This document shows positions 1-64,000 of a stretch of DNA of 64,000 nucleotides, in pieces. Numbering within the stretch: position 1 is the stretch's first letter; the number at the start of each line of letters is the position of its first letter. Origin of the DNA: Herbidospora daliensis. Lineage in GTDB: Bacteria > Actinomycetota > Actinomycetes > Streptosporangiales > Streptosporangiaceae. The DNA lies in assembly GCF_001570585.1 (NCBI RefSeq), contig NZ_BBXF01000007.1, forward strand, positions 263,508-327,507. Reading direction: 5' to 3'. Below the pieces are notes generated by a model that was given only the letters and a program-made list of their open reading frames with translations, made no database searches and was not told where the DNA came from. Made by a program: the position numbers and the translations under genes.

Positions 1-1770
1 TCCGTCTCCCATGCCTTCGGCCCGAAGGCGCTGCTCACCGGGGTGTCGCTCGGGGTCGAAGCGGGCGAGCGCATCGGTGTCGTCGGGCGCAACGGTGGCG
101 GCAAGACCACCCTCGTCTCGATCATCGCCGGTGAGCTCACCCCCGACAGCGGGCGGGTGACCCACACGCGCAACCTGCGCGTCGGGGTGCTCGCCCAGCG
201 CGACCTCTTCGATCCCGACGCGCCGATCCGCGACATCGTGCTCGGCCAGCAGGCCGACCACGAATGGGCCGGCGACGCCCAGGTCCGCGAGATCCTCGCC
301 AACCTGCTCGGCGACCTCGACCTGTCGGCCCACGCGGGCGCCCTGTCCGGCGGCGAACGCCGCCGCACGGCGCTGGCGAAGCTGCTCATCGGCGACCACG
401 ACCTGATCGTGCTCGACGAGCCCACCAACCATCTCGACATCGAGGCCATCGCCTGGCTCGCCGGCCACCTGTCGGCGCGCAAGTCGGCCCTCCTCGTCGT
501 CACCCACGACCGCTGGTTCCTCGACGCCGTCTCGACCCGCACCTGGGAGGTCGTCGACGGTTCCGTCGAACGCTACGAGGGCGGCTACGCCGCGTTCGTG
601 CTGGCCAAGGCCGAACGGGCGCGCATCGCCCAGGCGGCAGAAGACCGGCGGCAGAACCTCATGCGGAAGGAGATCGCCTGGTTGCGGCGCGGCCCGCCCG
701 CCCGCACGTCCAAGCCGAAGTTCCGCATCAACGCCGCCGAGGCGCTCATCGCCGACGTGCCGCCGGCCCGCGAGACCGTCGAACTGCTCAGGTTCGCGAC
801 CGCGCGCCTCGGCAAGACCGTGTACGACCTGGAGAACGTCACCCTCCACGCCGGTGGCCCGAACACGGGCCCGCTCGTGCTCGACCACTGCACCTGGCAG
901 TTCGGCCCCGGCGACCGCATCGGCCTGATCGGCGTCAACGGCTCGGGCAAGTCGACCGTGCTGCGCCTGCTGTCCGGCACCGTCACCCCCGACGAGGGGA
1001 AACTGGTCCAGGGCCGGACCGTCAAGCTGGCCCACCTGTCGCAGGAGCTCGCCGAGCTCGACCCGACCCGGCGCGTGCTGGAGACGGTCGAGGAGATCCG
1101 CAAGTACATCACCGTCGGCAAGAAGGAATGGACCGCCTCCCAGCTGCTCGAACGCCTCGGCTTCAAGGGCGAGGCGCAGTGGAAGGTCGTCGGCGACCTG
1201 TCGGGCGGCGAGCGGCGGCGGCTCCAACTGCTGCGGCTCATCATGGACGAACCCAACGTCCTGCTGCTCGACGAGCCGACCAACGACCTCGACATCGAGA
1301 CGCTGACCGAGCTCGAAGACCTGCTCGACGGCTGGCCCGGCACCCTCGTCGTGGTCAGCCACGACCGCTACTTCCTGGAGCGGGTCTCCGACCGCACGGT
1401 CGCGCTGCTGGGCGACGGCCGGTTGTCGATGCTGCCTGGCGGGGTCGACGAATACCTGGAGCGCCGCGCCGCCGGAACCGCCGTGTCGGCCCGTGCGGCC
1501 GCAGCGGAGCCCGTGACGGTCGTCGCCGAGGCCGCAGAGAAGAAGGTCTCCCAGAAGGAGCTGCGGGAGCTCCAGAAGGAGCTGAGCCGGCTGGAGCGGC
1601 AGGTCGACAAGCTGTCGGAGCGTGAGGCCAAGGTGCACGCCCAGATGGCCGAGGCGGCCAGCGACTTCGAGAAGCTCGGCAAGCTCGACGCCGAGCTGCG
1701 CGACCTCGGGGCCCAGAAGGAGGCCGCCGAGCTCGAGTGGATGGAGCTCGCGGAGCGCATCGGCGAGTAG
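1..1770 (+). CDS. ABC-F family ATPase (Uup-like), 5' end cut by the window
   Basis: Soluble twin-ATPase protein of the ABC-F type, a family that acts on ribosomes rather than in transport. The reading frame is open from base 1, and residues before the first internal GTG (position 43) already look like the start of an ABC domain, so the true start lies upstream. The first domain shows Walker A GRNGGGKTTL, signature LSGGERRR and Walker B VLDEPTNHLD. The second shows GVNGSGKST, LSGGERRR and LLLDEPTNDLD. The last 75 or so residues are Glu/Lys/Leu-rich and form the coiled coil typical of Uup-like members. There are no membrane segments. The exact subfamily (Uup, EttA or antibiotic-resistance type) cannot be fixed. 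Confidence 0.93.
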   Translation, partial: SVSHAFGPKALLTGVSLGVEAGERIGVVGRNGGGKTTLVSIIAGELTPDSGRVTHTRNLRVGVLAQRDLFDPDAPIRDIVLGQQADHEWAGDAQVREILANLLGDLDLSAHAGALSGGERRRTALAKLLIGDHDLIVLDEPTNHLDIEAIAWLAGHLSARKSALLVVTHDRWFLDAVSTRTWEVVDGSVERYEGGYAAFVLAKAERARIAQAAEDRRQNLMRKEIAWLRRGPPARTSKPKFRINAAEALIADVPPARETVELLRFATARLGKTVYDLENVTLHAGGPNTGPLVLDHCTWQFGPGDRIGLIGVNGSGKSTVLRLLSGTVTPDEGKLVQGRTVKLAHLSQELAELDPTRRVLETVEEIRKYITVGKKEWTASQLLERLGFKGEAQWKVVGDLSGGERRRLQLLRLIMDEPNVLLLDEPTNDLDIETLTELEDLLDGWPGTLVVVSHDRYFLERVSDRTVALLGDGRLSMLPGGVDEYLERRAAGTAVSARAAAAEPVTVVAEAAEKKVSQKELRELQKELSRLERQVDKLSEREAKVHAQMAEAASDFEKLGKLDAELRDLGAQKEAAELEWMELAERIGE

Positions 1771-1792
1771 TCCAGGTCTTCCATACAAATGA

Positions 1793-1828
1793 GAAGGAGC
1801 CCGGTTGGCCGACCGGGCTCCTTCTTTT
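1793..1828 (+). terminator. Rho-independent terminator after the ABC-F gene
   Basis: A perfect 13-bp stem (GAAGGAGCCCGGT paired with its complement), a 6-base loop and a following TTTT run. It starts 23 bases after the stop codon and lies between two convergent genes. Confidence 0.9.
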
Positions 1829-1887
1829 AGCTTCAGATGACTTGGGGCACCTTCCGAGTCATCTCAGCACTACGCGTTGGTGGCAGA

Positions 1888-3399
1888 TCAGACGATCTTG
1901 CCGGACCAGAGAGCCGCCGCCACCTTGTAGACGCCGTAGGTCTCACCGTCGAAGTACGGCGAAACCGAGGTGTCGTAACGGTTGTTCTTGTCGGTGTCAG
2001 CGACACCGATCGTCACACCGTTCAGGTAGCCGAGGCGACGGGCGCTCTTGTACTGAGCCAGCCACGACGAACCGAGCGAGCCCTCGCCCGTGAAGGACGA
2101 CTTGACCCCGATGATCTCCTCAGCCTTGATGTCCGAGGCCTTGGCCGCGAACGTCTTGCCGTAGGTCCACTTCAGGGTGTGCCCGGTGAAGGCGTGGTTG
2201 CCGTCCGGGTGCTTGCCGCTCGGGTAACCGAAGACGTAGACCGACTGGCCGACCTTCTGGTTGTACGCCAGACCCTGGCCACCGACGTTGTCACCGAGGC
2301 GACCGACGTCCTTGAGGCCGATGTTCAGCGTCGAGCCGAACAGGATGTAGTCGACGTCGTAGTTCAGCCAGAAGGTCCGCTTGACGTACTTGTAGGTGTT
2401 GCCCCACTTGTACGAGAAGACGAAGGTCTTGTAACCGGGCTGCCAGTAGGAGTCGCCGTCGTTCTGGGTGCCGGGAGCGGAGCGGAACTCCTCCTGGCTG
2501 ATGAACGTGTCGGTGACGCCGGTGCCCGGCTTGAAGGTGTGCGCCGGAGCGTCGGCCTTCACGTTGTACGACTGGAACTTCTTGAACTCGTTCCAGGTGA
2601 CGCCGTCAACCTTCTTGCCCTCGGGGCCAGCGGTGACGTGGTCGTCGTCGACCTTCTCGACGATCCAGAGACGGGACGCGCCGGTCTCCTTCTTGTCCTC
2701 GAGAGCCTTCTTGGCGGCCTCGGCGGCAGCCTTGGTCTCGTGCTTGCTGAGCTCGCGGTCCTTGTACACCTCGCCGGCGACGGGGAGGACACCGTTGTAC
2801 ACGTTCACGAACGCGTAGTTGCGGTCGCCGTCCTCGTAGACGTCGAAGTCGTAGTGCGTGAAGGCCTGCTTGCCGACGTAGATGCCCCACGGGGTCTTGC
2901 CCTGGTAGTAACCGGGGATGAAGACCCACTTGTCGAGGGTGGCCTTGTTGGACGCCGTGTCGTAGACACAGTGACCAGCGGTGGCGACGAGGTTCTTGTA
3001 GCTGCTCTGGAGCGAGGTGCCGGTGCACCAGTGCGGCTTGCCGTCAGCGCCGATGAAGAACACCTTGCCCGAGGTCTTGGGCAGGTTGACGTTCTTCGAG
3101 ACGCTGGTGGTCTTCTTCTCGTCACCGATGGCCGGAACGATGCCGGGCTTGGTGTCGGCGGTGGGGCCACCGGTCGACACGTGCTTGCCGACGACCTGAG
3201 TCTCGACGTTGTAAGGCGTCGCGCCGATCAGGTTGGCCTTCATCTCGCCGTACCAGAAGGCCGCGACCTGCTGGGCAGCGAGGTTGGTGTTGGCCAGGCT
3301 GTCGGAGGCGACGTCGCCAGCAGCCTGCGCCGGGGCGGCGACGACCGCGGAGGCAAGCAGCCCCGCGCTCAGACCGCCCAGAATGAGCGTGCGCTTCAT
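1888..3399 (-). CDS. Secreted trypsin-like serine peptidase homologue with degenerate active site
   Basis: A 503-residue exported protein. Residues 1-27 are a classical signal peptide (MKRT, hydrophobic core, cleavage near APAQA-A). The fold is suggested by CTGTSL near residue 125, TAGHC with candidate catalytic His143, and VFGYPSG near 389, all usual in actinomycete V8/trypsin-like peptidases. The usual Asp-Tyr-Ala motif reads Asn-Tyr-Ala at 194-196. The expected GxSGGPW motif reads GEGSLGSSW, with Ser441 the likely nucleophile. About 150 residues lie between the His and Ser regions, longer than usual. A GGGAG ribosome site precedes the ATG. It may be a protease with shifted chemistry or a non-catalytic relative. 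Confidence 0.75.
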   Translation of the reverse strand: MKRTLILGGLSAGLLASAVVAAPAQAAGDVASDSLANTNLAAQQVAAFWYGEMKANLIGATPYNVETQVVGKHVSTGGPTADTKPGIVPAIGDEKKTTSVSKNVNLPKTSGKVFFIGADGKPHWCTGTSLQSSYKNLVATAGHCVYDTASNKATLDKWVFIPGYYQGKTPWGIYVGKQAFTHYDFDVYEDGDRNYAFVNVYNGVLPVAGEVYKDRELSKHETKAAAEAAKKALEDKKETGASRLWIVEKVDDDHVTAGPEGKKVDGVTWNEFKKFQSYNVKADAPAHTFKPGTGVTDTFISQEEFRSAPGTQNDGDSYWQPGYKTFVFSYKWGNTYKYVKRTFWLNYDVDYILFGSTLNIGLKDVGRLGDNVGGQGLAYNQKVGQSVYVFGYPSGKHPDGNHAFTGHTLKWTYGKTFAAKASDIKAEEIIGVKSSFTGEGSLGSSWLAQYKSARRLGYLNGVTIGVADTDKNNRYDTSVSPYFDGETYGVYKVAAALWSGKIV

Positions 3400-3632
3400 G
3401 TGGAACTCCCAGGTCTGTCGTGGGACGTCACTTGCGCCCCATGCGTCAGGAAAGGAACGTTCAAGAAGCTATAAGACGGAAAGGGGGTGTGAAAGCAAAA
3501 AGACCAACTGCCCGGGGCGGCTGGGATGGGGAAAGTTGCTGTAAACCTGTGGGGTTCCTGTGAAGATTCCGTTATTTCCGCTGATCGCAGGGCATGTCGA
3601 TCTGTCACGCCATGGATCGATCCAGCTCAGAC

Positions 3633-3650
3633 GTGTGATGTAAATCACAC
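3633..3650. promoter_or_regulatory. CRP/FNR-type palindrome upstream of the protease gene
   Basis: GTGTGA-N6-TCACAC is a perfect 6+6 inverted repeat. It matches the TGTGA-N6-TCACA consensus of CRP-family regulators. It lies in the 302-base gene-free stretch 3400-3701, about 235 bases upstream of the protease start. The same stretch holds a second short palindrome, TGGATCGATCCA (3612-3623), and an AT-richer patch near 3460-3500 that may carry the promoter. No gene is visible there. Confidence 0.6.
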
Positions 3651-3701
3651 CACTCTGAGGGGAACCAGATCGTGGGTTAAGACCGTCTTAGTCCGACACG
3701 A

Positions 3702-4211
3702 CTACGCAGTGTCGGATGTGTCGAACGGTACGAGAAGGGTGCGCAGCAGCCCGGAAAGATCTTGCTGCTGCTGCCGGCCGAGGGCCGCGAGCAGCTCTTG
3801 CTCCCGCCTGAGCAGGTCGGCGAAGGCCGAGTCGACCCGTTCGAGCCCCTTGACGGTGAGCCGCACCAGCACGCCGCGCCGGTCGTCGGGGTCGGGGTTG
3901 CGGGTGACGAGCCCGGCGGCGGCCAGCCGGTCGATGCGGTTGGTCATGGTCCCCGACGTCACCAGAGTGGCCCGCAGCAGCGCCCCCGGGCTCATCTCAT
4001 AAGGGGAACCGGCCCGGCGCAGCGCCGTGAGGACGTCGAACTCCCAGGGCTCCAGCCCGTGCTCGGCGAAGGCGGCCCGCCTGGCCCGCTCGAGGTGCCG
4101 GCTCAGCCGCGACACGCGGCTCAGCACCTGGAGAGGCGTTACGTCGAGGTCGGGGCGCTCCTGCCGCCAGGCCGCGACGAGCCGGTCGACTTCATCCTCG
4201 GCTGAGCTCAT
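3702..4211 (-). CDS. tamR: MarR-family repressor, TamR-like
   Basis: A 169-residue winged-helix regulator. The central DNA-binding region (about residues 55-120) shows the MarR pattern, with EFDVLTALRRAG, a recognition helix around TSGTMTNRIDRLAAAGLV, and the wing RNPDPDDRRGVLV. It is divergent from a trans-aconitate methyltransferase gene. In Streptomyces coelicolor the same pair is controlled by TamR, a MarR protein that releases DNA on binding aconitate or citrate. Assignment rests on that family knowledge plus operator palindromes in the gap. A TAGACT -10 element ends 8 bases before the ATG, suggesting a leaderless message. Confidence 0.82.
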   Translation of the reverse strand: MSSAEDEVDRLVAAWRQERPDLDVTPLQVLSRVSRLSRHLERARRAAFAEHGLEPWEFDVLTALRRAGSPYEMSPGALLRATLVTSGTMTNRIDRLAAAGLVTRNPDPDDRRGVLVRLTVKGLERVDSAFADLLRREQELLAALGRQQQQDLSGLLRTLLVPFDTSDTA

Positions 4212-4230
4212 GGATGACGAGTCTAGCTTT

Positions 4231-4278
4231 TCTTGACGTCAAGACATCTCTCTTGATATCAAGTATCTTTATGTCAAG
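4231..4278. promoter_or_regulatory. Operator array and overlapping divergent promoters between tamR and tam
   Basis: Two perfect palindromes, TCTTGACGTCAAGA (4231-4244) and CTTGATATCAAG (4252-4263), and a third imperfect one, CTTTATGTCAAG (4267-4278), follow one another. Their centres are 20 and 15 bases apart. A rightward promoter TTGACG-N18-TATCAA sits inside them. Its start point would fall at the ATG at 4271, so tam is probably leaderless. A bound MarR dimer would block both promoters. Confidence 0.78.
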
Positions 4279-5035
4279 AGATTCCATCTGGGACCCCACC
4301 GTCTATGGGCGGTACGCCGATGAGCGGGCCCGGCCCTTCTATGAGCTGACCGGGCGGATCAGGGCCGAAGACCCCGCTCACGTCGTCGATCTGGGCTGCG
4401 GCACCGGTGACCTGACCGCGTCGCTGGCCGTTCGCTGGCCGCACGCGCGCATCCACGGGGTCGACTCCTCGCCCGAGATGATCGCCAAGGCCCCGCAGGG
4501 CGCCACGTTCGAGGTCGCCGACGTGCGCGACTGGACTCCGGCCGAGCCGGTCGACGTGATCGTGTCGAACGCGCTGCTCCAGTGGGTGCCCGAGCACCGG
4601 GAGCTGCTCGTGCGGTGGGCCCGGGAGCTGAACCCGGACGGCTGGCTGGCCTTCCAGGTGCCGGGGAACTTCACCGCGCCCAGCCACCAGGTGATCAGGG
4701 AGCTCTGCCAGAGCGCCGAATGGGCCGGAGAGCTGGCCGACCTCGCCTGGCGCGACCCGGTCGACTCCGCCGCCGGCTACCTGGAGCTGCTGGCGGGCGA
4801 GGGCCTGACCGTGGACGCCTGGGAGACCACCTATCTCCACGTGCTCCAGGGCGACGACGCGGTGCTCCGCTGGGTGAGCGGCACGGCGCTGCGCCCCATG
4901 CTCACCCGCCTCGGCCCCGACCGCCGCGAACGGTTTCTCGCCGACGCCGGCCGGGTGCTGGCCGAGGCCTATCCCCGCCGCGACTACGGCACCCCGTTCG
5001 AGTTCCGCCGCATATTCACCGTGGCGCACAAATGA
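4271..5035 (+). CDS. tam: Trans-aconitate 2-methyltransferase
   Basis: SAM-dependent methyltransferase of 254 residues that would methylate trans-aconitate, a by-product that inhibits aconitase. The SAM-binding loop VVDLGCGTGDLTA, the acidic residue after strand 2 (HGVDSS) and IVSNALLQW are clear. The family-typical start WDPTVYGRYADERARPF follows closely after the chosen ATG. An in-frame ATG at 4214 would add 19 untypical residues and run through the operator palindromes, so it was rejected. The stop overlaps the next start (ATGA). Confidence 0.88.
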   Translation: MSRDSIWDPTVYGRYADERARPFYELTGRIRAEDPAHVVDLGCGTGDLTASLAVRWPHARIHGVDSSPEMIAKAPQGATFEVADVRDWTPAEPVDVIVSNALLQWVPEHRELLVRWARELNPDGWLAFQVPGNFTAPSHQVIRELCQSAEWAGELADLAWRDPVDSAAGYLELLAGEGLTVDAWETTYLHVLQGDDAVLRWVSGTALRPMLTRLGPDRRERFLADAGRVLAEAYPRRDYGTPFEFRRIFTVAHK

Positions 5036-5385
5036 TCACCGGGATTCACCACGTGCAACTCGCCGTCCCGCCCGGTCGCGAGGACGAATTGCGCGCCTTC
5101 TACCGCGACCGCCTCGGCCTGACCGAGATCCCGAAACCGGCCGGGCTGGCCGGGCGCGGGGGCGTGTGGTTCCGCGGGGAGGGCGCGGAGTTGCACCTCG
5201 GCGTCGAGGAGGGCTTCCGGCCCGCGCGGAAGGCGCATCCGGCGCTGCTGGTGCGGGACCTCGCGGAGGTGCTCGCACGATTTCCCGAATGCGAAATCGA
5301 TCGGCTGCTGCCGGGATATGTACGCAGTTACATCCACGATCCGGTGGGAAATCGTCTAGAACTTATCCAGCCCGTGTCGCGATAG
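5032..5385 (+). CDS. VOC-superfamily (glyoxalase/dioxygenase-like) protein
   Basis: A 117-residue protein with the VOC fold pattern: ITGIHHVQLAVPPG at the start (His as possible metal ligand), FYRDRLGL, ELHLGVEE and the closing HDPVGNRLELIQP with a possible Glu ligand. It overlaps the tam stop by 4 bases and is therefore translationally coupled and under TamR control. The substrate is unknown. The pairing suggests a role near methyl-aconitate or oxidative metabolism, but that is inference. Confidence 0.82.
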   Translation: MITGIHHVQLAVPPGREDELRAFYRDRLGLTEIPKPAGLAGRGGVWFRGEGAELHLGVEEGFRPARKAHPALLVRDLAEVLARFPECEIDRLLPGYVRSYIHDPVGNRLELIQPVSR

Positions 5386-5454
5386 GCGATTTGTTCACCT
5401 TCAGGTGGCATCATGGCCGCAATTCGGCCGTTTCACGTTTACCTGGAGGTGCTG

Positions 5455-6897
5455 GTGGCGATCGAGATCGAGGACAAGTTCGATGTCCCAGACGAGTTCG
5501 TCGTGCCGGACCTGCTCGGCGTCAAGGGCGTCGAAGCGGAGTCGGGGCCCAAGTCCCACCAGCTCGTGGCCGTCTACTTCGACACCCCCGATCTGCGGCT
5601 CGCCACCCGAGGCATCACCCTGCGGCGGCGGCGCGGCGGCGACGACCCCGGCTGGCACCTGAAGCTGCCCAAGTCCGCCGGGGTGCGGCAGGAGATCCAG
5701 CGGCCGCTCACCCGCAGCGCCAAGATCGTGCCGGCCGACCTGGCCGCGATGGTGCTCGTCTACACGCGCGGGCAGGCGCTGGTGCCGGTGGCCGAGCTCG
5801 ACACCAAGCGGTCGGTGACCCGGCTGCTCGACGCCGACGAGCAGGTGCTGGCCGAGATCGCCGACGACCGAGTCAAGGGCACCGTCTACGGCGAGCCGCC
5901 GCGGATCGAGCGGTGGCGTGAGGTCGAGGTCGAGCTCGTCAAGGGCGACGAGGCGCTGCTGAAGCGGGTGGGCAAGCGCGTGATCAAGGCGGGGGCTGCC
6001 ACGGGTGGCTCCGCCAACAAACTGGGGCGGCTGCTGGGCGAAGCCGTACAGAAACTGCCGCAGTCGCCGACCGAGGGGACGGTCGGCGCCGCGGTGTTCG
6101 CCTACCTGCGGAGCCAGACCGACGCGCTGATCGCGCAGGACGGCCGGGTGCGGCGGCAGGAGGAGGACGCCGTGCACAAGGCGCGCGTGGCGTGCCGGCG
6201 CATGCGCAGCGCGTTCAAGGCCTTCTCCTCGATCGTGACCGAGTCGGACGCGCTCCAGGAGGAGCTGCGCTGGCTCGGGGAGGTGCTCGGCGAGGTGCGC
6301 GACCTGGAGGTCATCCAGGCCCGCTTCGGCAAGGAGCTCGACGGGCTCGACGACCACCTGATCGTCGGTCCGGTCAGGGCGCGGCTGCTCGACGACCTGA
6401 AGCTCCAGGAGCAGGAGGGCTACGAGCGGGCCCGCGAGGCCATGAACGGCGAACGCTACTTCGCGCTGCTCGACGCGCTCGACGAGCCCTACGTCTTCAC
6501 CCACCGGGCGACCCGCGAGGCCGGGCCCGCGCTGGCCAAGATCGTGGCCAGGGAGTGGAAGAGGGTGCACAAGAAGCACGACACCGCCCAGGCCATCGAC
6601 GACATGCACGAGCGCGAGATCGCCATGCACGACGTGCGCAAGGCGGCCAAGCGCGCCCGCTACACCGCCGAGGCGGCCGGCATGGGCGACGAGGCCGCCC
6701 GCGCCGAGGCGATCCAGGAGGCCCTGGGCACCTACCAGGACGGCGTGGTCGCCCAGGAGACCCTGGAGAAGGAGGCCGCCAAGGCCCGCGCGGCCGGCGA
6801 GGACACCTTCACCTACGGCGTGCTGGCCGGCCTGGAGCGCGCCGCCGCCGAACGCGCCCGCGACAAGTTCCCGAAGCTCTGGAACAAGCTCACGTGA
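5455..6897 (+). CDS. CYTH-CHAD domain protein, polyphosphate-associated
   Basis: A 480-residue two-domain protein. The N-terminal CYTH domain (about 1-200) opens with the ExExK signature (IEIEDKF), typical of triphosphate-tunnel enzymes that hydrolyse inorganic triphosphate. The C-terminal CHAD domain (about 215-480) is helical, with conserved His/Arg/Lys positions such as VHKARVACRRMRS and MHDVRKAAKRARY. CHAD domains bind polyphosphate. The GTG start was chosen because GGAGGT lies 4 bases before it. An upstream ATG at 5413 has no such site. It is convergent with mutT1 and close to ppk, which supports a role in polyphosphate turnover. Confidence 0.9.
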   Translation: MAIEIEDKFDVPDEFVVPDLLGVKGVEAESGPKSHQLVAVYFDTPDLRLATRGITLRRRRGGDDPGWHLKLPKSAGVRQEIQRPLTRSAKIVPADLAAMVLVYTRGQALVPVAELDTKRSVTRLLDADEQVLAEIADDRVKGTVYGEPPRIERWREVEVELVKGDEALLKRVGKRVIKAGAATGGSANKLGRLLGEAVQKLPQSPTEGTVGAAVFAYLRSQTDALIAQDGRVRRQEEDAVHKARVACRRMRSAFKAFSSIVTESDALQEELRWLGEVLGEVRDLEVIQARFGKELDGLDDHLIVGPVRARLLDDLKLQEQEGYERAREAMNGERYFALLDALDEPYVFTHRATREAGPALAKIVAREWKRVHKKHDTAQAIDDMHEREIAMHDVRKAAKRARYTAEAAGMGDEAARAEAIQEALGTYQDGVVAQETLEKEAAKARAAGEDTFTYGVLAGLERAAAERARDKFPKLWNKLT

Positions 6898-7741
6898 CGT
6901 AACGGTCGACGCTGACCAGTTCACCCTCCGCGTGGTGGAGGACGGCGAACCCGCCCTTTCTCAGGTGGGTGTCGCCGATCCGCCCCTCGCAGAGGGCGCC
7001 CAGCAGGTCGGGCAGGACCTTGCCGTGGCTGCACACCGCGGTCGGCTCGGTCAGCTTGCGGACCAGCCGGAGGGTGTCCTTCGGGTCGTAGCCGGGCTCG
7101 GAGAGCAGTTTCTCCTTGCGGATCGACAGGTCCGAGGCGGTCGCGTAGGGCTTGAGGGTCTGGGTGCAGCGGCGGCTCGGCGAGCTGACCAGGTTGCGCG
7201 GGGCGTAGGCCGACAGGGCCTCGGCGACCACCTCGGCCTGGGCCAGCCCGTCGGCGTCGAGCGGCCGCCGGTCGTCGTGGCCCTTCCACTCCGAGCGGCT
7301 GCCCGCCAGGCCGTGCCTGACCAGGATCAGCGGCACCGTCACCAGCGGCGCCGCCGTCAGGGCCCGCAGCAGGCCCGCGTCCCACTCGTAGGTGAGCCGG
7401 TCGCGGGCCTCGTCGAGCGGCATCCAGACGACCTCGTCGACCTCGTCGACCGCCGTCAGGTCGTCTTCGGCGCTGACCCGCGCGGCCCAGTAGTCGACCC
7501 GCTTGAGGCGGCCGTCCTTCAGATAGTGGACGGGCGGCAGCGAGCGGCCCAGCACGACCGACAGGCCGGTCTCCTCCCGGACCTCGCGCAGCGCCCCGGT
7601 GATGACGTGCTCGCCCGCCTTGAGCTTGCCCTTCGGGAACGACCAGTCGTCGTACTTGGGCCGGTGCACGAGCGCGACCTCGGGGGAGGTCTCGGCGCCG
7701 CGCCAGATCACGGCGCCGGCGGCGTGGATCACGTCGGTCAT
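6890..7741 (-). CDS. mutT1: Nudix hydrolase-histidine phosphatase fusion, MutT1-like
   Basis: A 283-residue protein. Residues 1-130 carry a perfect Nudix box, GX5EX7REVxEETGL, preceded by [12 protein letters not shown]. From about 140 a histidine-phosphatase domain shows LILVRHG, SSPSRRC and a second catalytic His in VCSHGK. The same architecture is found in mycobacterial MutT1, which removes 8-oxo-dGTP and diadenosine polyphosphates and is also encoded next to ppk. Its start overlaps the ppk stop (ATGA), so it is the second gene of a ppk-mutT1 unit. Its 3' end overlaps the CYTH-CHAD gene by 8 bases. Confidence 0.92.
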
Positions 7742-9825
7742 TTGCCGTCGTCCACGGTCCGCCAGCGTCGCGTGCCGATGAGATGTTGCTGCAGATCGGC
7801 GCCGCCGTTTTGGCGAAGCCAACGGCCATCTGAGGTGAGCCACCATGTGTCCGTCCCGTCGGAGAACGCGCGGTCGAGCAGGTCGGCGATGTACGACCGG
7901 TGTTGTGCTCCGGTCACCTTCACCAGGGCCTCCACCCTTCGGTCGAGGTTGCGTCGCATCAGGTCGGCGCTGCCGATCCACATCTCGGGCCGCCGTCCGC
8001 CGCCGAACTCGTAGATGCGGGAGTGCTCCAGGAAGCGCCCAAGAAGGCTTCTGACCCTGATCGTCTCGGACAAACCCGGTACGCCCGGCCGCAGGGTGCA
8101 GATGCCGCGGACCCACAGGTCGATCGGCACGCCCGCCTGCGAGGCCCGGTAGAGGGCGTCGATCACGGGCTCGTCGACAAGAGAGTTGGTCTTGATCCGG
8201 ATGCGGGCCGCGCGGCCCGCCTTGTGGTGGGCGATCTCCCGGTCGATGCGGGCCAGCAGGCCGTGCCGCAGCGAGTGGGGCGCGACCAGCAGCCGCCGGT
8301 ACGCCGAGTGGTTGGAGTAGCCCGTCAGGTGCATGAACAGGTCGGTGACGTCCTCGCCGACGAGCGGGTCGGAGGTGAGCAGGCCGAAGTCCTCGTACAT
8401 GCGGGCGGTCTTCGGGTTGTAGTTGCCGGTGCCGATGTGGCAGTAGCGGCGCAGCTCGCCGTTCTGCTCCTGGCGCACGACCAGGGCCAGCTTGCAGTGG
8501 GTCTTCAGGCCGAGCACGCCGTAGACGACGTGGCAGCCGGCCTTCTCCAGCTTCCTGGCCCACGAGATGTTGGCGTGCTCGTCGAACCTGGCCTTGATCT
8601 CGACCACCACGACGACCTGCTTGCCCGCCTCGGCGGCGTCGATCAGGGAGTCGACGATGGGGGAGTTGCCGGAGGTCCGGTAGAGCGTCTGCTTGATCGC
8701 CAGCACCGCCGGGTCGGCCGCCGCCTGCTCGATGAACCGGCCCACGCTGGTGGAGAAGCTGTCGTAGGGGTGGTGCAGCAGGATGTCCTTCTCGCGCAGC
8801 ATCGAGAAGATGTCGTCGTCGGCGTGGATCACCTCCGACGGCACGAACGGCCGGTAGCTGAGCTCGCCCCGGTTGTGGGTCGGCCCCAGGTCGGCGATCG
8901 TGTGCAGCCCCGATAGGTCGAGCGGGCCGGGCACCCGGTAGATCTCGTGGTCGTGTACGCCCAGCTCCTCGACCAGCAGGTCGAGCACCTCGGGCGTGAT
9001 CGTGTCCTCGACCTCGATGCGCACCGGCGAGCCGAACCGGCGGCGGCGCAGTTCGCGCTCCAGGGCCTGCATCAGGTTCTCGGTGACGTCCTCGTCGACG
9101 TCGAGGTCCTCGTTGCGGGTGACCCGGAAGACGTGGTTCTGGACGATCTCCATGCCCTTGAACAACTGGCCGAGGTGGGCCGCGATGACGTCCTCAAGAG
9201 GCACGAACCGGTCTTTGGCCACCTTCACGAACCGGGGCAGCTGCGGGGGCACCTTCACCCGCGCGAAGACCGTGTTGCCGTTGACGGGGTTGCGGACCGT
9301 GACCGCCAGGTTGAGCGACAACCCCGAGATGTTGGGAAACGGGTGGGCCGGGTCGACGGCCAGCGGCGTCAGCACCGGCCTGATCCGCTCGCGGAACAAC
9401 TTCCGCATCACCGTGCGCTCGTCGCGCCCCAGGTCGGCCCAGCGCACGATCTCGATGCCCTCGGCCACCAGCTCGGGCACGATCGTCTTGTGGAAGATCG
9501 CCGAATGGCGCTGCACCAGGACGTTGGCGATCCCGTTGATGCGCTCCAATTCCTCGCTGGGCTTCAGCCCGCTCTGCGCTCTCAGCAGCAGTCCGGTGGC
9601 CATCCGCCGTTTCAGGCCCGCGACCCGCACCATGAAGAACTCGTCGAGGTTGCTCGCGAAGATCGCCAGGAACCGCACCCGTTCGAGGAGGGGGAGCTTG
9701 GGATCTTCGGCTAGTTCGAGCACACGTTCGTTGAACTGAAGCCAGCTCTCCTCTCGGTTGAGGAATCGCTCGTGAGGGAGGGGAAGCTCCTCCGGGGAGA
9801 TGGGCACGGAAATTTCGGCGGACAT
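7738..9825 (-). CDS. ppk: Polyphosphate kinase 1
   Basis: A 695-residue enzyme that builds polyphosphate from ATP reversibly. The N-terminal helical domain contains [17 protein letters not shown] and [14 protein letters not shown]. The catalytic part carries LKTHCKL with His443, equivalent to the phosphorylated His of E. coli PPK, then HIGTGNYN, and a second His in FLEHSRIY. The length is normal for the family. mutT1 follows with a 4-base overlap, and a TetR gene lies 63 bases upstream on the same strand. Further polyphosphate genes sit nearby (CYTH-CHAD) and 44 kb away (ppx). Confidence 0.97.
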
Positions 9826-9888
9826 GTCCTGAATATGCCCGAGTTTGTTGAACGACGTGTTAACTTCCCCGCAACGAAATTGCCAGTC

Positions 9889-10734
9889 TCACGCTTCACC
9901 CTCGCGGGCACGTGCGAGCTTCTCGTTCTCCCTGGCCTCGCGGGCGCGTACCTTCTCCTGCTCCCGCCGGAGCTTCTCGGCCTCCTTGGCCTCGCGCTCC
10001 CGCTGCTTCTCGGCCTCGCGCCAGAGTTTCTCCTGCTCCTTGCGCTGACGGCTGAGCTCTTTGGGGTCGGTCAGCGGGCCGGCCGGCAGCGGCGGGGCCA
10101 GCACCAGGCCCCGGGAGGCGTTGGTCAGCGCCGGGACCGGGTCGAGGTCGCTCAGCCCGTTCCAGCAGAGGTTCACCAGGTGGGCGGCGACCGCCTCACG
10201 GCTGGGTTTGCGCACGTCGAGCCACCACTGGCCGGTCAGGGCGACCATGCCGACGAGCATCTGGGCGTACATGGGGGCGGTCTTGGGGTCGTAGCCCCGG
10301 CCGGCGAACTCGTCGGCCAGCACGTCTTCGACCTGGCTGGCGATGTCGCTGATCAGGCTCGCGAAGGTGCCGGTGCCGGAGGCGGCGTGGGAGTCGCGGA
10401 CCAGGATGCGGAAGCCTTCGCTGCTCTCCTCGATGTACTGGAGCAGCGCCAGGGCGGCCCGCTCCAGCTTCACTCGCGCGTGGGTCGCCGACAGCGCCTG
10501 GGTGACGAGGACCAGCAGGCGCTGCATCTCGCGGTCGATGACCACGGCGTAGATGCCTTCCTTGCCGCCGAAGTGCTCGTACACCACGGGCTTCGACACG
10601 CTGGCGTGTGCGGCGATCTCCTCCACCGAAGTGCCGTCGAAGCCCTTCTCCGCGAAGAGGGAGCGACCGATCTGAATCAGCTGCTCGCGCCGTTCCGCGC
10701 CCGTCATTCGCCTGCGGGATCTGGATTCGGTCAC
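9889..10734 (-). CDS. TetR-family regulator with long charged C-terminal tail
   Basis: A 281-residue protein. The TetR DNA-binding domain (about 15-62) is typical: RREQLIQIGRSLFAEKGF, TSVEEIAAHASVSKPVVYEHFGGKEG. The last 55 residues are almost only Glu, Arg, Lys and Ala in coiled-coil spacing, which TetR proteins rarely have. The next gene upstream on the same strand is an acyl desaturase whose promoter region holds two palindromes of the TTACG-N4-CGTAA kind. A role as desaturase repressor is therefore plausible but unproven. Confidence 0.85.
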   Translation of the reverse strand: MTESRSRRRMTGAERREQLIQIGRSLFAEKGFDGTSVEEIAAHASVSKPVVYEHFGGKEGIYAVVIDREMQRLLVLVTQALSATHARVKLERAALALLQYIEESSEGFRILVRDSHAASGTGTFASLISDIASQVEDVLADEFAGRGYDPKTAPMYAQMLVGMVALTGQWWLDVRKPSREAVAAHLVNLCWNGLSDLDPVPALTNASRGLVLAPPLPAGPLTDPKELSRQRKEQEKLWREAEKQREREAKEAEKLRREQEKVRAREARENEKLARAREGEA

Positions 10735-10800
10735 GGCACCATAATGGCGGGCCGTGAGAGTGACGGCACAGGCACGCCCTCACACGGCCCTCGGTATGGG

Positions 10801-11745
10801 CTAGGCAATGCGCTTCGCCGCCAGCCGCTCGGGATTGGGCCACCGCACGTCATAGGCCCAGCCGAAGCGCTCGAAGATCTTGATCAGGCCGGCGCTCAGA
10901 TCGATCTGACCTTTCAGCACGCCGTGCCGCGCGCAGGTCGGGTCGGAGTGGTGCAGGTTGTGCCACGACTCGCCGAACGAGGGCAGCGCCAGCCACCAGA
11001 CGTTGCGGGACTTGTCGCGCGACTCGAAGGCCTCGTCGCCGAAGACGTGGCAGATCGAGTTGATCGCCCACGTGACGTGGTGGAGCAGGCCGATGCGGAC
11101 CAGGGTGCCCCAGAAGAAGGCCGTCGCGGCGCCCTGCCACGACCAGGTGATCAGACCGCCGAGGAGGCCAGGCAGCACCAGCGAGGTGATCGCCAGCACC
11201 GGGAACATCTTGTGGAACTTCACGATGTCGGGGTCTTTGACCAGGTCGGGGGCGTACTTCTCGCGGTTGGCGCGCTCGGCTTCGAACAGCCAGCCCATGT
11301 GGGCGTACAGGAGGCCCTTGGTGACGGCCCAGAACGAGGTGCCGAAGCGCCACGGCGAGTGGGGGTCGCCCTCCTTGTCGGAGAACTTGTGGTGCTTGCG
11401 GTGGGTGGCGACCCAGTCGAGCACCGACATCTCCAGCGACATGCTGCCCGCGACACCCAGGGCGATCTTCAGCCCCCGCTTGGCCTTGAAGGAGCCGTGG
11501 GTGAAGTAGCGGTGCAGGCCCACCGTCACGCCGAGACCGGTGAACATGTAGAAGACGAACGCGATGATGACGTCGACCCAGCTCAGCCAGCCCCAGGCCC
11601 AGGCCACCGGCACCGCGAGCGCCAGTGCCACCAGGGGCAGGCCCACCACGACCCCGAAGGTGATGATCTCGGGAGTGGTCTTCCTCTCGGGGTCCATGTC
11701 AGGTTTGGGCTGCTTGGGCCCCGGGCGCTCCGAGACTACGGTCAT
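10801..11745 (-). CDS. Membrane acyl-CoA (delta-9 type) fatty acid desaturase
   Basis: A 314-residue integral membrane di-iron desaturase. The three histidine boxes are GLHRYFTH (HX4H), ATHRKHH (HX2HH) and SWHNLHH (HX2HH). Hydrophobic pairs precede and separate them (about 25-70 and 160-215). It would introduce a cis double bond into acyl chains and so adjust membrane fluidity. The ATG at 11745 is preferred. The frame stays open upstream through the tRNA gene, but that part has no family likeness. The TetR gene follows 66 bases downstream. Confidence 0.92.
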   Translation of the reverse strand: MTVVSERPGPKQPKPDMDPERKTTPEIITFGVVVGLPLVALALAVPVAWAWGWLSWVDVIIAFVFYMFTGLGVTVGLHRYFTHGSFKAKRGLKIALGVAGSMSLEMSVLDWVATHRKHHKFSDKEGDPHSPWRFGTSFWAVTKGLLYAHMGWLFEAERANREKYAPDLVKDPDIVKFHKMFPVLAITSLVLPGLLGGLITWSWQGAATAFFWGTLVRIGLLHHVTWAINSICHVFGDEAFESRDKSRNVWWLALPSFGESWHNLHHSDPTCARHGVLKGQIDLSAGLIKIFERFGWAYDVRWPNPERLAAKRIA

Positions 11746-11777
11746 GAAGTACCTCACGATCTGTGGTAGGTAGTGCC

Positions 11778-11814
11778 GGTTACGCCACCGTAACCTACGC
11801 CATCGTAAGTTAGG
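11778..11814. promoter_or_regulatory. Paired operator-like palindromes before the desaturase gene
   Basis: Site 1 (11778-11795) is GGTTAC-N6-GTAACC, a perfect repeat. Site 2 follows at once and reads TACGCCATCGTAA, nearly the same core as site 1 (TACGCCACCGTAA). They lie 33-70 bases upstream of the desaturase ATG, where a repressor would act. The rest of 11815-11979 shows no gene. Confidence 0.6.
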
Positions 11815-11979
11815 AAGTCCTAAGTCGAGAATGGGGAGAAGGTGTATCGTGGGCGGCCATCTCATGGCGCGAAACTGTCTTGCCGACAAAGCTCCTGGTC
11901 TGCTATGGCGTGGCACGTTCCGGAAGTGACGCTTAACCACCATCCTTTCCGTGGGTGTGCCCGGTAAGCTTGGGGGCGA

Positions 11980-12055
11980 TCCGGCGTTGGGTAATTGGCA
12001 GCCCGCCAACCTTTGGAGTTGGTTTGTCCTGGTTCGAGTCCAGGCGCCGGAACCA
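11980..12055 (+). tRNA. tRNA-Gln (anticodon TTG), CCA encoded
   Basis: Complete cloverleaf. Acceptor TCCGGCG pairs with CGCCGGA, the anticodon stem CCAAC/GTTGG carries loop CTTTGGA (anticodon TTG), the variable loop is short, and T arm CCTGG-TTCGAGT-CCAGG is regular. A discriminator A (12052) and genomic CCA (12053-12055) follow. Confidence 0.95.
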
Positions 12056-12150
12056 ATTTGCGTCTCAGGTAAGCTCACGTTGTCGAGCGGGTGACCGTGC
12101 GGCATCCGTCAGCTGACCGTTTCGTTCGCGGATCCGAGGGAGCTCCCACA

Positions 12151-13584
12151 GTGAGTGCGCCGCGCCCGGCCGCCGTCATCGTCCTCGCCGCCGGCGAGGG
12201 CACCCGGATGAAGTCCGCCACCCCCAAGGTCCTCCACGAGGTCTGCGGCCGCACGCTCGTCGGCCACATGCTGCACGCCTCCCAGGAGCTCGAACCCGAG
12301 CGGCTGATCGTGGTGGTGGGGCACGCCCGGGAGCAGGTCTCGGCCCATCTGTCGGCCGACTTCCCCGACGTGACGCCGGTCGTCCAAGACCAGCAGAACG
12401 GCACCGGCCACGCCGTCCGGATGGTGCTCGAGAACGTCGGCGTGATCGAGGGAACGGTCCTGGTCGTGTACGGCGACACGCCCCTCCTGCGCGGATCGAC
12501 GCTGGCCGGCCTCCTCGGCGAACACTCCGCCCGGGGCAACGCGGTCACCGTGCTGACCGCCCACGTGCCCGATCCGACCGGCTACGGCCGCATCGTCCGC
12601 GGCGACGACGGCGCGGTGCTCGCGATCGTCGAGCACAAGGACGCCACGCCCGAGCAGCTGGCCATCGACGAGATGAACTCCGGCGTCTACGCCTTCGACG
12701 GCGCCCTCCTGGCCGATGCCGTCAAGCGCGTGTCGACCGCCAACTCCCAGGGCGAGGAGTACCTCACCGACGTGTTGTCGATCCTCCGCGAGGAGGGCCA
12801 CCGCGTCGGCGCCCACGTCGCCGCCGACCACGTCGAGGTCGAGGGCGTCAACAACAAGGCCCAGCTCGCGTTCGTCCGGCGGGTCCTCAACGACCGCATC
12901 CTCCACGAGCACATGATCAACGGTGTGACGATCGTCGATCCGGCCTCGACCTGGATCGACGCCGATGTCACGCTGGAAGCCGACGCCGTGATCCACCCCG
13001 GCACCCAGCTCCACGGCTCCTCGTCCGTGGGCGCGGGCGCCGAGGTCGGCCCGGCGAGCACCCTGACCGACACCGTCGTCGGCGCGGACGCCGTGGTCCG
13101 CAACGCCGTCTGCGACTCGGCCGAGATCGGCCCCGGCGCGTCGGTGGGCCCCTTCGCCTACCTGCGCCCCGGCACCCGGCTGGGCGCGAAGGGCAAGATC
13201 GGCACGTACGTCGAGACCAAGAACGCCGTCATCGGCACCGGTTCCAAGGTGCCCCACCTGAGCTACGTCGGCGACGCGACGATCGGCGAGGGCGCCAACA
13301 TCGGCGCCGCGACCGTCTTCGTCAACTACGACGGTGTAGACAAGCACCACACCACCGTGGGCGACCACGCCCGCGTGGGCAGCGACACCATGCTCGTCGC
13401 GCCGCTGACGATCGGAGAGGGCGCCTACACGGCCGCCGGCTCGGTGATCGTCAACGACGTCCCCCCCGGCGCGATGGCCGTGGCACGCGGCCGCCAGCGC
13501 AACGTCGAGGGCTGGGTGATCCGCCGCAGGTCCGGCAGCAAGTCGGCCGAGGCGGCCCAGCGGGCCCTCGAAGAAGGTTCATAA
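12151..13584 (+). CDS. glmU: Bifunctional GlcN-1-P acetyltransferase / UDP-GlcNAc pyrophosphorylase
   Basis: Makes UDP-GlcNAc for peptidoglycan and surface glycans. The N-terminal uridylyltransferase domain (1-230) shows LAAGEGTRMKSATPKVLHEV, QNGTGHA and YGDTPLL. The C-terminal part (about 255-450) is a left-handed beta helix of hexapeptide repeats that includes IGPGASVGPFAYLRPG and the acetyl-CoA region IGAATVFVNYDG. The length of 477 residues is normal. The GTG start was chosen because GAGGGAG precedes it by about 8 bases. It is followed by prs, as in mycobacteria. Confidence 0.96.
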   Translation: MSAPRPAAVIVLAAGEGTRMKSATPKVLHEVCGRTLVGHMLHASQELEPERLIVVVGHAREQVSAHLSADFPDVTPVVQDQQNGTGHAVRMVLENVGVIEGTVLVVYGDTPLLRGSTLAGLLGEHSARGNAVTVLTAHVPDPTGYGRIVRGDDGAVLAIVEHKDATPEQLAIDEMNSGVYAFDGALLADAVKRVSTANSQGEEYLTDVLSILREEGHRVGAHVAADHVEVEGVNNKAQLAFVRRVLNDRILHEHMINGVTIVDPASTWIDADVTLEADAVIHPGTQLHGSSSVGAGAEVGPASTLTDTVVGADAVVRNAVCDSAEIGPGASVGPFAYLRPGTRLGAKGKIGTYVETKNAVIGTGSKVPHLSYVGDATIGEGANIGAATVFVNYDGVDKHHTTVGDHARVGSDTMLVAPLTIGEGAYTAAGSVIVNDVPPGAMAVARGRQRNVEGWVIRRRSGSKSAEAAQRALEEGS

Positions 13585-13648
13585 CGGTTCAAGGCGCGGG
13601 CAGCCCGCGTATCACTCGGTTTCCCCGGGGCCAGGAGGAGCAAGTCGC

Positions 13649-14626
13649 ATGAGCGGGATCCAGACCATGGGCCAGAAGAACCTGATGTTCTTCTCGGGCC
13701 GGGCATACCCACAGCTTGCCGAGGAGGTCGCGCGCAACCTGGGGGTGGAGATCACCCCGACCTCCCTGCGTGACTTCGCCAACGGAGAGATCTACGTCCG
13801 CTACCTCGAATCGGTCCGGGGCTGCGACGCGTTCGTGATCCAGAGCCACACGGCTCCCATCAACCAGTGGATCATGGAACAGTTGATCATGGTGGACGCC
13901 CTGAAGCGGGCCTCGGCCAAACGCGTGACGGTCATCATGCCGTTCTTCGGCTACGCCCGTCAGGACAAGAAGGGCCGGGGCCGCGAGCCGATCACGGCCC
14001 GGCTGATGGCCGACATGTTCAAGCAGGCCGGCGCCGACCGGCTGATGTCGATCGACCTGCACACCTCGCAGATCCAGGGCTTCTTCGACGGCCCGGTCGA
14101 CCACCTGTTCGCGATGCCGATCCTGATCAACTACCTGCGCGACAAGATCGACCCCGCGACCACGACCATCGTCTCGCCCGACACCGGGCGCGTGCGCCTG
14201 GCCGAACGGTGGTCCGACGCACTGGGCACGCCGGTGGCGTTCATCCACAAGCGCCGCGACCTCGACGTGGCGAACCAGGTGAAGGTGAACGAGGTCGTCG
14301 GCAAGGTCCGCGGCCGGACCTGCGTGCTGATCGACGACATGATCGACACGGGCGGCTCGATCTGCAAGGCGGCCGACGCGCTGTACGACCACGGGGCGAC
14401 GAACGTGATCGTGGCGGCGACGCACGCGGTGTTCTCCGACCCGGCCGTGGATCGGCTGAAGAACTCGGCGATCTCCGAGGTCATCGTGACGAACACGCTG
14501 CCGATCTCGGAGGAGCAGCGCTTCGACAAGCTGACCGTGCTGTCGATCGCACCGTTGATCGCGCGCGCCATCACCGAGGTCTTCACCGACGGATCGGTGA
14601 CGAGCCTGTTCGAGGGCGACTCGTAG
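13649..14626 (+). CDS. prs: Ribose-phosphate pyrophosphokinase (PRPP synthetase)
   Basis: Converts ribose-5-phosphate and ATP to PRPP for nucleotides, His and Trp. The 325-residue protein has FSGRAYPQLAEEVA near the start, FANGEIYV, PFFGYARQDKKGRGREPI (ATP-binding flexible loop) and the PRPP loop VLIDDMIDTGG near residue 230. A strong AGGAGGAG ribosome site lies 9 bases before the ATG. It sits 64 bases after glmU, probably in one transcript, and ends at a terminator. Confidence 0.97.
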   Translation: MSGIQTMGQKNLMFFSGRAYPQLAEEVARNLGVEITPTSLRDFANGEIYVRYLESVRGCDAFVIQSHTAPINQWIMEQLIMVDALKRASAKRVTVIMPFFGYARQDKKGRGREPITARLMADMFKQAGADRLMSIDLHTSQIQGFFDGPVDHLFAMPILINYLRDKIDPATTTIVSPDTGRVRLAERWSDALGTPVAFIHKRRDLDVANQVKVNEVVGKVRGRTCVLIDDMIDTGGSICKAADALYDHGATNVIVAATHAVFSDPAVDRLKNSAISEVIVTNTLPISEEQRFDKLTVLSIAPLIARAITEVFTDGSVTSLFEGDS

Positions 14627-14641
14627 ACCTGGAGCTCTGAC

Positions 14642-14675
14642 GGGCCGATCGGTGACTCACCGGTCGGCCCTTTCT
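14642..14675 (+). terminator. Terminator after prs
   Basis: A 13-bp stem with one G-T pair (GGGCCGATCGGTG / CACCGGTCGGCCC), a 3-base loop and TTTCT. It overlaps the 3' end of the convergent TPR gene. Confidence 0.85.
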
Positions 14676-16462
14676 ACGGCGTGGCAACGTTTGAACTTCC
14701 GGCCCGAGCCGCAGGGACAGGCGTCGTTGAGGATCAGTGACAACTGCCGTCGCACATTTCGATGCTCCGGTCCAGCTTGGGTGATGTCCAGAGCGCGGTT
14801 GAGCAGGGGCAACGTCCCCGCGAGGTCGCCCAGGGCATACAAGGTCACCGACATCTCGGCGAGGCGATGGGCGACCGCGGGATGCCGGGGACCGTGGAGG
14901 GTTTCGGCGGTCCTCAGCGCGCTCTGCTGGAGAGGAAGTGCTTCGGCGGCGCGTCCCAGCATCCGCAGGCTGAGGCCGAGGCGGGCCCGGAAGTCGGCGA
15001 CGCGGAGGTTGTCGGAGCCGTATGCGGTCTCGGCGATGGCGAGGGCGCGCTCGTGCAGCGGGAGCGCTTCGGCCGAACGGTCGAGCGCCTGGAGGTTGCG
15101 GGCGAGCGCGTCGAGACGGAAGGAGAGCTCCGGATCGTCCGGGCTCAAAGCGGTCTCGGCGATGACCAGGGCACGTTCATTCAGGGGGAGTGCTTCCACG
15201 GCGCGTCCCATCGCCAGCAGGTCGGCCCCCACTCCGCCGAGCCGATACGCGACATCGGGATGGCCGGGGCCGAACACGGTCTCGCTGATGCTCAGCGCAC
15301 GCTCACTGTGGACGAGCGCTTCCTGAGGCCGGCCGAGAGCCCGCAGGCTCGACGCGATTCTCCCGAGGCAACTTGCGGTCACCGGGTGGTCGGGGCCGTG
15401 AGCGGCTTCCGCGATGGCCAGGGCGCGCTCTTCCAGGGGCAGCGTCGGGGTGACGTGTCCGAGGACCAGGAGGGTGTCGGCTAGGTTGCCGAGGTGTGTG
15501 GCGACGTCGGGGTGATGCGGGCCATAGGCGGTTTCGATGATGGCGAGGGCGCGGCGCTGGAGCGGAAGTGCTTCGGCGAGGCGCTCCAACTGGAACAGCG
15601 TGAGGGCGAGGTTCGCGAGGCACGCGGCGACGTTCGGATGATCAGGGCTTTCCGTGGCTTCCGCGATGGCGAGGGCGCGCTCGTCCAAGGGGAGCGCTTC
15701 AGCTGGACGTGTCGAATTACGCAGGCCGGAGGCGACCATGGAAAGGTGCGGCCCGACGTTCGGGTGATCGGGCCCGTGGGCGGCCTCGACGATGCGCAGA
15801 GCCCGGGTGGCCAGGGCCAGTGCTCGTGCTTCGTTCCCCTGGTCGAGGTCGAAGACGGCGGCCTGACTGATGAGGTGCGCACCTGTCTCGCCGAGGTGCT
15901 CGTCGGAGGCGACCGCGAGGATGTGCGGCATCAGCCGATGCCAGAGCGGCCAGCCGCCGACGTTCCGGTGTGGGTTCTCGGGCACGGCCGCGGCCAGGAG
16001 GTCCACCGCCAGATCGTGGAAGGTGTGCAGGTTCTCCTTGACCGGCTCCACCGATAGGAGCACGGCCCTGATCAGGCGGTGCATGCCGATGGAGTCGTCA
16101 GTGCGGGTGATCAGGCTGTAGGAGGCGAGGAGACCGAGGAGTTCGGCGGTCTCGTCTTCGGCCCATCTCTCCGGAAGGACCACCCTGGGGATGTCGTCGG
16201 GCGCGAAGTGCGCCAGGACGTGCAGCAGACCGGCTGCCATCGGGCGACGCTCCGCGATGGTGGTGAAGGTGATCTGCCACAGCCGGTTGACGGTGGTGTA
16301 GGCCAGGCTTCCGTCGCCGGTGGCGGCGTGCATCTCCGCCGGGCGGGCCCGGAGTTTCGCCAGGTAGCCGGCGAACGTGAGGCCGGTTTCGGTGATGTAC
16401 GCGGCGGCCTGCTCCAGGGCCAGCGGGAGGTGGCCCAGCTCGGCCGTGATCTCTTCCGCCAC
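14657..16462 (-). CDS. TPR-SEC-C protein: 3' part of a frameshifted STAND gene
   Basis: The C-terminal part of a large STAND-type protein, reading in another frame from its N-terminal part (next entry). In-frame codons continue upstream of the GTG at 16462 to about 16530, reading APEFGADLL and VSLTGRSSP, so an independent start is unlikely. About eight 42-residue kinesin-light-chain-type TPR units follow (repeat pattern ALPL-ERALAIAE-A-GPDHP). They end in a SEC-C zinc motif, CPCGSGRKFKRCH. STAND-TPR proteins act as sensors or scaffolds, and SEC-C motifs bind zinc and often partner proteins. As it stands the gene probably makes no full product. Confidence 0.7.
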   Translation of the reverse strand: MAEEITAELGHLPLALEQAAAYITETGLTFAGYLAKLRARPAEMHAATGDGSLAYTTVNRLWQITFTTIAERRPMAAGLLHVLAHFAPDDIPRVVLPERWAEDETAELLGLLASYSLITRTDDSIGMHRLIRAVLLSVEPVKENLHTFHDLAVDLLAAAVPENPHRNVGGWPLWHRLMPHILAVASDEHLGETGAHLISQAAVFDLDQGNEARALALATRALRIVEAAHGPDHPNVGPHLSMVASGLRNSTRPAEALPLDERALAIAEATESPDHPNVAACLANLALTLFQLERLAEALPLQRRALAIIETAYGPHHPDVATHLGNLADTLLVLGHVTPTLPLEERALAIAEAAHGPDHPVTASCLGRIASSLRALGRPQEALVHSERALSISETVFGPGHPDVAYRLGGVGADLLAMGRAVEALPLNERALVIAETALSPDDPELSFRLDALARNLQALDRSAEALPLHERALAIAETAYGSDNLRVADFRARLGLSLRMLGRAAEALPLQQSALRTAETLHGPRHPAVAHRLAEMSVTLYALGDLAGTLPLLNRALDITQAGPEHRNVRRQLSLILNDACPCGSGRKFKRCHAVERADR

Positions 16463-16491
16463 CGGTCGTTCCTTGGGCGAGGATCGCCCGG

Positions 16492-17460
16492 TCAGACTGA
16501 CGAGCAGGTCGGCGCCGAATTCCGGTGCCAGCCGATGTCACGGCGGCTGGTGATCACCACGTGACCGTGGGTCAGCTGGCCGAGCAGCGGCTGGATGTCC
16601 TTCGGGTGCTCGACGTTGTCGAGGATCAGCAACCAGCCTCGGTGGGCCTGCAGCCAGGAGACGGCCCACTCGACGCCCTGCTCGGTCGATTCCGGCTCCC
16701 GCCCGGTCAGGCGACGGGTCAGTGCGGCCAGGCCGACGTCCAACTGTCCTGAGTCGGCTGCGGTGATCCACCAACGGAGGTCGTGACGATCGCGAGCCGC
16801 GTGGGCGTGGTGCAGGGCGAGTTCCGACTTGCCCACGCCGCCCATCCCGAACAGGCTCTGGGTGATCACGACGTTCGTGTCCCCGTCGAGCGCCGCGCCG
16901 AGGTCGCGGAGCGCGTCCTCCCGGCCGAGGAAGATCCTGGCGGGTGGCCGGGGCAGGTTGTTGAGCCCCGGGGCGGCGCTGACGTCGGCGGCCCGGGGGA
17001 GACCGGCTGGGGCGCTCACCCTGTCGAGCAGGGAGCGGGTGTCGGCCTGGCGGAGCAGTTCGGGCAGTCCTCCCTGGTCGGCGGCGACCTCGCGGACGGA
17101 GAGTTCGATGGCGTCGGCGACGATGCCGGCCACGTCGTCGACGGTGAGGTCGTGCTCGATGAGGATGTCGGCCGCGGTGCGGCCGGTCAGCGGACCGCGC
17201 TGGATGGTCGCCCGCGCGAGCGGGGCCAGGCGGGCCGCGAACTCGTCCTTGAAGACGACCGCGCCGCTGCCGGGAGCCGCGAACCAGGAGGGGTCGGCCA
17301 GCATCGCGTGCACCGCTTCGGGGATCGGCTCGGGCAGGCGGTCTTCGATCTTCCGCTGCGCCCTCTTGCGGACCGCCTGGATGTCCGGCTCGGCGAACAG
17401 CCGCTGACTGCCCTTGGCCAGGGCCTCTTCCGCGAGCCAGCCGAGTAAGAAGTCGATCAC
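16492..17460 (-). CDS. NB-ARC/STAND ATPase: 5' part of a frameshifted gene
   Basis: The N-terminal half of the broken STAND-TPR protein. The first 160 residues are helical and unassigned. The NB-ARC part shows the P-loop GMGGVGKSELAL and Walker B WLLILDNVE, then VVITSRRDIGW, after which the frame runs into a stop within about 10 codons. The expected continuation lies in another frame of the downstream entry. The GTG at 17460 is chosen because GGAGG lies 10 bases before it. The cause may be a real deletion or a sequencing error. Confidence 0.72.
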   Translation of the reverse strand: MIDFLLGWLAEEALAKGSQRLFAEPDIQAVRKRAQRKIEDRLPEPIPEAVHAMLADPSWFAAPGSGAVVFKDEFAARLAPLARATIQRGPLTGRTAADILIEHDLTVDDVAGIVADAIELSVREVAADQGGLPELLRQADTRSLLDRVSAPAGLPRAADVSAAPGLNNLPRPPARIFLGREDALRDLGAALDGDTNVVITQSLFGMGGVGKSELALHHAHAARDRHDLRWWITAADSGQLDVGLAALTRRLTGREPESTEQGVEWAVSWLQAHRGWLLILDNVEHPKDIQPLLGQLTHGHVVITSRRDIGWHRNSAPTCSSV

Positions 17461-17602
17461 CGTGCCCCTACCTCCGGGCACCCAGTGTGACGGCTTGGCG
17501 GGTCTTTCGTGCCGTTAGGCTAGAAGGAGTGCCTGTAACGCCTTCCGCTAGGGCGGGTGAGGGGTGGCGCTAAATCCGAATCGAGATCCCTAGGAGATCG
17601 TC

Positions 17603-18241
17603 GTGTCCGAAGTCAAGATCGCTTCCGAGCTGCGTGACCAGTTCGGCAAGGGCGCCGCTCGCAAGATCCGCCGCGCCAACCAGGTGCCCGTCGTCCTCTA
17701 CGGGCACGGCACCGAGCCGCGTCACCTCACCATGCCCGGGCACGACCTGCTCCTCGCGCTCCGCACGCCCAACGTCCTCATCCGCATCGAGGGCGCGGTC
17801 AACGAGCTCGCTCTGCCCAAGGGCGTGCAGCGTGACCCGATCAAGGGCTTCCTGGAGCACGTCGACCTGATCCTGGTCCGCCGGGGCGAGAAGGTCACCG
17901 TCGAACTGCCGGTCACCACCACCGGTGACGTCGTCAACGGCGCCATCCTCGACCAGCAGCTCGTCGCCGTCTCGGTCGAGGCCGAGGCGACCAACATCCC
18001 GAGCGGCGTCGAGATCGACGTCGACGGCAAGGACGTCGGCTTCACCGTCAACGCCGGCGACCTCGACCTGCCGAAGGGCACCACCCTCGCGGTCGAGGGC
18101 GACACGCTGGTGCTGCACGTCATCGCCGCGCCGACCGTCGACCTGCCCGAGGAGGGCGAGGCCGAGGCTGCCGAGGCGCCCGCCGCCGAGGCCGGCGACG
18201 AGGCCGCCGAGGGCGAGCCGGCTGCCGCCGCCGCCGAATAA
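17603..18241 (+). CDS. rplY: 50S ribosomal protein L25 (CTC type)
   Basis: A 5S rRNA-binding ribosomal protein of 212 residues. The L25 domain (1-90) starts SEVKIASELRDQFGKGAARKIRR and holds VPVVLYGHG. A beta-rich CTC C-terminal domain follows (95-190), then an acidic Ala/Glu tail usual in actinobacteria. The GTG start has TAGGAGAT before it. A strong terminator separates it from pth. Confidence 0.95.
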   Translation: MSEVKIASELRDQFGKGAARKIRRANQVPVVLYGHGTEPRHLTMPGHDLLLALRTPNVLIRIEGAVNELALPKGVQRDPIKGFLEHVDLILVRRGEKVTVELPVTTTGDVVNGAILDQQLVAVSVEAEATNIPSGVEIDVDGKDVGFTVNAGDLDLPKGTTLAVEGDTLVLHVIAAPTVDLPEEGEAEAAEAPAAEAGDEAAEGEPAAAAAE

Positions 18242-18252
18242 GGCGTTTCTGT

Positions 18253-18290
18253 AAGGTCCCCCACAGGGAGATCCTGTGGGGGACCTTTCC
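18253..18290 (+). terminator. Terminator after rplY
   Basis: A perfect 15-bp stem (AAGGTCCCCCACAGG and complement), a 5-base loop and TTT. It starts 11 bases after the rplY stop and ends just before the pth ribosome site. Confidence 0.92.
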
Positions 18291-18307
18291 GTGTGAGGAG
18301 ACATGCA

Positions 18308-18898
18308 GTGGACCGCTGGCTGATCGCCGGGCTGGGCAATCCCGGGCCCGAGTACGCCGGGAACCGGCACAACGCGGGCTTCATGGTGGCCGACGAACTG
18401 GCCGCGCGGGCCGGTGGGCGGTTCAAGGCCCACCGGTCGCGCGCGGAGGTGCTCGAAGGGCGGCTGGCCGGGGTTCCCGTGGTGCTGGCGAAGCCCATGA
18501 CGTACATGAATCTCTCTGGCGGGCCCGTGAAGGCGCTGGCCGACTTCTACAAGACCGGGCTGAACCTCATCGTCGTCCACGACGAGCTCGACGTGCCCTA
18601 TGGCGCGCTGCGGGCCAAGAAGGGCGGTGGCGACAACGGGCACAACGGGCTGAAGTCGATCACCAAGGCGATGACGCCCGAATACCTGCGGCTGCGGTTC
18701 GGGATCGGGCGGCCGCCGGGGCGCATGGACACGGCCGTCTACGTGCTGAAGGACTTCGCGACCGCCGAGCGCAAGGACCTGCCGTTCCTGGTCGACCGGG
18801 CGGCCGACATGGTCGAGGCGCTGATGACCGACGGGCTCGAACCGACCCAGAACAAGTTCCACGCCGCCGACCTCAACCAGGTCAAGCCGCCTCGGTAG
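18308..18898 (+). CDS. pth: Peptidyl-tRNA hydrolase
   Basis: Releases tRNA from stalled peptidyl-tRNA. The 196-residue protein has the family start [20 protein letters not shown] with catalytic His, [13 protein letters not shown] and [11 protein letters not shown] with the catalytic Asp. The GTG at 18308 is chosen because GAGGAG precedes it by 7 bases. An ATG 15 bases upstream would add five non-family residues. Its last 17 bases overlap the convergent LysR gene. Confidence 0.95.
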
Positions 18899-19805
18899 CC
18901 CATCGGGGCGTCCACGTGCCGGCTTCCGGCCGCACCGTGCCCAGATGGCCGCGCAGGTCTTCGAGCGCGGCGTGCGGGTTGCCGTGCCGCCAGATCAGCG
19001 AGTGGGGGTAGACCGGGGTCGGCTCCTGTACGGCAACACGGCGCAACCCCTGCTCGGCAGGCCAGACCAGCCGGGTCAGCTCGCCCACGAAGGTGGCCAG
19101 CGACGGCGACCCGGCGATGGTGTCGAGCAGCGGGTCGGTGCCGAAATCGGGCCCGGTGACCTCGATGGTCAGCCCGAACGCGGCGGCGAGCGTGTCGTAG
19201 TAGGCGGCCCATTCGGTCCCGGCGACGATGCCCGGCATCCAGATCCGGTGCCCGGCCAGGTCGGCCGGGGTGACCGCCCCGGCGTCGGCCAGCGGGTGGC
19301 CGGGCCCGGTGAGCAGCTGGACGGGCTCGTCGAACACCCGGACGGCCCCGATGTCACCCGGCAGCCGCGACCGGTCGACGGCCCGGAACGACGCGTCGAT
19401 CGAGCGCGACGTGAGCGCCTCGACGGCCGCGCCGGCGTCGAAGAGGGTCACGACGTCGAGCTCCACCTCGGGACGCGCCCGATGGAAGCCGCCCAGCACC
19501 GACGCGGGCGCGAGCCGCCGGCCGATCACGTCGACCCGCAGCGCCCGCCGGCCCGGCCGCACGCTGGCGAGCGCCCGTTCCTCCACCGCGAGCAGGTCGC
19601 GCGCGTGGGGGAGGAACGCCTGCCCGTCGACGGTGAGCCGGGCGCCCCGCGCGGTCCGGGTGAACAGCCGCACCCCGAGCGTGCGCTCCAGCGCGGCGAT
19701 GCGCTTGGACACCGCCTGCTGGGTGATGGCCAGGTCGTCGGCGGCGTCCTGGAAACGGCCCGCGTCGACGACCGCCACGAAGCTGCGCACGACGTCCAGA
19801 TCCAC
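18882..19805 (-). CDS. LysR-family regulator
   Basis: A 307-residue regulator with an N-terminal winged helix-turn-helix (about 1-60), [20 protein letters not shown] then [15 protein letters not shown], and a C-terminal ligand-binding domain (about 85-290). The GTG start sits at the usual LysR N-terminus. The longer open frame upstream has no family likeness. It is divergent from an MFS transporter across 75 bases that hold an inverted repeat, so it most likely controls that transporter. The ligand is unknown. Confidence 0.87.
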
Positions 19806-19816
19806 CTGGGTACGGT

Positions 19817-19831
19817 ACAACGCTCCGTTGT
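19817..19831. promoter_or_regulatory. Inverted repeat between LysR and MFS genes
   Basis: ACAACG-CTC-CGTTGT is a perfect 6+3+6 repeat, 12 bases upstream of the LysR start and 50 upstream of the MFS start. This is the position expected for a LysR recognition site. Confidence 0.5.
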
Positions 19832-19880
19832 GCGGCCCGGATCGATAGTTGTTTGAGCCGGTTCGCCCCGACCCGCTTCG

Positions 19881-21053
19881 ATGCTCACCGTGGATCGGCG
19901 ATTCGGGTGGGTGTGGGCGGCGTACGCGGTGAGCGCGTATGGCACGTGGCTGGGGTTCGGCGCGTTTCCGCTGATCGCGGTGCTGGTCTTGGACGTCGGC
20001 CCGGCGCAGGTGTCGGCGTTGTCGGCGGCCGGGCTGGCTGTCGGGGCGGTCGCGGCCGTGCCGCTCGGGCCGTGGGTGGAGTTCCGGGCCAAGCGGCAGG
20101 TCATGGTCGCGATGGACCTGATCCGGTTCGCGGCGCTGGTGAGCGTGCCCGTCGCGTATGGGCTGGGGTGGCTCAGCTTCGGCCAGCTCGTGGTCGTCTC
20201 GGTGGTCGCCGCCGCGGCGAAGATCGCCTTCAACGCGGCGGCGGGCGCGTACCTGAAGGGCCTGCTCTCCCCGCAGGAGCTGCTCGTCGCGAACGGTCGG
20301 CTGGAGTCGACGATGTGGTCGGCGAGCGTGGTCGGCCCGCCGCTCGGCGGGGCCGCGATCGGGCTGTTCGGCCCGGTGGTGACGGTGCTGGCCGACGCGG
20401 TCAGCTACTTGGTGTCGGCGCTCTGCGTGCGCGCGATCGGGGGTGGTGAACCGAGTCGGGAACGGCGGTCCCGGCCCGGCGGCCTGCTCGACGGGTGGCG
20501 CGAGATTTGGGCCCATCGGGCGCTGCGGCGACTGTTCTGCACCACGGTCCTGTTCAACGGCCTGCTGCTGGCGACCGAACCGCTGCTCGCGATCCTGCTG
20601 CTCGACCGGCTCGGCTTCACTCCCTGGCAGTACGGCCTGGTGTTCGCGCTCCCGTGCCTGGGCCTGGCCGGGGCGCGGCTGGCCCGCCCGCTGGCGGCCC
20701 GGTTCGGCCAGGGCAGGGTGCTGCGCGTCGCGGGGGTGCTGCGGACGTGCTGGCCGGTGTGGCTGGCGTTCGTCCAGCCGGGCGTGCCGGGGATCGTGCT
20801 GGTCATCGTCGTCCAGTCGGGCCTGGTGTTCTGCTGCGCGGTGTTCGCGCCGGTGCTGGCGACGTACCGGCTGGAGCGCATCGCCCCCGACCGGGTCGCC
20901 CGCACCCTGACCGCCTGGTCGGTCACCGGCAGCCTCGCCGTCGCCGCCCTGACCGCGATCTGGGGCCTGCTCGCCGCCGTCATCGGCCCCCGCGAGGCCA
21001 TCGTGGCAGCCGGGGTGCTGATCCTGTTCACCGGCTTGTCAGGGAGACCCTGA
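19881..21053 (+). CDS. MFS transporter
   Basis: A 390-residue membrane protein with about 10-12 hydrophobic segments. It starts with WVWAAYAVSAYGTWLGFGAFPLIAV and has a basic loop after segment 2 (EFRAKRQVMVAMD), as in MFS exporters of the EntS/drug-efflux type. The substrate cannot be read from sequence. The divergent LysR gene and the repeat between them suggest ligand-induced expression. The end of the gene overlaps the first operator copy of the following gene. Confidence 0.87.
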   Translation: MLTVDRRFGWVWAAYAVSAYGTWLGFGAFPLIAVLVLDVGPAQVSALSAAGLAVGAVAAVPLGPWVEFRAKRQVMVAMDLIRFAALVSVPVAYGLGWLSFGQLVVVSVVAAAAKIAFNAAAGAYLKGLLSPQELLVANGRLESTMWSASVVGPPLGGAAIGLFGPVVTVLADAVSYLVSALCVRAIGGGEPSRERRSRPGGLLDGWREIWAHRALRRLFCTTVLFNGLLLATEPLLAILLLDRLGFTPWQYGLVFALPCLGLAGARLARPLAARFGQGRVLRVAGVLRTCWPVWLAFVQPGVPGIVLVIVVQSGLVFCCAVFAPVLATYRLERIAPDRVARTLTAWSVTGSLAVAALTAIWGLLAAVIGPREAIVAAGVLILFTGLSGRP

Positions 21054-21082
21054 CGTACTAATTTGTCAGGACATCCCTGACG
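21036..21082 (+). promoter_or_regulatory. Promoter with twin operators before the zinc-finger/HTH gene
   Basis: Two copies of TTGTCAGG-N4-CCCTGACG occur at 21036-21055 and 21063-21082, with centres 27 bases apart. Each copy contains the inverted repeat GTCAGG-N5-CCTGAC. A promoter TTGTCA (21036-21041)-N17-TAATTT (21059-21064) fits between them. Copy 1 then covers the -35 and copy 2 the start point, the usual layout for a repressor. An AAGGAG ribosome site follows. Confidence 0.75.
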
Positions 21083-21095
21083 AAGGAGTTCTTTC

Positions 21096-21467
21096 ATGGC
21101 GGTGGAAGCGCGCATCCGGTGTTCCTTCTGCGGCAAGCCCGACAGCGAGGTCGAACGCATCGTCGCCGGCCCCGGCGTCTACATCTGCGACCAGTGCGTC
21201 GGCCTGGCCGTCACGGTCATCGAACAGAGCGCCGCCCTGGCCGAAGAGGGCGAGGCGAAACCGAAGCTCCCGATGTGGAGCTCCCTCTCGGACGAGGAGA
21301 TGCTCAACCACATCCCCCGGGTCTCCGCCCACATCGACGCGACCGAGGCCGACCTGGTGGCCTGGGTCCGCGAACTCCGCCGCAGGGGCGTGACCTGGAC
21401 GAAGATCGGCGAATCGCTGGGCATCACCCGCCAGTCGGCCTGGGAACGCTTCTCGGGCGAGGAGTAA
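21096..21467 (+). CDS. ClpX-type C4 zinc-finger protein with C-terminal HTH
   Basis: A 123-residue protein. Residues 8-35 match the zinc-binding N-terminus of ClpX, CSFCGK and YICDQC, but no AAA+ domain follows. Residues 65-120 form a helix-turn-helix-like segment: LVAWVRELRRRGVTWTKIGESL then GITRQSAWERF. Such stand-alone proteins occur in actinobacteria without known function. The zinc finger may bind a partner or serve as a dimer module for the DNA-binding part. Autoregulation through the twin operators just upstream is a reasonable guess. Confidence 0.82.
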   Translation: MAVEARIRCSFCGKPDSEVERIVAGPGVYICDQCVGLAVTVIEQSAALAEEGEAKPKLPMWSSLSDEEMLNHIPRVSAHIDATEADLVAWVRELRRRGVTWTKIGESLGITRQSAWERFSGEE

Positions 21468-21472
21468 AGCGT

Positions 21473-21524
21473 CCCTTCCATTAAGTCAGGTCTCATTGAC
21501 GAGATGGAAGGGAAACCTTACATT
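21473..21524 (+). promoter_or_regulatory. Long inverted repeat overlapping a leaderless promoter
   Basis: CCCTTCCAT (21473-21481) pairs with ATGGAAGGG (21504-21512). GTCA (21485-21488) pairs with TGAC (21497-21500), with equal 3-base gaps on both sides. A promoter TTGACG (21496-21501)-N17-TACATT (21519-21524) overlaps the right half. Its start point would be about the ATG at 21531. The inner part, AGTCAGG-N6-TGACGA, resembles the twin operators 400 bases upstream. Confidence 0.65.
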
Positions 21525-21530
21525 GATCGC

Positions 21531-21938
21531 ATGGCAGAGCAGATGCGGCACGACCAGGTCACGCGCGCGGCGCGGCGCGCCGTCCTCATCGACGGCATCC
21601 CCGTCGCGGCGCTGGGCGTGGTCGCCCTGACCCTCGGCAGCACCCCCGACCAGACCGCCACCCAGCAGACCTGGTGGATCGCGATCACCACCGTCTTCAC
21701 CCTCGCGGTGGCCTGGGTCCTCGTGCGCGCGTTCCGGCGCGCCGACGAATACGTGCGCCGGATCCAGCTGGAGAGCATGGCCGTCGGCTTCGCCGCGGTC
21801 CTCGTGGGCCTGCAGGTGGCGACGCTCCTGGACGCCGCCGGCGTCATCGAACTCCACCAGGTGGCCCAGCTGATCATCCTGGGCGGTGTGTGGGTCTGGC
21901 TCCTGGTCGCCGACCTGCGCACCCGCTTCCACCGCTGA
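21531..21938 (+). CDS. Small membrane protein paired with XRE regulator
   Basis: A 135-residue protein with four hydrophobic segments (about 18-36, 48-66, 80-98, 105-125) and short basic loops (RAFRRADEYVRR). I recognise no named family. ATG 21531 is preferred over ATG 21504 because a good promoter places transcription start at 21531 and the earlier ATG lies inside the inverted repeat. Eight bases separate it from the small XRE regulator, an operon layout common in actinobacteria where the regulator controls the pair. Confidence 0.72.
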   Translation: MAEQMRHDQVTRAARRAVLIDGIPVAALGVVALTLGSTPDQTATQQTWWIAITTVFTLAVAWVLVRAFRRADEYVRRIQLESMAVGFAAVLVGLQVATLLDAAGVIELHQVAQLIILGGVWVWLLVADLRTRFHR

Positions 21939-21946
21939 CGGCGATC

Positions 21947-22156
21947 GTGAAGAACCGACTCCGCGAACTGCGCGCGGCCCGCCGCTGGAGCCAGGCCGAC
22001 CTGGCCGACCGCTGCCAGGTCTCCCGCCAGGCCATCAACGCCATCGAAACCGAACGCTACGACCCCAGCCTCCCCCTGGCCTTCACCCTGGCCGAGGTCT
22101 TCGGCCTCACCATCGAAGAGATCTTCCACCCGGCCCGCACAGAACCCCCCGCGTGA
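21947..22156 (+). CDS. Small XRE-family HTH regulator
   Basis: A 69-residue protein that is essentially one Cro/CI-type helix-turn-helix: KNRLRELRAARRWSQADLA, then VSRQAINAIETERYDPSL and LAEVFGLTIEEIFHP. GTG start, 8 bases after the membrane gene. Likely a repressor of its own operon, with the 21473-21512 repeat as candidate site. Confidence 0.85.
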   Translation: MKNRLRELRAARRWSQADLADRCQVSRQAINAIETERYDPSLPLAFTLAEVFGLTIEEIFHPARTEPPA

Positions 22157-22781
22157 CATGGCGCCAGGCGGCGAGATGCTTGCGCTGCGGCGGAGACGGC
22201 GGTTGTACGGCGGTGCAGATTGAGGGCGCTGAAGGTGGGCTGAGAAGGCCGCTTCCCGGGTACTCGGTAGCGGACCCGAAGAGACGAGCTGTCGCGTGTG
22301 TTCCCCGCGCATGCGACCGGTGCGCTCCCCGCCCCACCTTCATTCACATGGTTCGGCAGATCGAATGGGGGCGGGTGCTGTGTTCCGAGCTGGGGCGGTA
22401 CAGGTCTTCATCGCAGGGTGCCGCAGAGCAAGTCCCAGGGGTTTCGATAGGTATCGATGAACTCGACGATGAACTGGCTCTCGCCGGATTCGGGATCCTT
22501 GAAGTAGACGGAGACCATCACGTCGTGTTGGAACCCTGGGATTTTGGCCATGCTGTAGTGGTCGCGGATTCTCTGCGGGGGCAGGGTGGTCAGCAGCGTG
22601 ATTGGGGCCGGATGTCGCGTCGTGCCTGTGGTGGAACTCGCGCGTATACGGTGGGCGCGGGTAGCTGATCGCCTTTTGGCGGAAGGCGTCGAGACGTGCG
22701 TCGTCGCGCCAGACGGGGGTCATGATCAAGAGACGGCTGCCAGACACCCCCACCGTCGTTTCATGATGTTGAACCGTAGTG
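22157..22781 (-). other. Gene-poor stretch with a small gene remnant at 22408-22551
   Basis: No full gene seen. On the minus strand 22408-22551 encodes 47 residues with a protein-like composition (MAKIPGFQHDVMVSVYFKDP at the start, NPWDLLCGTLR at the end). The frame stays open further upstream without a start codon (THPAPITLLTTLP-like), so this may be the C-terminal remnant of a lost gene. I recognise no family. It lies between the XRE pair and the arsenic island and could mark the island border. Confidence 0.35.
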
Positions 22782-24038
22782 CTACTGATCAAGGTTGGCG
22801 ATGGCGACCGGCGGGGTCGCGCCTCCGGCGATCTTGCTGCGGCGCTCGATGAAGACGACGTTTCTCCATCGGTCGTGGTGACGTCCGATGCGTTCGCGGA
22901 TGCCGACACGGCGGAATCCGGCTTTCTCGTGTAGTCGCAGGCTGGCGATGTTCTCGGGGAAGACGCCGGACTGGATGGTCCAGATGCCGGCGGCCTCGGT
23001 CGAGTCGATGAGAGCGTTCAGGAGCAGAGTGCCGACGCCGCGTCCGTGATGGGCCGGGGAGACGTAGACGGAGTGTTCGACGACTCCGGCGTACACGCAC
23101 CGGTCGGAGACAGCCGAAGCGGCGACCCACCCGATCACCTCATCTGACGCGGTGTCGACGGCAACGTGCCGGTGGCCGGGGAGTTTGGCCGTAGTGAAGG
23201 TCTCCCACGCCGGAGCGGTGGTCTCGAAGCCGGCCTGCCCGCCGTCCAGGCCGGCTTGGTAGACGGCCAAGACCTGGGCGGCGTCGTCGTCGCGCATCGG
23301 GCGGACGGCGATCTCCGGTTTGGTTGCTTGGATGATCGCGCTGTGGAGCCCTTCGGCCGGCGGCGATGTCCGGGTGACGCGGATGTCGGTGAATCCAGTC
23401 GCGGTCAGGTGGGCGCGGTAGTCGGCTTCGGTGAGGGTCCCGATGGTGCAGCCGACCGACCGTTCGGCCTCCTGACGGCGAAACGGTTCCAGGTCGTCGT
23501 CGGCGATGATGTCGCTGACGCCGAACCGTCCGCCGGGCTTGAGGACGCGGTACGCCTCGGCCAGAGCGCGCGGCTTGTCGGCGGACAGGTTGATGACGCA
23601 GTTGGAGATCACGACGTCTACGGCACGGTCAGGGAGCGGCACGTCTTCGATGTGGCCGTGGAGGAACTCGGCGTTGGTCGCCTCGGCCTCGGCGGCGTTG
23701 GCGCGGGCGAGGGCGATCATTTCGGGGGTGCCGTCCAGGCCGTATGCCTTGCCGGTCGGGCCGACGCGGCGGGCGGAGAGCAGGACGTCCAGCCCTGCGC
23801 CGGAGCCGAGATCGAGAACGGTGTCTCCGGGCCGCAGGTCGGCGACCGCCACCGGGTTGCCGCATCCCAGGCTCGCCCCCAACGCTCCCTCGGGGATGTC
23901 GGTGTCGCAGGGGTAGGCGTTGGAGCCGAGGCAGTCGGCCGATGTGTCGGTGACGGGCTGTCCGGCCTGGGCGGTGAGGGCGAGTCCGGCGTAGCGCCGC
24001 AGGACCTCTGTTCGCCGGTCGTCGATGTCGTCGGCCAT
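22782..24038 (-). CDS. arsM: Arsenite methyltransferase fused to ArsN-like acetyltransferase
   Basis: A 418-residue two-domain protein. Residues 1-240 are ArsM: DLGSGAGLDVLLSA as SAM loop, with Cys36, Cys44, Cys59 (GCGNP), Cys147 (SNCVINLS) and Cys197 (GCTIGTL) as arsenite-binding candidates. It would methylate As(III) with SAM. Residues 243-405 are a GNAT domain of the phosphinothricin/ArsN1 type (IAVRPMRDDDA, YVSPAHHGRGVGT for CoA binding). ArsN1 acetylates arsinothricin, an arsenic-containing antibiotic. GAGGAG precedes the ATG. It is the last gene of the leftward ars operon. Confidence 0.9.
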   Translation of the reverse strand: MADDIDDRRTEVLRRYAGLALTAQAGQPVTDTSADCLGSNAYPCDTDIPEGALGASLGCGNPVAVADLRPGDTVLDLGSGAGLDVLLSARRVGPTGKAYGLDGTPEMIALARANAAEAEATNAEFLHGHIEDVPLPDRAVDVVISNCVINLSADKPRALAEAYRVLKPGGRFGVSDIIADDDLEPFRRQEAERSVGCTIGTLTEADYRAHLTATGFTDIRVTRTSPPAEGLHSAIIQATKPEIAVRPMRDDDAAQVLAVYQAGLDGGQAGFETTAPAWETFTTAKLPGHRHVAVDTASDEVIGWVAASAVSDRCVYAGVVEHSVYVSPAHHGRGVGTLLLNALIDSTEAAGIWTIQSGVFPENIASLRLHEKAGFRRVGIRERIGRHHDRWRNVVFIERRSKIAGGATPPVAIANLDQ

Positions 24039-24048
24039 CCCGGTCTCC

Positions 24049-24357
24049 TCAGGTGATGGGGCGTCCCATGACCACGTCGGCGGCGGTCGGGAAGTAGTCC
24101 ACGCACGCGTCGTTGATCCGGTAGAAGCGCGCGGTCCCGAGCTGCTCGACCAGCACGAACCGCACTTCGGCGAGGATCTTCAGGTGGTTCGAGACGGTCG
24201 ACTGGCTGACGTCGACGGCTTCGACGATCTCCTTGACCGCCATGGGCTGTCCGGCGCGGGCGAGCAGGGTGACGATCTGCACGCGGGTGGCGTCGGACAG
24301 GGCGCGGAAACAGGTGGCGTACTTCTCGGCGGTGTCGCGGTCGAGTGGTCCATTCAT
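24049..24357 (-). CDS. ArsR-family regulator (second copy)
   Basis: A 102-residue winged-helix repressor: FRALSDATRVQIVTLLA, then AVDVSQSTVSNHLKIL. It lacks the CVC arsenite site of the other ArsR here. Cysteines are at about positions 16 (YATCFRA) and 85 (NDACVDYF), so another metal-site geometry is possible. ATG 24357 is preferred; a TTG two codons upstream is the alternative. The start overlaps the region of the arsC stop, and arsM follows after 10 bases. Confidence 0.85.
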   Translation of the reverse strand: MNGPLDRDTAEKYATCFRALSDATRVQIVTLLARAGQPMAVKEIVEAVDVSQSTVSNHLKILAEVRFVLVEQLGTARFYRINDACVDYFPTAADVVMGRPIT

Positions 24358-24371
24358 CGTCAATCGACGAT
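24356..24371. promoter_or_regulatory. Palindrome at the arsC/arsR junction
   Basis: ATCGTC-AATC-GACGAT is a perfect 6+4+6 repeat overlapping the arsR start and the arsC stop. It could be an internal operator for arsR-arsM, though its position over the start codon leaves this open. Confidence 0.35.
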
Positions 24372-24776
24372 AGGCGATGAAAGCTCCTGGAGCAACGTCA
24401 GAACGCGGCGCTCGATCTCGTCGCGGATCGGCCGGACGGCGTCGATGCCCTGCCCCGCCGGGTCGGGGAGCTCCCAGTCCAGGTAGCGCTTGCCCGGGTA
24501 GAACGGGCAGGCGTCACCGCACCCCATCGTGATCACGACGTCGGACGCCTGAACCGCCTCGTCCGTCAACGGCTTGGGGAACGCCTTGGACAGGTCGAGC
24601 CCGATCTCGTCCATGACGGCGATCACGGCGGGGTTGATCGTGTCGGCGGGGGCGGACCCGGCGGAGCGGACGACCACGCTGCCCTTGCCGTGGTGGTCGA
24701 GCAGGGCGGCGGCCATCTGGGAGCGGCCGGCGTTGTGGACGCAGACGAACAGGACCTCGGGCACGGCGGCGGTCAT
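24360..24776 (-). CDS. arsC: Arsenate reductase, LMW phosphatase fold
   Basis: Reduces arsenate to arsenite. The 138-residue protein opens with the C-X5-R loop VCVHNAGRSQMAAALL. It also has GCGDACPFYPGKRYLDWELPDP-type sequence, with two further cysteines placed as in thioredoxin-coupled ArsC of the pI258 type. Mycothiol-coupled actinobacterial enzymes share the fold, so the electron donor is uncertain. Its start overlaps the aquaglyceroporin stop (ATGA). Confidence 0.92.
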   Translation of the reverse strand: MTAAVPEVLFVCVHNAGRSQMAAALLDHHGKGSVVVRSAGSAPADTINPAVIAVMDEIGLDLSKAFPKPLTDEAVQASDVVITMGCGDACPFYPGKRYLDWELPDPAGQGIDAVRPIRDEIERRVLTLLQELSSPIVD

Positions 24777-25486
24777 GCGAACTCCTTGGAGGCGGGAGCG
24801 GTGGAAGGCGCGGCTGCGGGGTGGAGGACCAGCGCCAGGGCTGCGCCGACGAACGCGCCGACGAGCTGGGCGGCGATGAAGGGCGCGACCGACGCGGGGG
24901 CGATTCCGGCGAAGGTGTCGCTGAGGGCGCGGCCGATGGTCACGGCGGGGTTGGCGAAGGAGGTGGAGGAGGTGAACCAGTAGGCCGACCCGATGTAGGC
25001 CCCGACCGCCGGGGCGGCCAGGTGGGCGCGGCCGGTGCGGGTCAGGCTGAGGATCAGGGCGACCAGGCCGGCGGTCGCGACGACCTCGGACAGCCACAGG
25101 GACGGCGCGCTTCGGACGGTGGCGGAGATCGTGACGGCGGGGAGGCCGAACATCAGGTTGGCCAGTACGGCCCCACTGATGGCGCCCGCGGTCTGGGCCA
25201 GCGCGTACACGCCAAGAGCGGTTCCCGTGAGGCCGGTCCGTTCCCGTCTGCCGAGCGCCCAGTCGACGAGGGAGACCAGCGGGTTGAGGTGAGCGCCGGA
25301 GACCGGCCCCATCATGAGGATGACGACCGCGAGCCCGGCGGCGGTCGCGGCGGCGTTCTCGGCCAGTTGCAGACCGACGTCGTTCGGGGACAGGCGGGCG
25401 GCGGCGATGCCGGACCCGATGACGACCGTGACGAGCAGGCCGGTTCCGACGAACTCCGCCGTGGCGCGTCGTGGCAGGGATGTCAC
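24773..25486 (-). CDS. MIP-family aquaglyceroporin, probably arsenite channel
   Basis: A 237-residue protein with six membrane segments. The two pore loops are SGAHLNPLV (NPL instead of NPA) and SFANPAVTIG (NPA). Members inside ars operons (AqpS type) let As(III) leave the cell along its gradient after ArsC makes it inside. No ArsB or Acr3 pump is present in this island, so this channel would be the only visible exit. The GTG start overlaps the arsR stop (GTGA) and its stop overlaps arsC. Confidence 0.9.
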   Translation of the reverse strand: MTSLPRRATAEFVGTGLLVTVVIGSGIAAARLSPNDVGLQLAENAAATAAGLAVVILMMGPVSGAHLNPLVSLVDWALGRRERTGLTGTALGVYALAQTAGAISGAVLANLMFGLPAVTISATVRSAPSLWLSEVVATAGLVALILSLTRTGRAHLAAPAVGAYIGSAYWFTSSTSFANPAVTIGRALSDTFAGIAPASVAPFIAAQLVGAFVGAALALVLHPAAAPSTAPASKEFA

Positions 25487-25848
25487 CGGACGCCGGTGTC
25501 TTCCTTGGACGTGGCGAACAGCGCGGACAGCCGGTCGAGCGCTTGCGGGATCACCCACGAGTAGACCCAGGTACCTCGCCGTTCGGAGCCGATCAGCCCG
25601 GCTTCCCGGAGGGTCTTCAGGTGGTGGGAGATCGTCGGCTGGGACAGGTCGAACTCGGGGAGCAGGTCGCAGACGCAGGTCTCCTCGTCGCGGGCGGCGA
25701 TGAGGGACAGCAGGCGCAGCCGGACGGGATCGGCGACGGCCTTGAGGATTCTCGCGAGCTCGGCCGCGTCGTCCTTGCTGATGGGTTCACGGGCCAGGGG
25801 GGCGCAGCATTCTTCCGCAATGACCGGCAACGGGGTCTGCTTCGACAT
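25483..25848 (-). CDS. arsR: ArsR arsenic-sensing repressor
   Basis: A 121-residue winged-helix repressor heading the operon: AVADPVRLRLLSLIAA, TCVCDLLPEFDLSQPTISHH. Cys14-Cys15 near the N-terminus with Cys58/Cys60 match the arsenite site of Corynebacterium glutamicum ArsR (two adjacent N-terminal Cys plus one near the recognition helix). A perfect palindrome lies 2 bases before the ATG, so autoregulation is expected. Confidence 0.93.
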   Translation of the reverse strand: MSKQTPLPVIAEECCAPLAREPISKDDAAELARILKAVADPVRLRLLSLIAARDEETCVCDLLPEFDLSQPTISHHLKTLREAGLIGSERRGTWVYSWVIPQALDRLSALFATSKEDTGVR

Positions 25849-25850
25849 AG

Positions 25851-25862
25851 GTCAATATTGAC
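25851..25862. promoter_or_regulatory. Ars operator between arsR and arsI
   Basis: GTCAATATTGAC is a perfect 12-base palindrome. It starts 2 bases upstream of arsR. A TTGACA (25858-25863) pointing to arsI lies partly inside it, with a weak CAAACT 18 bases on. One repressor site could thus control both the leftward operon and arsI. Confidence 0.6.
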
Positions 25863-25936
25863 ATCAGTCGATCCAGGGACGCAAACTGTGCCTCGACGGG
25901 CTAATTAGATGCTCATCGATACAAGGAGACGATCAC

Positions 25937-26392
25937 ATGTCCCGCGTTCAGCTCGCCCTCCGAGTCTCCGACCTGGAGGCGTCCGTGGCCTTCTACAGCA
26001 AGCTGTTCGACGCCGAACCGGCCAAGCGCCGGCCCGGCTACGCCAACTTCGCCATCACCGAACCTCCGCTGAAGCTCGTGCTCCTGGAGGGCGAGCCCGG
26101 CCGGCCGACCGTGATGGATCACCTCGGCGTCGAGGTCGAGACGACCGACGCGGTCACGGCCGCCTCCTCCCGTCTGGCGGCGGAAGGTCTGTCGACCGCC
26201 GACGAACAGGACACCGCCTGCTGCTACGCCGTTCAGGACAAGGTCTGGGTCCACGGCCCCGGCGATGAGCCGTGGGAGGTCTACACGGTCAAGGCCGACT
26301 CCCCGACGCTGGTCAAGGAATCCGAGTCGGCGTGCTGCGCTCCGGCCGGCACCGATGTCCTCGACGTGGAGCCCAAGCAGGCTTGCTGCTGA
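25937..26392 (+). CDS. arsI: ArsI/CadI-type VOC metalloenzyme, C-As lyase
   Basis: A 151-residue VOC protein that would split the carbon-arsenic bond of trivalent methylarsenicals with Fe(II) and oxygen. Candidate metal ligands are Gln5 (MSRVQLAL), His62 (MDHLGVEVE) and Glu114 (PWEVYTV). The vicinal pair Cys95-Cys96 (TACCYAV) binds the arsenical substrate. A Cys-rich tail (ESACCAP, KQACC) follows, typical of this family. AAGGAG precedes the ATG. It is divergent from the ars operon. With ArsM in the same island, methylation and demethylation are both encoded. Confidence 0.88.
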   Translation: MSRVQLALRVSDLEASVAFYSKLFDAEPAKRRPGYANFAITEPPLKLVLLEGEPGRPTVMDHLGVEVETTDAVTAASSRLAAEGLSTADEQDTACCYAVQDKVWVHGPGDEPWEVYTVKADSPTLVKESESACCAPAGTDVLDVEPKQACC

Positions 26393-26403
26393 TTGCCCCG
26401 CCT

Positions 26404-26431
26404 CCGGCGGTCACCACTCGGTGGCCGCCGG
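26404..26431 (+). terminator. Hairpin after arsI
   Basis: A 12-bp stem (CCGGCGGTCACC / GGTGGCCGCCGG, one G-T pair) with a 4-base loop, 12 bases after the stop and without a T run. The following 26432-26653 shows no convincing gene. A minus-strand stretch there reads GLIGDANESAKIAQRIRR without start or family match. Confidence 0.6.
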
Positions 26432-26653
26432 GCGCAGCCCGTGCGGCCGGCCTTCGGCGGCGTTGCGGCCATGTCCCGCCGGATCCGCTGGGCGATCTTC
26501 GCCGACTCGTTGGCGTCACCGATCAGCCCGCGACGATCACGCGGATCGGCCGGGATGTGATGACTTGGTCATACATCGAAGGTGACTCTAAGAAGGCACG
26601 AGGGAAGACGCCGGATCAGAGCGCTCGGGCCCGCGTGTGCGGAGCACGTGCAG

Positions 26654-27226
26654 TCATACACGCCATTCCATGATGTTCTGGAACAGTTCCGCCTGTTCGA
26701 TCGCGTCGTCGAGGGCGTGATGTGAGTGCGGATGCGTGGAACGTAGCTCTTTCGGCATCTGTCGTTTCGACGACCAAGTGAGGGGAACACCCGCTTTCGC
26801 GGCATACAAGGTCTTGATGTCGAGCGCCCTGGAATGCCCGAACGGTGAATCCCCCGCGAATTGAATGAAGTACCAGTACATCCACATCCAGTCGAACGAC
26901 AACGGAAACGCGACCAACACCGGAGTCGTCCCGTCGCTTACCTTTCGCACCCACGCCGCCGCCGACTTCATCGCCTCTCTGGGGTCGCGGCCCTCACGTA
27001 GCAGCAGGTCACGGTCGAGGCCGCTGACCTCCAGGGCTGACGGCACGAATTCGTCGCTGATCGGCCGTAGTTCCGCGTAAAAGGTGGTGGTGGTCGGATC
27101 GTTCCGGGTGAACTCGCGCCCGAGCCGCCGGCCCGCGACCGTCATCCCGAAACTCACCATGGAATATGGGCCGGGAATGGGGCCGTCCGCCTCGATGTCG
27201 ACGGAAATGTACGTCTCGGCTTTCAC
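26654..27226 (-). CDS. DEDDh 3'-5' exonuclease-like protein
   Basis: A 190-residue nuclease of the ribonuclease H-like exonuclease fold. Exo I reads VDIEADGP (Asp and Glu ligands), an inner Asp is likely in PLSFDW, and Exo III reads HHALDDAIEQ (His-x4-Asp). Relatives trim RNA or DNA ends; the substrate is unknown. It lies between the arsenic island and the polysaccharide locus, read towards the ars genes. Confidence 0.82.
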   Translation of the reverse strand: MKAETYISVDIEADGPIPGPYSMVSFGMTVAGRRLGREFTRNDPTTTTFYAELRPISDEFVPSALEVSGLDRDLLLREGRDPREAMKSAAAWVRKVSDGTTPVLVAFPLSFDWMWMYWYFIQFAGDSPFGHSRALDIKTLYAAKAGVPLTWSSKRQMPKELRSTHPHSHHALDDAIEQAELFQNIMEWRV

Positions 27227-27294
27227 TGAATTCTCCCAGGAGCTGGCGCTAGCATTCCTGCGGTTGGTAAACGTTCGGTAAAGGGGGCTTGTGG

Positions 27295-28725
27295 GTGACT
27301 GTCGTCGACCGGCCGAGAACGGCCGTGAAGCGCATGGGTCCCGGGTGGGCGGCGCGATATCGGGCCACGGTGATCGTCTCCGACATTCTGTGCGCCCTTC
27401 TCGCCGGTGGTCTGGCGGTCGTCGTCCGGTTCGGCGAGGTTACTCCCTACGTCGAGCCTTACGCACTGTCAAGCGCGGCGTTGCCGCTGTTGTGGGTGGT
27501 CGTCGTCGGGCTGAGCAGGGCTTATGAGCCGCGCTTCGCGGGGGTCGGGTCGGAGGAGTTCCGGCGGGTGGCGCGGGCCGGGGTGATGCTCACCGCCGCC
27601 GTCGCCGTGGTGGCGTACGTGACCAAGATCGACGTCGCACGGGGTTACGTTATCATCGCGTTACCGGTGATGACCCTTTTAACGCTGCTCGCCCGTTATG
27701 CCTTGCGGCGCAGACTGCACCACAAGCGGACGAAGCTCCAGTGCATGCGGCGGGTCATCGCGGTGGGGCACCAGGGGTCGGTCGCCGACCTCGTGCGGCT
27801 GCTCCAGAAGGAGCGCTACCACGGCATGCACATCGTCGGGGCGTGCCTGCCCGACGACCGCGCCTCCTCCGAAGAGGTGGGCGTGCCCGTGCTGGGCGGG
27901 TTCTCCGACGTGCCCCTCGTGGTGGCGCAGGCCCAGGCCGACACCGTCGCGGTGCTCGCCTGTCCCGAGCTCGACGGTTCGGCGTTGCGGCGGCTCGCCT
28001 GGCGGCTGGAGAAGTCGCGCACCGATCTGGTGGTGGCGCCGGCGCTGATGGAGGTCGCGGGGCCGCGTACGACGATCCGGCCGGTGGCGGGCATGCCGCT
28101 GCTGCACGTCGAGCACCCCGAACTGGCCGGCGGGCGGCGGCTCGTCAAGAACGTCTTCGACCGCGTCGTCGCGGGGGTCGGCCTGCTGCTGGTCTCCCCG
28201 TTGTTCCTGCTCATCGCGGCCGCCGTGCGGGCGACCAGTTCGGGGCCGGCCTTCTTCCGGCAGACCCGCGTCGGCAAGGACGGTCGCACGTTCACCATCG
28301 TCAAGTTCCGCACGATGGGCGTCGACGCCGAGAGCCGCAAGATCGAGCTGGCCAGCGACATCGACGGCGTGCTGTTCAAGATCAAGCACGATCCCCGCGT
28401 CACCCGCGTCGGCGCGTTCCTGCGCCGCCACTCCCTCGACGAGCTGCCCCAGCTCGTGAACGTGGTCAAGGGCGACATGTCCCTCGTCGGCCCCCGCCCG
28501 CCGCTGCCCGAGGAGGTCGCCCGCTACGGCGACGACGTCCGCAGGAGGCTGCTCGTGCGACCGGGCATGACCGGGTTGTGGCAGGTCAGCGGCCGATCGG
28601 ATCTGTCGTGGGAGGAAGCTGTACGGTTGGACCTGCGCTACATGGAAAACTGGTCACTCACCCTCGACCTCCAGATCATGTGGAAGACGTGGTCGGCCGT
28701 GGCACGCGGATCGGGAGCCTACTAA
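27295..28725 (+). CDS. Polyprenyl-phosphate sugar phosphotransferase (initiating, WbaP/CpsE type)
   Basis: Starts glycan synthesis by moving a sugar phosphate from a nucleotide sugar to undecaprenyl phosphate at the inner face of the membrane. The 476-residue protein has four hydrophobic segments (about 20-130), a nucleotide-binding-like middle part, a fifth segment near 285-305 and the catalytic domain with VKFRTMGVDAESRK, RRHSLDELPQL, LVGPRPPLP and RPGMTGLWQVSGR. GTG 27295 is favoured by AGGGGG 7 bases before it. Codons 123 and 129 are TTA, rare here. It opens the rightward half of the polysaccharide locus. Confidence 0.93.
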   Translation: MTVVDRPRTAVKRMGPGWAARYRATVIVSDILCALLAGGLAVVVRFGEVTPYVEPYALSSAALPLLWVVVVGLSRAYEPRFAGVGSEEFRRVARAGVMLTAAVAVVAYVTKIDVARGYVIIALPVMTLLTLLARYALRRRLHHKRTKLQCMRRVIAVGHQGSVADLVRLLQKERYHGMHIVGACLPDDRASSEEVGVPVLGGFSDVPLVVAQAQADTVAVLACPELDGSALRRLAWRLEKSRTDLVVAPALMEVAGPRTTIRPVAGMPLLHVEHPELAGGRRLVKNVFDRVVAGVGLLLVSPLFLLIAAAVRATSSGPAFFRQTRVGKDGRTFTIVKFRTMGVDAESRKIELASDIDGVLFKIKHDPRVTRVGAFLRRHSLDELPQLVNVVKGDMSLVGPRPPLPEEVARYGDDVRRRLLVRPGMTGLWQVSGRSDLSWEEAVRLDLRYMENWSLTLDLQIMWKTWSAVARGSGAY

Positions 28726-28731
28726 CCAGTG

Positions 28732-29487
28732 ATGACGATCAGAGACGATCATTCGCTCGCCGGAGACCTCGCGACGGAGGCGGGTGAGAAACTGCTCCGC
28801 CTGCGCGCCCAATACGGGTTCGACGACGCCAAGGCGCTGAAGGACGCGGGCGACCGCTCGTCCCACGACTTCCTCGTCGAATCGCTCGAACGGCTGCGCC
28901 CGAGCGACCACATCCTGTCCGAGGAGGGCGAGCGCACCAACCCGGCGCGGCTGTCGGCCAACCGGGTCTGGATCGTCGACCCGCTCGACGGCACCCGCGA
29001 GTTCTCCGAGGCCGGCCGCACCGACTGGGCCGTCCACGTGGCGTTGTGGGAAGAGGGCCGGCTCGCCGCCGGGGCCATTGCGCTCCCGGCCCAGGGCGCG
29101 ACGCTGACCACGGCCAACCCGCCGAAGCTGCCGGCCCCCAACGGCCAGCGCCCCCGGATCGCGGTGTCCCGCACCCGGCCGCCCGAGTTCGTGCAGAAGC
29201 TCGCCTACCTGGTCGGGGCCGACCTCGTGCCCATCGGCAGCGCCGGCGCGAAGATCGCCGCCGTGCTGACCGGTCAGGTCGAGGCATACGTCCACGCGGG
29301 TGGGCAGTATGAATGGGACTCGGCCGCCCCGGTGGCCGTGGCGCTGGCGGCCGGAGCCCACGCGAGCCGGATCGACGGGTCGGAACTGATCTACAACCAG
29401 GCCGACCCCTCGTTGCCGGATATCCTGGTTTCCCTACCAGACTTGGCGCCGACGCTGCTCGCCGGGATCCGTGATCTTCACCAGTAA
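28732..29487 (+). CDS. cysQ: 3'(2'),5'-bisphosphate nucleotidase, CysQ
   Basis: Removes the 3' phosphate of PAP, the by-product and inhibitor of sulfotransferases, giving AMP. The 251-residue protein shows the inositol-phosphatase-type metal site: SEEGE, DPLDGTREFSE and, near the C-terminus, WDSAAPVAVALAAG. It is followed 17 bases later by cysD. Its place between the initiating transferase and cysDN supports PAP recycling for the sulfotransferases of this locus. Confidence 0.92.
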   Translation: MTIRDDHSLAGDLATEAGEKLLRLRAQYGFDDAKALKDAGDRSSHDFLVESLERLRPSDHILSEEGERTNPARLSANRVWIVDPLDGTREFSEAGRTDWAVHVALWEEGRLAAGAIALPAQGATLTTANPPKLPAPNGQRPRIAVSRTRPPEFVQKLAYLVGADLVPIGSAGAKIAAVLTGQVEAYVHAGGQYEWDSAAPVAVALAAGAHASRIDGSELIYNQADPSLPDILVSLPDLAPTLLAGIRDLHQ

Positions 29488-29504
29488 CCCGAGAAGGAAC
29501 CGTT

Positions 29505-30419
29505 TTGCTTCAGCATGACTACACGACGTCACAGCTTGACGTCCTCGAAGCCGAGGCGATCCACATCATGCGTGAGGTCGCGGCCGAGTTCGAGCGGCCC
29601 TGTCTGCTCTTCTCCGGCGGCAAGGACTCGATCGTCATGCTGCGTATCGCGGAGAAGGCCTTCTGGCCCGCGCCGATCCCGTTCCCGCTCATGCACGTCG
29701 ACACGGGCCACAACTTCCCCGAGGTGATCGACTACCGCGACCGGCGGTCGGCCGAGCTCGGGGCGCGGCTGGTGGTGGCGTCCGTACAGGACTCGATCGA
29801 CGCCGGCCGCGTGGTCGAGGAGACCGGGCGGCGCGCCTCGCGCAACCGGCTCCAGACCACCACCCTCCTCGACGCGATCGAGGAGCACGAGTTCGACGCC
29901 GTGTTCGGCGGCGCGCGCCGCGACGAGGAGAAGGCCCGCGCCAAGGAGCGGGTGTTCTCCTTCCGCGACGACTTCGGCCAGTGGGACCCGAAGAACCAGC
30001 GTCCCGAGCTGTGGAACCTCTACAACGCGAAGATCCGCAAGGGTGAGCACATCCGGGTCTTCCCGCTGTCCAACTGGACCGAGCTCGACGTGTGGGACTA
30101 CATCCGCCGCGAGGGCATCGAGATCCCGTCGATCTACTTCGCGCACACCCGCAGCGTCTTCGAGCGCGACGGCATGCTGCTGCCCGACGCCGACGTGGTG
30201 CAGCGCGGCGACGACGAGCCGCTGTTCGAGTCGCTGGTGCGTTATCGCACGGTCGGCGACATGACCTGCACCGGCGCCGTCTCGTCGAGCGCCGCGACGG
30301 TCGACGAGATCATCGCTGAGATCGCCGCCACCCGGATCACCGAGCGCGGCGCGACCCGCGCCGACGACCGCGCGTCCGAGGCCGCCATGGAGGACCGCAA
30401 GAAGGAAGGCTACTTCTAA
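29505..30419 (+). CDS. cysD: Sulfate adenylyltransferase small subunit
   Basis: With CysN makes APS from sulfate and ATP. The 304-residue PP-loop ATPase has LLFSGGKDSIVML, HVDTGHNFPEVI, GGARRDEEKARAKER and RYRTVGDMTCTG. It begins with a TTG codon: GAAGGA lies 6 bases before it and no ATG or GTG fits the family N-terminus. Its TAA stop shares one base with the cysN ATG. Confidence 0.96.
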   Translation: MLQHDYTTSQLDVLEAEAIHIMREVAAEFERPCLLFSGGKDSIVMLRIAEKAFWPAPIPFPLMHVDTGHNFPEVIDYRDRRSAELGARLVVASVQDSIDAGRVVEETGRRASRNRLQTTTLLDAIEEHEFDAVFGGARRDEEKARAKERVFSFRDDFGQWDPKNQRPELWNLYNAKIRKGEHIRVFPLSNWTELDVWDYIRREGIEIPSIYFAHTRSVFERDGMLLPDADVVQRGDDEPLFESLVRYRTVGDMTCTGAVSSSAATVDEIIAEIAATRITERGATRADDRASEAAMEDRKKEGYF

Positions 30420-31663
30420 TGGACATCCTTCGTTTCGCGACGGCGGGCAGTGTCGACGACGGGAAGTCCACCCTGATCGGCCGCCTCCTGTTCGACTCCA
30501 AGGCGATCTTCGAAGACCAGCTCGAAGCGGTCGAGCGCACCAGCCGCGACCGGGGCACCGAATACACCGACCTGTCGCTGCTGACCGACGGCCTGCGCGC
30601 CGAGCGCGAGCAGGGCATCACGATCGACGTGGCCTACCGCTACTTCGCCACGCCGAAGCGGAAGTTCATCATCGCCGACACCCCGGGGCACATCCAGTAC
30701 ACCCGGAACATGGTGACCGGCGCCTCGACCGCCGACCTGGCGATCATCCTGATCGACGCGCGCAAGGGCGTGCTGGAGCAGTCGCGCCGCCACGCGTTCC
30801 TGACCACGCTGCTGCGGGTGCCCCACCTGGTGCTCGCGGTCAACAAGATGGACCTGGTCGACTACTCCGAGGAGCGGTTCGAGGAGATCCGCGAGGAGTT
30901 CACCCAGTTCGCGTCCAAGCTGAACGCGAGCGACCTGACCTTCATCCCGATCTCCGCCCTCCACGGCGACAACGTGGTCTCGCGGTCCGAGAGCATGCCC
31001 TGGTACCAGGGCCCATCGCTGCTCCACCACCTGGAGCACGTCCACATCGCCTCCGACCGCAACCTGGTCGACGTGCGGTTCCCGGTCCAGTACGTCATCC
31101 GCCCCCACAAGACCGAGTTCCACGACTACCGGGGTTACGCCGGTCAGGTCGCGGGCGGCGTGCTGAAGCCGGGCGACGACGTCATGCACCTGCCGTCGGG
31201 CCTGACCACGAAGATCGCCTCGATCGACACCTTCGACGGCCCGGTCACCGAGGCGTTCGCGCCCATGTCGGTGACGCTCCGGCTCGAAGACGACATCGAC
31301 ATCTCGCGCGGCGACATGATCTGCCGGCCGAACAACCAGCCGCAGGTCAGCCAGGAGATCGAGGCGATGGTCTGCTGGATGGCCGACACCGCCAAGCTCA
31401 CCCCGCGCACCAAGCTGACCATCAAGCACACCACCCGGACCGCCCGCGCGCTGGTGAAGGACCTCCACTACCGGCTCGACGTCAACACCCTCCACCGCGA
31501 CGAGACGGCCACGAGCCTGTCGCTCAACGAGATCGGCCGGGTGTCGCTGCGCATCACCCAGCCGCTGTTCGTCGACGACTACGCCCGCAACCGGCAGACC
31601 GGCGGGTTCATCCTGATCGACGAGGCCACCAACGGCACCGTCGGCGCGGGGATGATCCTCTAG
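30419..31663 (+). CDS. cysN: Sulfate adenylyltransferase large subunit (GTPase)
   Basis: GTPase that drives CysD. The 414-residue EF-Tu-like protein has GSVDDGKSTLIGRLL (P-loop), EQGITIDVAYR, DTPGHIQYTRNM and VNKMDLV, then beta-barrel domains. It ends without the APS kinase domain that is fused to CysN in some actinobacteria. The kinase is supplied by the separate cysC at 41860-43068. No terminator is visible after it; a 103-base gap leads to the first sulfotransferase. Confidence 0.96.
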   Translation: MDILRFATAGSVDDGKSTLIGRLLFDSKAIFEDQLEAVERTSRDRGTEYTDLSLLTDGLRAEREQGITIDVAYRYFATPKRKFIIADTPGHIQYTRNMVTGASTADLAIILIDARKGVLEQSRRHAFLTTLLRVPHLVLAVNKMDLVDYSEERFEEIREEFTQFASKLNASDLTFIPISALHGDNVVSRSESMPWYQGPSLLHHLEHVHIASDRNLVDVRFPVQYVIRPHKTEFHDYRGYAGQVAGGVLKPGDDVMHLPSGLTTKIASIDTFDGPVTEAFAPMSVTLRLEDDIDISRGDMICRPNNQPQVSQEIEAMVCWMADTAKLTPRTKLTIKHTTRTARALVKDLHYRLDVNTLHRDETATSLSLNEIGRVSLRITQPLFVDDYARNRQTGGFILIDEATNGTVGAGMIL

Positions 31664-31766
31664 TTGTAAACCGGTGCCTAGGTAGATCCTTGGACGTTCG
31701 GTGAACGCTTAGTTACTCTCCGCTGTAGCGTCAGCACGTTCCGTATCCACTTCGGGGGTCGTGCAC

Positions 31767-32678
31767 GTGTCTGACGCTCAGCCGATGATCTTTGTTGGAG
31801 GGCTGGGGCGCAGCGGGACGACGCTGCTGGAGCGCCTTCTCGGGGAGCTTCCCGGTGTCGCGCCGCTCGGCGAGGTCGTCCATCTGTGGCACCGGGGGGT
31901 GCGCGCCAACGAGCCCTGCGGTTGCGGGCGGCCGTTCGCCCAGTGCCGGTTCTGGCACGAGGTCGGCGACCGCGCCTTCGGGGGCTGGCGGCCGGCCAAG
32001 GCCGACCGGCTGCTCGAACTGCGCCACAAGGTCGACCGCACCCGCCGCGTTCCGGTGTTCGTGCTGGGCCTCATCAGCCGTGAGGCCCAGCTGACCGAGT
32101 ACGTCGCCGCGTATCACCGCATCTACGCGGCGGCGGCCGAGGTCGTCCGCGGCCAGGTCGTCATCGATTCGAGCAAGCACGCCTCGCTGGCCTACTGCCT
32201 GTCGGCCATCCTCGACCTGACGGTCGTCCACGTCGTGCGCGATCCGCGCGCGGTGGCCGCGTCGTGGCGGCGCAAGGTCGCGCGGCCGGAAGACGGCCGG
32301 CCGATGGCCCGGTGGTCGCCCGCGCGCACCGCCGTCCACTGGTTCGTGCAGAACCTCGCCTACGAGGTGCTGCGCGGCAAGGGCGTGCCGATCGTCCGCG
32401 TCCACTACGAAGACCTCGTCGAAGAACCGGCCGACACGCTGCGCGCGCTGGCCGGCAAGCTCGGGCTGCCCGCCGACCACGAGGCGCTCGCCTTCATCAC
32501 GGGCCGCACCGCCCGGCTGGGCGTCGCCCACACCGTCTCGGGCAACCCGATGCGTTTCCACGTGGGCCGCGTGCGCTTCCGCGACCGGCGCCCCGACCTG
32601 CCCTTCCCCCACCGCTGGGCAGTCACCGCGCTGACGTTCCCCCTGCTCCTCTGGTACGGCTACCGCCTCAATTACTGA
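31767..32678 (+). CDS. Sulfotransferase family protein (first of three)
   Basis: A 303-residue cytosolic or membrane-associated enzyme expected to move sulfate from PAPS to a glycan hydroxyl. The PAPS 5'-phosphosulfate loop reads VGGLGRSGTTLLERLL, the 3'-phosphate strand HVVRDPRAVAASW. CGCGRPFAQC near residue 50 and the end GNPMRF are shared by a bacterial sulfotransferase subfamily. GTG 31767 is favoured by GGGGG 8 bases upstream over GTG 31761. It lies directly behind the PAPS-supply genes. Confidence 0.88.
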   Translation: MSDAQPMIFVGGLGRSGTTLLERLLGELPGVAPLGEVVHLWHRGVRANEPCGCGRPFAQCRFWHEVGDRAFGGWRPAKADRLLELRHKVDRTRRVPVFVLGLISREAQLTEYVAAYHRIYAAAAEVVRGQVVIDSSKHASLAYCLSAILDLTVVHVVRDPRAVAASWRRKVARPEDGRPMARWSPARTAVHWFVQNLAYEVLRGKGVPIVRVHYEDLVEEPADTLRALAGKLGLPADHEALAFITGRTARLGVAHTVSGNPMRFHVGRVRFRDRRPDLPFPHRWAVTALTFPLLLWYGYRLNY

Positions 32679-32699
32679 ACTCCCGATCGGAGGCCAACG

Positions 32700-33563
32700 A
32701 TGACCCCGACCGTCGGCGTCGTCATCCCCACCCGTGGTGACCGTCCCCTGCGAGCGACGATCGATGGCGTGCTCGCCAACCGCCCGGCCGCCGTCGTGGT
32801 CGTCGTCGACGGGGCGCCGTTAGATTCGGTCGACGACGACCGCGTGAAGGTGCTGCCCAACTGCCTCAGCCCGGGGCTGCCGGGGGCGCGCAACACCGGC
32901 ACGGCGGCGCTCGACACCGATCTGGTGGCCTTCTGCGACGACGACGACGTGTGGCTGCCCGGGAAACTCGACGCGCAGGTCGACCTGCTGCGGCGGACGG
33001 GAGCGGAGTTCGCCAGCTGCGGCATCGAGGTCGAATACGGCTCGCGCCGGGTGACCCGGCTGGCCGGGACCGCCGAGATCACCGCCGCCGACCTGACCCG
33101 GTCGCGGATGGTGATGGTTCACGCCTCCACCTACGTGTTCCGGCGCGGCGCCCTGTGGGTCGACGAGAGCGCGCCGGCCGGCCAGAACGAAGACTGGGAC
33201 CTGGCCCTGCGCGCGGCCAAACGCCAGCCGATCGCCCACGTCGACCGGCCGCTGGTGCGGGTGCGGTGGGGCCGGTCCCACTACGCGACCCGCTGGGCCG
33301 ACCGCATCAGCGGCCTCGAATGGATGCTGGCCCGCCACCCCGAGATCGCCGACGACGCCCGGGGCGCGGCCCGCGTCTACGGGCAGCTGGCCTTCCACCA
33401 CGCCGCGCTCGGACGGCGCAAGGAGGCCCGGCGGTTCGCCAGGCTCGCCTTCCATTCGCGGCACCGGGAGCCCCGGGCGGCGCTGGCGCTGGCCGTGGCG
33501 GCCGGGCTCGTCTCGGCTCCGGCCGTGCTGAGCGCGCTGTATACCCGCGGTCACGGAATCTGA
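32700..33563 (+). CDS. Family 2 glycosyltransferase
   Basis: A 287-residue GT-A fold enzyme: VGVVIPTRGDRPL, SPGLPGARNTGTAAL, then the acidic metal/nucleotide motif FCDDDDVW and a later EDWDL acceptor-site motif. It would add one sugar to the lipid-linked repeat unit. An AGG-rich ribosome site precedes the ATG and the stop shares one base with the next start. Codon 41 is TTA. Confidence 0.9.
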   Translation: MTPTVGVVIPTRGDRPLRATIDGVLANRPAAVVVVVDGAPLDSVDDDRVKVLPNCLSPGLPGARNTGTAALDTDLVAFCDDDDVWLPGKLDAQVDLLRRTGAEFASCGIEVEYGSRRVTRLAGTAEITAADLTRSRMVMVHASTYVFRRGALWVDESAPAGQNEDWDLALRAAKRQPIAHVDRPLVRVRWGRSHYATRWADRISGLEWMLARHPEIADDARGAARVYGQLAFHHAALGRRKEARRFARLAFHSRHREPRAALALAVAAGLVSAPAVLSALYTRGHGI

Positions 33564-34351
33564 TGCGCACGCGCATCGTCGCGCCGCCCAAACGGCGGCG
33601 CGTCTCCGTGGGAGGGGTGGTCGTCGACCGGCTGACCGAGATCGAGGTGGTCGACCGGGTCATCGGGGCGATCCGGCGCGGGTCGGGCGGGCACCTGGTG
33701 ACGCCCAACGTCGACATCTGCCGGGCGTGCGCGCGCGACCCCGCGCTGCGCGCCCTGGTCCTGCGGGCCACCATCGCGGTCGCCGATGGCATGCCGCTGG
33801 TGTGGGCGACCCGGCTGCTCGGCAAGCCGGTGCCCGCCCGCATCACCGGGGCCGACCTGATCTGGTCGTTGTCGGAGGCGGCGGCCTTCTACCGGGTGCC
33901 CATCTACCTGCTCGGCGGGCCGCCCGGGGTGGGCGACCGGGCCGCCCGCGCGTTGTGCGAGCGGTATCCCGGGTTGTCGATCGCCGGGGTCGACGCGCCG
34001 CCGTGGGGGTTCGAGGACGACGCCGAGCAGTTCGCCGCGATGCGCGAGGCGCTGACGTCGGCGCGTCCGCTGCTGGTGTTCGTCGGGCTCGGCTTCCCCA
34101 AGCAGGATCTGCTGATCGAGCGGCTGCGGGGCGACCTGCCCGAGACCTGGTTCGTCGGTTGCGGGTCGGCCATCGCGTTCGCCGGGGGCGCCGTGGTGCG
34201 GGCGCCGGTCTGGATGCGCGACCGCGGGCTCGAATGGTTGTTCCGGCTGCTCAGCGAGCCGTCTCGGCTGGCCAGGCGCTATCTCGTCGACGACCTGCCG
34301 TTCGCGGTGCGGTTGCTGACGGTGTGCGCGGTGCGGCGGCTGTTCACCTGA
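33563..34351 (+). CDS. WecG/TagA/CpsF-type glycosyltransferase
   Basis: A 262-residue GT26-family enzyme. Typical elements are HLVTPNVDICRAC, VADGMPLVWATRLLG, RITGADLIW, YLLGGPPGV, FVGLGFPKQD and APVWMRDRGLEWLFRLLSEP. Relatives add ManNAc-type sugars to the lipid-linked acceptor in enterobacterial antigen, teichoic acid or capsule synthesis. It is the last rightward gene of this half and meets the leftward half tail-to-tail with an 8-base overlap. Confidence 0.93.
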   Translation: MRTRIVAPPKRRRVSVGGVVVDRLTEIEVVDRVIGAIRRGSGGHLVTPNVDICRACARDPALRALVLRATIAVADGMPLVWATRLLGKPVPARITGADLIWSLSEAAAFYRVPIYLLGGPPGVGDRAARALCERYPGLSIAGVDAPPWGFEDDAEQFAAMREALTSARPLLVFVGLGFPKQDLLIERLRGDLPETWFVGCGSAIAFAGGAVVRAPVWMRDRGLEWLFRLLSEPSRLARRYLVDDLPFAVRLLTVCAVRRLFT

Positions 34352-35201
34352 GGGTCAACCGGCTGACCCTCTCGGCGTCGGCGGCGGACAGGCGCGACCT
34401 GGCCGCCGCCGTTCTGCTGTCGGTCGGGCGGAAGGCCGTCTTCGAGGTGCCCCGCCAGGCGAAGCCCGACTCCCGGGCCGGGCCGGTGCACGAGCGGGTG
34501 ATCGTGGCGGCCGAGCGGTCGGTCCAGGGGATGCCGCACCATTCGTACAGGCTGCGGAAGCCGAAGTGCGGATCGGCGGCCAGCGCCTCGTAGGAGACCA
34601 CGCGGATGTTCGGGTGGCGCATCTGGAGCACCGACTCGTGCGCCGCCTTCCACAGGGCCGAGACTCTGGCGAGCCGGTCGGGCGGGGCCTGCGCCAGCGC
34701 CGACACGTGAGGGTGGTCGCGCAGGAGGAGGGGCTGGTCCAGCAGGTCGGCCGGGTCGGCGGTCCAGCCGAGGTGCTCCCAGCTGCCGGCGAACGTGACC
34801 GGATCCCGGGTGAGGACGACCACCCGGCAGTCGAGGCGGTCGGCGAACCACTCGGCCGACCAGAGCGCGAACGGGTCGTCGAGGAGGGCCTTGCGGCCGG
34901 TGAGGCGGCCGTGGGTGAACGCCGTCGCGTATTTCACGTAGCGGGCCGGCGACGGCGGCCAGGGGAGTTCGGCGAGCCAGCGGAACCGCAGGCGCAGCGT
35001 GTCGGTGAAGGGTGTCAGCCAGGCCGCCTCGTTGTCGCGGCAGATGTACTGGAACCGGTGCCCGACCCGCGCGTTCAGCACCCCCCGGTAGGGGCGTTCG
35101 GGGTTGAGCGGCTCGTTGACGTAGACGAGCTCGCCCGAGGCGCAGAGCATGCGCCCGGCCCACGAGGTGCCGCTGCGGGGCAGCCCGGTGACGAGGATCA
35201 T
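34344..35201 (-). CDS. Sulfotransferase family protein (second of three)
   Basis: A 285-residue protein with PAPS loop LVTGLPRSGTSWAGRML at the very N-terminus and 3'-phosphate segment VVVLTRDPVTFAGSWEHL. It differs strongly from the other two sulfotransferases here, so it likely acts on another acceptor position. Its start overlaps the flippase stop (ATGA), making it the last gene of the leftward operon. Confidence 0.87.
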   Translation of the reverse strand: MILVTGLPRSGTSWAGRMLCASGELVYVNEPLNPERPYRGVLNARVGHRFQYICRDNEAAWLTPFTDTLRLRFRWLAELPWPPSPARYVKYATAFTHGRLTGRKALLDDPFALWSAEWFADRLDCRVVVLTRDPVTFAGSWEHLGWTADPADLLDQPLLLRDHPHVSALAQAPPDRLARVSALWKAAHESVLQMRHPNIRVVSYEALAADPHFGFRSLYEWCGIPWTDRSAATITRSCTGPARESGFAWRGTSKTAFRPTDSRTAAARSRLSAADAERVSRLTLR

Positions 35202-36535
35202 GCCGTCGCCCTGGCCAGCTGGGCGACCGGCAGCAGGTTCTTCACCAGCACCCCGCCCGCCCAGCCGAGCGCCGCGCCGAACGCGCCGTAGGCCGGGACC
35301 AGCAGCAGGTCGAGCCCGACCGTGACGGCCAGCGCGGCGGCGACGTTGCCGAGACTGGCCCCCGTCCGCCCCGAGGCGATCAGCACGACGTCGGCCATCC
35401 CGCACGCCGAGGCGACCATCATCGTCAGGGCCAGCACGACCGCGACGTCGGCCGCGTGGGCGTAGCCGTCGCCGAAGACCGGGAGGATCTGCGGCGCGAA
35501 GACGGCGTACCCGATCCAGAGAGGCCAGGTCAGGGCCATCTGGGTGCGGGCCGCCCGCCGATGGAGCGCGCGCGCCGCAGCCGGCTCTCCCTGGGCGAAC
35601 TTCCTGACCAGCTCCGCCTGTACGCCCTGCGCCAGCCCCTGCCCGACGAGCTGCCCGACCACCTTGAAGCGCGTCGCGGCGACGTAGAAGGCGGCCTCGG
35701 CCGGGCCGGCCAGCAGCGCGACGACCACGACGTCGAGCCGCTGGAACACGGCCTGCAGAGCGGCGGCCAGCGACCGGGGTGAGGTGTACCCCCAGAACTC
35801 CCGCCAGGTCGTCCGGGTCTCCGTGCCGCGCAGCCGGAACGCGGCGAGCACCAGCACCGGAACCGCCGGGACGCCCCACGCGACGATGAGCCAGGGCGCG
35901 GACAGCCCGGCCGCCAGCGCGCCGCCCACGAACAGCAGCTGCGCGACCGGCTGAACCAGCCCGCTGAGCAGCAGCGTCTCGCGCATGGCCCCGGTCCCGC
36001 GCGTGGCCGCCACCAGCACATCGGCCACGACGACGAACGGCAGGACGAGCGCGAGCGCGGGTTCGGCACCGGCCAGCAGCACAGCGGCGGCCAGCGCCCC
36101 GGCGACGACGGGGATCAGCGCCACGGCGAGAAGGGACCGGCCGGCCGTTGTCCCGAAATTTCCGGACGAGTTCTGGCCCGACGCCCGTTCACGCAGCCTG
36201 CCGGTCGTGGGCCGGGTGGTGACGACGGCCACCTGCCCGGCGGGGACGGCCTCCTGGCCCAGGTGGTCAGGCCTGGAGGTGGCCTCCTGGTCCGGGACGT
36301 TGCGGTCCGCGTCGGGCGACGATGCGGCTGGTTCGCGGGCGCGGAAGTAGATCAGGCCGTTGCCCGTGTCCAGGCGTAACACCCCGGCCAGCATCAGCCC
36401 CAAGGTCGTCGTGGTGAAGAACGCGCCCGCTTCGGCCGGGGGCAGGGTGCGGGTGACGAGCAGGGTGACGGCGAACTGGGCGGTCGCGGTGGTCCCGGCT
36501 GTGGCCAGGCCCGCCACAGATCTCAGACGCGCCAT
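35198..36535 (-). CDS. Polysaccharide flippase (Wzx/MATE-like) with long hydrophilic insert
   Basis: A 445-residue membrane protein of the oligosaccharide-flippase type with about twelve hydrophobic segments, expected to turn lipid-linked repeat units to the outer face. Between the second and third segment (about residues 65-132) lies an unusual hydrophilic, Pro/Ser/Asp-rich stretch that homologues normally lack. Codon 53 is TTA (36377-36379). The start overlaps the preceding sulfotransferase gene by 13 bases. Confidence 0.85.
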   Translation of the reverse strand: MARLRSVAGLATAGTTATAQFAVTLLVTRTLPPAEAGAFFTTTTLGLMLAGVLRLDTGNGLIYFRAREPAASSPDADRNVPDQEATSRPDHLGQEAVPAGQVAVVTTRPTTGRLRERASGQNSSGNFGTTAGRSLLAVALIPVVAGALAAAVLLAGAEPALALVLPFVVVADVLVAATRGTGAMRETLLLSGLVQPVAQLLFVGGALAAGLSAPWLIVAWGVPAVPVLVLAAFRLRGTETRTTWREFWGYTSPRSLAAALQAVFQRLDVVVVALLAGPAEAAFYVAATRFKVVGQLVGQGLAQGVQAELVRKFAQGEPAAARALHRRAARTQMALTWPLWIGYAVFAPQILPVFGDGYAHAADVAVVLALTMMVASACGMADVVLIASGRTGASLGNVAAALAVTVGLDLLLVPAYGAFGAALGWAGGVLVKNLLPVAQLARATA

Positions 36536-37344
36536 GAAGGGGTCGCGTCGAGCCACGACAGGAGCAGGGCGTCCCACGGCAGGAAGTGCTCCGACAGGCG
36601 GGCGTGCAGGGCGCGGGGGACCGGCGCGTGCGGCCGGGCGTTGTGGCGGTCGAAGACGGGGTCGGCCATCGGCGGCAGGCCGAGGAACGACAGCAGGTCG
36701 TCGTAGACCGGCAGCGGGTCGGCGAAGAAGCGGCCGCTGTCGACGACCTTGACGCGGTCGCGGGGGATCACCGGTTCGAGGCGGGCGAGTTGTTCGGCGT
36801 AGCGGCCCCGGGCCAGGTAGGCGTGGTGGCGGTGGGCGTGGCTCGACGACAGCGGGGCCGCGCACAACCGGGCGCTCTCCCCGGCCAGCCGTTCGGGTTC
36901 CAGGTCGATCGCGCGGGCGAACGACGGCTCCGACTCGAACCCCCGGGCCAGCTCGTGGGCGTGGGCCGAAATGGCACGTTCCACCGGATCCCGGACCAGC
37001 ACGATCAGCTTCACGTCCGGCAGGTCCCACGCGATGCGCGGCCCGGCCAGCGGGTGGAACAGGTAGTAGGGCGACGACTCGAACGCCATCAGCCCCGGCC
37101 GCCGCAGCGGGAAGTGGGCCCGATACCAGGCCAGACCGCGTCCGTAGGCCATGTCGAAGTAGTGCACGCCCTTGCGCAGCACCGGCTTGGCCACCATCGG
37201 GTGTTGCGACAGCGCCCGGTAGAGGGAGGTCGTGCCACAACGCTGCGCGCCCACGATGAGGAACGACGGGAGCATGCGGGCGCCCCCGGTCAGCCGCCCC
37301 GCCGTGATCGACACGGCGTGGGCGGTCGTCTTCAGGGCGTTCAC
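36523..37344 (-). CDS. Sulfotransferase family protein (third of three, NDST-like)
   Basis: A 273-residue enzyme similar in layout to heparan-sulfate-type sulfotransferase domains: IVGAQRCGTTSLYRALSQHP (PAPS loop), KGVHYFD, IVLVRDPVERAISAHAHE (3'-phosphate site) and a late YDDLLSFLGLPP. GTG start, overlapping the stop of the upstream kinase-like gene by 4 bases. Together with the two others it suggests sulfation at several positions. Confidence 0.9.
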   Translation of the reverse strand: MNALKTTAHAVSITAGRLTGGARMLPSFLIVGAQRCGTTSLYRALSQHPMVAKPVLRKGVHYFDMAYGRGLAWYRAHFPLRRPGLMAFESSPYYLFHPLAGPRIAWDLPDVKLIVLVRDPVERAISAHAHELARGFESEPSFARAIDLEPERLAGESARLCAAPLSSSHAHRHHAYLARGRYAEQLARLEPVIPRDRVKVVDSGRFFADPLPVYDDLLSFLGLPPMADPVFDRHNARPHAPVPRALHARLSEHFLPWDALLLSWLDATPSWRV

Positions 37345-38246
37345 GTCAGGGGTTCCAGCCCGTCGACGGCGGGGTTCAGCCACGTGGCGGGCGAACCGAG
37401 CGGCTCGTGGCCGGCGGCGCGGTGGCGTTCGGCCAGGGTCATCAGGTAGGCGGCGGCGGTCACGCGGGCCTCTTCGTAAGAGATCCCGAAGGGTTCCAGC
37501 AGGCGGCCCGACTGCGCGACGCACGCCTTCGCCGCCGACACGGGACGCATGCGCCGCAGGGCGGTCTGGAAGAAGTAGTGCAGCGTGTCGAAGCCCGGCG
37601 GCACGCCGGTGCCGAACCGTTCCCAGTCCCAGACCAGCAGCCGGTCGCCCATCGGGGCGACGTTCCACGGCGAGAAGTCGCCGTGCCAGGAGCCCTTGCC
37701 GAGCGCGGCGATCTCCTTGGCGGCGGCGGCGAGCAGGTCGGCCGACGGCCTGCCCTTGGTGACCGGCAGCGGCGTCAACACCAGGACGTCGAGGTCGCGC
37801 CACACCCCGTGGTGCATGACCTTGGGCGCGACGACGACGTCGAACGAGTGGCGGGCGATCGCCCGCAGGGTGTCGGTCTCGTGGCGGATCAGGTCTCGGG
37901 TGTGCGGCTGGTCGCCGATCTTCACGAAGGCCAGGAGGCCGGCGTCGCCGTACAGCTCCAGGACGGGTTTGCGGTTCGCGCGGCGGGCCGGGCGCACGTG
38001 CAGTGTGGCCCGCACCCGGCGGCCGAGCACGTCGCCGAGGTGGGTTTCGATGGTGTCGGGCCCGTCGGGGACCAGCACCCGCCCGCCGACATGCCAGGCC
38101 GCGCGCGGCACCAGCCGCCGGGGGACGAGCCGGCTCGGCACCAGAGTCCGGGCCGAAGAAGTGGTGGACGGCGGGAACAGCAAGGAGATCACCTCATCCA
38201 GATAGCGCAGACGTATGCGGAAGTCCTTCACGTCGCGTTCCGCCAC
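37341..38246 (-). CDS. Kinase-like phosphotransferase in the polysaccharide operon
   Basis: A 301-residue protein of the aminoglycoside/choline-kinase fold. The catalytic loop reads WHGDFSPWNVAP and the metal Asp follows in LLVWDWERFG. An N-lobe Lys lies in LLAFVKIGD, with a Glu in the next helix (RHETDTL). It might phosphorylate a sugar or a lipid-linked intermediate. The acceptor cannot be told from sequence. It overlaps both neighbours, so it belongs to the operon. Confidence 0.82.
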   Translation of the reverse strand: MAERDVKDFRIRLRYLDEVISLLFPPSTTSSARTLVPSRLVPRRLVPRAAWHVGGRVLVPDGPDTIETHLGDVLGRRVRATLHVRPARRANRKPVLELYGDAGLLAFVKIGDQPHTRDLIRHETDTLRAIARHSFDVVVAPKVMHHGVWRDLDVLVLTPLPVTKGRPSADLLAAAAKEIAALGKGSWHGDFSPWNVAPMGDRLLVWDWERFGTGVPPGFDTLHYFFQTALRRMRPVSAAKACVAQSGRLLEPFGISYEEARVTAAAYLMTLAERHRAAGHEPLGSPATWLNPAVDGLEPLT

Positions 38247-39490
38247 AGGACCGCGAACGAGATCAGATAGAGGGTCAGGGCACTGACGAGGCCGTCGTAG
38301 ATGAACATGTAGAAGAGGACGAGGAGCATGACCAGGCTCCCCGCCTGCCCGATCGGCGACCGATCATGCCAGTGCCGCCTGACCGCCCCGGCGAAGAAGG
38401 CGACGTAGAGGGCCGCCCCGGTGAAGCCCTGGGTGATGAGCAGCAGCCAGAGTTGCCCGTCGGAGCCCAGCGGAGGATGCCCGCAGGACCGGCACCAGCC
38501 GGTCCGGCCGGTGGTGACCGTGCGGTGGTTGCCGAACGCGTTGCGGGTGTTGCCGTAGCCGATGACCGGCGACGTCGCGGCGACCGCGACCGTGGTCGCG
38601 ACCGTGAAGGCGCGGATGTCGTTGGAGTGGGGCCGGTCGACCCGCGCGGTCACGACCTGGCCCAGCGGCGAGAACGTGAACGCCGCCGCGGTGGCGGCCG
38701 CGAGGGTCAGCAGCGCCGCCCGGTTCCGGTTCCGGACGATCAGGTACGCCACCCCGACGGCGATCGCCGCCCACAACCCCCGGTTGAGGGAGTACACGAT
38801 CGGCACGGCCGCGACGACGACCGCGACCACCGCGACCACCCGGCGGGCGGGCCCGCCGTAGACCCACCAGCCGACGACGAACCAGACCAGCAGGATCGAG
38901 ACGTTGCCGCCCCAGGCGTTGGCCCACTCGAACGGCGCCTCCGGCCGCGGGGAGGGGTGCCCGAGCACCCACTGGATCTGCGCGGCCGTCGGGTGGACGA
39001 GGTTGGTGACGAAGGCATGGTCGGGCAGCAGGTGCTCCATCGGCGCGGTGAACTCGAACTCCGGCGCGAGCACGCCGAGCAGCCCGCCCGCCACCGTGGT
39101 GAGGAACAGCACCCCGAGCATCCTGACCAGGGTGAGCTGGGGGAGCTCCTCCTTGGTGAGGTTGCCCAGGTAGAGCACCACGACGAAGAGCGCGACGTAG
39201 ACGGTGAGCCGCATCGTCCAGCCGACCACCCGGCCCATTCCGAACTCGCCGTAGGTCCCGGCGGGGGTGGCGTCGAGCATGACCGCGCTGATGAGGTAGC
39301 CGACGATGAGCAGCGCCCACAGGCCCATGCCCCGGGGAATGAGAATGGGCCGCCGTAACCAGAGCACGGCGGCCATCGGCACGGCGACCACCACGATGGA
39401 CAACCCGCCGAACCCGAGGGCCCACCAGACGGGGTAACCCACGAGGAACGCCGCGATCGGCCACGCGGCGGGCGCCGGCCGCCAGGTCAC
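38228..39490 (-). CDS. O-antigen ligase/polymerase-like membrane protein (Wzy type)
   Basis: A 420-residue membrane protein with ten or more hydrophobic segments and a large outer loop between about 290 and 350 with GYGNTRNAFGNH and a CRSCGHPPLGSDGQLW stretch, the pattern of Wzy polymerases and WaaL ligases. It would join repeat units outside the membrane. GTG start with GTGA overlap to the chain-length gene. Codon 45 is TTA (39356-39358, LWLRRP). Confidence 0.85.
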   Translation of the reverse strand: MTWRPAPAAWPIAAFLVGYPVWWALGFGGLSIVVVAVPMAAVLWLRRPILIPRGMGLWALLIVGYLISAVMLDATPAGTYGEFGMGRVVGWTMRLTVYVALFVVVLYLGNLTKEELPQLTLVRMLGVLFLTTVAGGLLGVLAPEFEFTAPMEHLLPDHAFVTNLVHPTAAQIQWVLGHPSPRPEAPFEWANAWGGNVSILLVWFVVGWWVYGGPARRVVAVVAVVVAAVPIVYSLNRGLWAAIAVGVAYLIVRNRNRAALLTLAAATAAAFTFSPLGQVVTARVDRPHSNDIRAFTVATTVAVAATSPVIGYGNTRNAFGNHRTVTTGRTGWCRSCGHPPLGSDGQLWLLLITQGFTGAALYVAFFAGAVRRHWHDRSPIGQAGSLVMLLVLFYMFIYDGLVSALTLYLISFAVLWRNAT

Positions 39491-40698
39491 AGCAGATCTC
39501 GGCGTTGCTGGGGGATGTCGACCGTCGGGGGCTGCTGCGAGCGCAGCGCGTCGACGGCGAGCGTGCCGGGCGCGCCCGCCGGGTCGACGGCGACCACGCC
39601 CAGCACGTCGACGCCCCGGCGCTTCAGCGACTTGGCCGCGCGGATGACCCACGGCGCCCGGATCCGGCCGAGGGCCACGGCCAGCACGGCCGCGTCGGTC
39701 GGGCCCGCGGTGACCAGCAAGACGCCGCCGCCCGGCGGGAAGCCCTCCTCCAGCGTCCAGGCCACGTGGGCCGGTTCGACCCCCAGGCCCTCGACCAGCA
39801 CGCTCCGGTGCCCGGCCGCCGTCACCACGGCGGCGAACTCCTCGCCCTGGGGAAGCAGGGCGAGGTTGGTCAGCCGTTCGACGTCGGCCGGGGTTCGGAG
39901 GCGGAGGTCGGAGCGGTCGCGGGCGAAGGCCGCTCCCACGCCGAGCAGGATGCCGGCGAAGAGGCCGCCCCCCACGTACAGGGAGGGGCGCGGTTCGCTG
40001 GCCGTCTCCGGGGGAGACGCGGGGGTGATCACGGTGCCGGGGGTGACGGCGGTGGTCTTCAGCACGTCGTACCGGAGCGTGAGAGCGGTCGCCTGGCGGG
40101 TCAGCACGGTCTGCTGGTGGGCGGCCAGGGCGCGTTGCGGGGTGCCCTTCGGGTGCCGGGACATCGTGACGAGCGCGGTGCTCAGCTGGCTGTTGACCAG
40201 GCGGAGCTTGGCCAGGATCGCCTGCTTCTGCTCGGTCAGCTGCGCCTCGGCCGAGGCCAGGCGGTGGGCCAGGTAGGCGTCGGCGAACGCCTGCGCGCCC
40301 CGGGCGGCGCCGTCGGCGTCGGGCCAGGTGAACGAAATCCGAAGAATTCCCGAATTGGGCGGCACATCAACGGAAACCTGCCCCCGAAGGTCTTCGGGGT
40401 CGCCTCCAATAACGCGTGACGCATTCGTCGCCACCACGGACGATTGTGCGATCTGCACCTCGGTGTCGAGATTGAGAGCTTCGCGCTGCCGGGCGGTCAC
40501 CACGTTCTGCGGCTCTCCGAGCCCGGTCGGGGACACCTGCACCTCGGCGACCCCGAGATAGGCCGTCGGGGCCGTCCACAGCAGGGCGACACCGCCGGCG
40601 ACGCCCAGGAACAGGCAGGTCAAGGCGGTGATCCAGCGGCGGCGGAACACGGAGCCGTACTCCGCGAGGTCCCGGCTGTGCGGCGGTGGCAGGCTCAT
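39487..40698 (-). CDS. Wzz-type polysaccharide chain-length/co-polymerase protein
   Basis: A 403-residue protein. An N-terminal membrane segment (about 25-45) precedes a periplasm-facing helical stretch (60-235), a second membrane segment (about 243-262) and a cytoplasmic C-terminal part. That part resembles the tyrosine-kinase half of such proteins but has no intact Walker A motif (GVLLVTAGPTDAAV). It would set chain length with the polymerase. First gene of the leftward operon. Confidence 0.84.
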   Translation of the reverse strand: MSLPPPHSRDLAEYGSVFRRRWITALTCLFLGVAGGVALLWTAPTAYLGVAEVQVSPTGLGEPQNVVTARQREALNLDTEVQIAQSSVVATNASRVIGGDPEDLRGQVSVDVPPNSGILRISFTWPDADGAARGAQAFADAYLAHRLASAEAQLTEQKQAILAKLRLVNSQLSTALVTMSRHPKGTPQRALAAHQQTVLTRQATALTLRYDVLKTTAVTPGTVITPASPPETASEPRPSLYVGGGLFAGILLGVGAAFARDRSDLRLRTPADVERLTNLALLPQGEEFAAVVTAAGHRSVLVEGLGVEPAHVAWTLEEGFPPGGGVLLVTAGPTDAAVLAVALGRIRAPWVIRAAKSLKRRGVDVLGVVAVDPAGAPGTLAVDALRSQQPPTVDIPQQRRDLL

Positions 40699-40781
40699 GT
40701 CGGTCTCCGATGGGGGTGAAGCGACTACGAACCCTAGCCGGGTGCGGTGATTACCCCGGTGCTAATTACAGAATTTCTGCT

Positions 40782-40813
40782 GGCGAATCACGGAACAATA
40801 ACGGCGATTCGCC
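40782..40813. promoter_or_regulatory. Inverted repeat in the wzz-GH26 divergent region
   Basis: GGCGAATC (40782-40789) and GATTCGCC (40806-40813) form a perfect 8-bp inverted repeat with 16 bases between. They lie between the divergent leftward operon and the GH26 gene, and could be a shared operator. Confidence 0.45.
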
Positions 40814-40850
40814 GGACATGTCGGAGCTGCGTTCTGGAAAAGGAGGTCAC

Positions 40851-40913
40851 ATGTTCTCCCCCGGCAGTGGAAAGGTGAATCCATGCGCTGGGCAATCACG
40901 GTGGTCGTGTTGA
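40851..40913 (+). CDS. Possible 20-residue leader peptide before GH26
   Basis: AAAAGGAGGT, the best ribosome site in the window, stands 4 bases before an ATG that opens only a 20-codon frame (MFSPGSGKVNP and a Cys-ending tail). The frame runs past the GH26 start at 40883 in another frame. It may couple or gate translation of the GH26 gene. No family is known; it could be chance. Confidence 0.4.
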   Translation: MFSPGSGKVNPCAGQSRWSC

Positions 40914-41971
40914 TGATGGCGGGCTGCTCCCTGGCTTCGGGAGCCGCCGAGCGGAAGGTGCCGAGAACCGAGCCGCCGATCGCCGCGCCCTGCGCCGTCA
41001 CCGGCGTGCTGATCCCCACCTGCGGCGCCTGGTGGGGCATCGCGCCCGAGGTCTTCACCGGCCGGGGCCCGGCGCGCGGCCTGCAACGGGCCGAGCAGCG
41101 CATGGGCCGCCGCGCCGACATCCTGCACGTCTACCACCGCGCCGGCGAGCTCTTCCCGACCGACGAGGAGCGCCTGCTCGCGAAAGACCGGCTGCTGCTG
41201 GTCAACTGGAAGCCGTCACTGCGCCACACCTGGGCCGAGATCGCCTCAGGCGCGCTCGACCGGCGCATCGACAAGCTGGCCGCGCACATCACGGCGACCT
41301 TCCCGCAGCGCTTCTTCCTGACGATCCACCACGAACCGGAGAACGACGTCCGGCCCGTCGAAGGCATGGCCGCCGACGACTACGCGGCGATGTTCCGCCA
41401 CGTCGTGCTGCGGCTGCGGGAGAAGGGCGTCACCAACGCGGTCACCGTGATGACCTACATGGGCGCGCCCAACTGGTCGTCGGCGTCGTGGTTCGAGCGC
41501 CTCTACCCGGGCGACGCGGTGGTCGACTGGATCGGCGTCGACCCCTACGCCGACGACCGCGTCACCGACTTCGCCTCGCTCGTCGACAAACGCCGCCCCG
41601 ACCACCCCGACTGGCCGGGCTTCTACCGCTGGGCCCAGTCGCGTTTCCCGGCCAAGCCGATCATGGTCGCCGAGTGGGGGGTCTTCGAGCGGCCCGGCTT
41701 CAAGGCCGCCTTCTTCGATTCGGTACGCCGCCAAATCGGCGCCTACCCGCAGATCAAGGCCCTGGTCTACTTCGACTCCCCGTGGGCGCCCCGGGGCGAC
41801 ACCCGGTTCGACACCACCCCCGACGCCGCCGAGGCGTTCCGGCGGCTCGGGAACTCGCCCTACCTGACCCAGCCGCCGGTCGTGAGGGCGTTCATCACCA
41901 GCGAGACCGCCCGCTCGACCGGCAGGCCGGTGGTGTCGATCTCCAAATCGGCGTCCTCGGGCTCCTCGTAG
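40883..41971 (+). CDS. GH26-like glycoside hydrolase lipoprotein
   Basis: A 362-residue exported lipoprotein. The signal is short, with lipobox MMAGC (Cys15). The catalytic domain (about 40-340) has HHEPEN with acid/base candidate Glu151 and MVAEWGVFE with nucleophile candidate Glu264, the GH26 pattern (beta-mannanase or related). It may trim or release the polysaccharide made by this locus, as hydrolases encoded in such clusters often do. GGAAAGG precedes the ATG by 8 bases. Its last 112 bases overlap the 3' end of convergent cysC. Confidence 0.8.
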   Translation: MRWAITVVVLMMAGCSLASGAAERKVPRTEPPIAAPCAVTGVLIPTCGAWWGIAPEVFTGRGPARGLQRAEQRMGRRADILHVYHRAGELFPTDEERLLAKDRLLLVNWKPSLRHTWAEIASGALDRRIDKLAAHITATFPQRFFLTIHHEPENDVRPVEGMAADDYAAMFRHVVLRLREKGVTNAVTVMTYMGAPNWSSASWFERLYPGDAVVDWIGVDPYADDRVTDFASLVDKRRPDHPDWPGFYRWAQSRFPAKPIMVAEWGVFERPGFKAAFFDSVRRQIGAYPQIKALVYFDSPWAPRGDTRFDTTPDAAEAFRRLGNSPYLTQPPVVRAFITSETARSTGRPVVSISKSASSGSS

Positions 41972-43068
41972 GGGGAGGAGACCCCGGTGAAGTCGGTGAT
42001 CAGCCCGGCGCGGGCCTTGGCGTAGAGGCCCTTGCGGTCGCGGCGCTCACACTCCTCGACGGGGGTGGAGATCCACACCAGCAGGAAGTCGGCGCCGACC
42101 TCCTCGGCCATCTCGCGGGCCTCCTCGCGGGTGTGGGCGTGCGGCGCGATCGGGGCGCAGATGGCCAGGCCGCCGTGCCGGGCGACCTCGCTGGCGACGT
42201 AGCCGATCCGGCGGATGTTCAGCTCGCGGTCCTCCGCCGAGAAGCCCAGCCCCTTCGACAACAGTCGCCTGACCACGTCGCCGTCGAGGTAGGTGACCGT
42301 CCGGCTGCCCTTCTCCAACAGCGCGTCGCGCACGCCCCGCGCCACGGTCGACTTGCCCGACCCCGACAGCCCGGTGAAGAACACCACCAGCCCGCGCCGG
42401 TGCGGCGGCCCGGGGATGCGGACCGGAGCGGGACCGGCGTAGTGCTCGGTCGCGCCGTAGTTGCGGGCGACGTGCTCGCGCAGTTCGAGGTCGATCTCGA
42501 CGTCCTCACGCGGCGCCAGCGGGACCGCCACCACCTGCGAGCCCGGCAGCTCGGCCTGCGCCTTCAGCGCCGCCCGCACCACCGCGGGCCCGGCCTCGCC
42601 GAACACCAGCGGCATCAGCAGGACCGTCGCCTCCAGCTCGTCGGCCGTGGCGGCGACGTCGGCCAGCGCGGGCCCGTCGAGCGGCCCGCGCATCGTGACC
42701 GCCAGCACCTCGCCGTCGGCCTTCACCTCGTCAGGTGTACGGCGCAGCCGCGCGAACGGCCCGTAGACGGGCGCGCCCAGCGCCTCCACCGGCCCCGCGG
42801 CGTGGTGCCCGTCGCGCTCGGTCACCGTCAGCACCGCCAGCGCGGCCCCCTCGGGATCGGTGAGGGTGACCCGGTCGCCGACGGCGATCTCGTCGGGCAG
42901 TGCGATGGTGACGGGGTCGGGCCACGGGGTGCCGTCGGCGAGCGTGCCCGTCTCCTCGACGGAGGCGGCGTCGGCCTTCCCGAGGAAACCGGTCAACGGC
43001 GCGAACGCTCCCGAGAGAAGCAGTTCGAGGTCGGCCAGTTCGCGGGCGTCGGGGGTCCAGTCGGTCAT
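41860..43068 (-). CDS. cysC: APS kinase with ATP-sulfurylase-like N-terminal domain
   Basis: A 402-residue protein. Residues 1-200 resemble the N-terminal and part of the catalytic domain of monomeric ATP sulfurylase (LSGAFAPLTGFLGKADA, VYGPFARLRRTP), without the full HxGH/QxRNP set. Residues 225-400 are APS kinase: FFTGLSGSGKSTVARGV (P-loop), LDGDVVRRLLSKGLGFS, NIRRIGYVA and KGLYAKARAGLITDFTG. It would turn APS from CysDN into PAPS. It stands at the edge of the polysaccharide locus and completes the sulfate-donor pathway. Confidence 0.92.
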   Translation of the reverse strand: MTDWTPDARELADLELLLSGAFAPLTGFLGKADAASVEETGTLADGTPWPDPVTIALPDEIAVGDRVTLTDPEGAALAVLTVTERDGHHAAGPVEALGAPVYGPFARLRRTPDEVKADGEVLAVTMRGPLDGPALADVAATADELEATVLLMPLVFGEAGPAVVRAALKAQAELPGSQVVAVPLAPREDVEIDLELREHVARNYGATEHYAGPAPVRIPGPPHRRGLVVFFTGLSGSGKSTVARGVRDALLEKGSRTVTYLDGDVVRRLLSKGLGFSAEDRELNIRRIGYVASEVARHGGLAICAPIAPHAHTREEAREMAEEVGADFLLVWISTPVEECERRDRKGLYAKARAGLITDFTGVSSPYEEPEDADLEIDTTGLPVERAVSLVMNALTTGGWVR

Positions 43069-43152
43069 GGTGGTCGATTTCCGATCTCGGCAGGCATAGG
43101 AGGAGCCGTACGGCGGCGTCTTGAAGGCTGACACATTCTCCAGGAGGTGACC

Positions 43153-43647
43153 GTGGACTCGGCGGCAGAACTGAGTTTCCGCGAATTCGTGGCCGCGCGA
43201 TCCCCTGCCCTGATGCGCCTGGCCTACCTGCTGACGGCCGGCGACCAGCACGCGGCCGAGGATCTGGTGCAGTCGTCCCTGGTCAGAGCCCTGGGAAGGT
43301 GGGAGAAGGTCGGCGACCCCGAAGCCTATGTGAAGCGGGTCATGTACCACCAGCACGTCAGCCTGTGGCGGCGGGCCTGGCGACGGCACGAGACCACCGT
43401 CGCCGACCTGCCAGAGAAGGGCGCCGACGACTCCACCCGGACCATCGAGTTACGCCTGGCGCTGCGCGAGGCGCTGGCCACCCTCACCCGGCGCCAGCGC
43501 ACCATGCTCGTGCTCCGCTACTACGAGGACCTGCCCGAACAGGAGATCGCCCGCCTCATGGGCTGCTCGATCGGCACGGTCCGCAGCACCACCCACCGAT
43601 CACTGGCGAGGCTGCGCTCCGCCGACCTGAGGGAGCTCATCGGATGA
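43153..43647 (+). CDS. SigE-family ECF sigma factor
   Basis: A 164-residue sigma-70 of the actinobacterial SigE (non-E. coli type) family. Region 2 reads LMRLAYLLTAGDQHAAEDLVQSSLVRAL, region 4 has LTRRQRTMLVLRYYEDLPEQEIA and MGCSIGTVRSTTHR. GTG 43153 was chosen because AGGAGG lies 5 bases before it. Codon 100 is TTA (43450-43452). The stop overlaps the next start (ATGA), so the downstream membrane protein is its coupled partner. Confidence 0.92.
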   Translation: MDSAAELSFREFVAARSPALMRLAYLLTAGDQHAAEDLVQSSLVRALGRWEKVGDPEAYVKRVMYHQHVSLWRRAWRRHETTVADLPEKGADDSTRTIELRLALREALATLTRRQRTMLVLRYYEDLPEQEIARLMGCSIGTVRSTTHRSLARLRSADLRELIG

Positions 43648-44777
43648 ACGAGGACACCCTGATCAAGGAGGGTCTGCGGGAGTGGGCCGAGGAGGTCCGC
43701 GTGCCCGCCGACCTGGCCGGCCGCGCGCTGCGGGCGCGCAGGAGGCGGTTGTTCGGCTTCGCCGGGCCGGGCGTCGTCCTGGTCGCCGCCGCCGTCACCG
43801 CCGTCGTCACCCTGCTGCCGGGCGCCTCGCCCGAGCGCACGATCGTGGCCGAGCGGCCGAGGGCGGCGGCCGCGCCGGCCGACGTCCGCACCGACACCGA
43901 GAACGACCCTCCGGTGAACCTGATCGCCGCCGGTCCGTGGGCGGTGGGCTCCTACTACACGACCCGATGGGTCTCCACCGACCGGGGCACTGAGACCCTC
44001 CGCTACGACTGGAGCGTCTACGACCGGGGCAAGGGTCGCTACGTCCGCACCCCCTACCAATGGGTCGACGTGCTGCCCGGCATGGGCCTGGCGGCGGTGC
44101 TCGTGGGCGACCTGCCCTCTCAGGGGCTCGGCCTGGTCGACCTGGAGACCATGATGTACACCCGGTGGTGGGACCTGGACGAGGCCGCCGGTTCGGTCTT
44201 CTGGTCGCCCGACGGCTCGAAGCTGGTCCTCACCACCTACAGCGGTCCCCCTGACGAGAAGGTGAGCGTGTCCCGGTCGCGCACCGGCTTCTACGTGATC
44301 GATCCGGCCGGCGGGACCATGGCCTGGCGGCGGTTGCCGCCCGACCCCGACGGCGTCGGCGGCCGCGAAGACCTGCGCTGGGACGACGACGGCGTCCGCC
44401 TGTGGGCGCAGAAGACCACGGGCGGCGGCCGGTGGCTCTACGACGCGGAAGGCGGCCACCTCGGAGCCGACGACGACCCCCGCCGCATGAACCAGGCAGG
44501 GGTGTCGCCTGACGGCAGGCTGCGCGCCGGTCCCGCCGGGCTGCCCACGGAGGTCACCGACGTCGAGACCGGTGAGGTCGTCGGCCGCCAGCAGACGCTC
44601 CAGTTGTGGGCCTGGGTTGACGACGACCACCTGATCGGGCTCGGCTGCGCCCGCGCCTGCGACAACGAGTTCGACAACACGCTGGTCATGGTGAGCGTCG
44701 ACGGGAAGGAGACGACGCGACTCGCCTCCTACCGCGACGCGCGCACCTCGTGGCGGCCGGTCCTGGTGCGCCGCTAG
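43644..44777 (+). CDS. Single-pass membrane protein, putative anti-sigma partner with beta-propeller-like domain
   Basis: A 377-residue protein with a cytoplasmic N-terminus (1-34: EGLREWAEEVRVPADLAGRAL), one membrane segment (about 37-57) and a large exterior part. The exterior has repeated strand motifs such as VFWSPDGSKLVLT and WRRLPPDPDG, a WD40/TolB-like propeller pattern. No zinc anti-sigma motif is visible. Coupling to the sigma gene by a 4-base overlap is the main reason for the anti-sigma or sensor reading. Confidence 0.72.
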   Translation: MNEDTLIKEGLREWAEEVRVPADLAGRALRARRRRLFGFAGPGVVLVAAAVTAVVTLLPGASPERTIVAERPRAAAAPADVRTDTENDPPVNLIAAGPWAVGSYYTTRWVSTDRGTETLRYDWSVYDRGKGRYVRTPYQWVDVLPGMGLAAVLVGDLPSQGLGLVDLETMMYTRWWDLDEAAGSVFWSPDGSKLVLTTYSGPPDEKVSVSRSRTGFYVIDPAGGTMAWRRLPPDPDGVGGREDLRWDDDGVRLWAQKTTGGGRWLYDAEGGHLGADDDPRRMNQAGVSPDGRLRAGPAGLPTEVTDVETGEVVGRQQTLQLWAWVDDDHLIGLGCARACDNEFDNTLVMVSVDGKETTRLASYRDARTSWRPVLVRR

Positions 44778-45463
44778 AGGATCCGGGCGAAGTGGTTCTT
44801 CGGCCGGCGCACGATCAGCGTGACCTCGTCGTAGACGGGGTCGAGCTTGCCCCGTGACAGCGCGGCCACCACCCGGCACACCGTCTCGACCAGCTTGCCG
44901 CGAGGGCCGAGACGGGCCGGGCCGGTGGTGTCGCCTCGGTCTTCGGCGATCATCAGGCCGCGCATCAGGCAGTAGGCCCGCAGGCCCTCCCGCGAGCAGA
45001 CCGGTTCGTAGACCGCGGGCAGCGACTCGCCGAACCGGCCGCGCAGCCAGCCGGGCAGGACCCGGTCGACGAAGCCGTAGGCCGACTCGCGGTCGCGGAC
45101 CCGGATGAGCAGCAGCCCGCCGGGGCGCAGCGCGCCGACCATGCGGTCAAGGATCAGTTCGGCGTACTGGACGCGTTCGAGCAGGAACTCCACGCAGACG
45201 ACGTCGAAGCCCCGCGGCGTCATGGGCACCGAGCGGAGGTCGCCCAGGGCGTAGACGTGCAGATCGGGGCGTTCGACGGTGTGGGCGCGAAGGGCGGGCC
45301 GATCCTCATCGACCCCGGTAACCCGGCAGTCGACACCGCCGAGTTCCAGCGGTTCGCCCCGGCCGCAGCCGGCCACCAGGACGTCGAGCGGCTTCCCGGG
45401 CGTCTCCGCCGCGCGTTCGCCGATGATTTTTCCGAAAGACGACATGTCACAAAGCGTAGTCAT
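44774..45463 (-). CDS. Class I SAM-dependent methyltransferase
   Basis: A 229-residue protein with SAM loop VLVAGCGRGEPLEL, GVDED after strand 2 and FDVVCVEFLLE, then ALRPGGLLLIRVRD. The acceptor is unknown. Residues 140-225 (LPGWLRGRFGESLP and a late VTLIVRRP) occur in glycolipid-type methyltransferases, though not specifically. ATG 45463 is listed; an internal ATG six codons later is possible. It ends with a 4-base overlap to the sigma-partner gene. Confidence 0.75.
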   Translation of the reverse strand: MTTLCDMSSFGKIIGERAAETPGKPLDVLVAGCGRGEPLELGGVDCRVTGVDEDRPALRAHTVERPDLHVYALGDLRSVPMTPRGFDVVCVEFLLERVQYAELILDRMVGALRPGGLLLIRVRDRESAYGFVDRVLPGWLRGRFGESLPAVYEPVCSREGLRAYCLMRGLMIAEDRGDTTGPARLGPRGKLVETVCRVVAALSRGKLDPVYDEVTLIVRRPKNHFARIL

Positions 45464-45610
45464 CCGCTCACGAAATCAGGTCCCATCATGGGCGAGTCGC
45501 GAGCACAGTAGCCTTGTGTGGTACCCCGGGCCCGTTCAGGCGCCGGGTCGTCCGCGTGCCGTCGACTCGTCCGGCAGGCGGCTGTAGTAACTCACGTGGG
45601 GGCCCGCGGC

Positions 45611-49093
<3,483 letters not shown>

Positions 49094-49129
49094 GCGCGCC
49101 CCGAACAACTGGGACCTGGAGGGTCGTCC

Positions 49130-49735
49130 GTGAAGCTCAAACTGGCCGCCGTGGCCGTCGCCGCCGGGCTGGCGCTGACCGCGTGCAGCGGGCCGATCGA
49201 GGCCGGTTCCGCCGCCACGGTCGGCGACCGCCGCATCACCATCGCCACGCTCGACGAGAACGTGGCGGAGTTCCAGAAGGCGCTGGAGGCGGCCAAGATC
49301 GCGCCCGACCAGCTCCAGCAGCTTCCCGGCACGATGACCCAGGCCGTGCTGCTCCAGCTCGTCAACGTGAGCCAGTTCAGCCAGCTCGAAGAGCGCAACG
49401 GCATCACGGTCTCCGAGGGCGAGGTCGACGCCTTCTACGCCAGCAACAACGGCCAGGCCGCCGTCGACCAGATCCTCCTGCAGCGCGGCGTGTCCCCGAT
49501 GCTGGCCCGCGACTGGCTGAAAGTTTCCATCGGCTCGGAGAAGCTGGCCGCCAAGCTCGGCGGCGGCACCGGCGAGCAGCAGATGGCCGCCGGCCAGCAG
49601 AAGATCAACGAGCTGGCGGGCCAGATCCCGGTCAACTTCAGCCCCCGCTACGGCGCCTTCGACCCGGCCCAGGGCTGGTTGCCGGGCGACCGTTTCGGCA
49701 CCCCGCCGGCCGCCAACGGCGCCGCTGCGGGCTGA
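49130..49735 (+). CDS. Lipoprotein with SurA-like N-terminal domain
   Basis: A 201-residue exported lipoprotein: KLKLAAVAVAAGLALTAC is the signal with lipobox LTAC. Then comes a SurA_N-like helical part, TVGDRRITIATLDENVAEF and VSQFSQLEERNGITVSEGEV. No parvulin domain follows, so it is a short chaperone-like relative. GGAGGG precedes the GTG start. Its place between mfd and mazG is similar to that of other extracytoplasmic lipoproteins in this conserved block. Confidence 0.82.
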   Translation: MKLKLAAVAVAAGLALTACSGPIEAGSAATVGDRRITIATLDENVAEFQKALEAAKIAPDQLQQLPGTMTQAVLLQLVNVSQFSQLEERNGITVSEGEVDAFYASNNGQAAVDQILLQRGVSPMLARDWLKVSIGSEKLAAKLGGGTGEQQMAAGQQKINELAGQIPVNFSPRYGAFDPAQGWLPGDRFGTPPAANGAAAG

Positions 49736-49738
49736 CGC

Positions 49739-50710
49739 GTGCCGCTGATCGTCGTCACCTCCTCGCCCCGGGTCGCCCCCGGGATCCTCAGCGCTCCCGC
49801 GTGGGAGGCCCTGCGGGCGGGGAAGGTCTTCACCGGTTCCGCCGACCATCCGCTGCTGCCGTTCGTGCCCGGCGCGGAGGTCCGCGACGACCCGGCGGCC
49901 ATCGCCCGCGAGGCGGTCACCACGACGCTGGTCTGGCTCGCGGCGCAAGACGGCGACGAGGCGTTCTTCCGCGCCGTCGGCCACGCGGCGCTGGCGCTGC
50001 CCGATCCGCCCGAGATCGAGGTCGTGCCCGGCTCCTACGACCTGCCCGGCGCGCGGCTGCTCGACATGGTCGCCGTGATGGACCGGCTGCGCCGCGAGTG
50101 CCCCTGGGACGGCCGGCAGACCCACGAGTCGCTGATCCCCTACCTGGTCGAGGAGTCCTACGAGGTCGTCGAGACGATCGAGAACGGCGACCTGGCCGGG
50201 CTCCGCGAGGAACTCGGCGACCTGCTGTTCCAGGTGGTCTTCCACGCCCGGCTCGCGCAGGAGCGCGGCGACGACGGCTGGGACGTCGACGATGTCGCCG
50301 AGGCGATCGTGGCCAAGCTGATCCGCCGCCACCCCCACGTGTTCGCCGACGTGAGCGTCGACGGCGCCGAGACGGTCGCGGCCAACTGGGAAGAGATCAA
50401 GAAGGCCGAACGCGCGGCCAAGGGCGAGCCGGAGTCGGCGCTGTCGGGCGTCCCGATGGGCCAGCCGGCCGTGTCCCTGGCCGCCCAGCTGCTGCGGCGC
50501 GCCGCCCGCGCGGGCGCCCCCGCCGACCTGGCCGACGGTCCCGTCTCCGCGGGTCAGCGGCTTTTCGACCTCGTACGCGAAATCCAGGACGCCGGCGACG
50601 ACCCCGAGGCGGCGCTGCGCCGGGCGGCCCGCGACTACCGGGCCAGGGTCGAGGCGTGGGAGCGGAACTCCGTCTCAGATGGCGGACAGATGGGCGTTAC
50701 CGGCGAGTAG
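49739..50710 (+). CDS. mazG: Nucleoside triphosphate pyrophosphohydrolase MazG
   Basis: A 323-residue all-alpha NTP pyrophosphatase that cleans non-canonical NTPs. The MazG domain begins near 105: CPWDGRQTHESLIPYLVEES with EESYEV metal residues and REELGDLLFQVVFHA. The N-terminal 100 residues are the less conserved actinobacterial extension. GTG start 3 bases after the lipoprotein stop. enolase follows after 51 bases. Confidence 0.92.
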   Translation: MPLIVVTSSPRVAPGILSAPAWEALRAGKVFTGSADHPLLPFVPGAEVRDDPAAIAREAVTTTLVWLAAQDGDEAFFRAVGHAALALPDPPEIEVVPGSYDLPGARLLDMVAVMDRLRRECPWDGRQTHESLIPYLVEESYEVVETIENGDLAGLREELGDLLFQVVFHARLAQERGDDGWDVDDVAEAIVAKLIRRHPHVFADVSVDGAETVAANWEEIKKAERAAKGEPESALSGVPMGQPAVSLAAQLLRRAARAGAPADLADGPVSAGQRLFDLVREIQDAGDDPEAALRRAARDYRARVEAWERNSVSDGGQMGVTGE

Positions 50711-50752
50711 GCGTCGATAGGCTCTTGTCGCAAACTGTCTTTCGACATTTAG

Positions 50753-52039
<1,287 letters not shown>

Positions 52040-52052
52040 GTTTTACCGGTGA

Positions 52053-52079
52053 GGCCCGCGTCCCCATCGGGCGCGGGCC
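52053..52079 (+). terminator. Hairpin after enolase
   Basis: GGCCCGCG pairs with CGCGGGCC around an 11-base loop that can form a further CCC/GGG stem. No T run follows, so it may only weaken transcription into ftsB. Confidence 0.55.
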
Positions 52080-52099
52080 CTACCGAAAGCGGGGTTCAG

Positions 52100-52495
52100 A
52101 TGGCGAAACGACCGCAGCTCACCGGCCGGGCCGCGATCCTCGCGGTCGTGGTGTGCGCGATCGCGATGAGCCTGGCCTATCCCGTGCGCGAATTCCTCGC
52201 CCAGCGGCGGCAGATCACCCAGCTGGAGCAGCAGCAGGCCAAGGCCCTGGCCGACCTGCGCTCGCTCGAAGAGGAACGCAAACGACTCGAAGACCCCGAA
52301 TACATCAAGCGCGAGGCCCGCGAGAAACTGCACTTCTGCGAGCCCGGCGCCCACTGCTACGGGGTCCTCGACGACGGAACGAAGACATCCGCCTCGGCCG
52401 GACAGCGCAAGGCCGCCGTCTCGCCGTGGTACATCTCGCTCTGGCAGTCGGTCGAATCGGCCGACCGGGGGCAAGGCAAGAAAATGGGGGGATAG
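52100..52495 (+). CDS. FtsB/DivIC-type septum formation protein
   Basis: A 131-residue division protein with one N-terminal membrane segment (about 12-30), a coiled coil (ITQLEQQQAKALADLRSLEE) and a DPEYIKREAREKLHFCEPG motif typical of the family. ATG 52100 is preferred. It is coupled to the DUF501 gene, whose start follows its stop directly. Confidence 0.9.
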   Translation: MAKRPQLTGRAAILAVVVCAIAMSLAYPVREFLAQRRQITQLEQQQAKALADLRSLEEERKRLEDPEYIKREAREKLHFCEPGAHCYGVLDDGTKTSASAGQRKAAVSPWYISLWQSVESADRGQGKKMGG

Positions 52496-52996
52496 GTGTC
52501 CGGGGTCAGTCCAGACGACCTGGCGGCGGTAGAGGCCCAGCTGGGCCGCCCGCCCCGCGGCGTGCGCGCCATCGCCCACCGCTGCCCGTGCGGCCTGCCC
52601 GACGTGGTCGAGACCTCCCCCCGCCTCCCCGACGGAACCCCGTTCCCGACGACCTTCTACCTGACCTGCCCCCGCGCCGCCTCGGCGATCGGCACCCTGG
52701 AGGGCGGCGGCGTCATGAAGGACATGCGCGACCGCTTGGCCGCCGACCCCGACCTGGCCGCGCGCTACCAGGCGGCCCACGACGACTACCTGGCCCGCCG
52801 CGACAAGGCCGCCGCCGAAGACGGCCTGGAGCCCCTTCCCCGGGGAACCCAGACGGCGGGCGGCATGCCCGACCGGGTCAAATGCCTCCACGCGCTGGTC
52901 GGCCACGAACTCGCCGCCCCGGGCACCAACCCGTTCGGCCGCGAAGCCCTCGACGCCCTCCCGGAATGGTGGTCCGAGGGTCCCTGCGTCTGCTGA
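52496..52996 (+). CDS. DUF501 protein
   Basis: A 166-residue protein conserved between ftsB and ppx in actinobacteria. Conserved-looking Cys and His positions include AHRCPCGLPDVVET, FYLTCPRA, VKCLHALVGHELA and the C-terminal CVC, which suggest a metal site. The function is unknown. GTG start immediately after the ftsB stop. The following 52997-53287 (291 bases) shows no gene. Confidence 0.87.
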   Translation: MSGVSPDDLAAVEAQLGRPPRGVRAIAHRCPCGLPDVVETSPRLPDGTPFPTTFYLTCPRAASAIGTLEGGGVMKDMRDRLAADPDLAARYQAAHDDYLARRDKAAAEDGLEPLPRGTQTAGGMPDRVKCLHALVGHELAAPGTNPFGREALDALPEWWSEGPCVC

Positions 52997-53287
52997 TGCA
53001 GGTCTGGCACCTCGGCTTCCTGCTGCGACGCGAGCTCTCGTGGGACTCGGCGCCGTCCTTGGGATTCTCCTTTTCCGTTACGGCTCCGCCCACCCCGGCA
53101 CCACCCGCCGTCGTCGGATCGGACCTGTCTCCGGCGCCGGCCGCCCGCTCCGGCTTCCGCCGCAACGGCTGATGGCACGTGGTGGGGATTGGGAGACCAA
53201 CGGCGAGGGGTGATCGTCGGATGGCGTGGTTGCCGGGCCGAATATGCTGGCGGGCCTGATCGCCGTGCTGATGGGGTGGGTTGAGTA

Positions 53288-54178
53288 GTGACGCGTGTGG
53301 CCGCCATCGACTGTGGGACCAACTCGGTCCGGTTGCTCATCGCCGACGTCGAGGGTGACACGCTCACCGACGTCGTGCGGCGGATGGAGATCGTCCGGCT
53401 CGGGCAGGGCGTCGACAAGACCGGGATGCTCGCCCCCGAGGCCCTGGAGCGCACCTTCGCCGCGATGCGCGGCTACGCCGCCGAGATCCTCGACGCGGGC
53501 GCGGGGAAGACCCGGGTCGTCGCGACCTCCGCCACCCGCGACGCCGGGAACCGTGACGTCTTCGTCGACGGCGTGCGCGCCATCTTCGGCGTGGAGCCCG
53601 AAGTGGTGACCGGTGACGCGGAGGCCGCCCTCTCCTTCAACGGGGCCGTAAGGGGCATTTCCGACCCGCCGGGGCCCTATCTGGTCGTCGACATCGGCGG
53701 CGGCTCGACCGAGTTCGTCGTCGGCTCGACGGCGGTCAAGGGCGCCCTGTCGATGGACATCGGCTGCGTCCGCCTGACCGAACGCCACGACGGCGACTTC
53801 GCCGCCATGCGCGCCGACGTCGACGCCGCCCTGGCGGTGGTCGCGAACGCGGTGCCGGTCAGCGACGCCCGGACCCTCGTCGGCCTCGCCGGCTCGGTGA
53901 CGACCGTCGCCGGGATCGCCCTCGGCCTGCCCCGCTACGACTCCGAGCGCATCCACCACTCGCGCATCTCCGCAGGTGACGTCCAAGAGGTGACCGAACG
54001 GCTCCTCACGATGACCCGCGAGGAACGCGCCGCGATCCCGGTGATGCACCCGGGCCGCGTCGACGTGATCTGCGCGGGCGCGATCATCCTCGACCGGATC
54101 GTGCGCGACTTCGGCTTCACCGAGGTGGTCGTGAGCGAACACGACATCCTCGACGGCATCGCCTGGTCGATCGCCTAG
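53288..54178 (+). CDS. ppx: Exopolyphosphatase, Ppx/GppA family
   Basis: Removes terminal phosphates from polyphosphate or acts on pppGpp. The 296-residue, single-module actinobacterial form has VAAIDCGTNSVRLLIADV (phosphate 1), TSATRDAGNRDVF, YLVVDIGGGSTEFVVG (phosphate 2) and GLAGSVTTVAGIALGL. The C-terminal HD-like module of E. coli PPX is absent, as usual in actinobacteria. It counters ppk at 7738-9825. Confidence 0.93.
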   Translation: MTRVAAIDCGTNSVRLLIADVEGDTLTDVVRRMEIVRLGQGVDKTGMLAPEALERTFAAMRGYAAEILDAGAGKTRVVATSATRDAGNRDVFVDGVRAIFGVEPEVVTGDAEAALSFNGAVRGISDPPGPYLVVDIGGGSTEFVVGSTAVKGALSMDIGCVRLTERHDGDFAAMRADVDAALAVVANAVPVSDARTLVGLAGSVTTVAGIALGLPRYDSERIHHSRISAGDVQEVTERLLTMTREERAAIPVMHPGRVDVICAGAIILDRIVRDFGFTEVVVSEHDILDGIAWSIA

Positions 54179-54184
54179 CAGTAG

Positions 54185-54613
54185 TCACGGTCCCCGGCCA
54201 GGAACGCCGACCGCGCCCGCGGTCCCCGTGAGCACCCGGCCGGGTGGCAGCGCCGCGGTGGACAGGATGTCTCCTCCGCTGTCGCCTCGCGTGGCGGAGA
54301 GGTTGTATTCGACGCCCGGGGAAAGCGTGGGGTCGCCGGTGTCGAGCCGCCAGGCGGGGCCGGGCGACGCGAGGTCGAGCGAGGCCCCTTCGGCGGCGAG
54401 GGGGGACACCGAGGTGTAGCGGGCCACCGGCTGCCAGTTCGAGTCGTCGTCGAAGACGCCGATGTCCGCCCGCACCGACGTGGGCGGCACACACCACCTG
54501 ATCAGCGCCACCGGGCCGGCCGGGCCCTGGTAGACCGCCGTCTCTCCGCTGAGCTTGGCCATGCAGCCGGTCGCCGCGACGAGCACGAGCACGATGGTGG
54601 GCCGCCGGAGCAT
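54185..54613 (-). CDS. Small predicted lipoprotein
   Basis: A 142-residue exported protein with signal RRPTIVLVLVAATGC and the Cys near position 17 as the likely lipid site. The rest is beta-rich without known motif (RWCVPPTSVRADIGVFDDD, TAALPPGRVLTG). It starts 8 bases after the P450 stop on the same strand and is probably cotranscribed. Confidence 0.65.
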   Translation of the reverse strand: MLRRPTIVLVLVAATGCMAKLSGETAVYQGPAGPVALIRWCVPPTSVRADIGVFDDDSNWQPVARYTSVSPLAAEGASLDLASPGPAWRLDTGDPTLSPGVEYNLSATRGDSGGDILSTAALPPGRVLTGTAGAVGVPGRGP

Positions 54614-54621
54614 CGGCCGCC

Positions 54622-55806
54622 CTACCTGTTCAGCCGCACCGGCAGCGAGAACAGGCCGCGCATGATGTTGCTCGGCCACCACACCAGATCGTCGGTCGCC
54701 AGCTCCAGGTCGGGGAAGCGCCGGATCACCCCGCTGATCGCGACCTCGCCCTCGATCTTCGCCAGCGCCGCCCCCACGCAGTAGTGGGGCCCCCGCCCGA
54801 ACGCCAGGTGGGGCTCGTCGATCCGCCCCGGACGGAACGCGTCGGGGTCGTCGAACGCCTCGGGATCGCGGTTGGCCGCCAGCAGCGACACCAGGATCGG
54901 CTCGCCGGGCGACATCTCCTGCCCACCGATCACGACGGGCTCGGTCGGGAACCGCCACGTCGCGTTGCGCACCGGACCGTCGTAACGCAGCATCTCGTCG
55001 ATCACGTCGGGCAACGTCGACGGATCCTTCTTGAGCGCGGCGAACTGAGCGGGGTTGCGTAACAACGCCAGCAGCCCGTTGCCGATCAGCGCGACCGTCG
55101 TCTCGTGCCCGGCGATGAGCAGCAGGAACGCCGTGGACGTCAGCTCCTCGACGCTGATGTCGGGCCGCCGCACCAGCTCGGTCAGCAGGTCGTCGCCCGG
55201 ATGGGTGCGCTTGTGGGCCACCAGGTCGCCCAGGAACCGCTCCATGCCGTCGGTCGCCGCCGCGATCTGGTCGATCTCCGAAGCCGCCGCGGAGTCGATC
55301 ACCGAGGCCAGCTGGTGGAAGACCGCCCGTTCGGACTCGGGCACGCCCAGCAGATCGCAGATGATCGCGATCGGCAGCGGATAGGCCAGGTCGGCGACCA
55401 GGTCGGCCTCGTCCTTGGCGGCCATCACCGCGAGCAGCCCCTCGGTCAGGTCTTCGGCCCGGGCCCGCAACCGCGCCACCCTCCGGGGCGTGAACGCGGC
55501 GCTGACCAGGCGGCGCAGCCGGGGATGGTCGGGCGAGTCGGCGTTCAGCATGTGCCGCGCCAGCGAAGAACGGTGGTCGAGCGGCAGACCGAGCTGCGCC
55601 CGGAACCATTCGGGCGAACCCAGCGCCGGGTCCTTGGCGAGCGCCGGATGGGTCAGCGCGGTCACCGCATCGGCGTAACGGGTGATCAGCCAGGCCTCGC
55701 AGCCCGGCAGCGGCACCTTGACGACCGGGGCGTTGCGCCGCAGCCAGTCGTAGGCCGGATAGGGGTCGGCGTCGAAGGCGGGCCCGAAAAGCGGAGGGAG
55801 GGACAC
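54622..55806 (-). CDS. Cytochrome P450
   Basis: A soluble bacterial P450 of 394 residues. I-helix [10 protein letters not shown]-helix ExxR in DEMLR, and heme loop [20 protein letters not shown] with the axial Cys. The substrate is unknown. GTG 55806 is chosen because GGGGAAGGA lies 8 bases before it; an upstream ATG (55851) would overlap the divergent glycosylase start. One TTA codon is present (55060-55062). No ferredoxin gene is nearby. Confidence 0.93.
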
Positions 55807-55849
55807 GGCGTTGTCCTTCCCCGCCGCCTCCGCTGGCACGCTTGGGGCC

Positions 55850-56641
55850 ATGAGTTTCGTACCTCCCGGCACCGGCTGGCCGGACGACCCGGCCACGCCC
55901 TCGACCCCCGTCGCGACCACGCCAGCGGAGGTGGCCGACCTGGCCGCGCACAGCCCGTCCTTGGCTGAGCTGACCGCCCGCCAGTCGGTCTGCCGCGCCT
56001 GCCCGAGGCTGGTGACCTGGCGGGAGGAGGTGGCCGACGTGAAACGACGGGCGTACCAGACCGAGACCTACTGGGGTCGCCCCATCGCCGGCTGGGGCGA
56101 CGACGACCCGAAGGTCCTGATCGTCGGCCTGGCCCCCGCCGCCCACGGAGGCAACCGCACCGGCCGCATCTTCACCGGCGACCGAAGCGGCGACTGGCTC
56201 TTCGCCTCCCTCTATCGCACGGGCCTGGCCGCCCAACCGACGAGCGTCCACGCGGGCGACGGCCAACGCCTGATCGGCGCCCGCATGGTCGCCGCCGTCC
56301 GCTGCGCGCCTCCCGCCAACAAACCGACCCCGGAGGAGCGCGACAACTGCTTCCCGTGGCTACTCCAGGAGCTCCGTCTTGTACGCCCCCGCGTCGTGGT
56401 GGCGCTGGGAGGTTTCGCTTGGCAGGCGATCTGGCTGGCCCTGAAGGCCACGGGCTACGGCCTGCCGACCCCCCGCCCCGCGTTCGGCCACGGGGTGGAA
56501 GTGCCCCTGACCCCACCGACCCCCGCCCAGGGGGAGACGACGTTGATCGGCTGCTACCACCCCAGCCAGCAGAACACCTTCACCGGCCGAGTGACGGAGA
56601 CGATGCTGGACGCGATCTTCACCCGCGCCGCCGCCCTGTGA
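55850..56641 (+). CDS. Family 5 uracil-DNA glycosylase (UdgB)
   Basis: Removes uracil and some deaminated purines from DNA. The 263-residue protein has an iron-sulfur Cys pair ([10 protein letters not shown]), motif [20 protein letters not shown] lacking the usual Asp/Asn, [20 protein letters not shown] with further Cys ligands, and the closing [13 protein letters not shown]. The start has no ribosome site and may be leaderless. Divergent from the P450 gene. Confidence 0.92.
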
Positions 56642-56740
56642 AAGCTCCTGACGATCCACTGCTCGCAGGGGGAGGGGTGTCCGGTGGCCGGTGTGCGACA
56701 GCCCTCCAGAGGAGCTTCACCCAGCATCCGGCGCTCCGCA

Positions 56741-57036
56741 CCGGATATTTCGGGCTATGGGCACTGCCGCAGCAGGCGTGTCGACCGGGTGATCGCCTGC
56801 TCGCCGCCCGACGGAACCGCCATAGAGCCTAGAGAACGCAGGATATTTCCGGCTCCGGGCACTCCGCGATGCTGCGGTAGGCGTGCCGACCATGAGGTCG
56901 CCCGCTCTCCGCCCGACAGCCTAGAGGGCGCCGGAAATTTCGGGATATGGGCACTGCCGCAGCAGGCGTGTCGACCGTGAGGCCCTGATCTCCGCCCGAC
57001 GGAACCGCCCGGGAGCCTCTCGATCGCCGGATATTT
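56741..57036. repeat. Degenerate tandem repeats of about 95 bases
   Basis: Three full units and the start of a fourth. Each opens with a CCGGATATTTC-like palindromic core (GGATATTT or GGAAATTT at 56743, 56841, 56933 and 57029; spacing 98, 92 and 96 bases). It is followed by GGGCACTGCCGCAGCAGGCG, TGTCGACC and CTCCGCCCGACGGAACCGCC-like blocks. Units 1 and 3 are closest. No reading frame is conserved, so this is non-coding, in the 689-base gene-free gap 56642-57330. Confidence 0.8.
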
Positions 57037-57134
57037 CCGGCCATGTGCCCCCGCCCAGCCGATGTCGTCTCGGTTGGTGGACGCGGGCGCTCGCGGCCTT
57101 GGAGCGCCTTCGCGTTCTCCCAGGTCACCAGGCT

Positions 57135-57168
57135 TGTGAATTGCTTCACATGTGTGAAGTCGGTCACG
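57135..57168. promoter_or_regulatory. Two overlapping CRP-type sites upstream of ndh
   Basis: TGTGA-N6-TCACA (57135-57150) is followed after 2 bases by TGTGA-N6-TCACG (57153-57168). Centres are 18 bases apart. The junction also forms the palindrome CTTCACA-TG-TGTGAAG. They lie 160-195 bases before the ndh start. Confidence 0.7.
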
Positions 57169-57281
57169 TTCGAAAATTCGGGCAAAGTTCGCACGTCAAG
57201 TCGTACCGAAAATTCTTGATCTGGAAAGTTCGGTCAAGTTCCCTTGGGAAGGGATTGGCTTCGCCGGGTGTTGTTCAGGTA

Positions 57282-57303
57282 GCTTGTGAATGCTTTCACA
57301 AGC
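57282..57303. promoter_or_regulatory. Perfect CRP-type palindrome close to the ndh start
   Basis: GCTTGTGA-N6-TCACAAGC, perfect 8+8 arms, ends 27 bases before the ndh ATG. It contains TGTGA-N6-TCACA. So near the start it could act as a repressor site, whereas the distal pair could activate. Confidence 0.75.
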
Positions 57304-57330
57304 GACCGGCACACACGAAGGGCATCCGTG

Positions 57331-58647
57331 ATGGACCGCACGTCGAAGCACATCGTCATCGTTGGCGGTGGATACGTGGGCATGTACACCGGCCTGCGGC
57401 TCCAGCGCACCCTCCGTCGCGAACTGCGGAACGGATCGGTCCGGATCACCCTCATCGACCCGCAGTCCTACATGACCTACCAGCCGTTCCTGCCGGAGGC
57501 GGCGGCGGGGAGCATCTCGCCGCGGCACGTCGTCGCGCCGCTGCGCCGGGTGCTGCCGAAGATCCGGATTCTCAACGGCAAGGTCGCCAAGGTCAACCAC
57601 GAGCAGCGGGAGCTGACCTTCGAGCCGATCGTGGGCGAGCCCCGCGAGATCGGTTACGACGTCGTGGTCATGGCGGCCGGGTCGGTCTCGCGCACGCTGC
57701 CGATCCCGGGGCTCGCCGACGCGGCCATCGGGTTCAAGTCGGTCGGGGAGGCCATCGCGCTGCGCAACCGGGTGCTGGCGCTGCTCGACCGGGCCGAGTC
57801 GGCCGACGACGAGGACGTGCGGCGCCGGGCGCTCACCTTCGTCGTGGTCGGCGGCGGGTTCGCCGGGATCGAGGCGCTGGCCGAGCTGCAGGACATGACC
57901 GACGACGCGATCTCCTACTACCCGTCGATCAAGAAGGGCGACCTGCGGTGGGTGCTGATCGAGGCGACCGACCGCATCCTGCCCGAGGTCGGGCCCGAGA
58001 TGGGGACCTGGACCGCCGAGCAGCTGCGTGAGCGCGGCATCGAGCTGAAGATGTCGACCCGGCTGAACTCGGTCGTCGGCGGGCAGGTCGAGACCAGCGA
58101 CGGCGACTCCTTCGAGGCGGCGACCGTCGTCTGGACGGCCGGCGTCAAGGCCGCCCCCATCGTGCTCTCGGGTGACCTTCCGCTCGACGAGCGCGGCCGG
58201 ATCAAGACCACCACCCAGCTGACCGTCAGCGGCGTCGAGGGCGCCTTCGCGGCCGGCGACGTGGCGGGCGTGCCCGACCTCACCCACCCTGGGGAGTACT
58301 GCGCGCCCAACGCCCAGCACGCCGTCCGCCAGGCCAAGGTCCTCGGCGACAACATCACCGCCTACCTGCGCGGCCGTCCGCTCAGGGACTACAAGCACAA
58401 GTACGTCGGCTCGGTCGCCGGACTGGGCCTGCACAAGGGCGTCGCGAACGTCTACGGAGTCAAGCTGCGCGGCTGGCCCGCGTGGTTCATGCACCGGACC
58501 TACCACCTGTCGCGGGTGCCGACCACCAACCGGAAGGTCCGCGTCATGGCCGACTGGACCCTCTCGCTGTTCTTCCGCCGGGAGACCGTGTCGCTCGGTG
58601 AGATCGAGCACCCCCGCGACCAGTTCAGAGCCGCTGCCGCCGGGTAA
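57331..58647 (+). CDS. ndh: Type II NADH dehydrogenase
   Basis: A 438-residue single-subunit flavoprotein that passes electrons from NADH to menaquinone without pumping protons. FAD loop IVIVGGGYVGMYTGLRL, NADH loop FVVVGGGFAGIEALAEL, and the late FAD motif FAAGDVAGVPDLT. The C-terminus is amphipathic for membrane binding. ATG 57331 is chosen because GAAGGG precedes it by 8 bases; an in-frame GTG at 57286 lies inside a CRP-type palindrome. Three such palindromes upstream point to control by a cAMP or redox sensor. Confidence 0.94.
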   Translation: MDRTSKHIVIVGGGYVGMYTGLRLQRTLRRELRNGSVRITLIDPQSYMTYQPFLPEAAAGSISPRHVVAPLRRVLPKIRILNGKVAKVNHEQRELTFEPIVGEPREIGYDVVVMAAGSVSRTLPIPGLADAAIGFKSVGEAIALRNRVLALLDRAESADDEDVRRRALTFVVVGGGFAGIEALAELQDMTDDAISYYPSIKKGDLRWVLIEATDRILPEVGPEMGTWTAEQLRERGIELKMSTRLNSVVGGQVETSDGDSFEAATVVWTAGVKAAPIVLSGDLPLDERGRIKTTTQLTVSGVEGAFAAGDVAGVPDLTHPGEYCAPNAQHAVRQAKVLGDNITAYLRGRPLRDYKHKYVGSVAGLGLHKGVANVYGVKLRGWPAWFMHRTYHLSRVPTTNRKVRVMADWTLSLFFRRETVSLGEIEHPRDQFRAAAAG

Positions 58648-58667
58648 CCCCGGCATCTCCCTTTGTT

Positions 58668-58701
58668 AACGGCCCGCGCCTACCATCAGGCGCGGGCCGT
58701 T
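58668..58701 (+). terminator. Terminator after ndh
   Basis: A perfect 14-bp stem (AACGGCCCGCGCCT and complement) with a 6-base loop, 21 bases after the stop. There is only a short AT tail. Confidence 0.88.
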
Positions 58702-58850
58702 ATCACATTGGTAGGCGAGAGTGTTTCATCCCGTTTCGCCAGCCATTCTCCCTGCTACTGTATTGCCGCCCAGTTTGATGGATCGTACGGGGGATGCGGC
58801 GTAAGGTCTCACCAGTTACAGTTGTGCGCTCCGTGACGTATGATCGCGGC

Positions 58851-58923
58851 GCCCCCGTAGCCCAATGGCAGAGGCAAGCCCCTTAAAAGGGCTTTAGTGC
58901 GGGTTCGAGTCCCGCCGGGGGCA
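58851..58923 (+). tRNA. tRNA with anticodon TAA, class I shape (UUA-reading; amino acid uncertain)
   Basis: Acceptor GCCCCCG/CGGGGGC, a short D stem (three pairs), anticodon stem AGCCC/GGGCT with loop CTTAAAA (anticodon TAA at 58884-58886), a 5-base variable loop TTAGT, T arm GCGGG-TTCGAGT-CCCGC and discriminator A. UAA reads the Leu codon UUA, but bacterial tRNA-Leu normally has a long variable arm and this one does not. The encoded 3' end is ACC, not ACCA. It may be an atypical tRNA-Leu or a misread relative of another tRNA. Confidence 0.75.
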
Positions 58924-58941
58924 CCGTTTGGTGGCGTAATT

Positions 58942-58980
58942 CGGCCCGTGACCAGCAGAAATGCGGTCGCGGGCCGTTGT
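58942..58980 (+). terminator. Hairpin after the tRNA gene
   Basis: A 12-bp stem (CGGCCCGTGACC / GGTCGCGGGCCG, one G-T pair) with an 11-base loop, followed by TTGTGATT. It starts 19 bases after the tRNA. Confidence 0.7.
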
Positions 58981-59742
58981 GATTCCAGGATGGCCGTTTC
59001 GGGGTGCCGGAACTGACCTGCGACGATGATCGTCCGGGGTGCCCCGGGAGCGGGTTGTCAGTGCCCCCGTCAAGCCGGGATCCCCGTCGGGCACGCCTGA
59101 TCGGGGTGCCGGGGCGGCCGTCTGAGGGTGGCCGGGTCAGGGGGACCGGTGGAGGGGCGGCGGCGGGCCCGGCTCCGACCGCCTGGCGGTGCCTTGCCTT
59201 GAGGGGAGAATCCCATTCCGTGCCCGAATGTCGGCCTCTCCCTTTTGGTCAGTGGTGGAAACCGGAGAACGCCGCCAAGGCCCGGCCGATAAATCCCTGA
59301 TCAGGAATGGGCTGGTTGTCGCGGGATCGTGGACGCTGTTTCGCGGGCACGGCGGTAGTGGCCATTCTCGTGGCGGCGGAAGGGTGAATCTCCGGTGAAT
59401 GGTCATCGGCGAAGCCCGGATCGAAGACAAAGGCCGATCTCACCAGCTTTCATATACGCGAAAAGCGCCGCGACCGAGCCTTCTCGATTTCGTTCTCAAT
59501 GGGACATGACGTGCCGACGCGCCAGTTTTCGCAGGTGGGAGGCGGTCTTGGGGGTCGCGGTGATCTTCGGAGACCATTTGCGGCGGCTCGGGGAAAGGGT
59601 GTGAGTCGGCCCCATGTAGAGGGGCTCCGGGCCGGTTCCCGGAAAGCGGTAAAGTTTCCCTCAAGTTCGTCGGAGAACCGTCAGGTAACATCCGTCACTT
59701 TGGTGACCGGCCCTTTCTCGGCCGAAAGTTGCCAGGTTCCGT
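58981..59742. other. Gene-free stretch of about 760 bases
   Basis: Several open frames of 60-100 codons exist on both strands, but none has a ribosome site, family likeness or protein-like composition. Base composition drops near 59420-59500 and 59640-59720, as in promoter or leader regions. A short hairpin GTCAC-TTTG-GTGAC (near 59694) lies just before the 3' end of the P-loop gene. A non-coding RNA or a lost gene cannot be excluded. Confidence 0.5.
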
Positions 59743-61017
59743 TCAGGTTGCGGCGGCCAGCGCCGATCTGACCGCCTCGGGCAGGTCGGGGGAGTCGACC
59801 GCGTCGACCTCGTCGCGGTTCCAGTGGCGGGCCGCGATCAGCTTCGCCAGCGGCTCGGCCAGCCCGTCTCCGACCAGGCAGCAGACCGCCCGGGGCAGCA
59901 GCAGGTCGTGTGAGGCGGCCAGCCGCAGGAACGCCGCCGCGGCCTCCGGCGACTCGTCGGCGACGATGCCGAGCCACCACAACGCCCGCCGGGCGTCCTG
60001 CCACGACAGGTCACGGGTGATCGCGTCGATGACGCCCGGCCGCGCCGCCGCGAGCACCCGCGCGGCGACGAGGACGGGCCGCAGCGGCTCGCCCATCACC
60101 CACCCGGGCACTATGCCGCCCCGGGGCCGGTCGGCCGGCGTGGCGAGCCGCTGGAGGATCTCCGGCCGCGCTCCCACCAGCAACTCCACCACGACGTCGT
60201 CCCCCTTTCTCATCGGCAGGGGGACCGCGTGGGGGCGGGCCGCCAGCCGGGCGCGATCGATGACGTCGAAGACGGGTCCGGTGAGTTCGGGCGCCTCGTC
60301 GGGCGCCTCGCCCTCGAACTCGTCGACGGCCAGCGTGAAGCACCGGCCGAGGTCGTCGGGGTCGGCCACCCGGATCACCGGGCCGAACGGGGCCTCCAGC
60401 CCGCCGGGACGCCGCGCCTCCGCGATCACCCGGATCGGCTGCCGGCCCTGGTGCTCGCGGAGGGCGGCCAGCAGGAGCGGCACGTCGTCGCGCAGGTCGG
60501 CCTCGTCGACCAGGATCAGGGTGGGCTGCCCGATCGCCGCCAGCCGCGTGATCAGGCCCCGGCTGGGTCCGGGCGCGAGCCGGCCGCACGTCCATTCACG
60601 CTCGCGGGTCCGGGCGAACTCGATCATCAGCCGCGACTTGCCCACCCCGGGCGGGCCCGCCACGACCATCAGCCGATCGCCGTCGGGATCGTCGAGCCAG
60701 GCGCCGAGCCGGGCCATCTCCTCTTCCCGGCCGACGAAGGGCACCGAGCAGGAGACCGGGTCGACGAGCGACCTGCCGAACCGGGCGGTCTCCCGCAGCG
60801 GCAGGAGCGGGATCACCCGGCTGGGCGGCGGCGCGAGGTCCGCGGGCCGTCGCCTGCCCCGCAACGCGACTCCGACCGCCACCACGAACGCGCCCGTCCC
60901 GACCGCGGTCCACCCGTCGACCCAGTCGCCTTCCAGAAATCCCCCGAGAGCTCCCTTCACGGCGAGCAGGCCCGCGATGAAGGCGCACAGGAACCAGTTG
61001 ACACCCCGTAACCTCAC
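59743..61017 (-). CDS. Membrane-anchored P-loop ATPase (STAND/AAA-like)
   Basis: A 424-residue protein with two N-terminal membrane segments (about 7-26 and 36-52), then a soluble ATPase domain: PFVGREEEMARLGAWL, Walker A GPPGVGKSRLMIEFA, Walker B LILVDEAD and sensor-like VIAEARR. The C-terminal part is helical. It may sense or remodel a partner; no target is evident. The third codon is TTA (61009-61011). GTG start, overlapping the DUF418 stop by 3 bases, so the two genes are coupled. Confidence 0.77.
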   Translation of the reverse strand: MRLRGVNWFLCAFIAGLLAVKGALGGFLEGDWVDGWTAVGTGAFVVAVGVALRGRRRPADLAPPPSRVIPLLPLRETARFGRSLVDPVSCSVPFVGREEEMARLGAWLDDPDGDRLMVVAGPPGVGKSRLMIEFARTREREWTCGRLAPGPSRGLITRLAAIGQPTLILVDEADLRDDVPLLLAALREHQGRQPIRVIAEARRPGGLEAPFGPVIRVADPDDLGRCFTLAVDEFEGEAPDEAPELTGPVFDVIDRARLAARPHAVPLPMRKGDDVVVELLVGARPEILQRLATPADRPRGGIVPGWVMGEPLRPVLVAARVLAAARPGVIDAITRDLSWQDARRALWWLGIVADESPEAAAAFLRLAASHDLLLPRAVCCLVGDGLAEPLAKLIAARHWNRDEVDAVDSPDLPEAVRSALAAAT

Positions 61018-61970
61018 ACCTGATCATCACCCCGCCGGGCCCGTCGCGGATAGGTGACCAGCCGCCACAGGTGTTCGACCGGTCCCTGCCGGAAACGCCG
61101 CAGCCACCAGGTCGACCACACCCACTGGACGGCCAGGACACCCCCGGCGATGCCCAGCACCGTGCCCGTCGACCAGCTCTCGGCCGTGCCGCCGACCAGG
61201 GGCCGCAGCGCCAAAACGAGCAGCGTCGCCGTGAGGTAGTTGGTCAGCGCCATCCGGCCGAGGGGCGCGAACAGGGCGTACAGGAACCCCCGGAGGGGGC
61301 TGCGCAGCAGCACCAGGAACAGGCAGACGTAGACGACGGCGGCGGCCAGCCCGGCGGCCGTGAACAGCTGGGCGTCGGAGGTCTGCAGACGCCCCAGCAC
61401 GACGGCCGGCACCAGCGCCGCCCCGCCGACGATCGCCGGAACCTTCGTGGACGAATCCAGCCGGTCGGCCACCCCGTAGCGGACCAGCGCCGACCCGAGC
61501 AGGAACAGGCCGGGGACCACGAGGATCCCGCCGCCGAAGAACAGCGCCAGCCCCAGCGCCACCGCCGACAGCGCGGCGGACACAGATCGGGGCAACCACG
61601 TCGACGGCAGCAGGACGGCCAGCCCGGCGACGGCGTAGATCGCCAGGATGTCGCCGTCCCAGAGCAGCCGATGGGCCAGCCCGAGCACGAGCAGCGCCAG
61701 CAACCGCCGCAGCAGCACGACCCGGGTGCCGGCCGACTCGTAGAGGAGCCAGAAGCCCATGCCGAACAGCAGTGAGAAGATGGGGAAGAAACGGTGGTCG
61801 ACCAGCAGCCCGAGCCACAGGTCGGCGGTGGTGGGCGGCGCGCCGTCGGGGGGCAGCAGCCCGACCGTGGTGGCGATGGGCCTGACGTTGGCGACGAGGA
61901 TCCCGCAGAGCGCGAAGCCGCGGATCACGTCGAGAGCCACGATGCGTGGCCGGGGGGATTGCCGTGACAT
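61014..61970 (-). CDS. DUF418 (YeiB-like) membrane protein
   Basis: A 318-residue protein with about eight to ten membrane segments. Typical motifs are ALDVIRGFALCGILVANV at the N-terminus, FFPIFSLLFGMGF and, late, PLGRMALTNYLTATLL. The family is related to acyltransferase-type membrane proteins, with unclear function. First gene of a two-gene leftward unit with the P-loop ATPase. Confidence 0.87.
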   Translation of the reverse strand: MSRQSPRPRIVALDVIRGFALCGILVANVRPIATTVGLLPPDGAPPTTADLWLGLLVDHRFFPIFSLLFGMGFWLLYESAGTRVVLLRRLLALLVLGLAHRLLWDGDILAIYAVAGLAVLLPSTWLPRSVSAALSAVALGLALFFGGGILVVPGLFLLGSALVRYGVADRLDSSTKVPAIVGGAALVPAVVLGRLQTSDAQLFTAAGLAAAVVYVCLFLVLLRSPLRGFLYALFAPLGRMALTNYLTATLLVLALRPLVGGTAESWSTGTVLGIAGGVLAVQWVWSTWWLRRFRQGPVEHLWRLVTYPRRARRGDDQV

Positions 61971-62154
61971 GTCGCTGAAGTCTGGTCACGGCGGCGGCCC
62001 GGAACCTGACCCGAACGGCCAGATCCCTTTCGCCCGGCTCGTCCTTTCGGCCGAGCGGGCGAACCTGCCGCGAGTCGGCGAGAAATGATCTTGTTGGCGA
62101 TGATCGCGGCGTATCGTGGCTCGGAACACGGTACGGCGATCGGACGGGTGGAAC

Positions 62155-64000
62155 ATGGACACGCTTCACGGATCTTCCCCCTTTCCCCCTATCGCGGATT
62201 ACGGCTTCCTGTCCGACTGCGAAGTGACCGCACTGGTCGCGAGCAGCGGAAACATCGAATGGCTCTGCCTGCCACGGCTCGACTCCCCGTCGGTTTTCGG
62301 CGCGGTGCTCGACCGGGGCGCGGGGCGGTTCCGGCTGGGCCCGGCCGACACGTTCGTGCCGGCCGCCCGCCGATATCTCCCGGGCACGATGGTCCTGGAG
62401 ACCTCCTGGGGCACCCCCCAGGGCTGGATCATCGTCAGGGACGTCCTGCTCATGGGCCCCTGGCACCACGAGAACGAGCTCTCCCACACCCACCGGAGGG
62501 CCCCCACCGACTACGACAGCGACCACGTCCTGCTCCGGACCGTGCGCTGCGTGTCGGGGGAACTGCAGATCACACTGGACTGCGAACCGGTCCTCGACTA
62601 CGGCCGTAAGCCCGTGAACTGGTCATACACCGGCAGGGGTTACCACCAGGGACTGGCGACCGCAGAGGGCAGTGACCTCAGGCTGAGGCTCACCACCGAC
62701 ATGCGGCTGGGTTTCGAGGCGGGTCGCGCCATGGCGCGCACCCTCATCAAAGAAGGGGAGACGCGCTTCGTCGCGCTCTCCTGGACCGAGCACGAACCCC
62801 CCTACACCTTCGAGGACGCGTACAAGAGGCTCGTCTGGACCGCGCACCACTGGCAGCACTGGCTGGCCCGCGGCGACATCCCCGACCACCCGTGGCGCGG
62901 TTACCTGGAGCGCAGCGCCCTGACCCTGAAGGGGCTCACGTTCGCCCCGACGGGCGCGCTGGTCGCGGCGGCGACGACCTCGCTGCCGGAGACCCCGGGC
63001 GGCGAGCGCAACTGGGACTACCGCTACTCCTGGGTGCGCGACTCGACGTTCGCGTTGTGGGGCCTCTACACGCTCGGCTTCGACTGGGAGGCCGACGACT
63101 TCTTCTGGTTCATCGCCGACGTGGCCGAGCGCGACGAGGAACTCCAGATCATGTACGGGGTCGACGGCGAACGCGACCTGACCGAACGCATCCTCGACCA
63201 TCTGGAGGGCTACGAGGGCGCCAAGCCCGTCCGCATCGGCAACGGCGCGTTCGACCACCGGCAGAACGACGTCTGGGGCGCGGTCCTCGACTCCTTCTAC
63301 ATCCACATCAAGTCGCGCGACCGGCTCGACGACCGGATCTGGCCGATCCTGGTCCGGCAGGTCGAGGCCGCGATGAAGCACTGGCGCGAGCCCGACCGGG
63401 GCATCTGGGAGGTGCGCGGCGAGCCGCAGCACTTCACCTCGTCCAAGGTCATGTGCTGGGTGGCCATGGACCGGGGCGCCCGGCTGGCCGAACTGCGCGG
63501 CGAGCCCGAGCTGGCCGAGACGTGGCAGGCGGTCGCCGACGAGATCAAGGACGACATCTGCACCAACGGCGTCAGCGAGAACGGCATCTTCCGGCAGCAC
63601 TACGCCACCGACGCGCTCGACGCCTCGCTGCTGCTGATCCCGCTGGTCCGGTTCCTGCCGGCCGACGACCCGCGCGTGCGGGCGACCGTGCTGGCCATCG
63701 CCGACGACCTGACGGTCGACGACCTGGTGCTGCGGTACCGCACCAAGGAGACCGACGACGGCCTGGCGGGCGAGGAGGGCACCTTCACGATCTGCTCGTT
63801 CTGGCTGGTCAGCGCCCTGGCGGAGATCGGGGAGCTCCAGCGGGCCCGGCGGCTGTGCGAGAAGCTGCTCTCGTTCGCCAGCTCGCTCGGCCTCTACGCC
63901 GAGGAGATCGACCCGGTCAGCGGACGGCAGCTGGGGAACTTCCCGCAGGCGTTCACCCACCTCGCGCTGATCAACGCGATCATTCACATCATCCGTGCGG
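62155..64000 (+). CDS. GH15 glycosidase (trehalase/glucoamylase family), 3' end cut by the window
   Basis: At least 615 residues. N-terminal beta-sandwich (PPIADYGFLSDCEVTALVA, NIEWLCLPRLDSPSVFGA, RRYLPGTMVLET) and the (alpha/alpha)6 barrel from about 260. Catalytic regions include ERNWDYRYSWVRDSTFALWG and, late, GLAGEEGTFTICSFWL with the second acid. The sequence style is that of the actinobacterial GH15 trehalase type, so trehalose is the likely substrate, with glucoamylase the alternative. ATG 62155 begins a typical family N-terminus. The gene runs off the window. Confidence 0.9.
   Translation, partial: MDTLHGSSPFPPIADYGFLSDCEVTALVASSGNIEWLCLPRLDSPSVFGAVLDRGAGRFRLGPADTFVPAARRYLPGTMVLETSWGTPQGWIIVRDVLLMGPWHHENELSHTHRRAPTDYDSDHVLLRTVRCVSGELQITLDCEPVLDYGRKPVNWSYTGRGYHQGLATAEGSDLRLRLTTDMRLGFEAGRAMARTLIKEGETRFVALSWTEHEPPYTFEDAYKRLVWTAHHWQHWLARGDIPDHPWRGYLERSALTLKGLTFAPTGALVAAATTSLPETPGGERNWDYRYSWVRDSTFALWGLYTLGFDWEADDFFWFIADVAERDEELQIMYGVDGERDLTERILDHLEGYEGAKPVRIGNGAFDHRQNDVWGAVLDSFYIHIKSRDRLDDRIWPILVRQVEAAMKHWREPDRGIWEVRGEPQHFTSSKVMCWVAMDRGARLAELRGEPELAETWQAVADEIKDDICTNGVSENGIFRQHYATDALDASLLLIPLVRFLPADDPRVRATVLAIADDLTVDDLVLRYRTKETDDGLAGEEGTFTICSFWLVSALAEIGELQRARRLCEKLLSFASSLGLYAEEIDPVSGRQLGNFPQAFTHLALINAIIHIIRA

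Follow-up and report, generated by a model that had tools for sequence, protein, structure and literature searches.

A conserved core-genome locus of Herbidospora daliensis probably encoding a sulfate-bearing surface polymer

Gene content of the locus

The window, a stretch of 64,000 nucleotides of Herbidospora daliensis (positions 263,508-327,507 of contig NZ_BBXF01000007.1, forward strand), contains 15 genes at 27289-43068 that combine a polysaccharide machine with sulfate-activation genes; all coordinates below are positions within this window. The locus comprises Wzx/Wzy-type machinery, three dissimilar PAPS sulfotransferases, a CysQ-like protein, CysD, CysN and an APS kinase, and occupies a core-genome interval between pth (18.3 kb) and mfd (45.6 kb). 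All the genes that a first-pass annotation had named in this block are open frames where it placed them, and the block is not a chance assembly, because it is syntenic in related genomes. Pfam cut-offs were exceeded by Bac_transf, Inositol_P (CysQ-like), PAPS_reduct (CysD), GTP_EFTU (CysN), Glycos_transf_2, WecG, APS_kinase and the three sulfotransferases (PF13469/PF00685), and NCBIfam cut-offs were cleared by the CysD, CysN and EPS_sugtrans models. For the Wzz-like, kinase-like and GH26-like proteins the Pfam search gave no match at E 0.001. Rfam at gathering thresholds identified only two tRNAs in the whole window, which therefore holds no known riboswitch.

The block opens with an initiating polyprenyl-phosphate glycosylphosphotransferase of the WcaJ/PssY type (27289..28725, plus strand; PF02397, 234 bits; TIGR03025, 432 bits against a cut-off of 295), whose scores with the specific WcaJ and WbaP models were both under their cut-offs. 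Two glycosyltransferases are counterparts of WpsA and WpsC from the wps-1 cluster of Actinoplanes missouriensis: a GT2 enzyme (32700..33563, plus; PF00535 over cut-off, and synteny) and a WecG/TagA/CpsF (GT26) enzyme (33563..34351, plus, start ATG 33563; PF03808, 177 bits). The Wzx-type flippase (35198..36535, minus) is barely over the PF13440 cut-off (24 vs 23 bits), the Wzy-like polymerase (38228..39490, minus, with GTG at 39490 as a fitting but uncertain start) scores 26.5 bits with PF04932, under the cut-off of 31.7, and the Wzz-like chain-length protein (39487..40698, minus) has sub-threshold matches to NCBIfam chain-length models. The protein/aminoglycoside-kinase-like WpsI counterpart (37341..38246, minus) was recognised by its motifs, HGD..PWN and DWE, invariant in 20 aligned rows, and by a weak profile match to choline kinase (E 0.016). 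A GH26-like secreted protein or lipoprotein, a putative glycoside hydrolase (40883..41971, plus), aligned by phmmer to Endoglucanase H (2.4e-11) at both candidate catalytic Glu; the 3' end of its gene overlaps the convergent APS kinase gene.

Regarding the sulfotransferases, ST1 (31761..32678, plus; PF13469 over cut-off) is the positional counterpart of WpsB, ST2 (34344..35201, minus; PF13469/PF00685 over cut-off) is confined to the close clade, and ST3 (36523..37344, minus; PF00685/PF13469) is heparan-sulfate-sulfotransferase-like and the counterpart of WpsH. All three satisfy the family score and conserve both PAPS-binding motifs, which ST1 keeps in 32 aligned rows. The profile of ST3 matched HS 3-O-sulfotransferase (3.6e-18) and NDST (1.3e-16), and the nearest PDB entries to that of ST1 were polyketide and tyrosylprotein sulfotransferases.

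The sulfate-activation genes lie at both ends of the block. A putative CysQ-like PAP phosphatase (28729..29487, plus) starts 3 nt past the transferase gene; it meets only the superfamily model PF00459 and misses the curated equivalog TIGR01331 (102.4 vs 228.8 bits), so that a CysQ-like function rests on context. It is followed by CysD, the ATP sulfurylase small subunit (29505..30419, plus; TIGR02039 and NF003587 over cut-off), and, with a 1-nt overlap, by CysN, the GTPase subunit (30419..31663, plus; TIGR02034, 594 bits, cut-off 336). The APS kinase (41860..43068, minus, likely start ATG 43068; PF01583, 191 bits, plus PUA_2) had been annotated as cysC; the kinase stands, but the protein is longer than was thought, with a shortened, dead-looking ATP-sulfurylase remnant (PUA_2) fused in front of the kinase domain.

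Conservation of the block and copy number of cysDN

Among 43 close-clade loci of 20 kb, which end about 16 kb past the CysD start, matches were found to WcaJ in 42, ST1 in 41, GT2 and WecG in 38 each, ST2 in 34, ST3 and the kinase-like protein in 33 each, the flippase and Wzy in 32 each, Wzz in 31, GH26 in 30 and the APS kinase in 28. ST2 was matched in none of the other 48 family loci, nor in 13 loci of Actinoplanes, Longispora, Glycomyces and Micromonospora. A sulfotransferase match of any kind was missing from 18 of the 48 loci of the distant half of the family and from two of the 43 close-clade loci, counts made with the window proteins as queries, so that divergent enzymes may have been missed. 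Across the host family (Streptosporangiaceae), CysQ immediately precedes CysD in 117 of 119 fetched loci, an initiating sugar transferase precedes CysQ in 90 and pth is within the fetched stretch in 101.

A single CysD match was found in 104 of the 119 CysD-bearing family genomes, and a strong match to true ATP sulfurylase (PF01747) in one of 120. At least two PAPS_reductase-family matches occur in 116 of 119 family genomes, and CysH is therefore present besides CysD. The host sir-cysH genes are on a different contig from the window cysDN set, and a query with the C-terminal part of the host Sir gave no match in any of 91 full 20-kb CysD loci. This separation was considered as a peculiarity of the family and rejected: outside it, CysD and CysH lie within 10 kb in only 14 of 44 actinobacterial genomes with both types, the types being told apart by match length only. 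As most of these genomes have one CysD match, in a conserved CysQ/transferase context, CysDN is most likely a housekeeping enzyme, common to cysteine synthesis and sulfation.

The genus itself departs from this pattern, since Herbidospora has two further cysDN sets, with CysD 71% and 48% identical to that of the window. The first-pass annotation had held that cysDNC here serve sulfation and not mainly cysteine synthesis, had named as its test a second cysDN set beside cysH or sir, and had named as contrary evidence a sole cysDN set with cysH elsewhere. Each of the further sets adjoins a sulfotransferase of its own. That contrary evidence is largely present at the family level, where most genomes have one CysD match, but not in Herbidospora itself, on account of the two further sets. 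The claim is only partly right: it appears to hold for the APS kinase and finds no support for cysDN. One apparently divergent CysD in a Herbidospora relative was discarded, its lower identity being caused by a string of N in the deposited sequence.

The two-domain APS kinase

The best PDB match of the APS kinase was 3cr8 (1.5e-87), a two-domain enzyme of Thiobacillus denitrificans in which a sulfurylase domain likewise precedes the APS kinase. We take 3cr8 to be the protein of Gay et al. 2009, reportedly described in their title as having a sulfurylase domain without activity. Unlike that protein, the window enzyme lacks about 100 more sulfurylase-domain residues, has CysDN as partner and is set in a glycan locus. 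The complete forms of the sulfurylase motifs QxRNPxHxxH and GRDH are absent from 24 of 24 aligned rows (23 genomes) and from 13 further rows (12 genomes); in the human enzyme both His of HxxH are required, according to the part of the source available (PMC11697783). A bifunctional sulfurylase/APS kinase was rejected on the loss of these motifs, and the protein looks like a two-domain APS kinase of the 3cr8 type with an apparently inactive sulfurylase domain.

Only one APS kinase was found in 113 of 118 family genomes, and wherever an APS kinase shares a contig with CysD (80 cases) it lies downstream. CysH is of the APS-reductase type (CC..CxxC in 15 of 15 sequences inspected); enzymes with such Cys pairs are able to reduce PAPS too in some bacteria. 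From the sequences, the PAPS branch, that is the APS kinase, looks to be the glycan-dedicated part of sulfate activation.

Comparison with the wps-1 cluster

The claim that few descriptions exist of actinomycete sulfated polysaccharides agrees with the literature found until June 2026, when the wps-1 cluster of A. missouriensis was published; the accessible portion of that paper predicts a sulfated EPS and ties it to the sporangium matrix (PMC13390465). For sulfated actinomycete polysaccharides and the two-domain APS kinase, this was the only paper found that directly concerns such a locus, and nothing on sulfate, sulfotransferases or polysaccharides appears in the genome paper of Planobispora rosea. 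According to the available text, wps-1 has, as does the window, a GT2 and a WecG gene, a GH26 gene (GH26-like in the window), the Wzx, Wzy and Wzz genes, a kinase-like gene and a sulfotransferase gene of the heparan-sulfate type, with a gene of the APS kinase family next to them (PMC13390465). Judged by the order of names, Wzx, sulfotransferase, kinase, Wzy and Wzz are arranged identically, with sub-threshold profile scores for Wzy and Wzz in the window. By sequence, the likeness was established through eight other Actinoplanes/Paractinoplanes loci, all of which have the same GT2-ST1-WecG / Wzx-ST3-kinase-Wzy-Wzz-APS kinase set, the AMIS proteins themselves being compared by description.

As far as the cluster is described there, wps-1 has two sulfotransferases against three, names neither cysQDN nor an initiating transferase, both present in the window, and includes a methyltransferase (WpsF) and a DUF4262 protein (WpsD) (PMC13390465). 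Neither of the latter two found a match, by frames and Pfam, among the 15 genes at 27289-43068; the locus is therefore a relative or variant of wps-1 and not a full member. In Actinoplanes, cysQ-cysD-cysN adjoins pth with WcaJ alone, and in several Micromonospora it does so without the polymer genes; in all four Glycomyces and Micromonospora stretches retrieved the APS kinase is away from the polymer genes. The Herbidospora locus unites both halves. What is new here is the third sulfotransferase, the linkage of the core cysQDN operon to genes of the wps-1 type and the conservation across much of the family.

Proposed function and alternative explanations

The locus is a conserved core-genome set of spore-forming soil bacteria that probably makes a sulfate-bearing surface polymer. 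The first-pass annotation had already proposed a sulfated exopolysaccharide locus; family domains, PAPS motifs and the APS kinase speak for it. In the best explanation, to which we give good though not high confidence, this is an extracellular polysaccharide made by the Wzx/Wzy route, with CysDN shared and the APS kinase and CysQ forming the sulfation branch. The WcaJ-type transferase would start the unit by linking a sugar to the lipid carrier, and GT2 and WecG would each add one more, for a total of roughly three sugars. Sulfate from PAPS would be attached by the three sulfotransferases, the flippase would turn the unit to the outside, Wzy and Wzz would polymerise it and the GH26-like enzyme would trim the polymer. 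CysDN would be the APS source for the whole cell: one share would go to cysteine via CysH and Sir, encoded elsewhere, and the two-domain APS kinase, whose gene closes the locus, would phosphorylate the other to PAPS. Consumption of PAPS would release PAP, whose removal by the CysQ-like protein is probable. Gene content, synteny, copy numbers and the loss of sulfurylase motifs are read from the genomes; from them we infer the sulfation of the polymer, its sugar content, the reaction order and the matrix role. Given the core-genome position and the kinship with wps-1, the product is most likely a glycan of the spore or hyphal matrix.

It is unlikely that the window cysDN is a dedicated sulfation set with another set feeding cysteine synthesis. 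Its position inside a glycan locus, off the sir-cysH contig, and the two other CysD genes able to supply cysteine synthesis would suit such a division of labour, as would the second cysCND copies reported in the seen part of the paper on the Vibrio sp. KMM 8419 capsule cluster (PMC11641403). However, those other sets also adjoin sulfotransferases and are present in just six and five of seven Herbidospora genomes, against seven of seven for the window set; on these counts, and on the single CysD of most family genomes, a dedicated second set was rejected.

That the polymer genes are simply neighbours of a housekeeping cysQDN operon, with sulfotransferases that are inactive or have an unrelated target, is quite improbable. 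The cysQDN operons at pth in Micromonospora and Actinoplanes would fit it, yet the sulfotransferase genes overlap the flippase and kinase-like genes, retain both PAPS motifs and accompany polymer genes in Actinoplanes as well; moreover, deletion of wpsH gives squashed sporangia, as does that of the flippase gene wpsG, in the part of the study available (PMC13390465). We see equally little chance that the sulfated product is a glycolipid, glycoprotein or small molecule, as with mycobacterial sulfolipids. The PDB neighbours of ST1 and the sub-threshold Wzy and Wzz assignments point in that direction, but ST3 is of the glycan type and the flippase, polymerase-like and chain-length-like genes are clustered, their wps-1 counterparts being annotated Wzx, Wzy and Wzz in the accessible text (PMC13390465). 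The sulfated polysaccharide with shared CysDN remains the preferred reading.

Relation to other systems

The Gram-negative Cobetia marina offers a parallel. In the accessible parts of the respective papers, the capsule clusters of C. marina KMM 1449 (cysNC, cysD, cysQ and sulfotransferases; PMC11766843) and Vibrio sp. KMM 8419 (cysC, cysN, cysD and sulfotransferases; PMC11641403) resemble the window, and sulfated polymer structures are reported for both; unlike the window, both follow an ABC-transporter route (Kps/Wcb in Cobetia, which includes a sulfate permease). They contradict the statement, found in the wps-1 paper as available, that cyanobacteria are the only bacteria known to have sulfated polysaccharides (PMC13390465). 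In Mycobacterium tuberculosis, as far as the source was available, one CysDN supplies APS reductase and PAPS-dependent sulfation, as proposed here, but APS kinase is fused to CysN and the sulfated products named are sulfolipids (PMC4373884). A partly available study of V. vulnificus links PAPS to EPS expression via signalling (PMC6113621).

In the accessible account of A. missouriensis, deletion of wpsH, wpsI, wpsJ, wpsK or the APS-kinase-family gene AMIS_7390 damages sporangia, loss of sulfotransferase or APS-kinase-family genes impairs sporangia or spore release, wpsF is required and wpsD dispensable; AMIS_7390 is not co-activated with wps-1, and its mutant phenotype is termed "unexpected" (PMC13390465). 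An APS-kinase role would account for this kinase phenotype, an explanation that is new here. We regard as evenly balanced a broader reading, in which spore-forming actinomycetes have long carried in their core genome the ability to make a GAG-like sulfated matrix polymer, cysteine is made by an APS-only route, the APS kinase serves sulfation, cysQDN was captured by the locus and the AMIS_7390 defect is PAPS loss. If true, the trait would span Streptosporangiaceae, Micromonosporaceae and Glycomycetaceae; cysteine would come from APS without PAPS, with a single pseudo-sulfurylase-fused APS kinase for sulfation, chiefly of the glycan; a housekeeping sulfate-activation operon in the polymer locus would couple sulfur status to matrix building; and the sporangium defect of the AMIS_7390 deletion would simply reflect missing PAPS. 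The locus provides a precise, testable case for a sulfated polysaccharide in much of a soil-actinomycete family, points to the enzyme expected to provide PAPS and predicts an initiating transferase not named in wps-1.

Organization of the glycan locus

The locus is real and conserved. It is best regarded as a wps-1-type locus (named after an Actinoplanes missouriensis cluster) in variant form, fused to the core cysQDN operon and bearing a third sulfotransferase. The window is a piece of contig C7, in a genome totaling 8.52 Mb, and its open frames include 15 locus genes within 27289-43068. WcaJ (initiating sugar-phosphate transferase), CysQ, CysD and CysN are encoded consecutively, with gaps of 3, 17 and -1 nt, followed on the same strand by the sulfotransferase ST1 and the glycosyltransferases GT2 and WecG, the last two overlapping by 1 nt. 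The opposite strand carries the ST2, flippase, ST3, kinase-like, Wzy-like and Wzz-like genes, with mutual overlaps of 4 to 19 nt, and a GH26-like gene and an APS kinase gene form the end of the block. The gene list of the first-pass annotation is correct, with the least profile support for Wzy, Wzz, kinase and GH26. The CysQ of Herbidospora solisilvae shares 99% identity with the window protein. A sigma-70-family (ECF-like) gene at 43147-43647, running divergently from the gene for the APS kinase, is a possible regulator.

Conservation and genomic position

We compared the best CysD locus of each of 119 genomes of the family Streptosporangiaceae, 91 of them as stretches of the full 20 kb. CysQ is immediately upstream of CysD in 117 of the 119 and CysN immediately downstream in 118; WcaJ immediately precedes CysQ in 90. 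A close clade was defined as the full stretches with CysD at 87% or more, plus genome G004 (43 of 91); the other 48 are distant. The proposed association of cysQ-cysDN with polymer genes recurs in related genomes: most close-clade loci have the set, with all three sulfotransferase places in 31/43, and a Wzy match is absent from 11/43, in some because the block exceeds the stretch. With window proteins as queries, 18 of the 48 distant stretches have no sulfotransferase match.

The pth gene falls within the fetched stretch in 101 of the 119 loci, upstream of cysD among the positions listed, and the window locus is flanked by glmU, prs, rplY and pth (12.2-18.9 kb) and by mfd and mazG (45.6-50.7 kb). 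The locus therefore occupies an interval of the core genome. Because the 20-kb stretch about cysD so often includes pth, the piece at 22782-25558, between pth and the glycan locus, looks inserted in the window; it encodes a fusion of methyltransferase and acetyltransferase, with one frame of low-molecular-weight phosphatase/arsenate-reductase type and another of aquaporin (MIP) type. Actinoplanes, Glycomyces and some Micromonospora have the pth-(WcaJ)-cysQ-cysD-cysN part without adjoining polymer genes. Three other Micromonospora loci (L091, L104, L105) have a CysQ relative beside genes resembling ST1 and GT2 but lack CysDN, so that CysQ is again linked to sulfation genes.

Sulfotransferases

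ST1 and ST2 share 26% identity, and ST3 gives only short chance matches to either. The motifs binding the 5'-phosphosulfate and 3'-phosphate are kept in at least 95% of aligned rows (ST1, 32; ST2, 25; ST3, 22). The best PDB match of the ST3 profile is 3rnl ('Sulfotransferase', 3.9e-24), followed by heparan-sulfate 3-O-sulfotransferases and NDST (3.6e-18 to 1.4e-13), enzymes with polysaccharide substrates. The ST1 profile matches polyketide and tyrosylprotein sulfotransferases (1.6e-07 to 3.2e-06), and ST2 has only weak matches (0.007 and above). As ST2 (34344-35201) is confined to the close clade (34/43 loci versus 0/48 distant ones), the close-clade polymer may bear one additional sulfate position.

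APS kinase with a sulfurylase remnant

The window APS kinase matches PDB 3cr8 across both domains (1.5e-87), its sulfurylase domain being about 100 residues short. APS kinase is found in 118 of 120 family genomes, as a single copy in 113. In 80 of the 117 genomes having both, it shares a contig with CysD, invariably downstream and 2.5 to 35 kb away; in the remaining 37 the two are on separate contigs. Compared with a true sulfurylase, none of 24 aligned rows, drawn from 23 genomes with one protein included twice (a 25th locus yielded no row), has complete QxRNPxHxxH and GRDH motifs; an LEL..PLxGF segment is retained. At HxxH, the close clade lacks both His, and the distant clade keeps the first and has lost the second. 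Sixteen further loci were screened, three without a frame fitting the search pattern, and the 13 rows obtained, from 12 genomes of Actinoplanes, Longispora, Glycomyces and Micromonospora, resemble the distant clade. In human PAPS synthase, changing either His eliminates sulfurylase activity (PMC11697783).

PF01747 (sulfurylase) matches occur in 53/120 family genomes. A single match is strong, at 272.6 bits; the other 52 are weak, scoring 20.8 to 67 bits. As 51 of the 52 weak matches directly adjoin an APS kinase match, they represent the fused remnant domain.

Relationship to wps-1

Sixteen genomes were reached through CysQ similarity. All have an ST3-profile match and one APS kinase, and 14 have one CysD; the place of ST3 was compared in 13. 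In all eight Actinoplanes/Paractinoplanes loci, GT2, ST1, WecG, flippase, ST3, kinase, Wzy, Wzz and APS kinase are grouped, and in the single Longispora the APS kinase is likewise close to polymer genes; in two Glycomyces and two Micromonospora it is outside the fetched ST3 stretch. Actinoplanes and Longispora (L279-L287) have a distant GH26-like match inside the locus (22-29%) and a closer one beyond or near the APS kinase (43-48%).

This Actinoplanes gene set, read from sequence, is the composition described for wps-1 (AMIS_7280-7380) plus AMIS_7390. In the A. missouriensis report (PMC13390465), a sulfated polysaccharide is predicted; sporangia were squashed when wpsA, C, G, H, I, J or K was deleted singly, and deletion of wpsB left sporangia of normal look with released spores down tenfold. 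Deletion of AMIS_7390, assigned there to a sulfate adenylyltransferase/APS kinase family of sulfur amino-acid synthesis, caused a severe defect called 'unexpected', with growth alike by eye on both media used. Because its relatives lack sulfurylase motifs and are the sole APS kinases of their genomes, AMIS_7390 would supply PAPS to the sulfotransferases WpsB and WpsH. No initiating transferase is named in wps-1; the WcaJ gene preceding cysQ would fill that place.

Sulfate activation and cysteine synthesis

The host genome has three CysD genes, two APS kinases and, by profile search, no PF01747 sulfurylase. Its one sir-cysH pair is on a different contig from the window and has no cysDN alongside, so the second cysDN set sought beside cysH/sir was not found there; the two further sets, on contigs C4 and C3, each adjoin other sulfotransferases. 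Likewise, the C-terminal part of host Sir has no match in the 91 full CysD stretches. CysD is present in 119/120 family genomes, with a single match in 104 of them (in G035, G060 and G071 the second match is either a fragment of that one gene or a hit at E 3.7e-4), and 116 of the 119 have at least two PAPS_reductase-family matches. All 15 CysH sequences inspected (host and 14 other family genomes) have the CC..CxxC and ECG(I/L)H pattern, a mark of APS-reductase-type enzymes. CysH of M. tuberculosis is termed an APS reductase in PMC4373884.

Taken together, copy counts, APS kinase placement and CysH type argue that CysDN is most likely common to cysteine synthesis and sulfation, and that the PAPS branch (APS kinase and CysQ) is tied to glycan genes. 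Of the first-pass reading, the sulfation chemistry is likely, and a cysDN devoted to sulfation alone is unlikely.

Among seven Herbidospora genomes, the window CysD type occurs in 7, the C4 type in 6 and the C3 type in 5. The C4 set (L007 9755-16166, at about 330 kb on that contig) has cysD-cysN beside an AA_kinase-M20 peptidase frame and a sulfotransferase 37% identical to ST1, and resembles a small gene cluster for biosynthesis of a putative sulfated metabolite. The C3 set (L006 7950-17624, at about 945 kb on its contig) comprises cysD and a CysN-APS kinase fusion frame, neighbored by a Sulfotransfer_5 protein, an aldo/keto reductase, an argininosuccinate-synthase-like protein and an AMP-binding/PP-binding/NAD_binding_4 protein.
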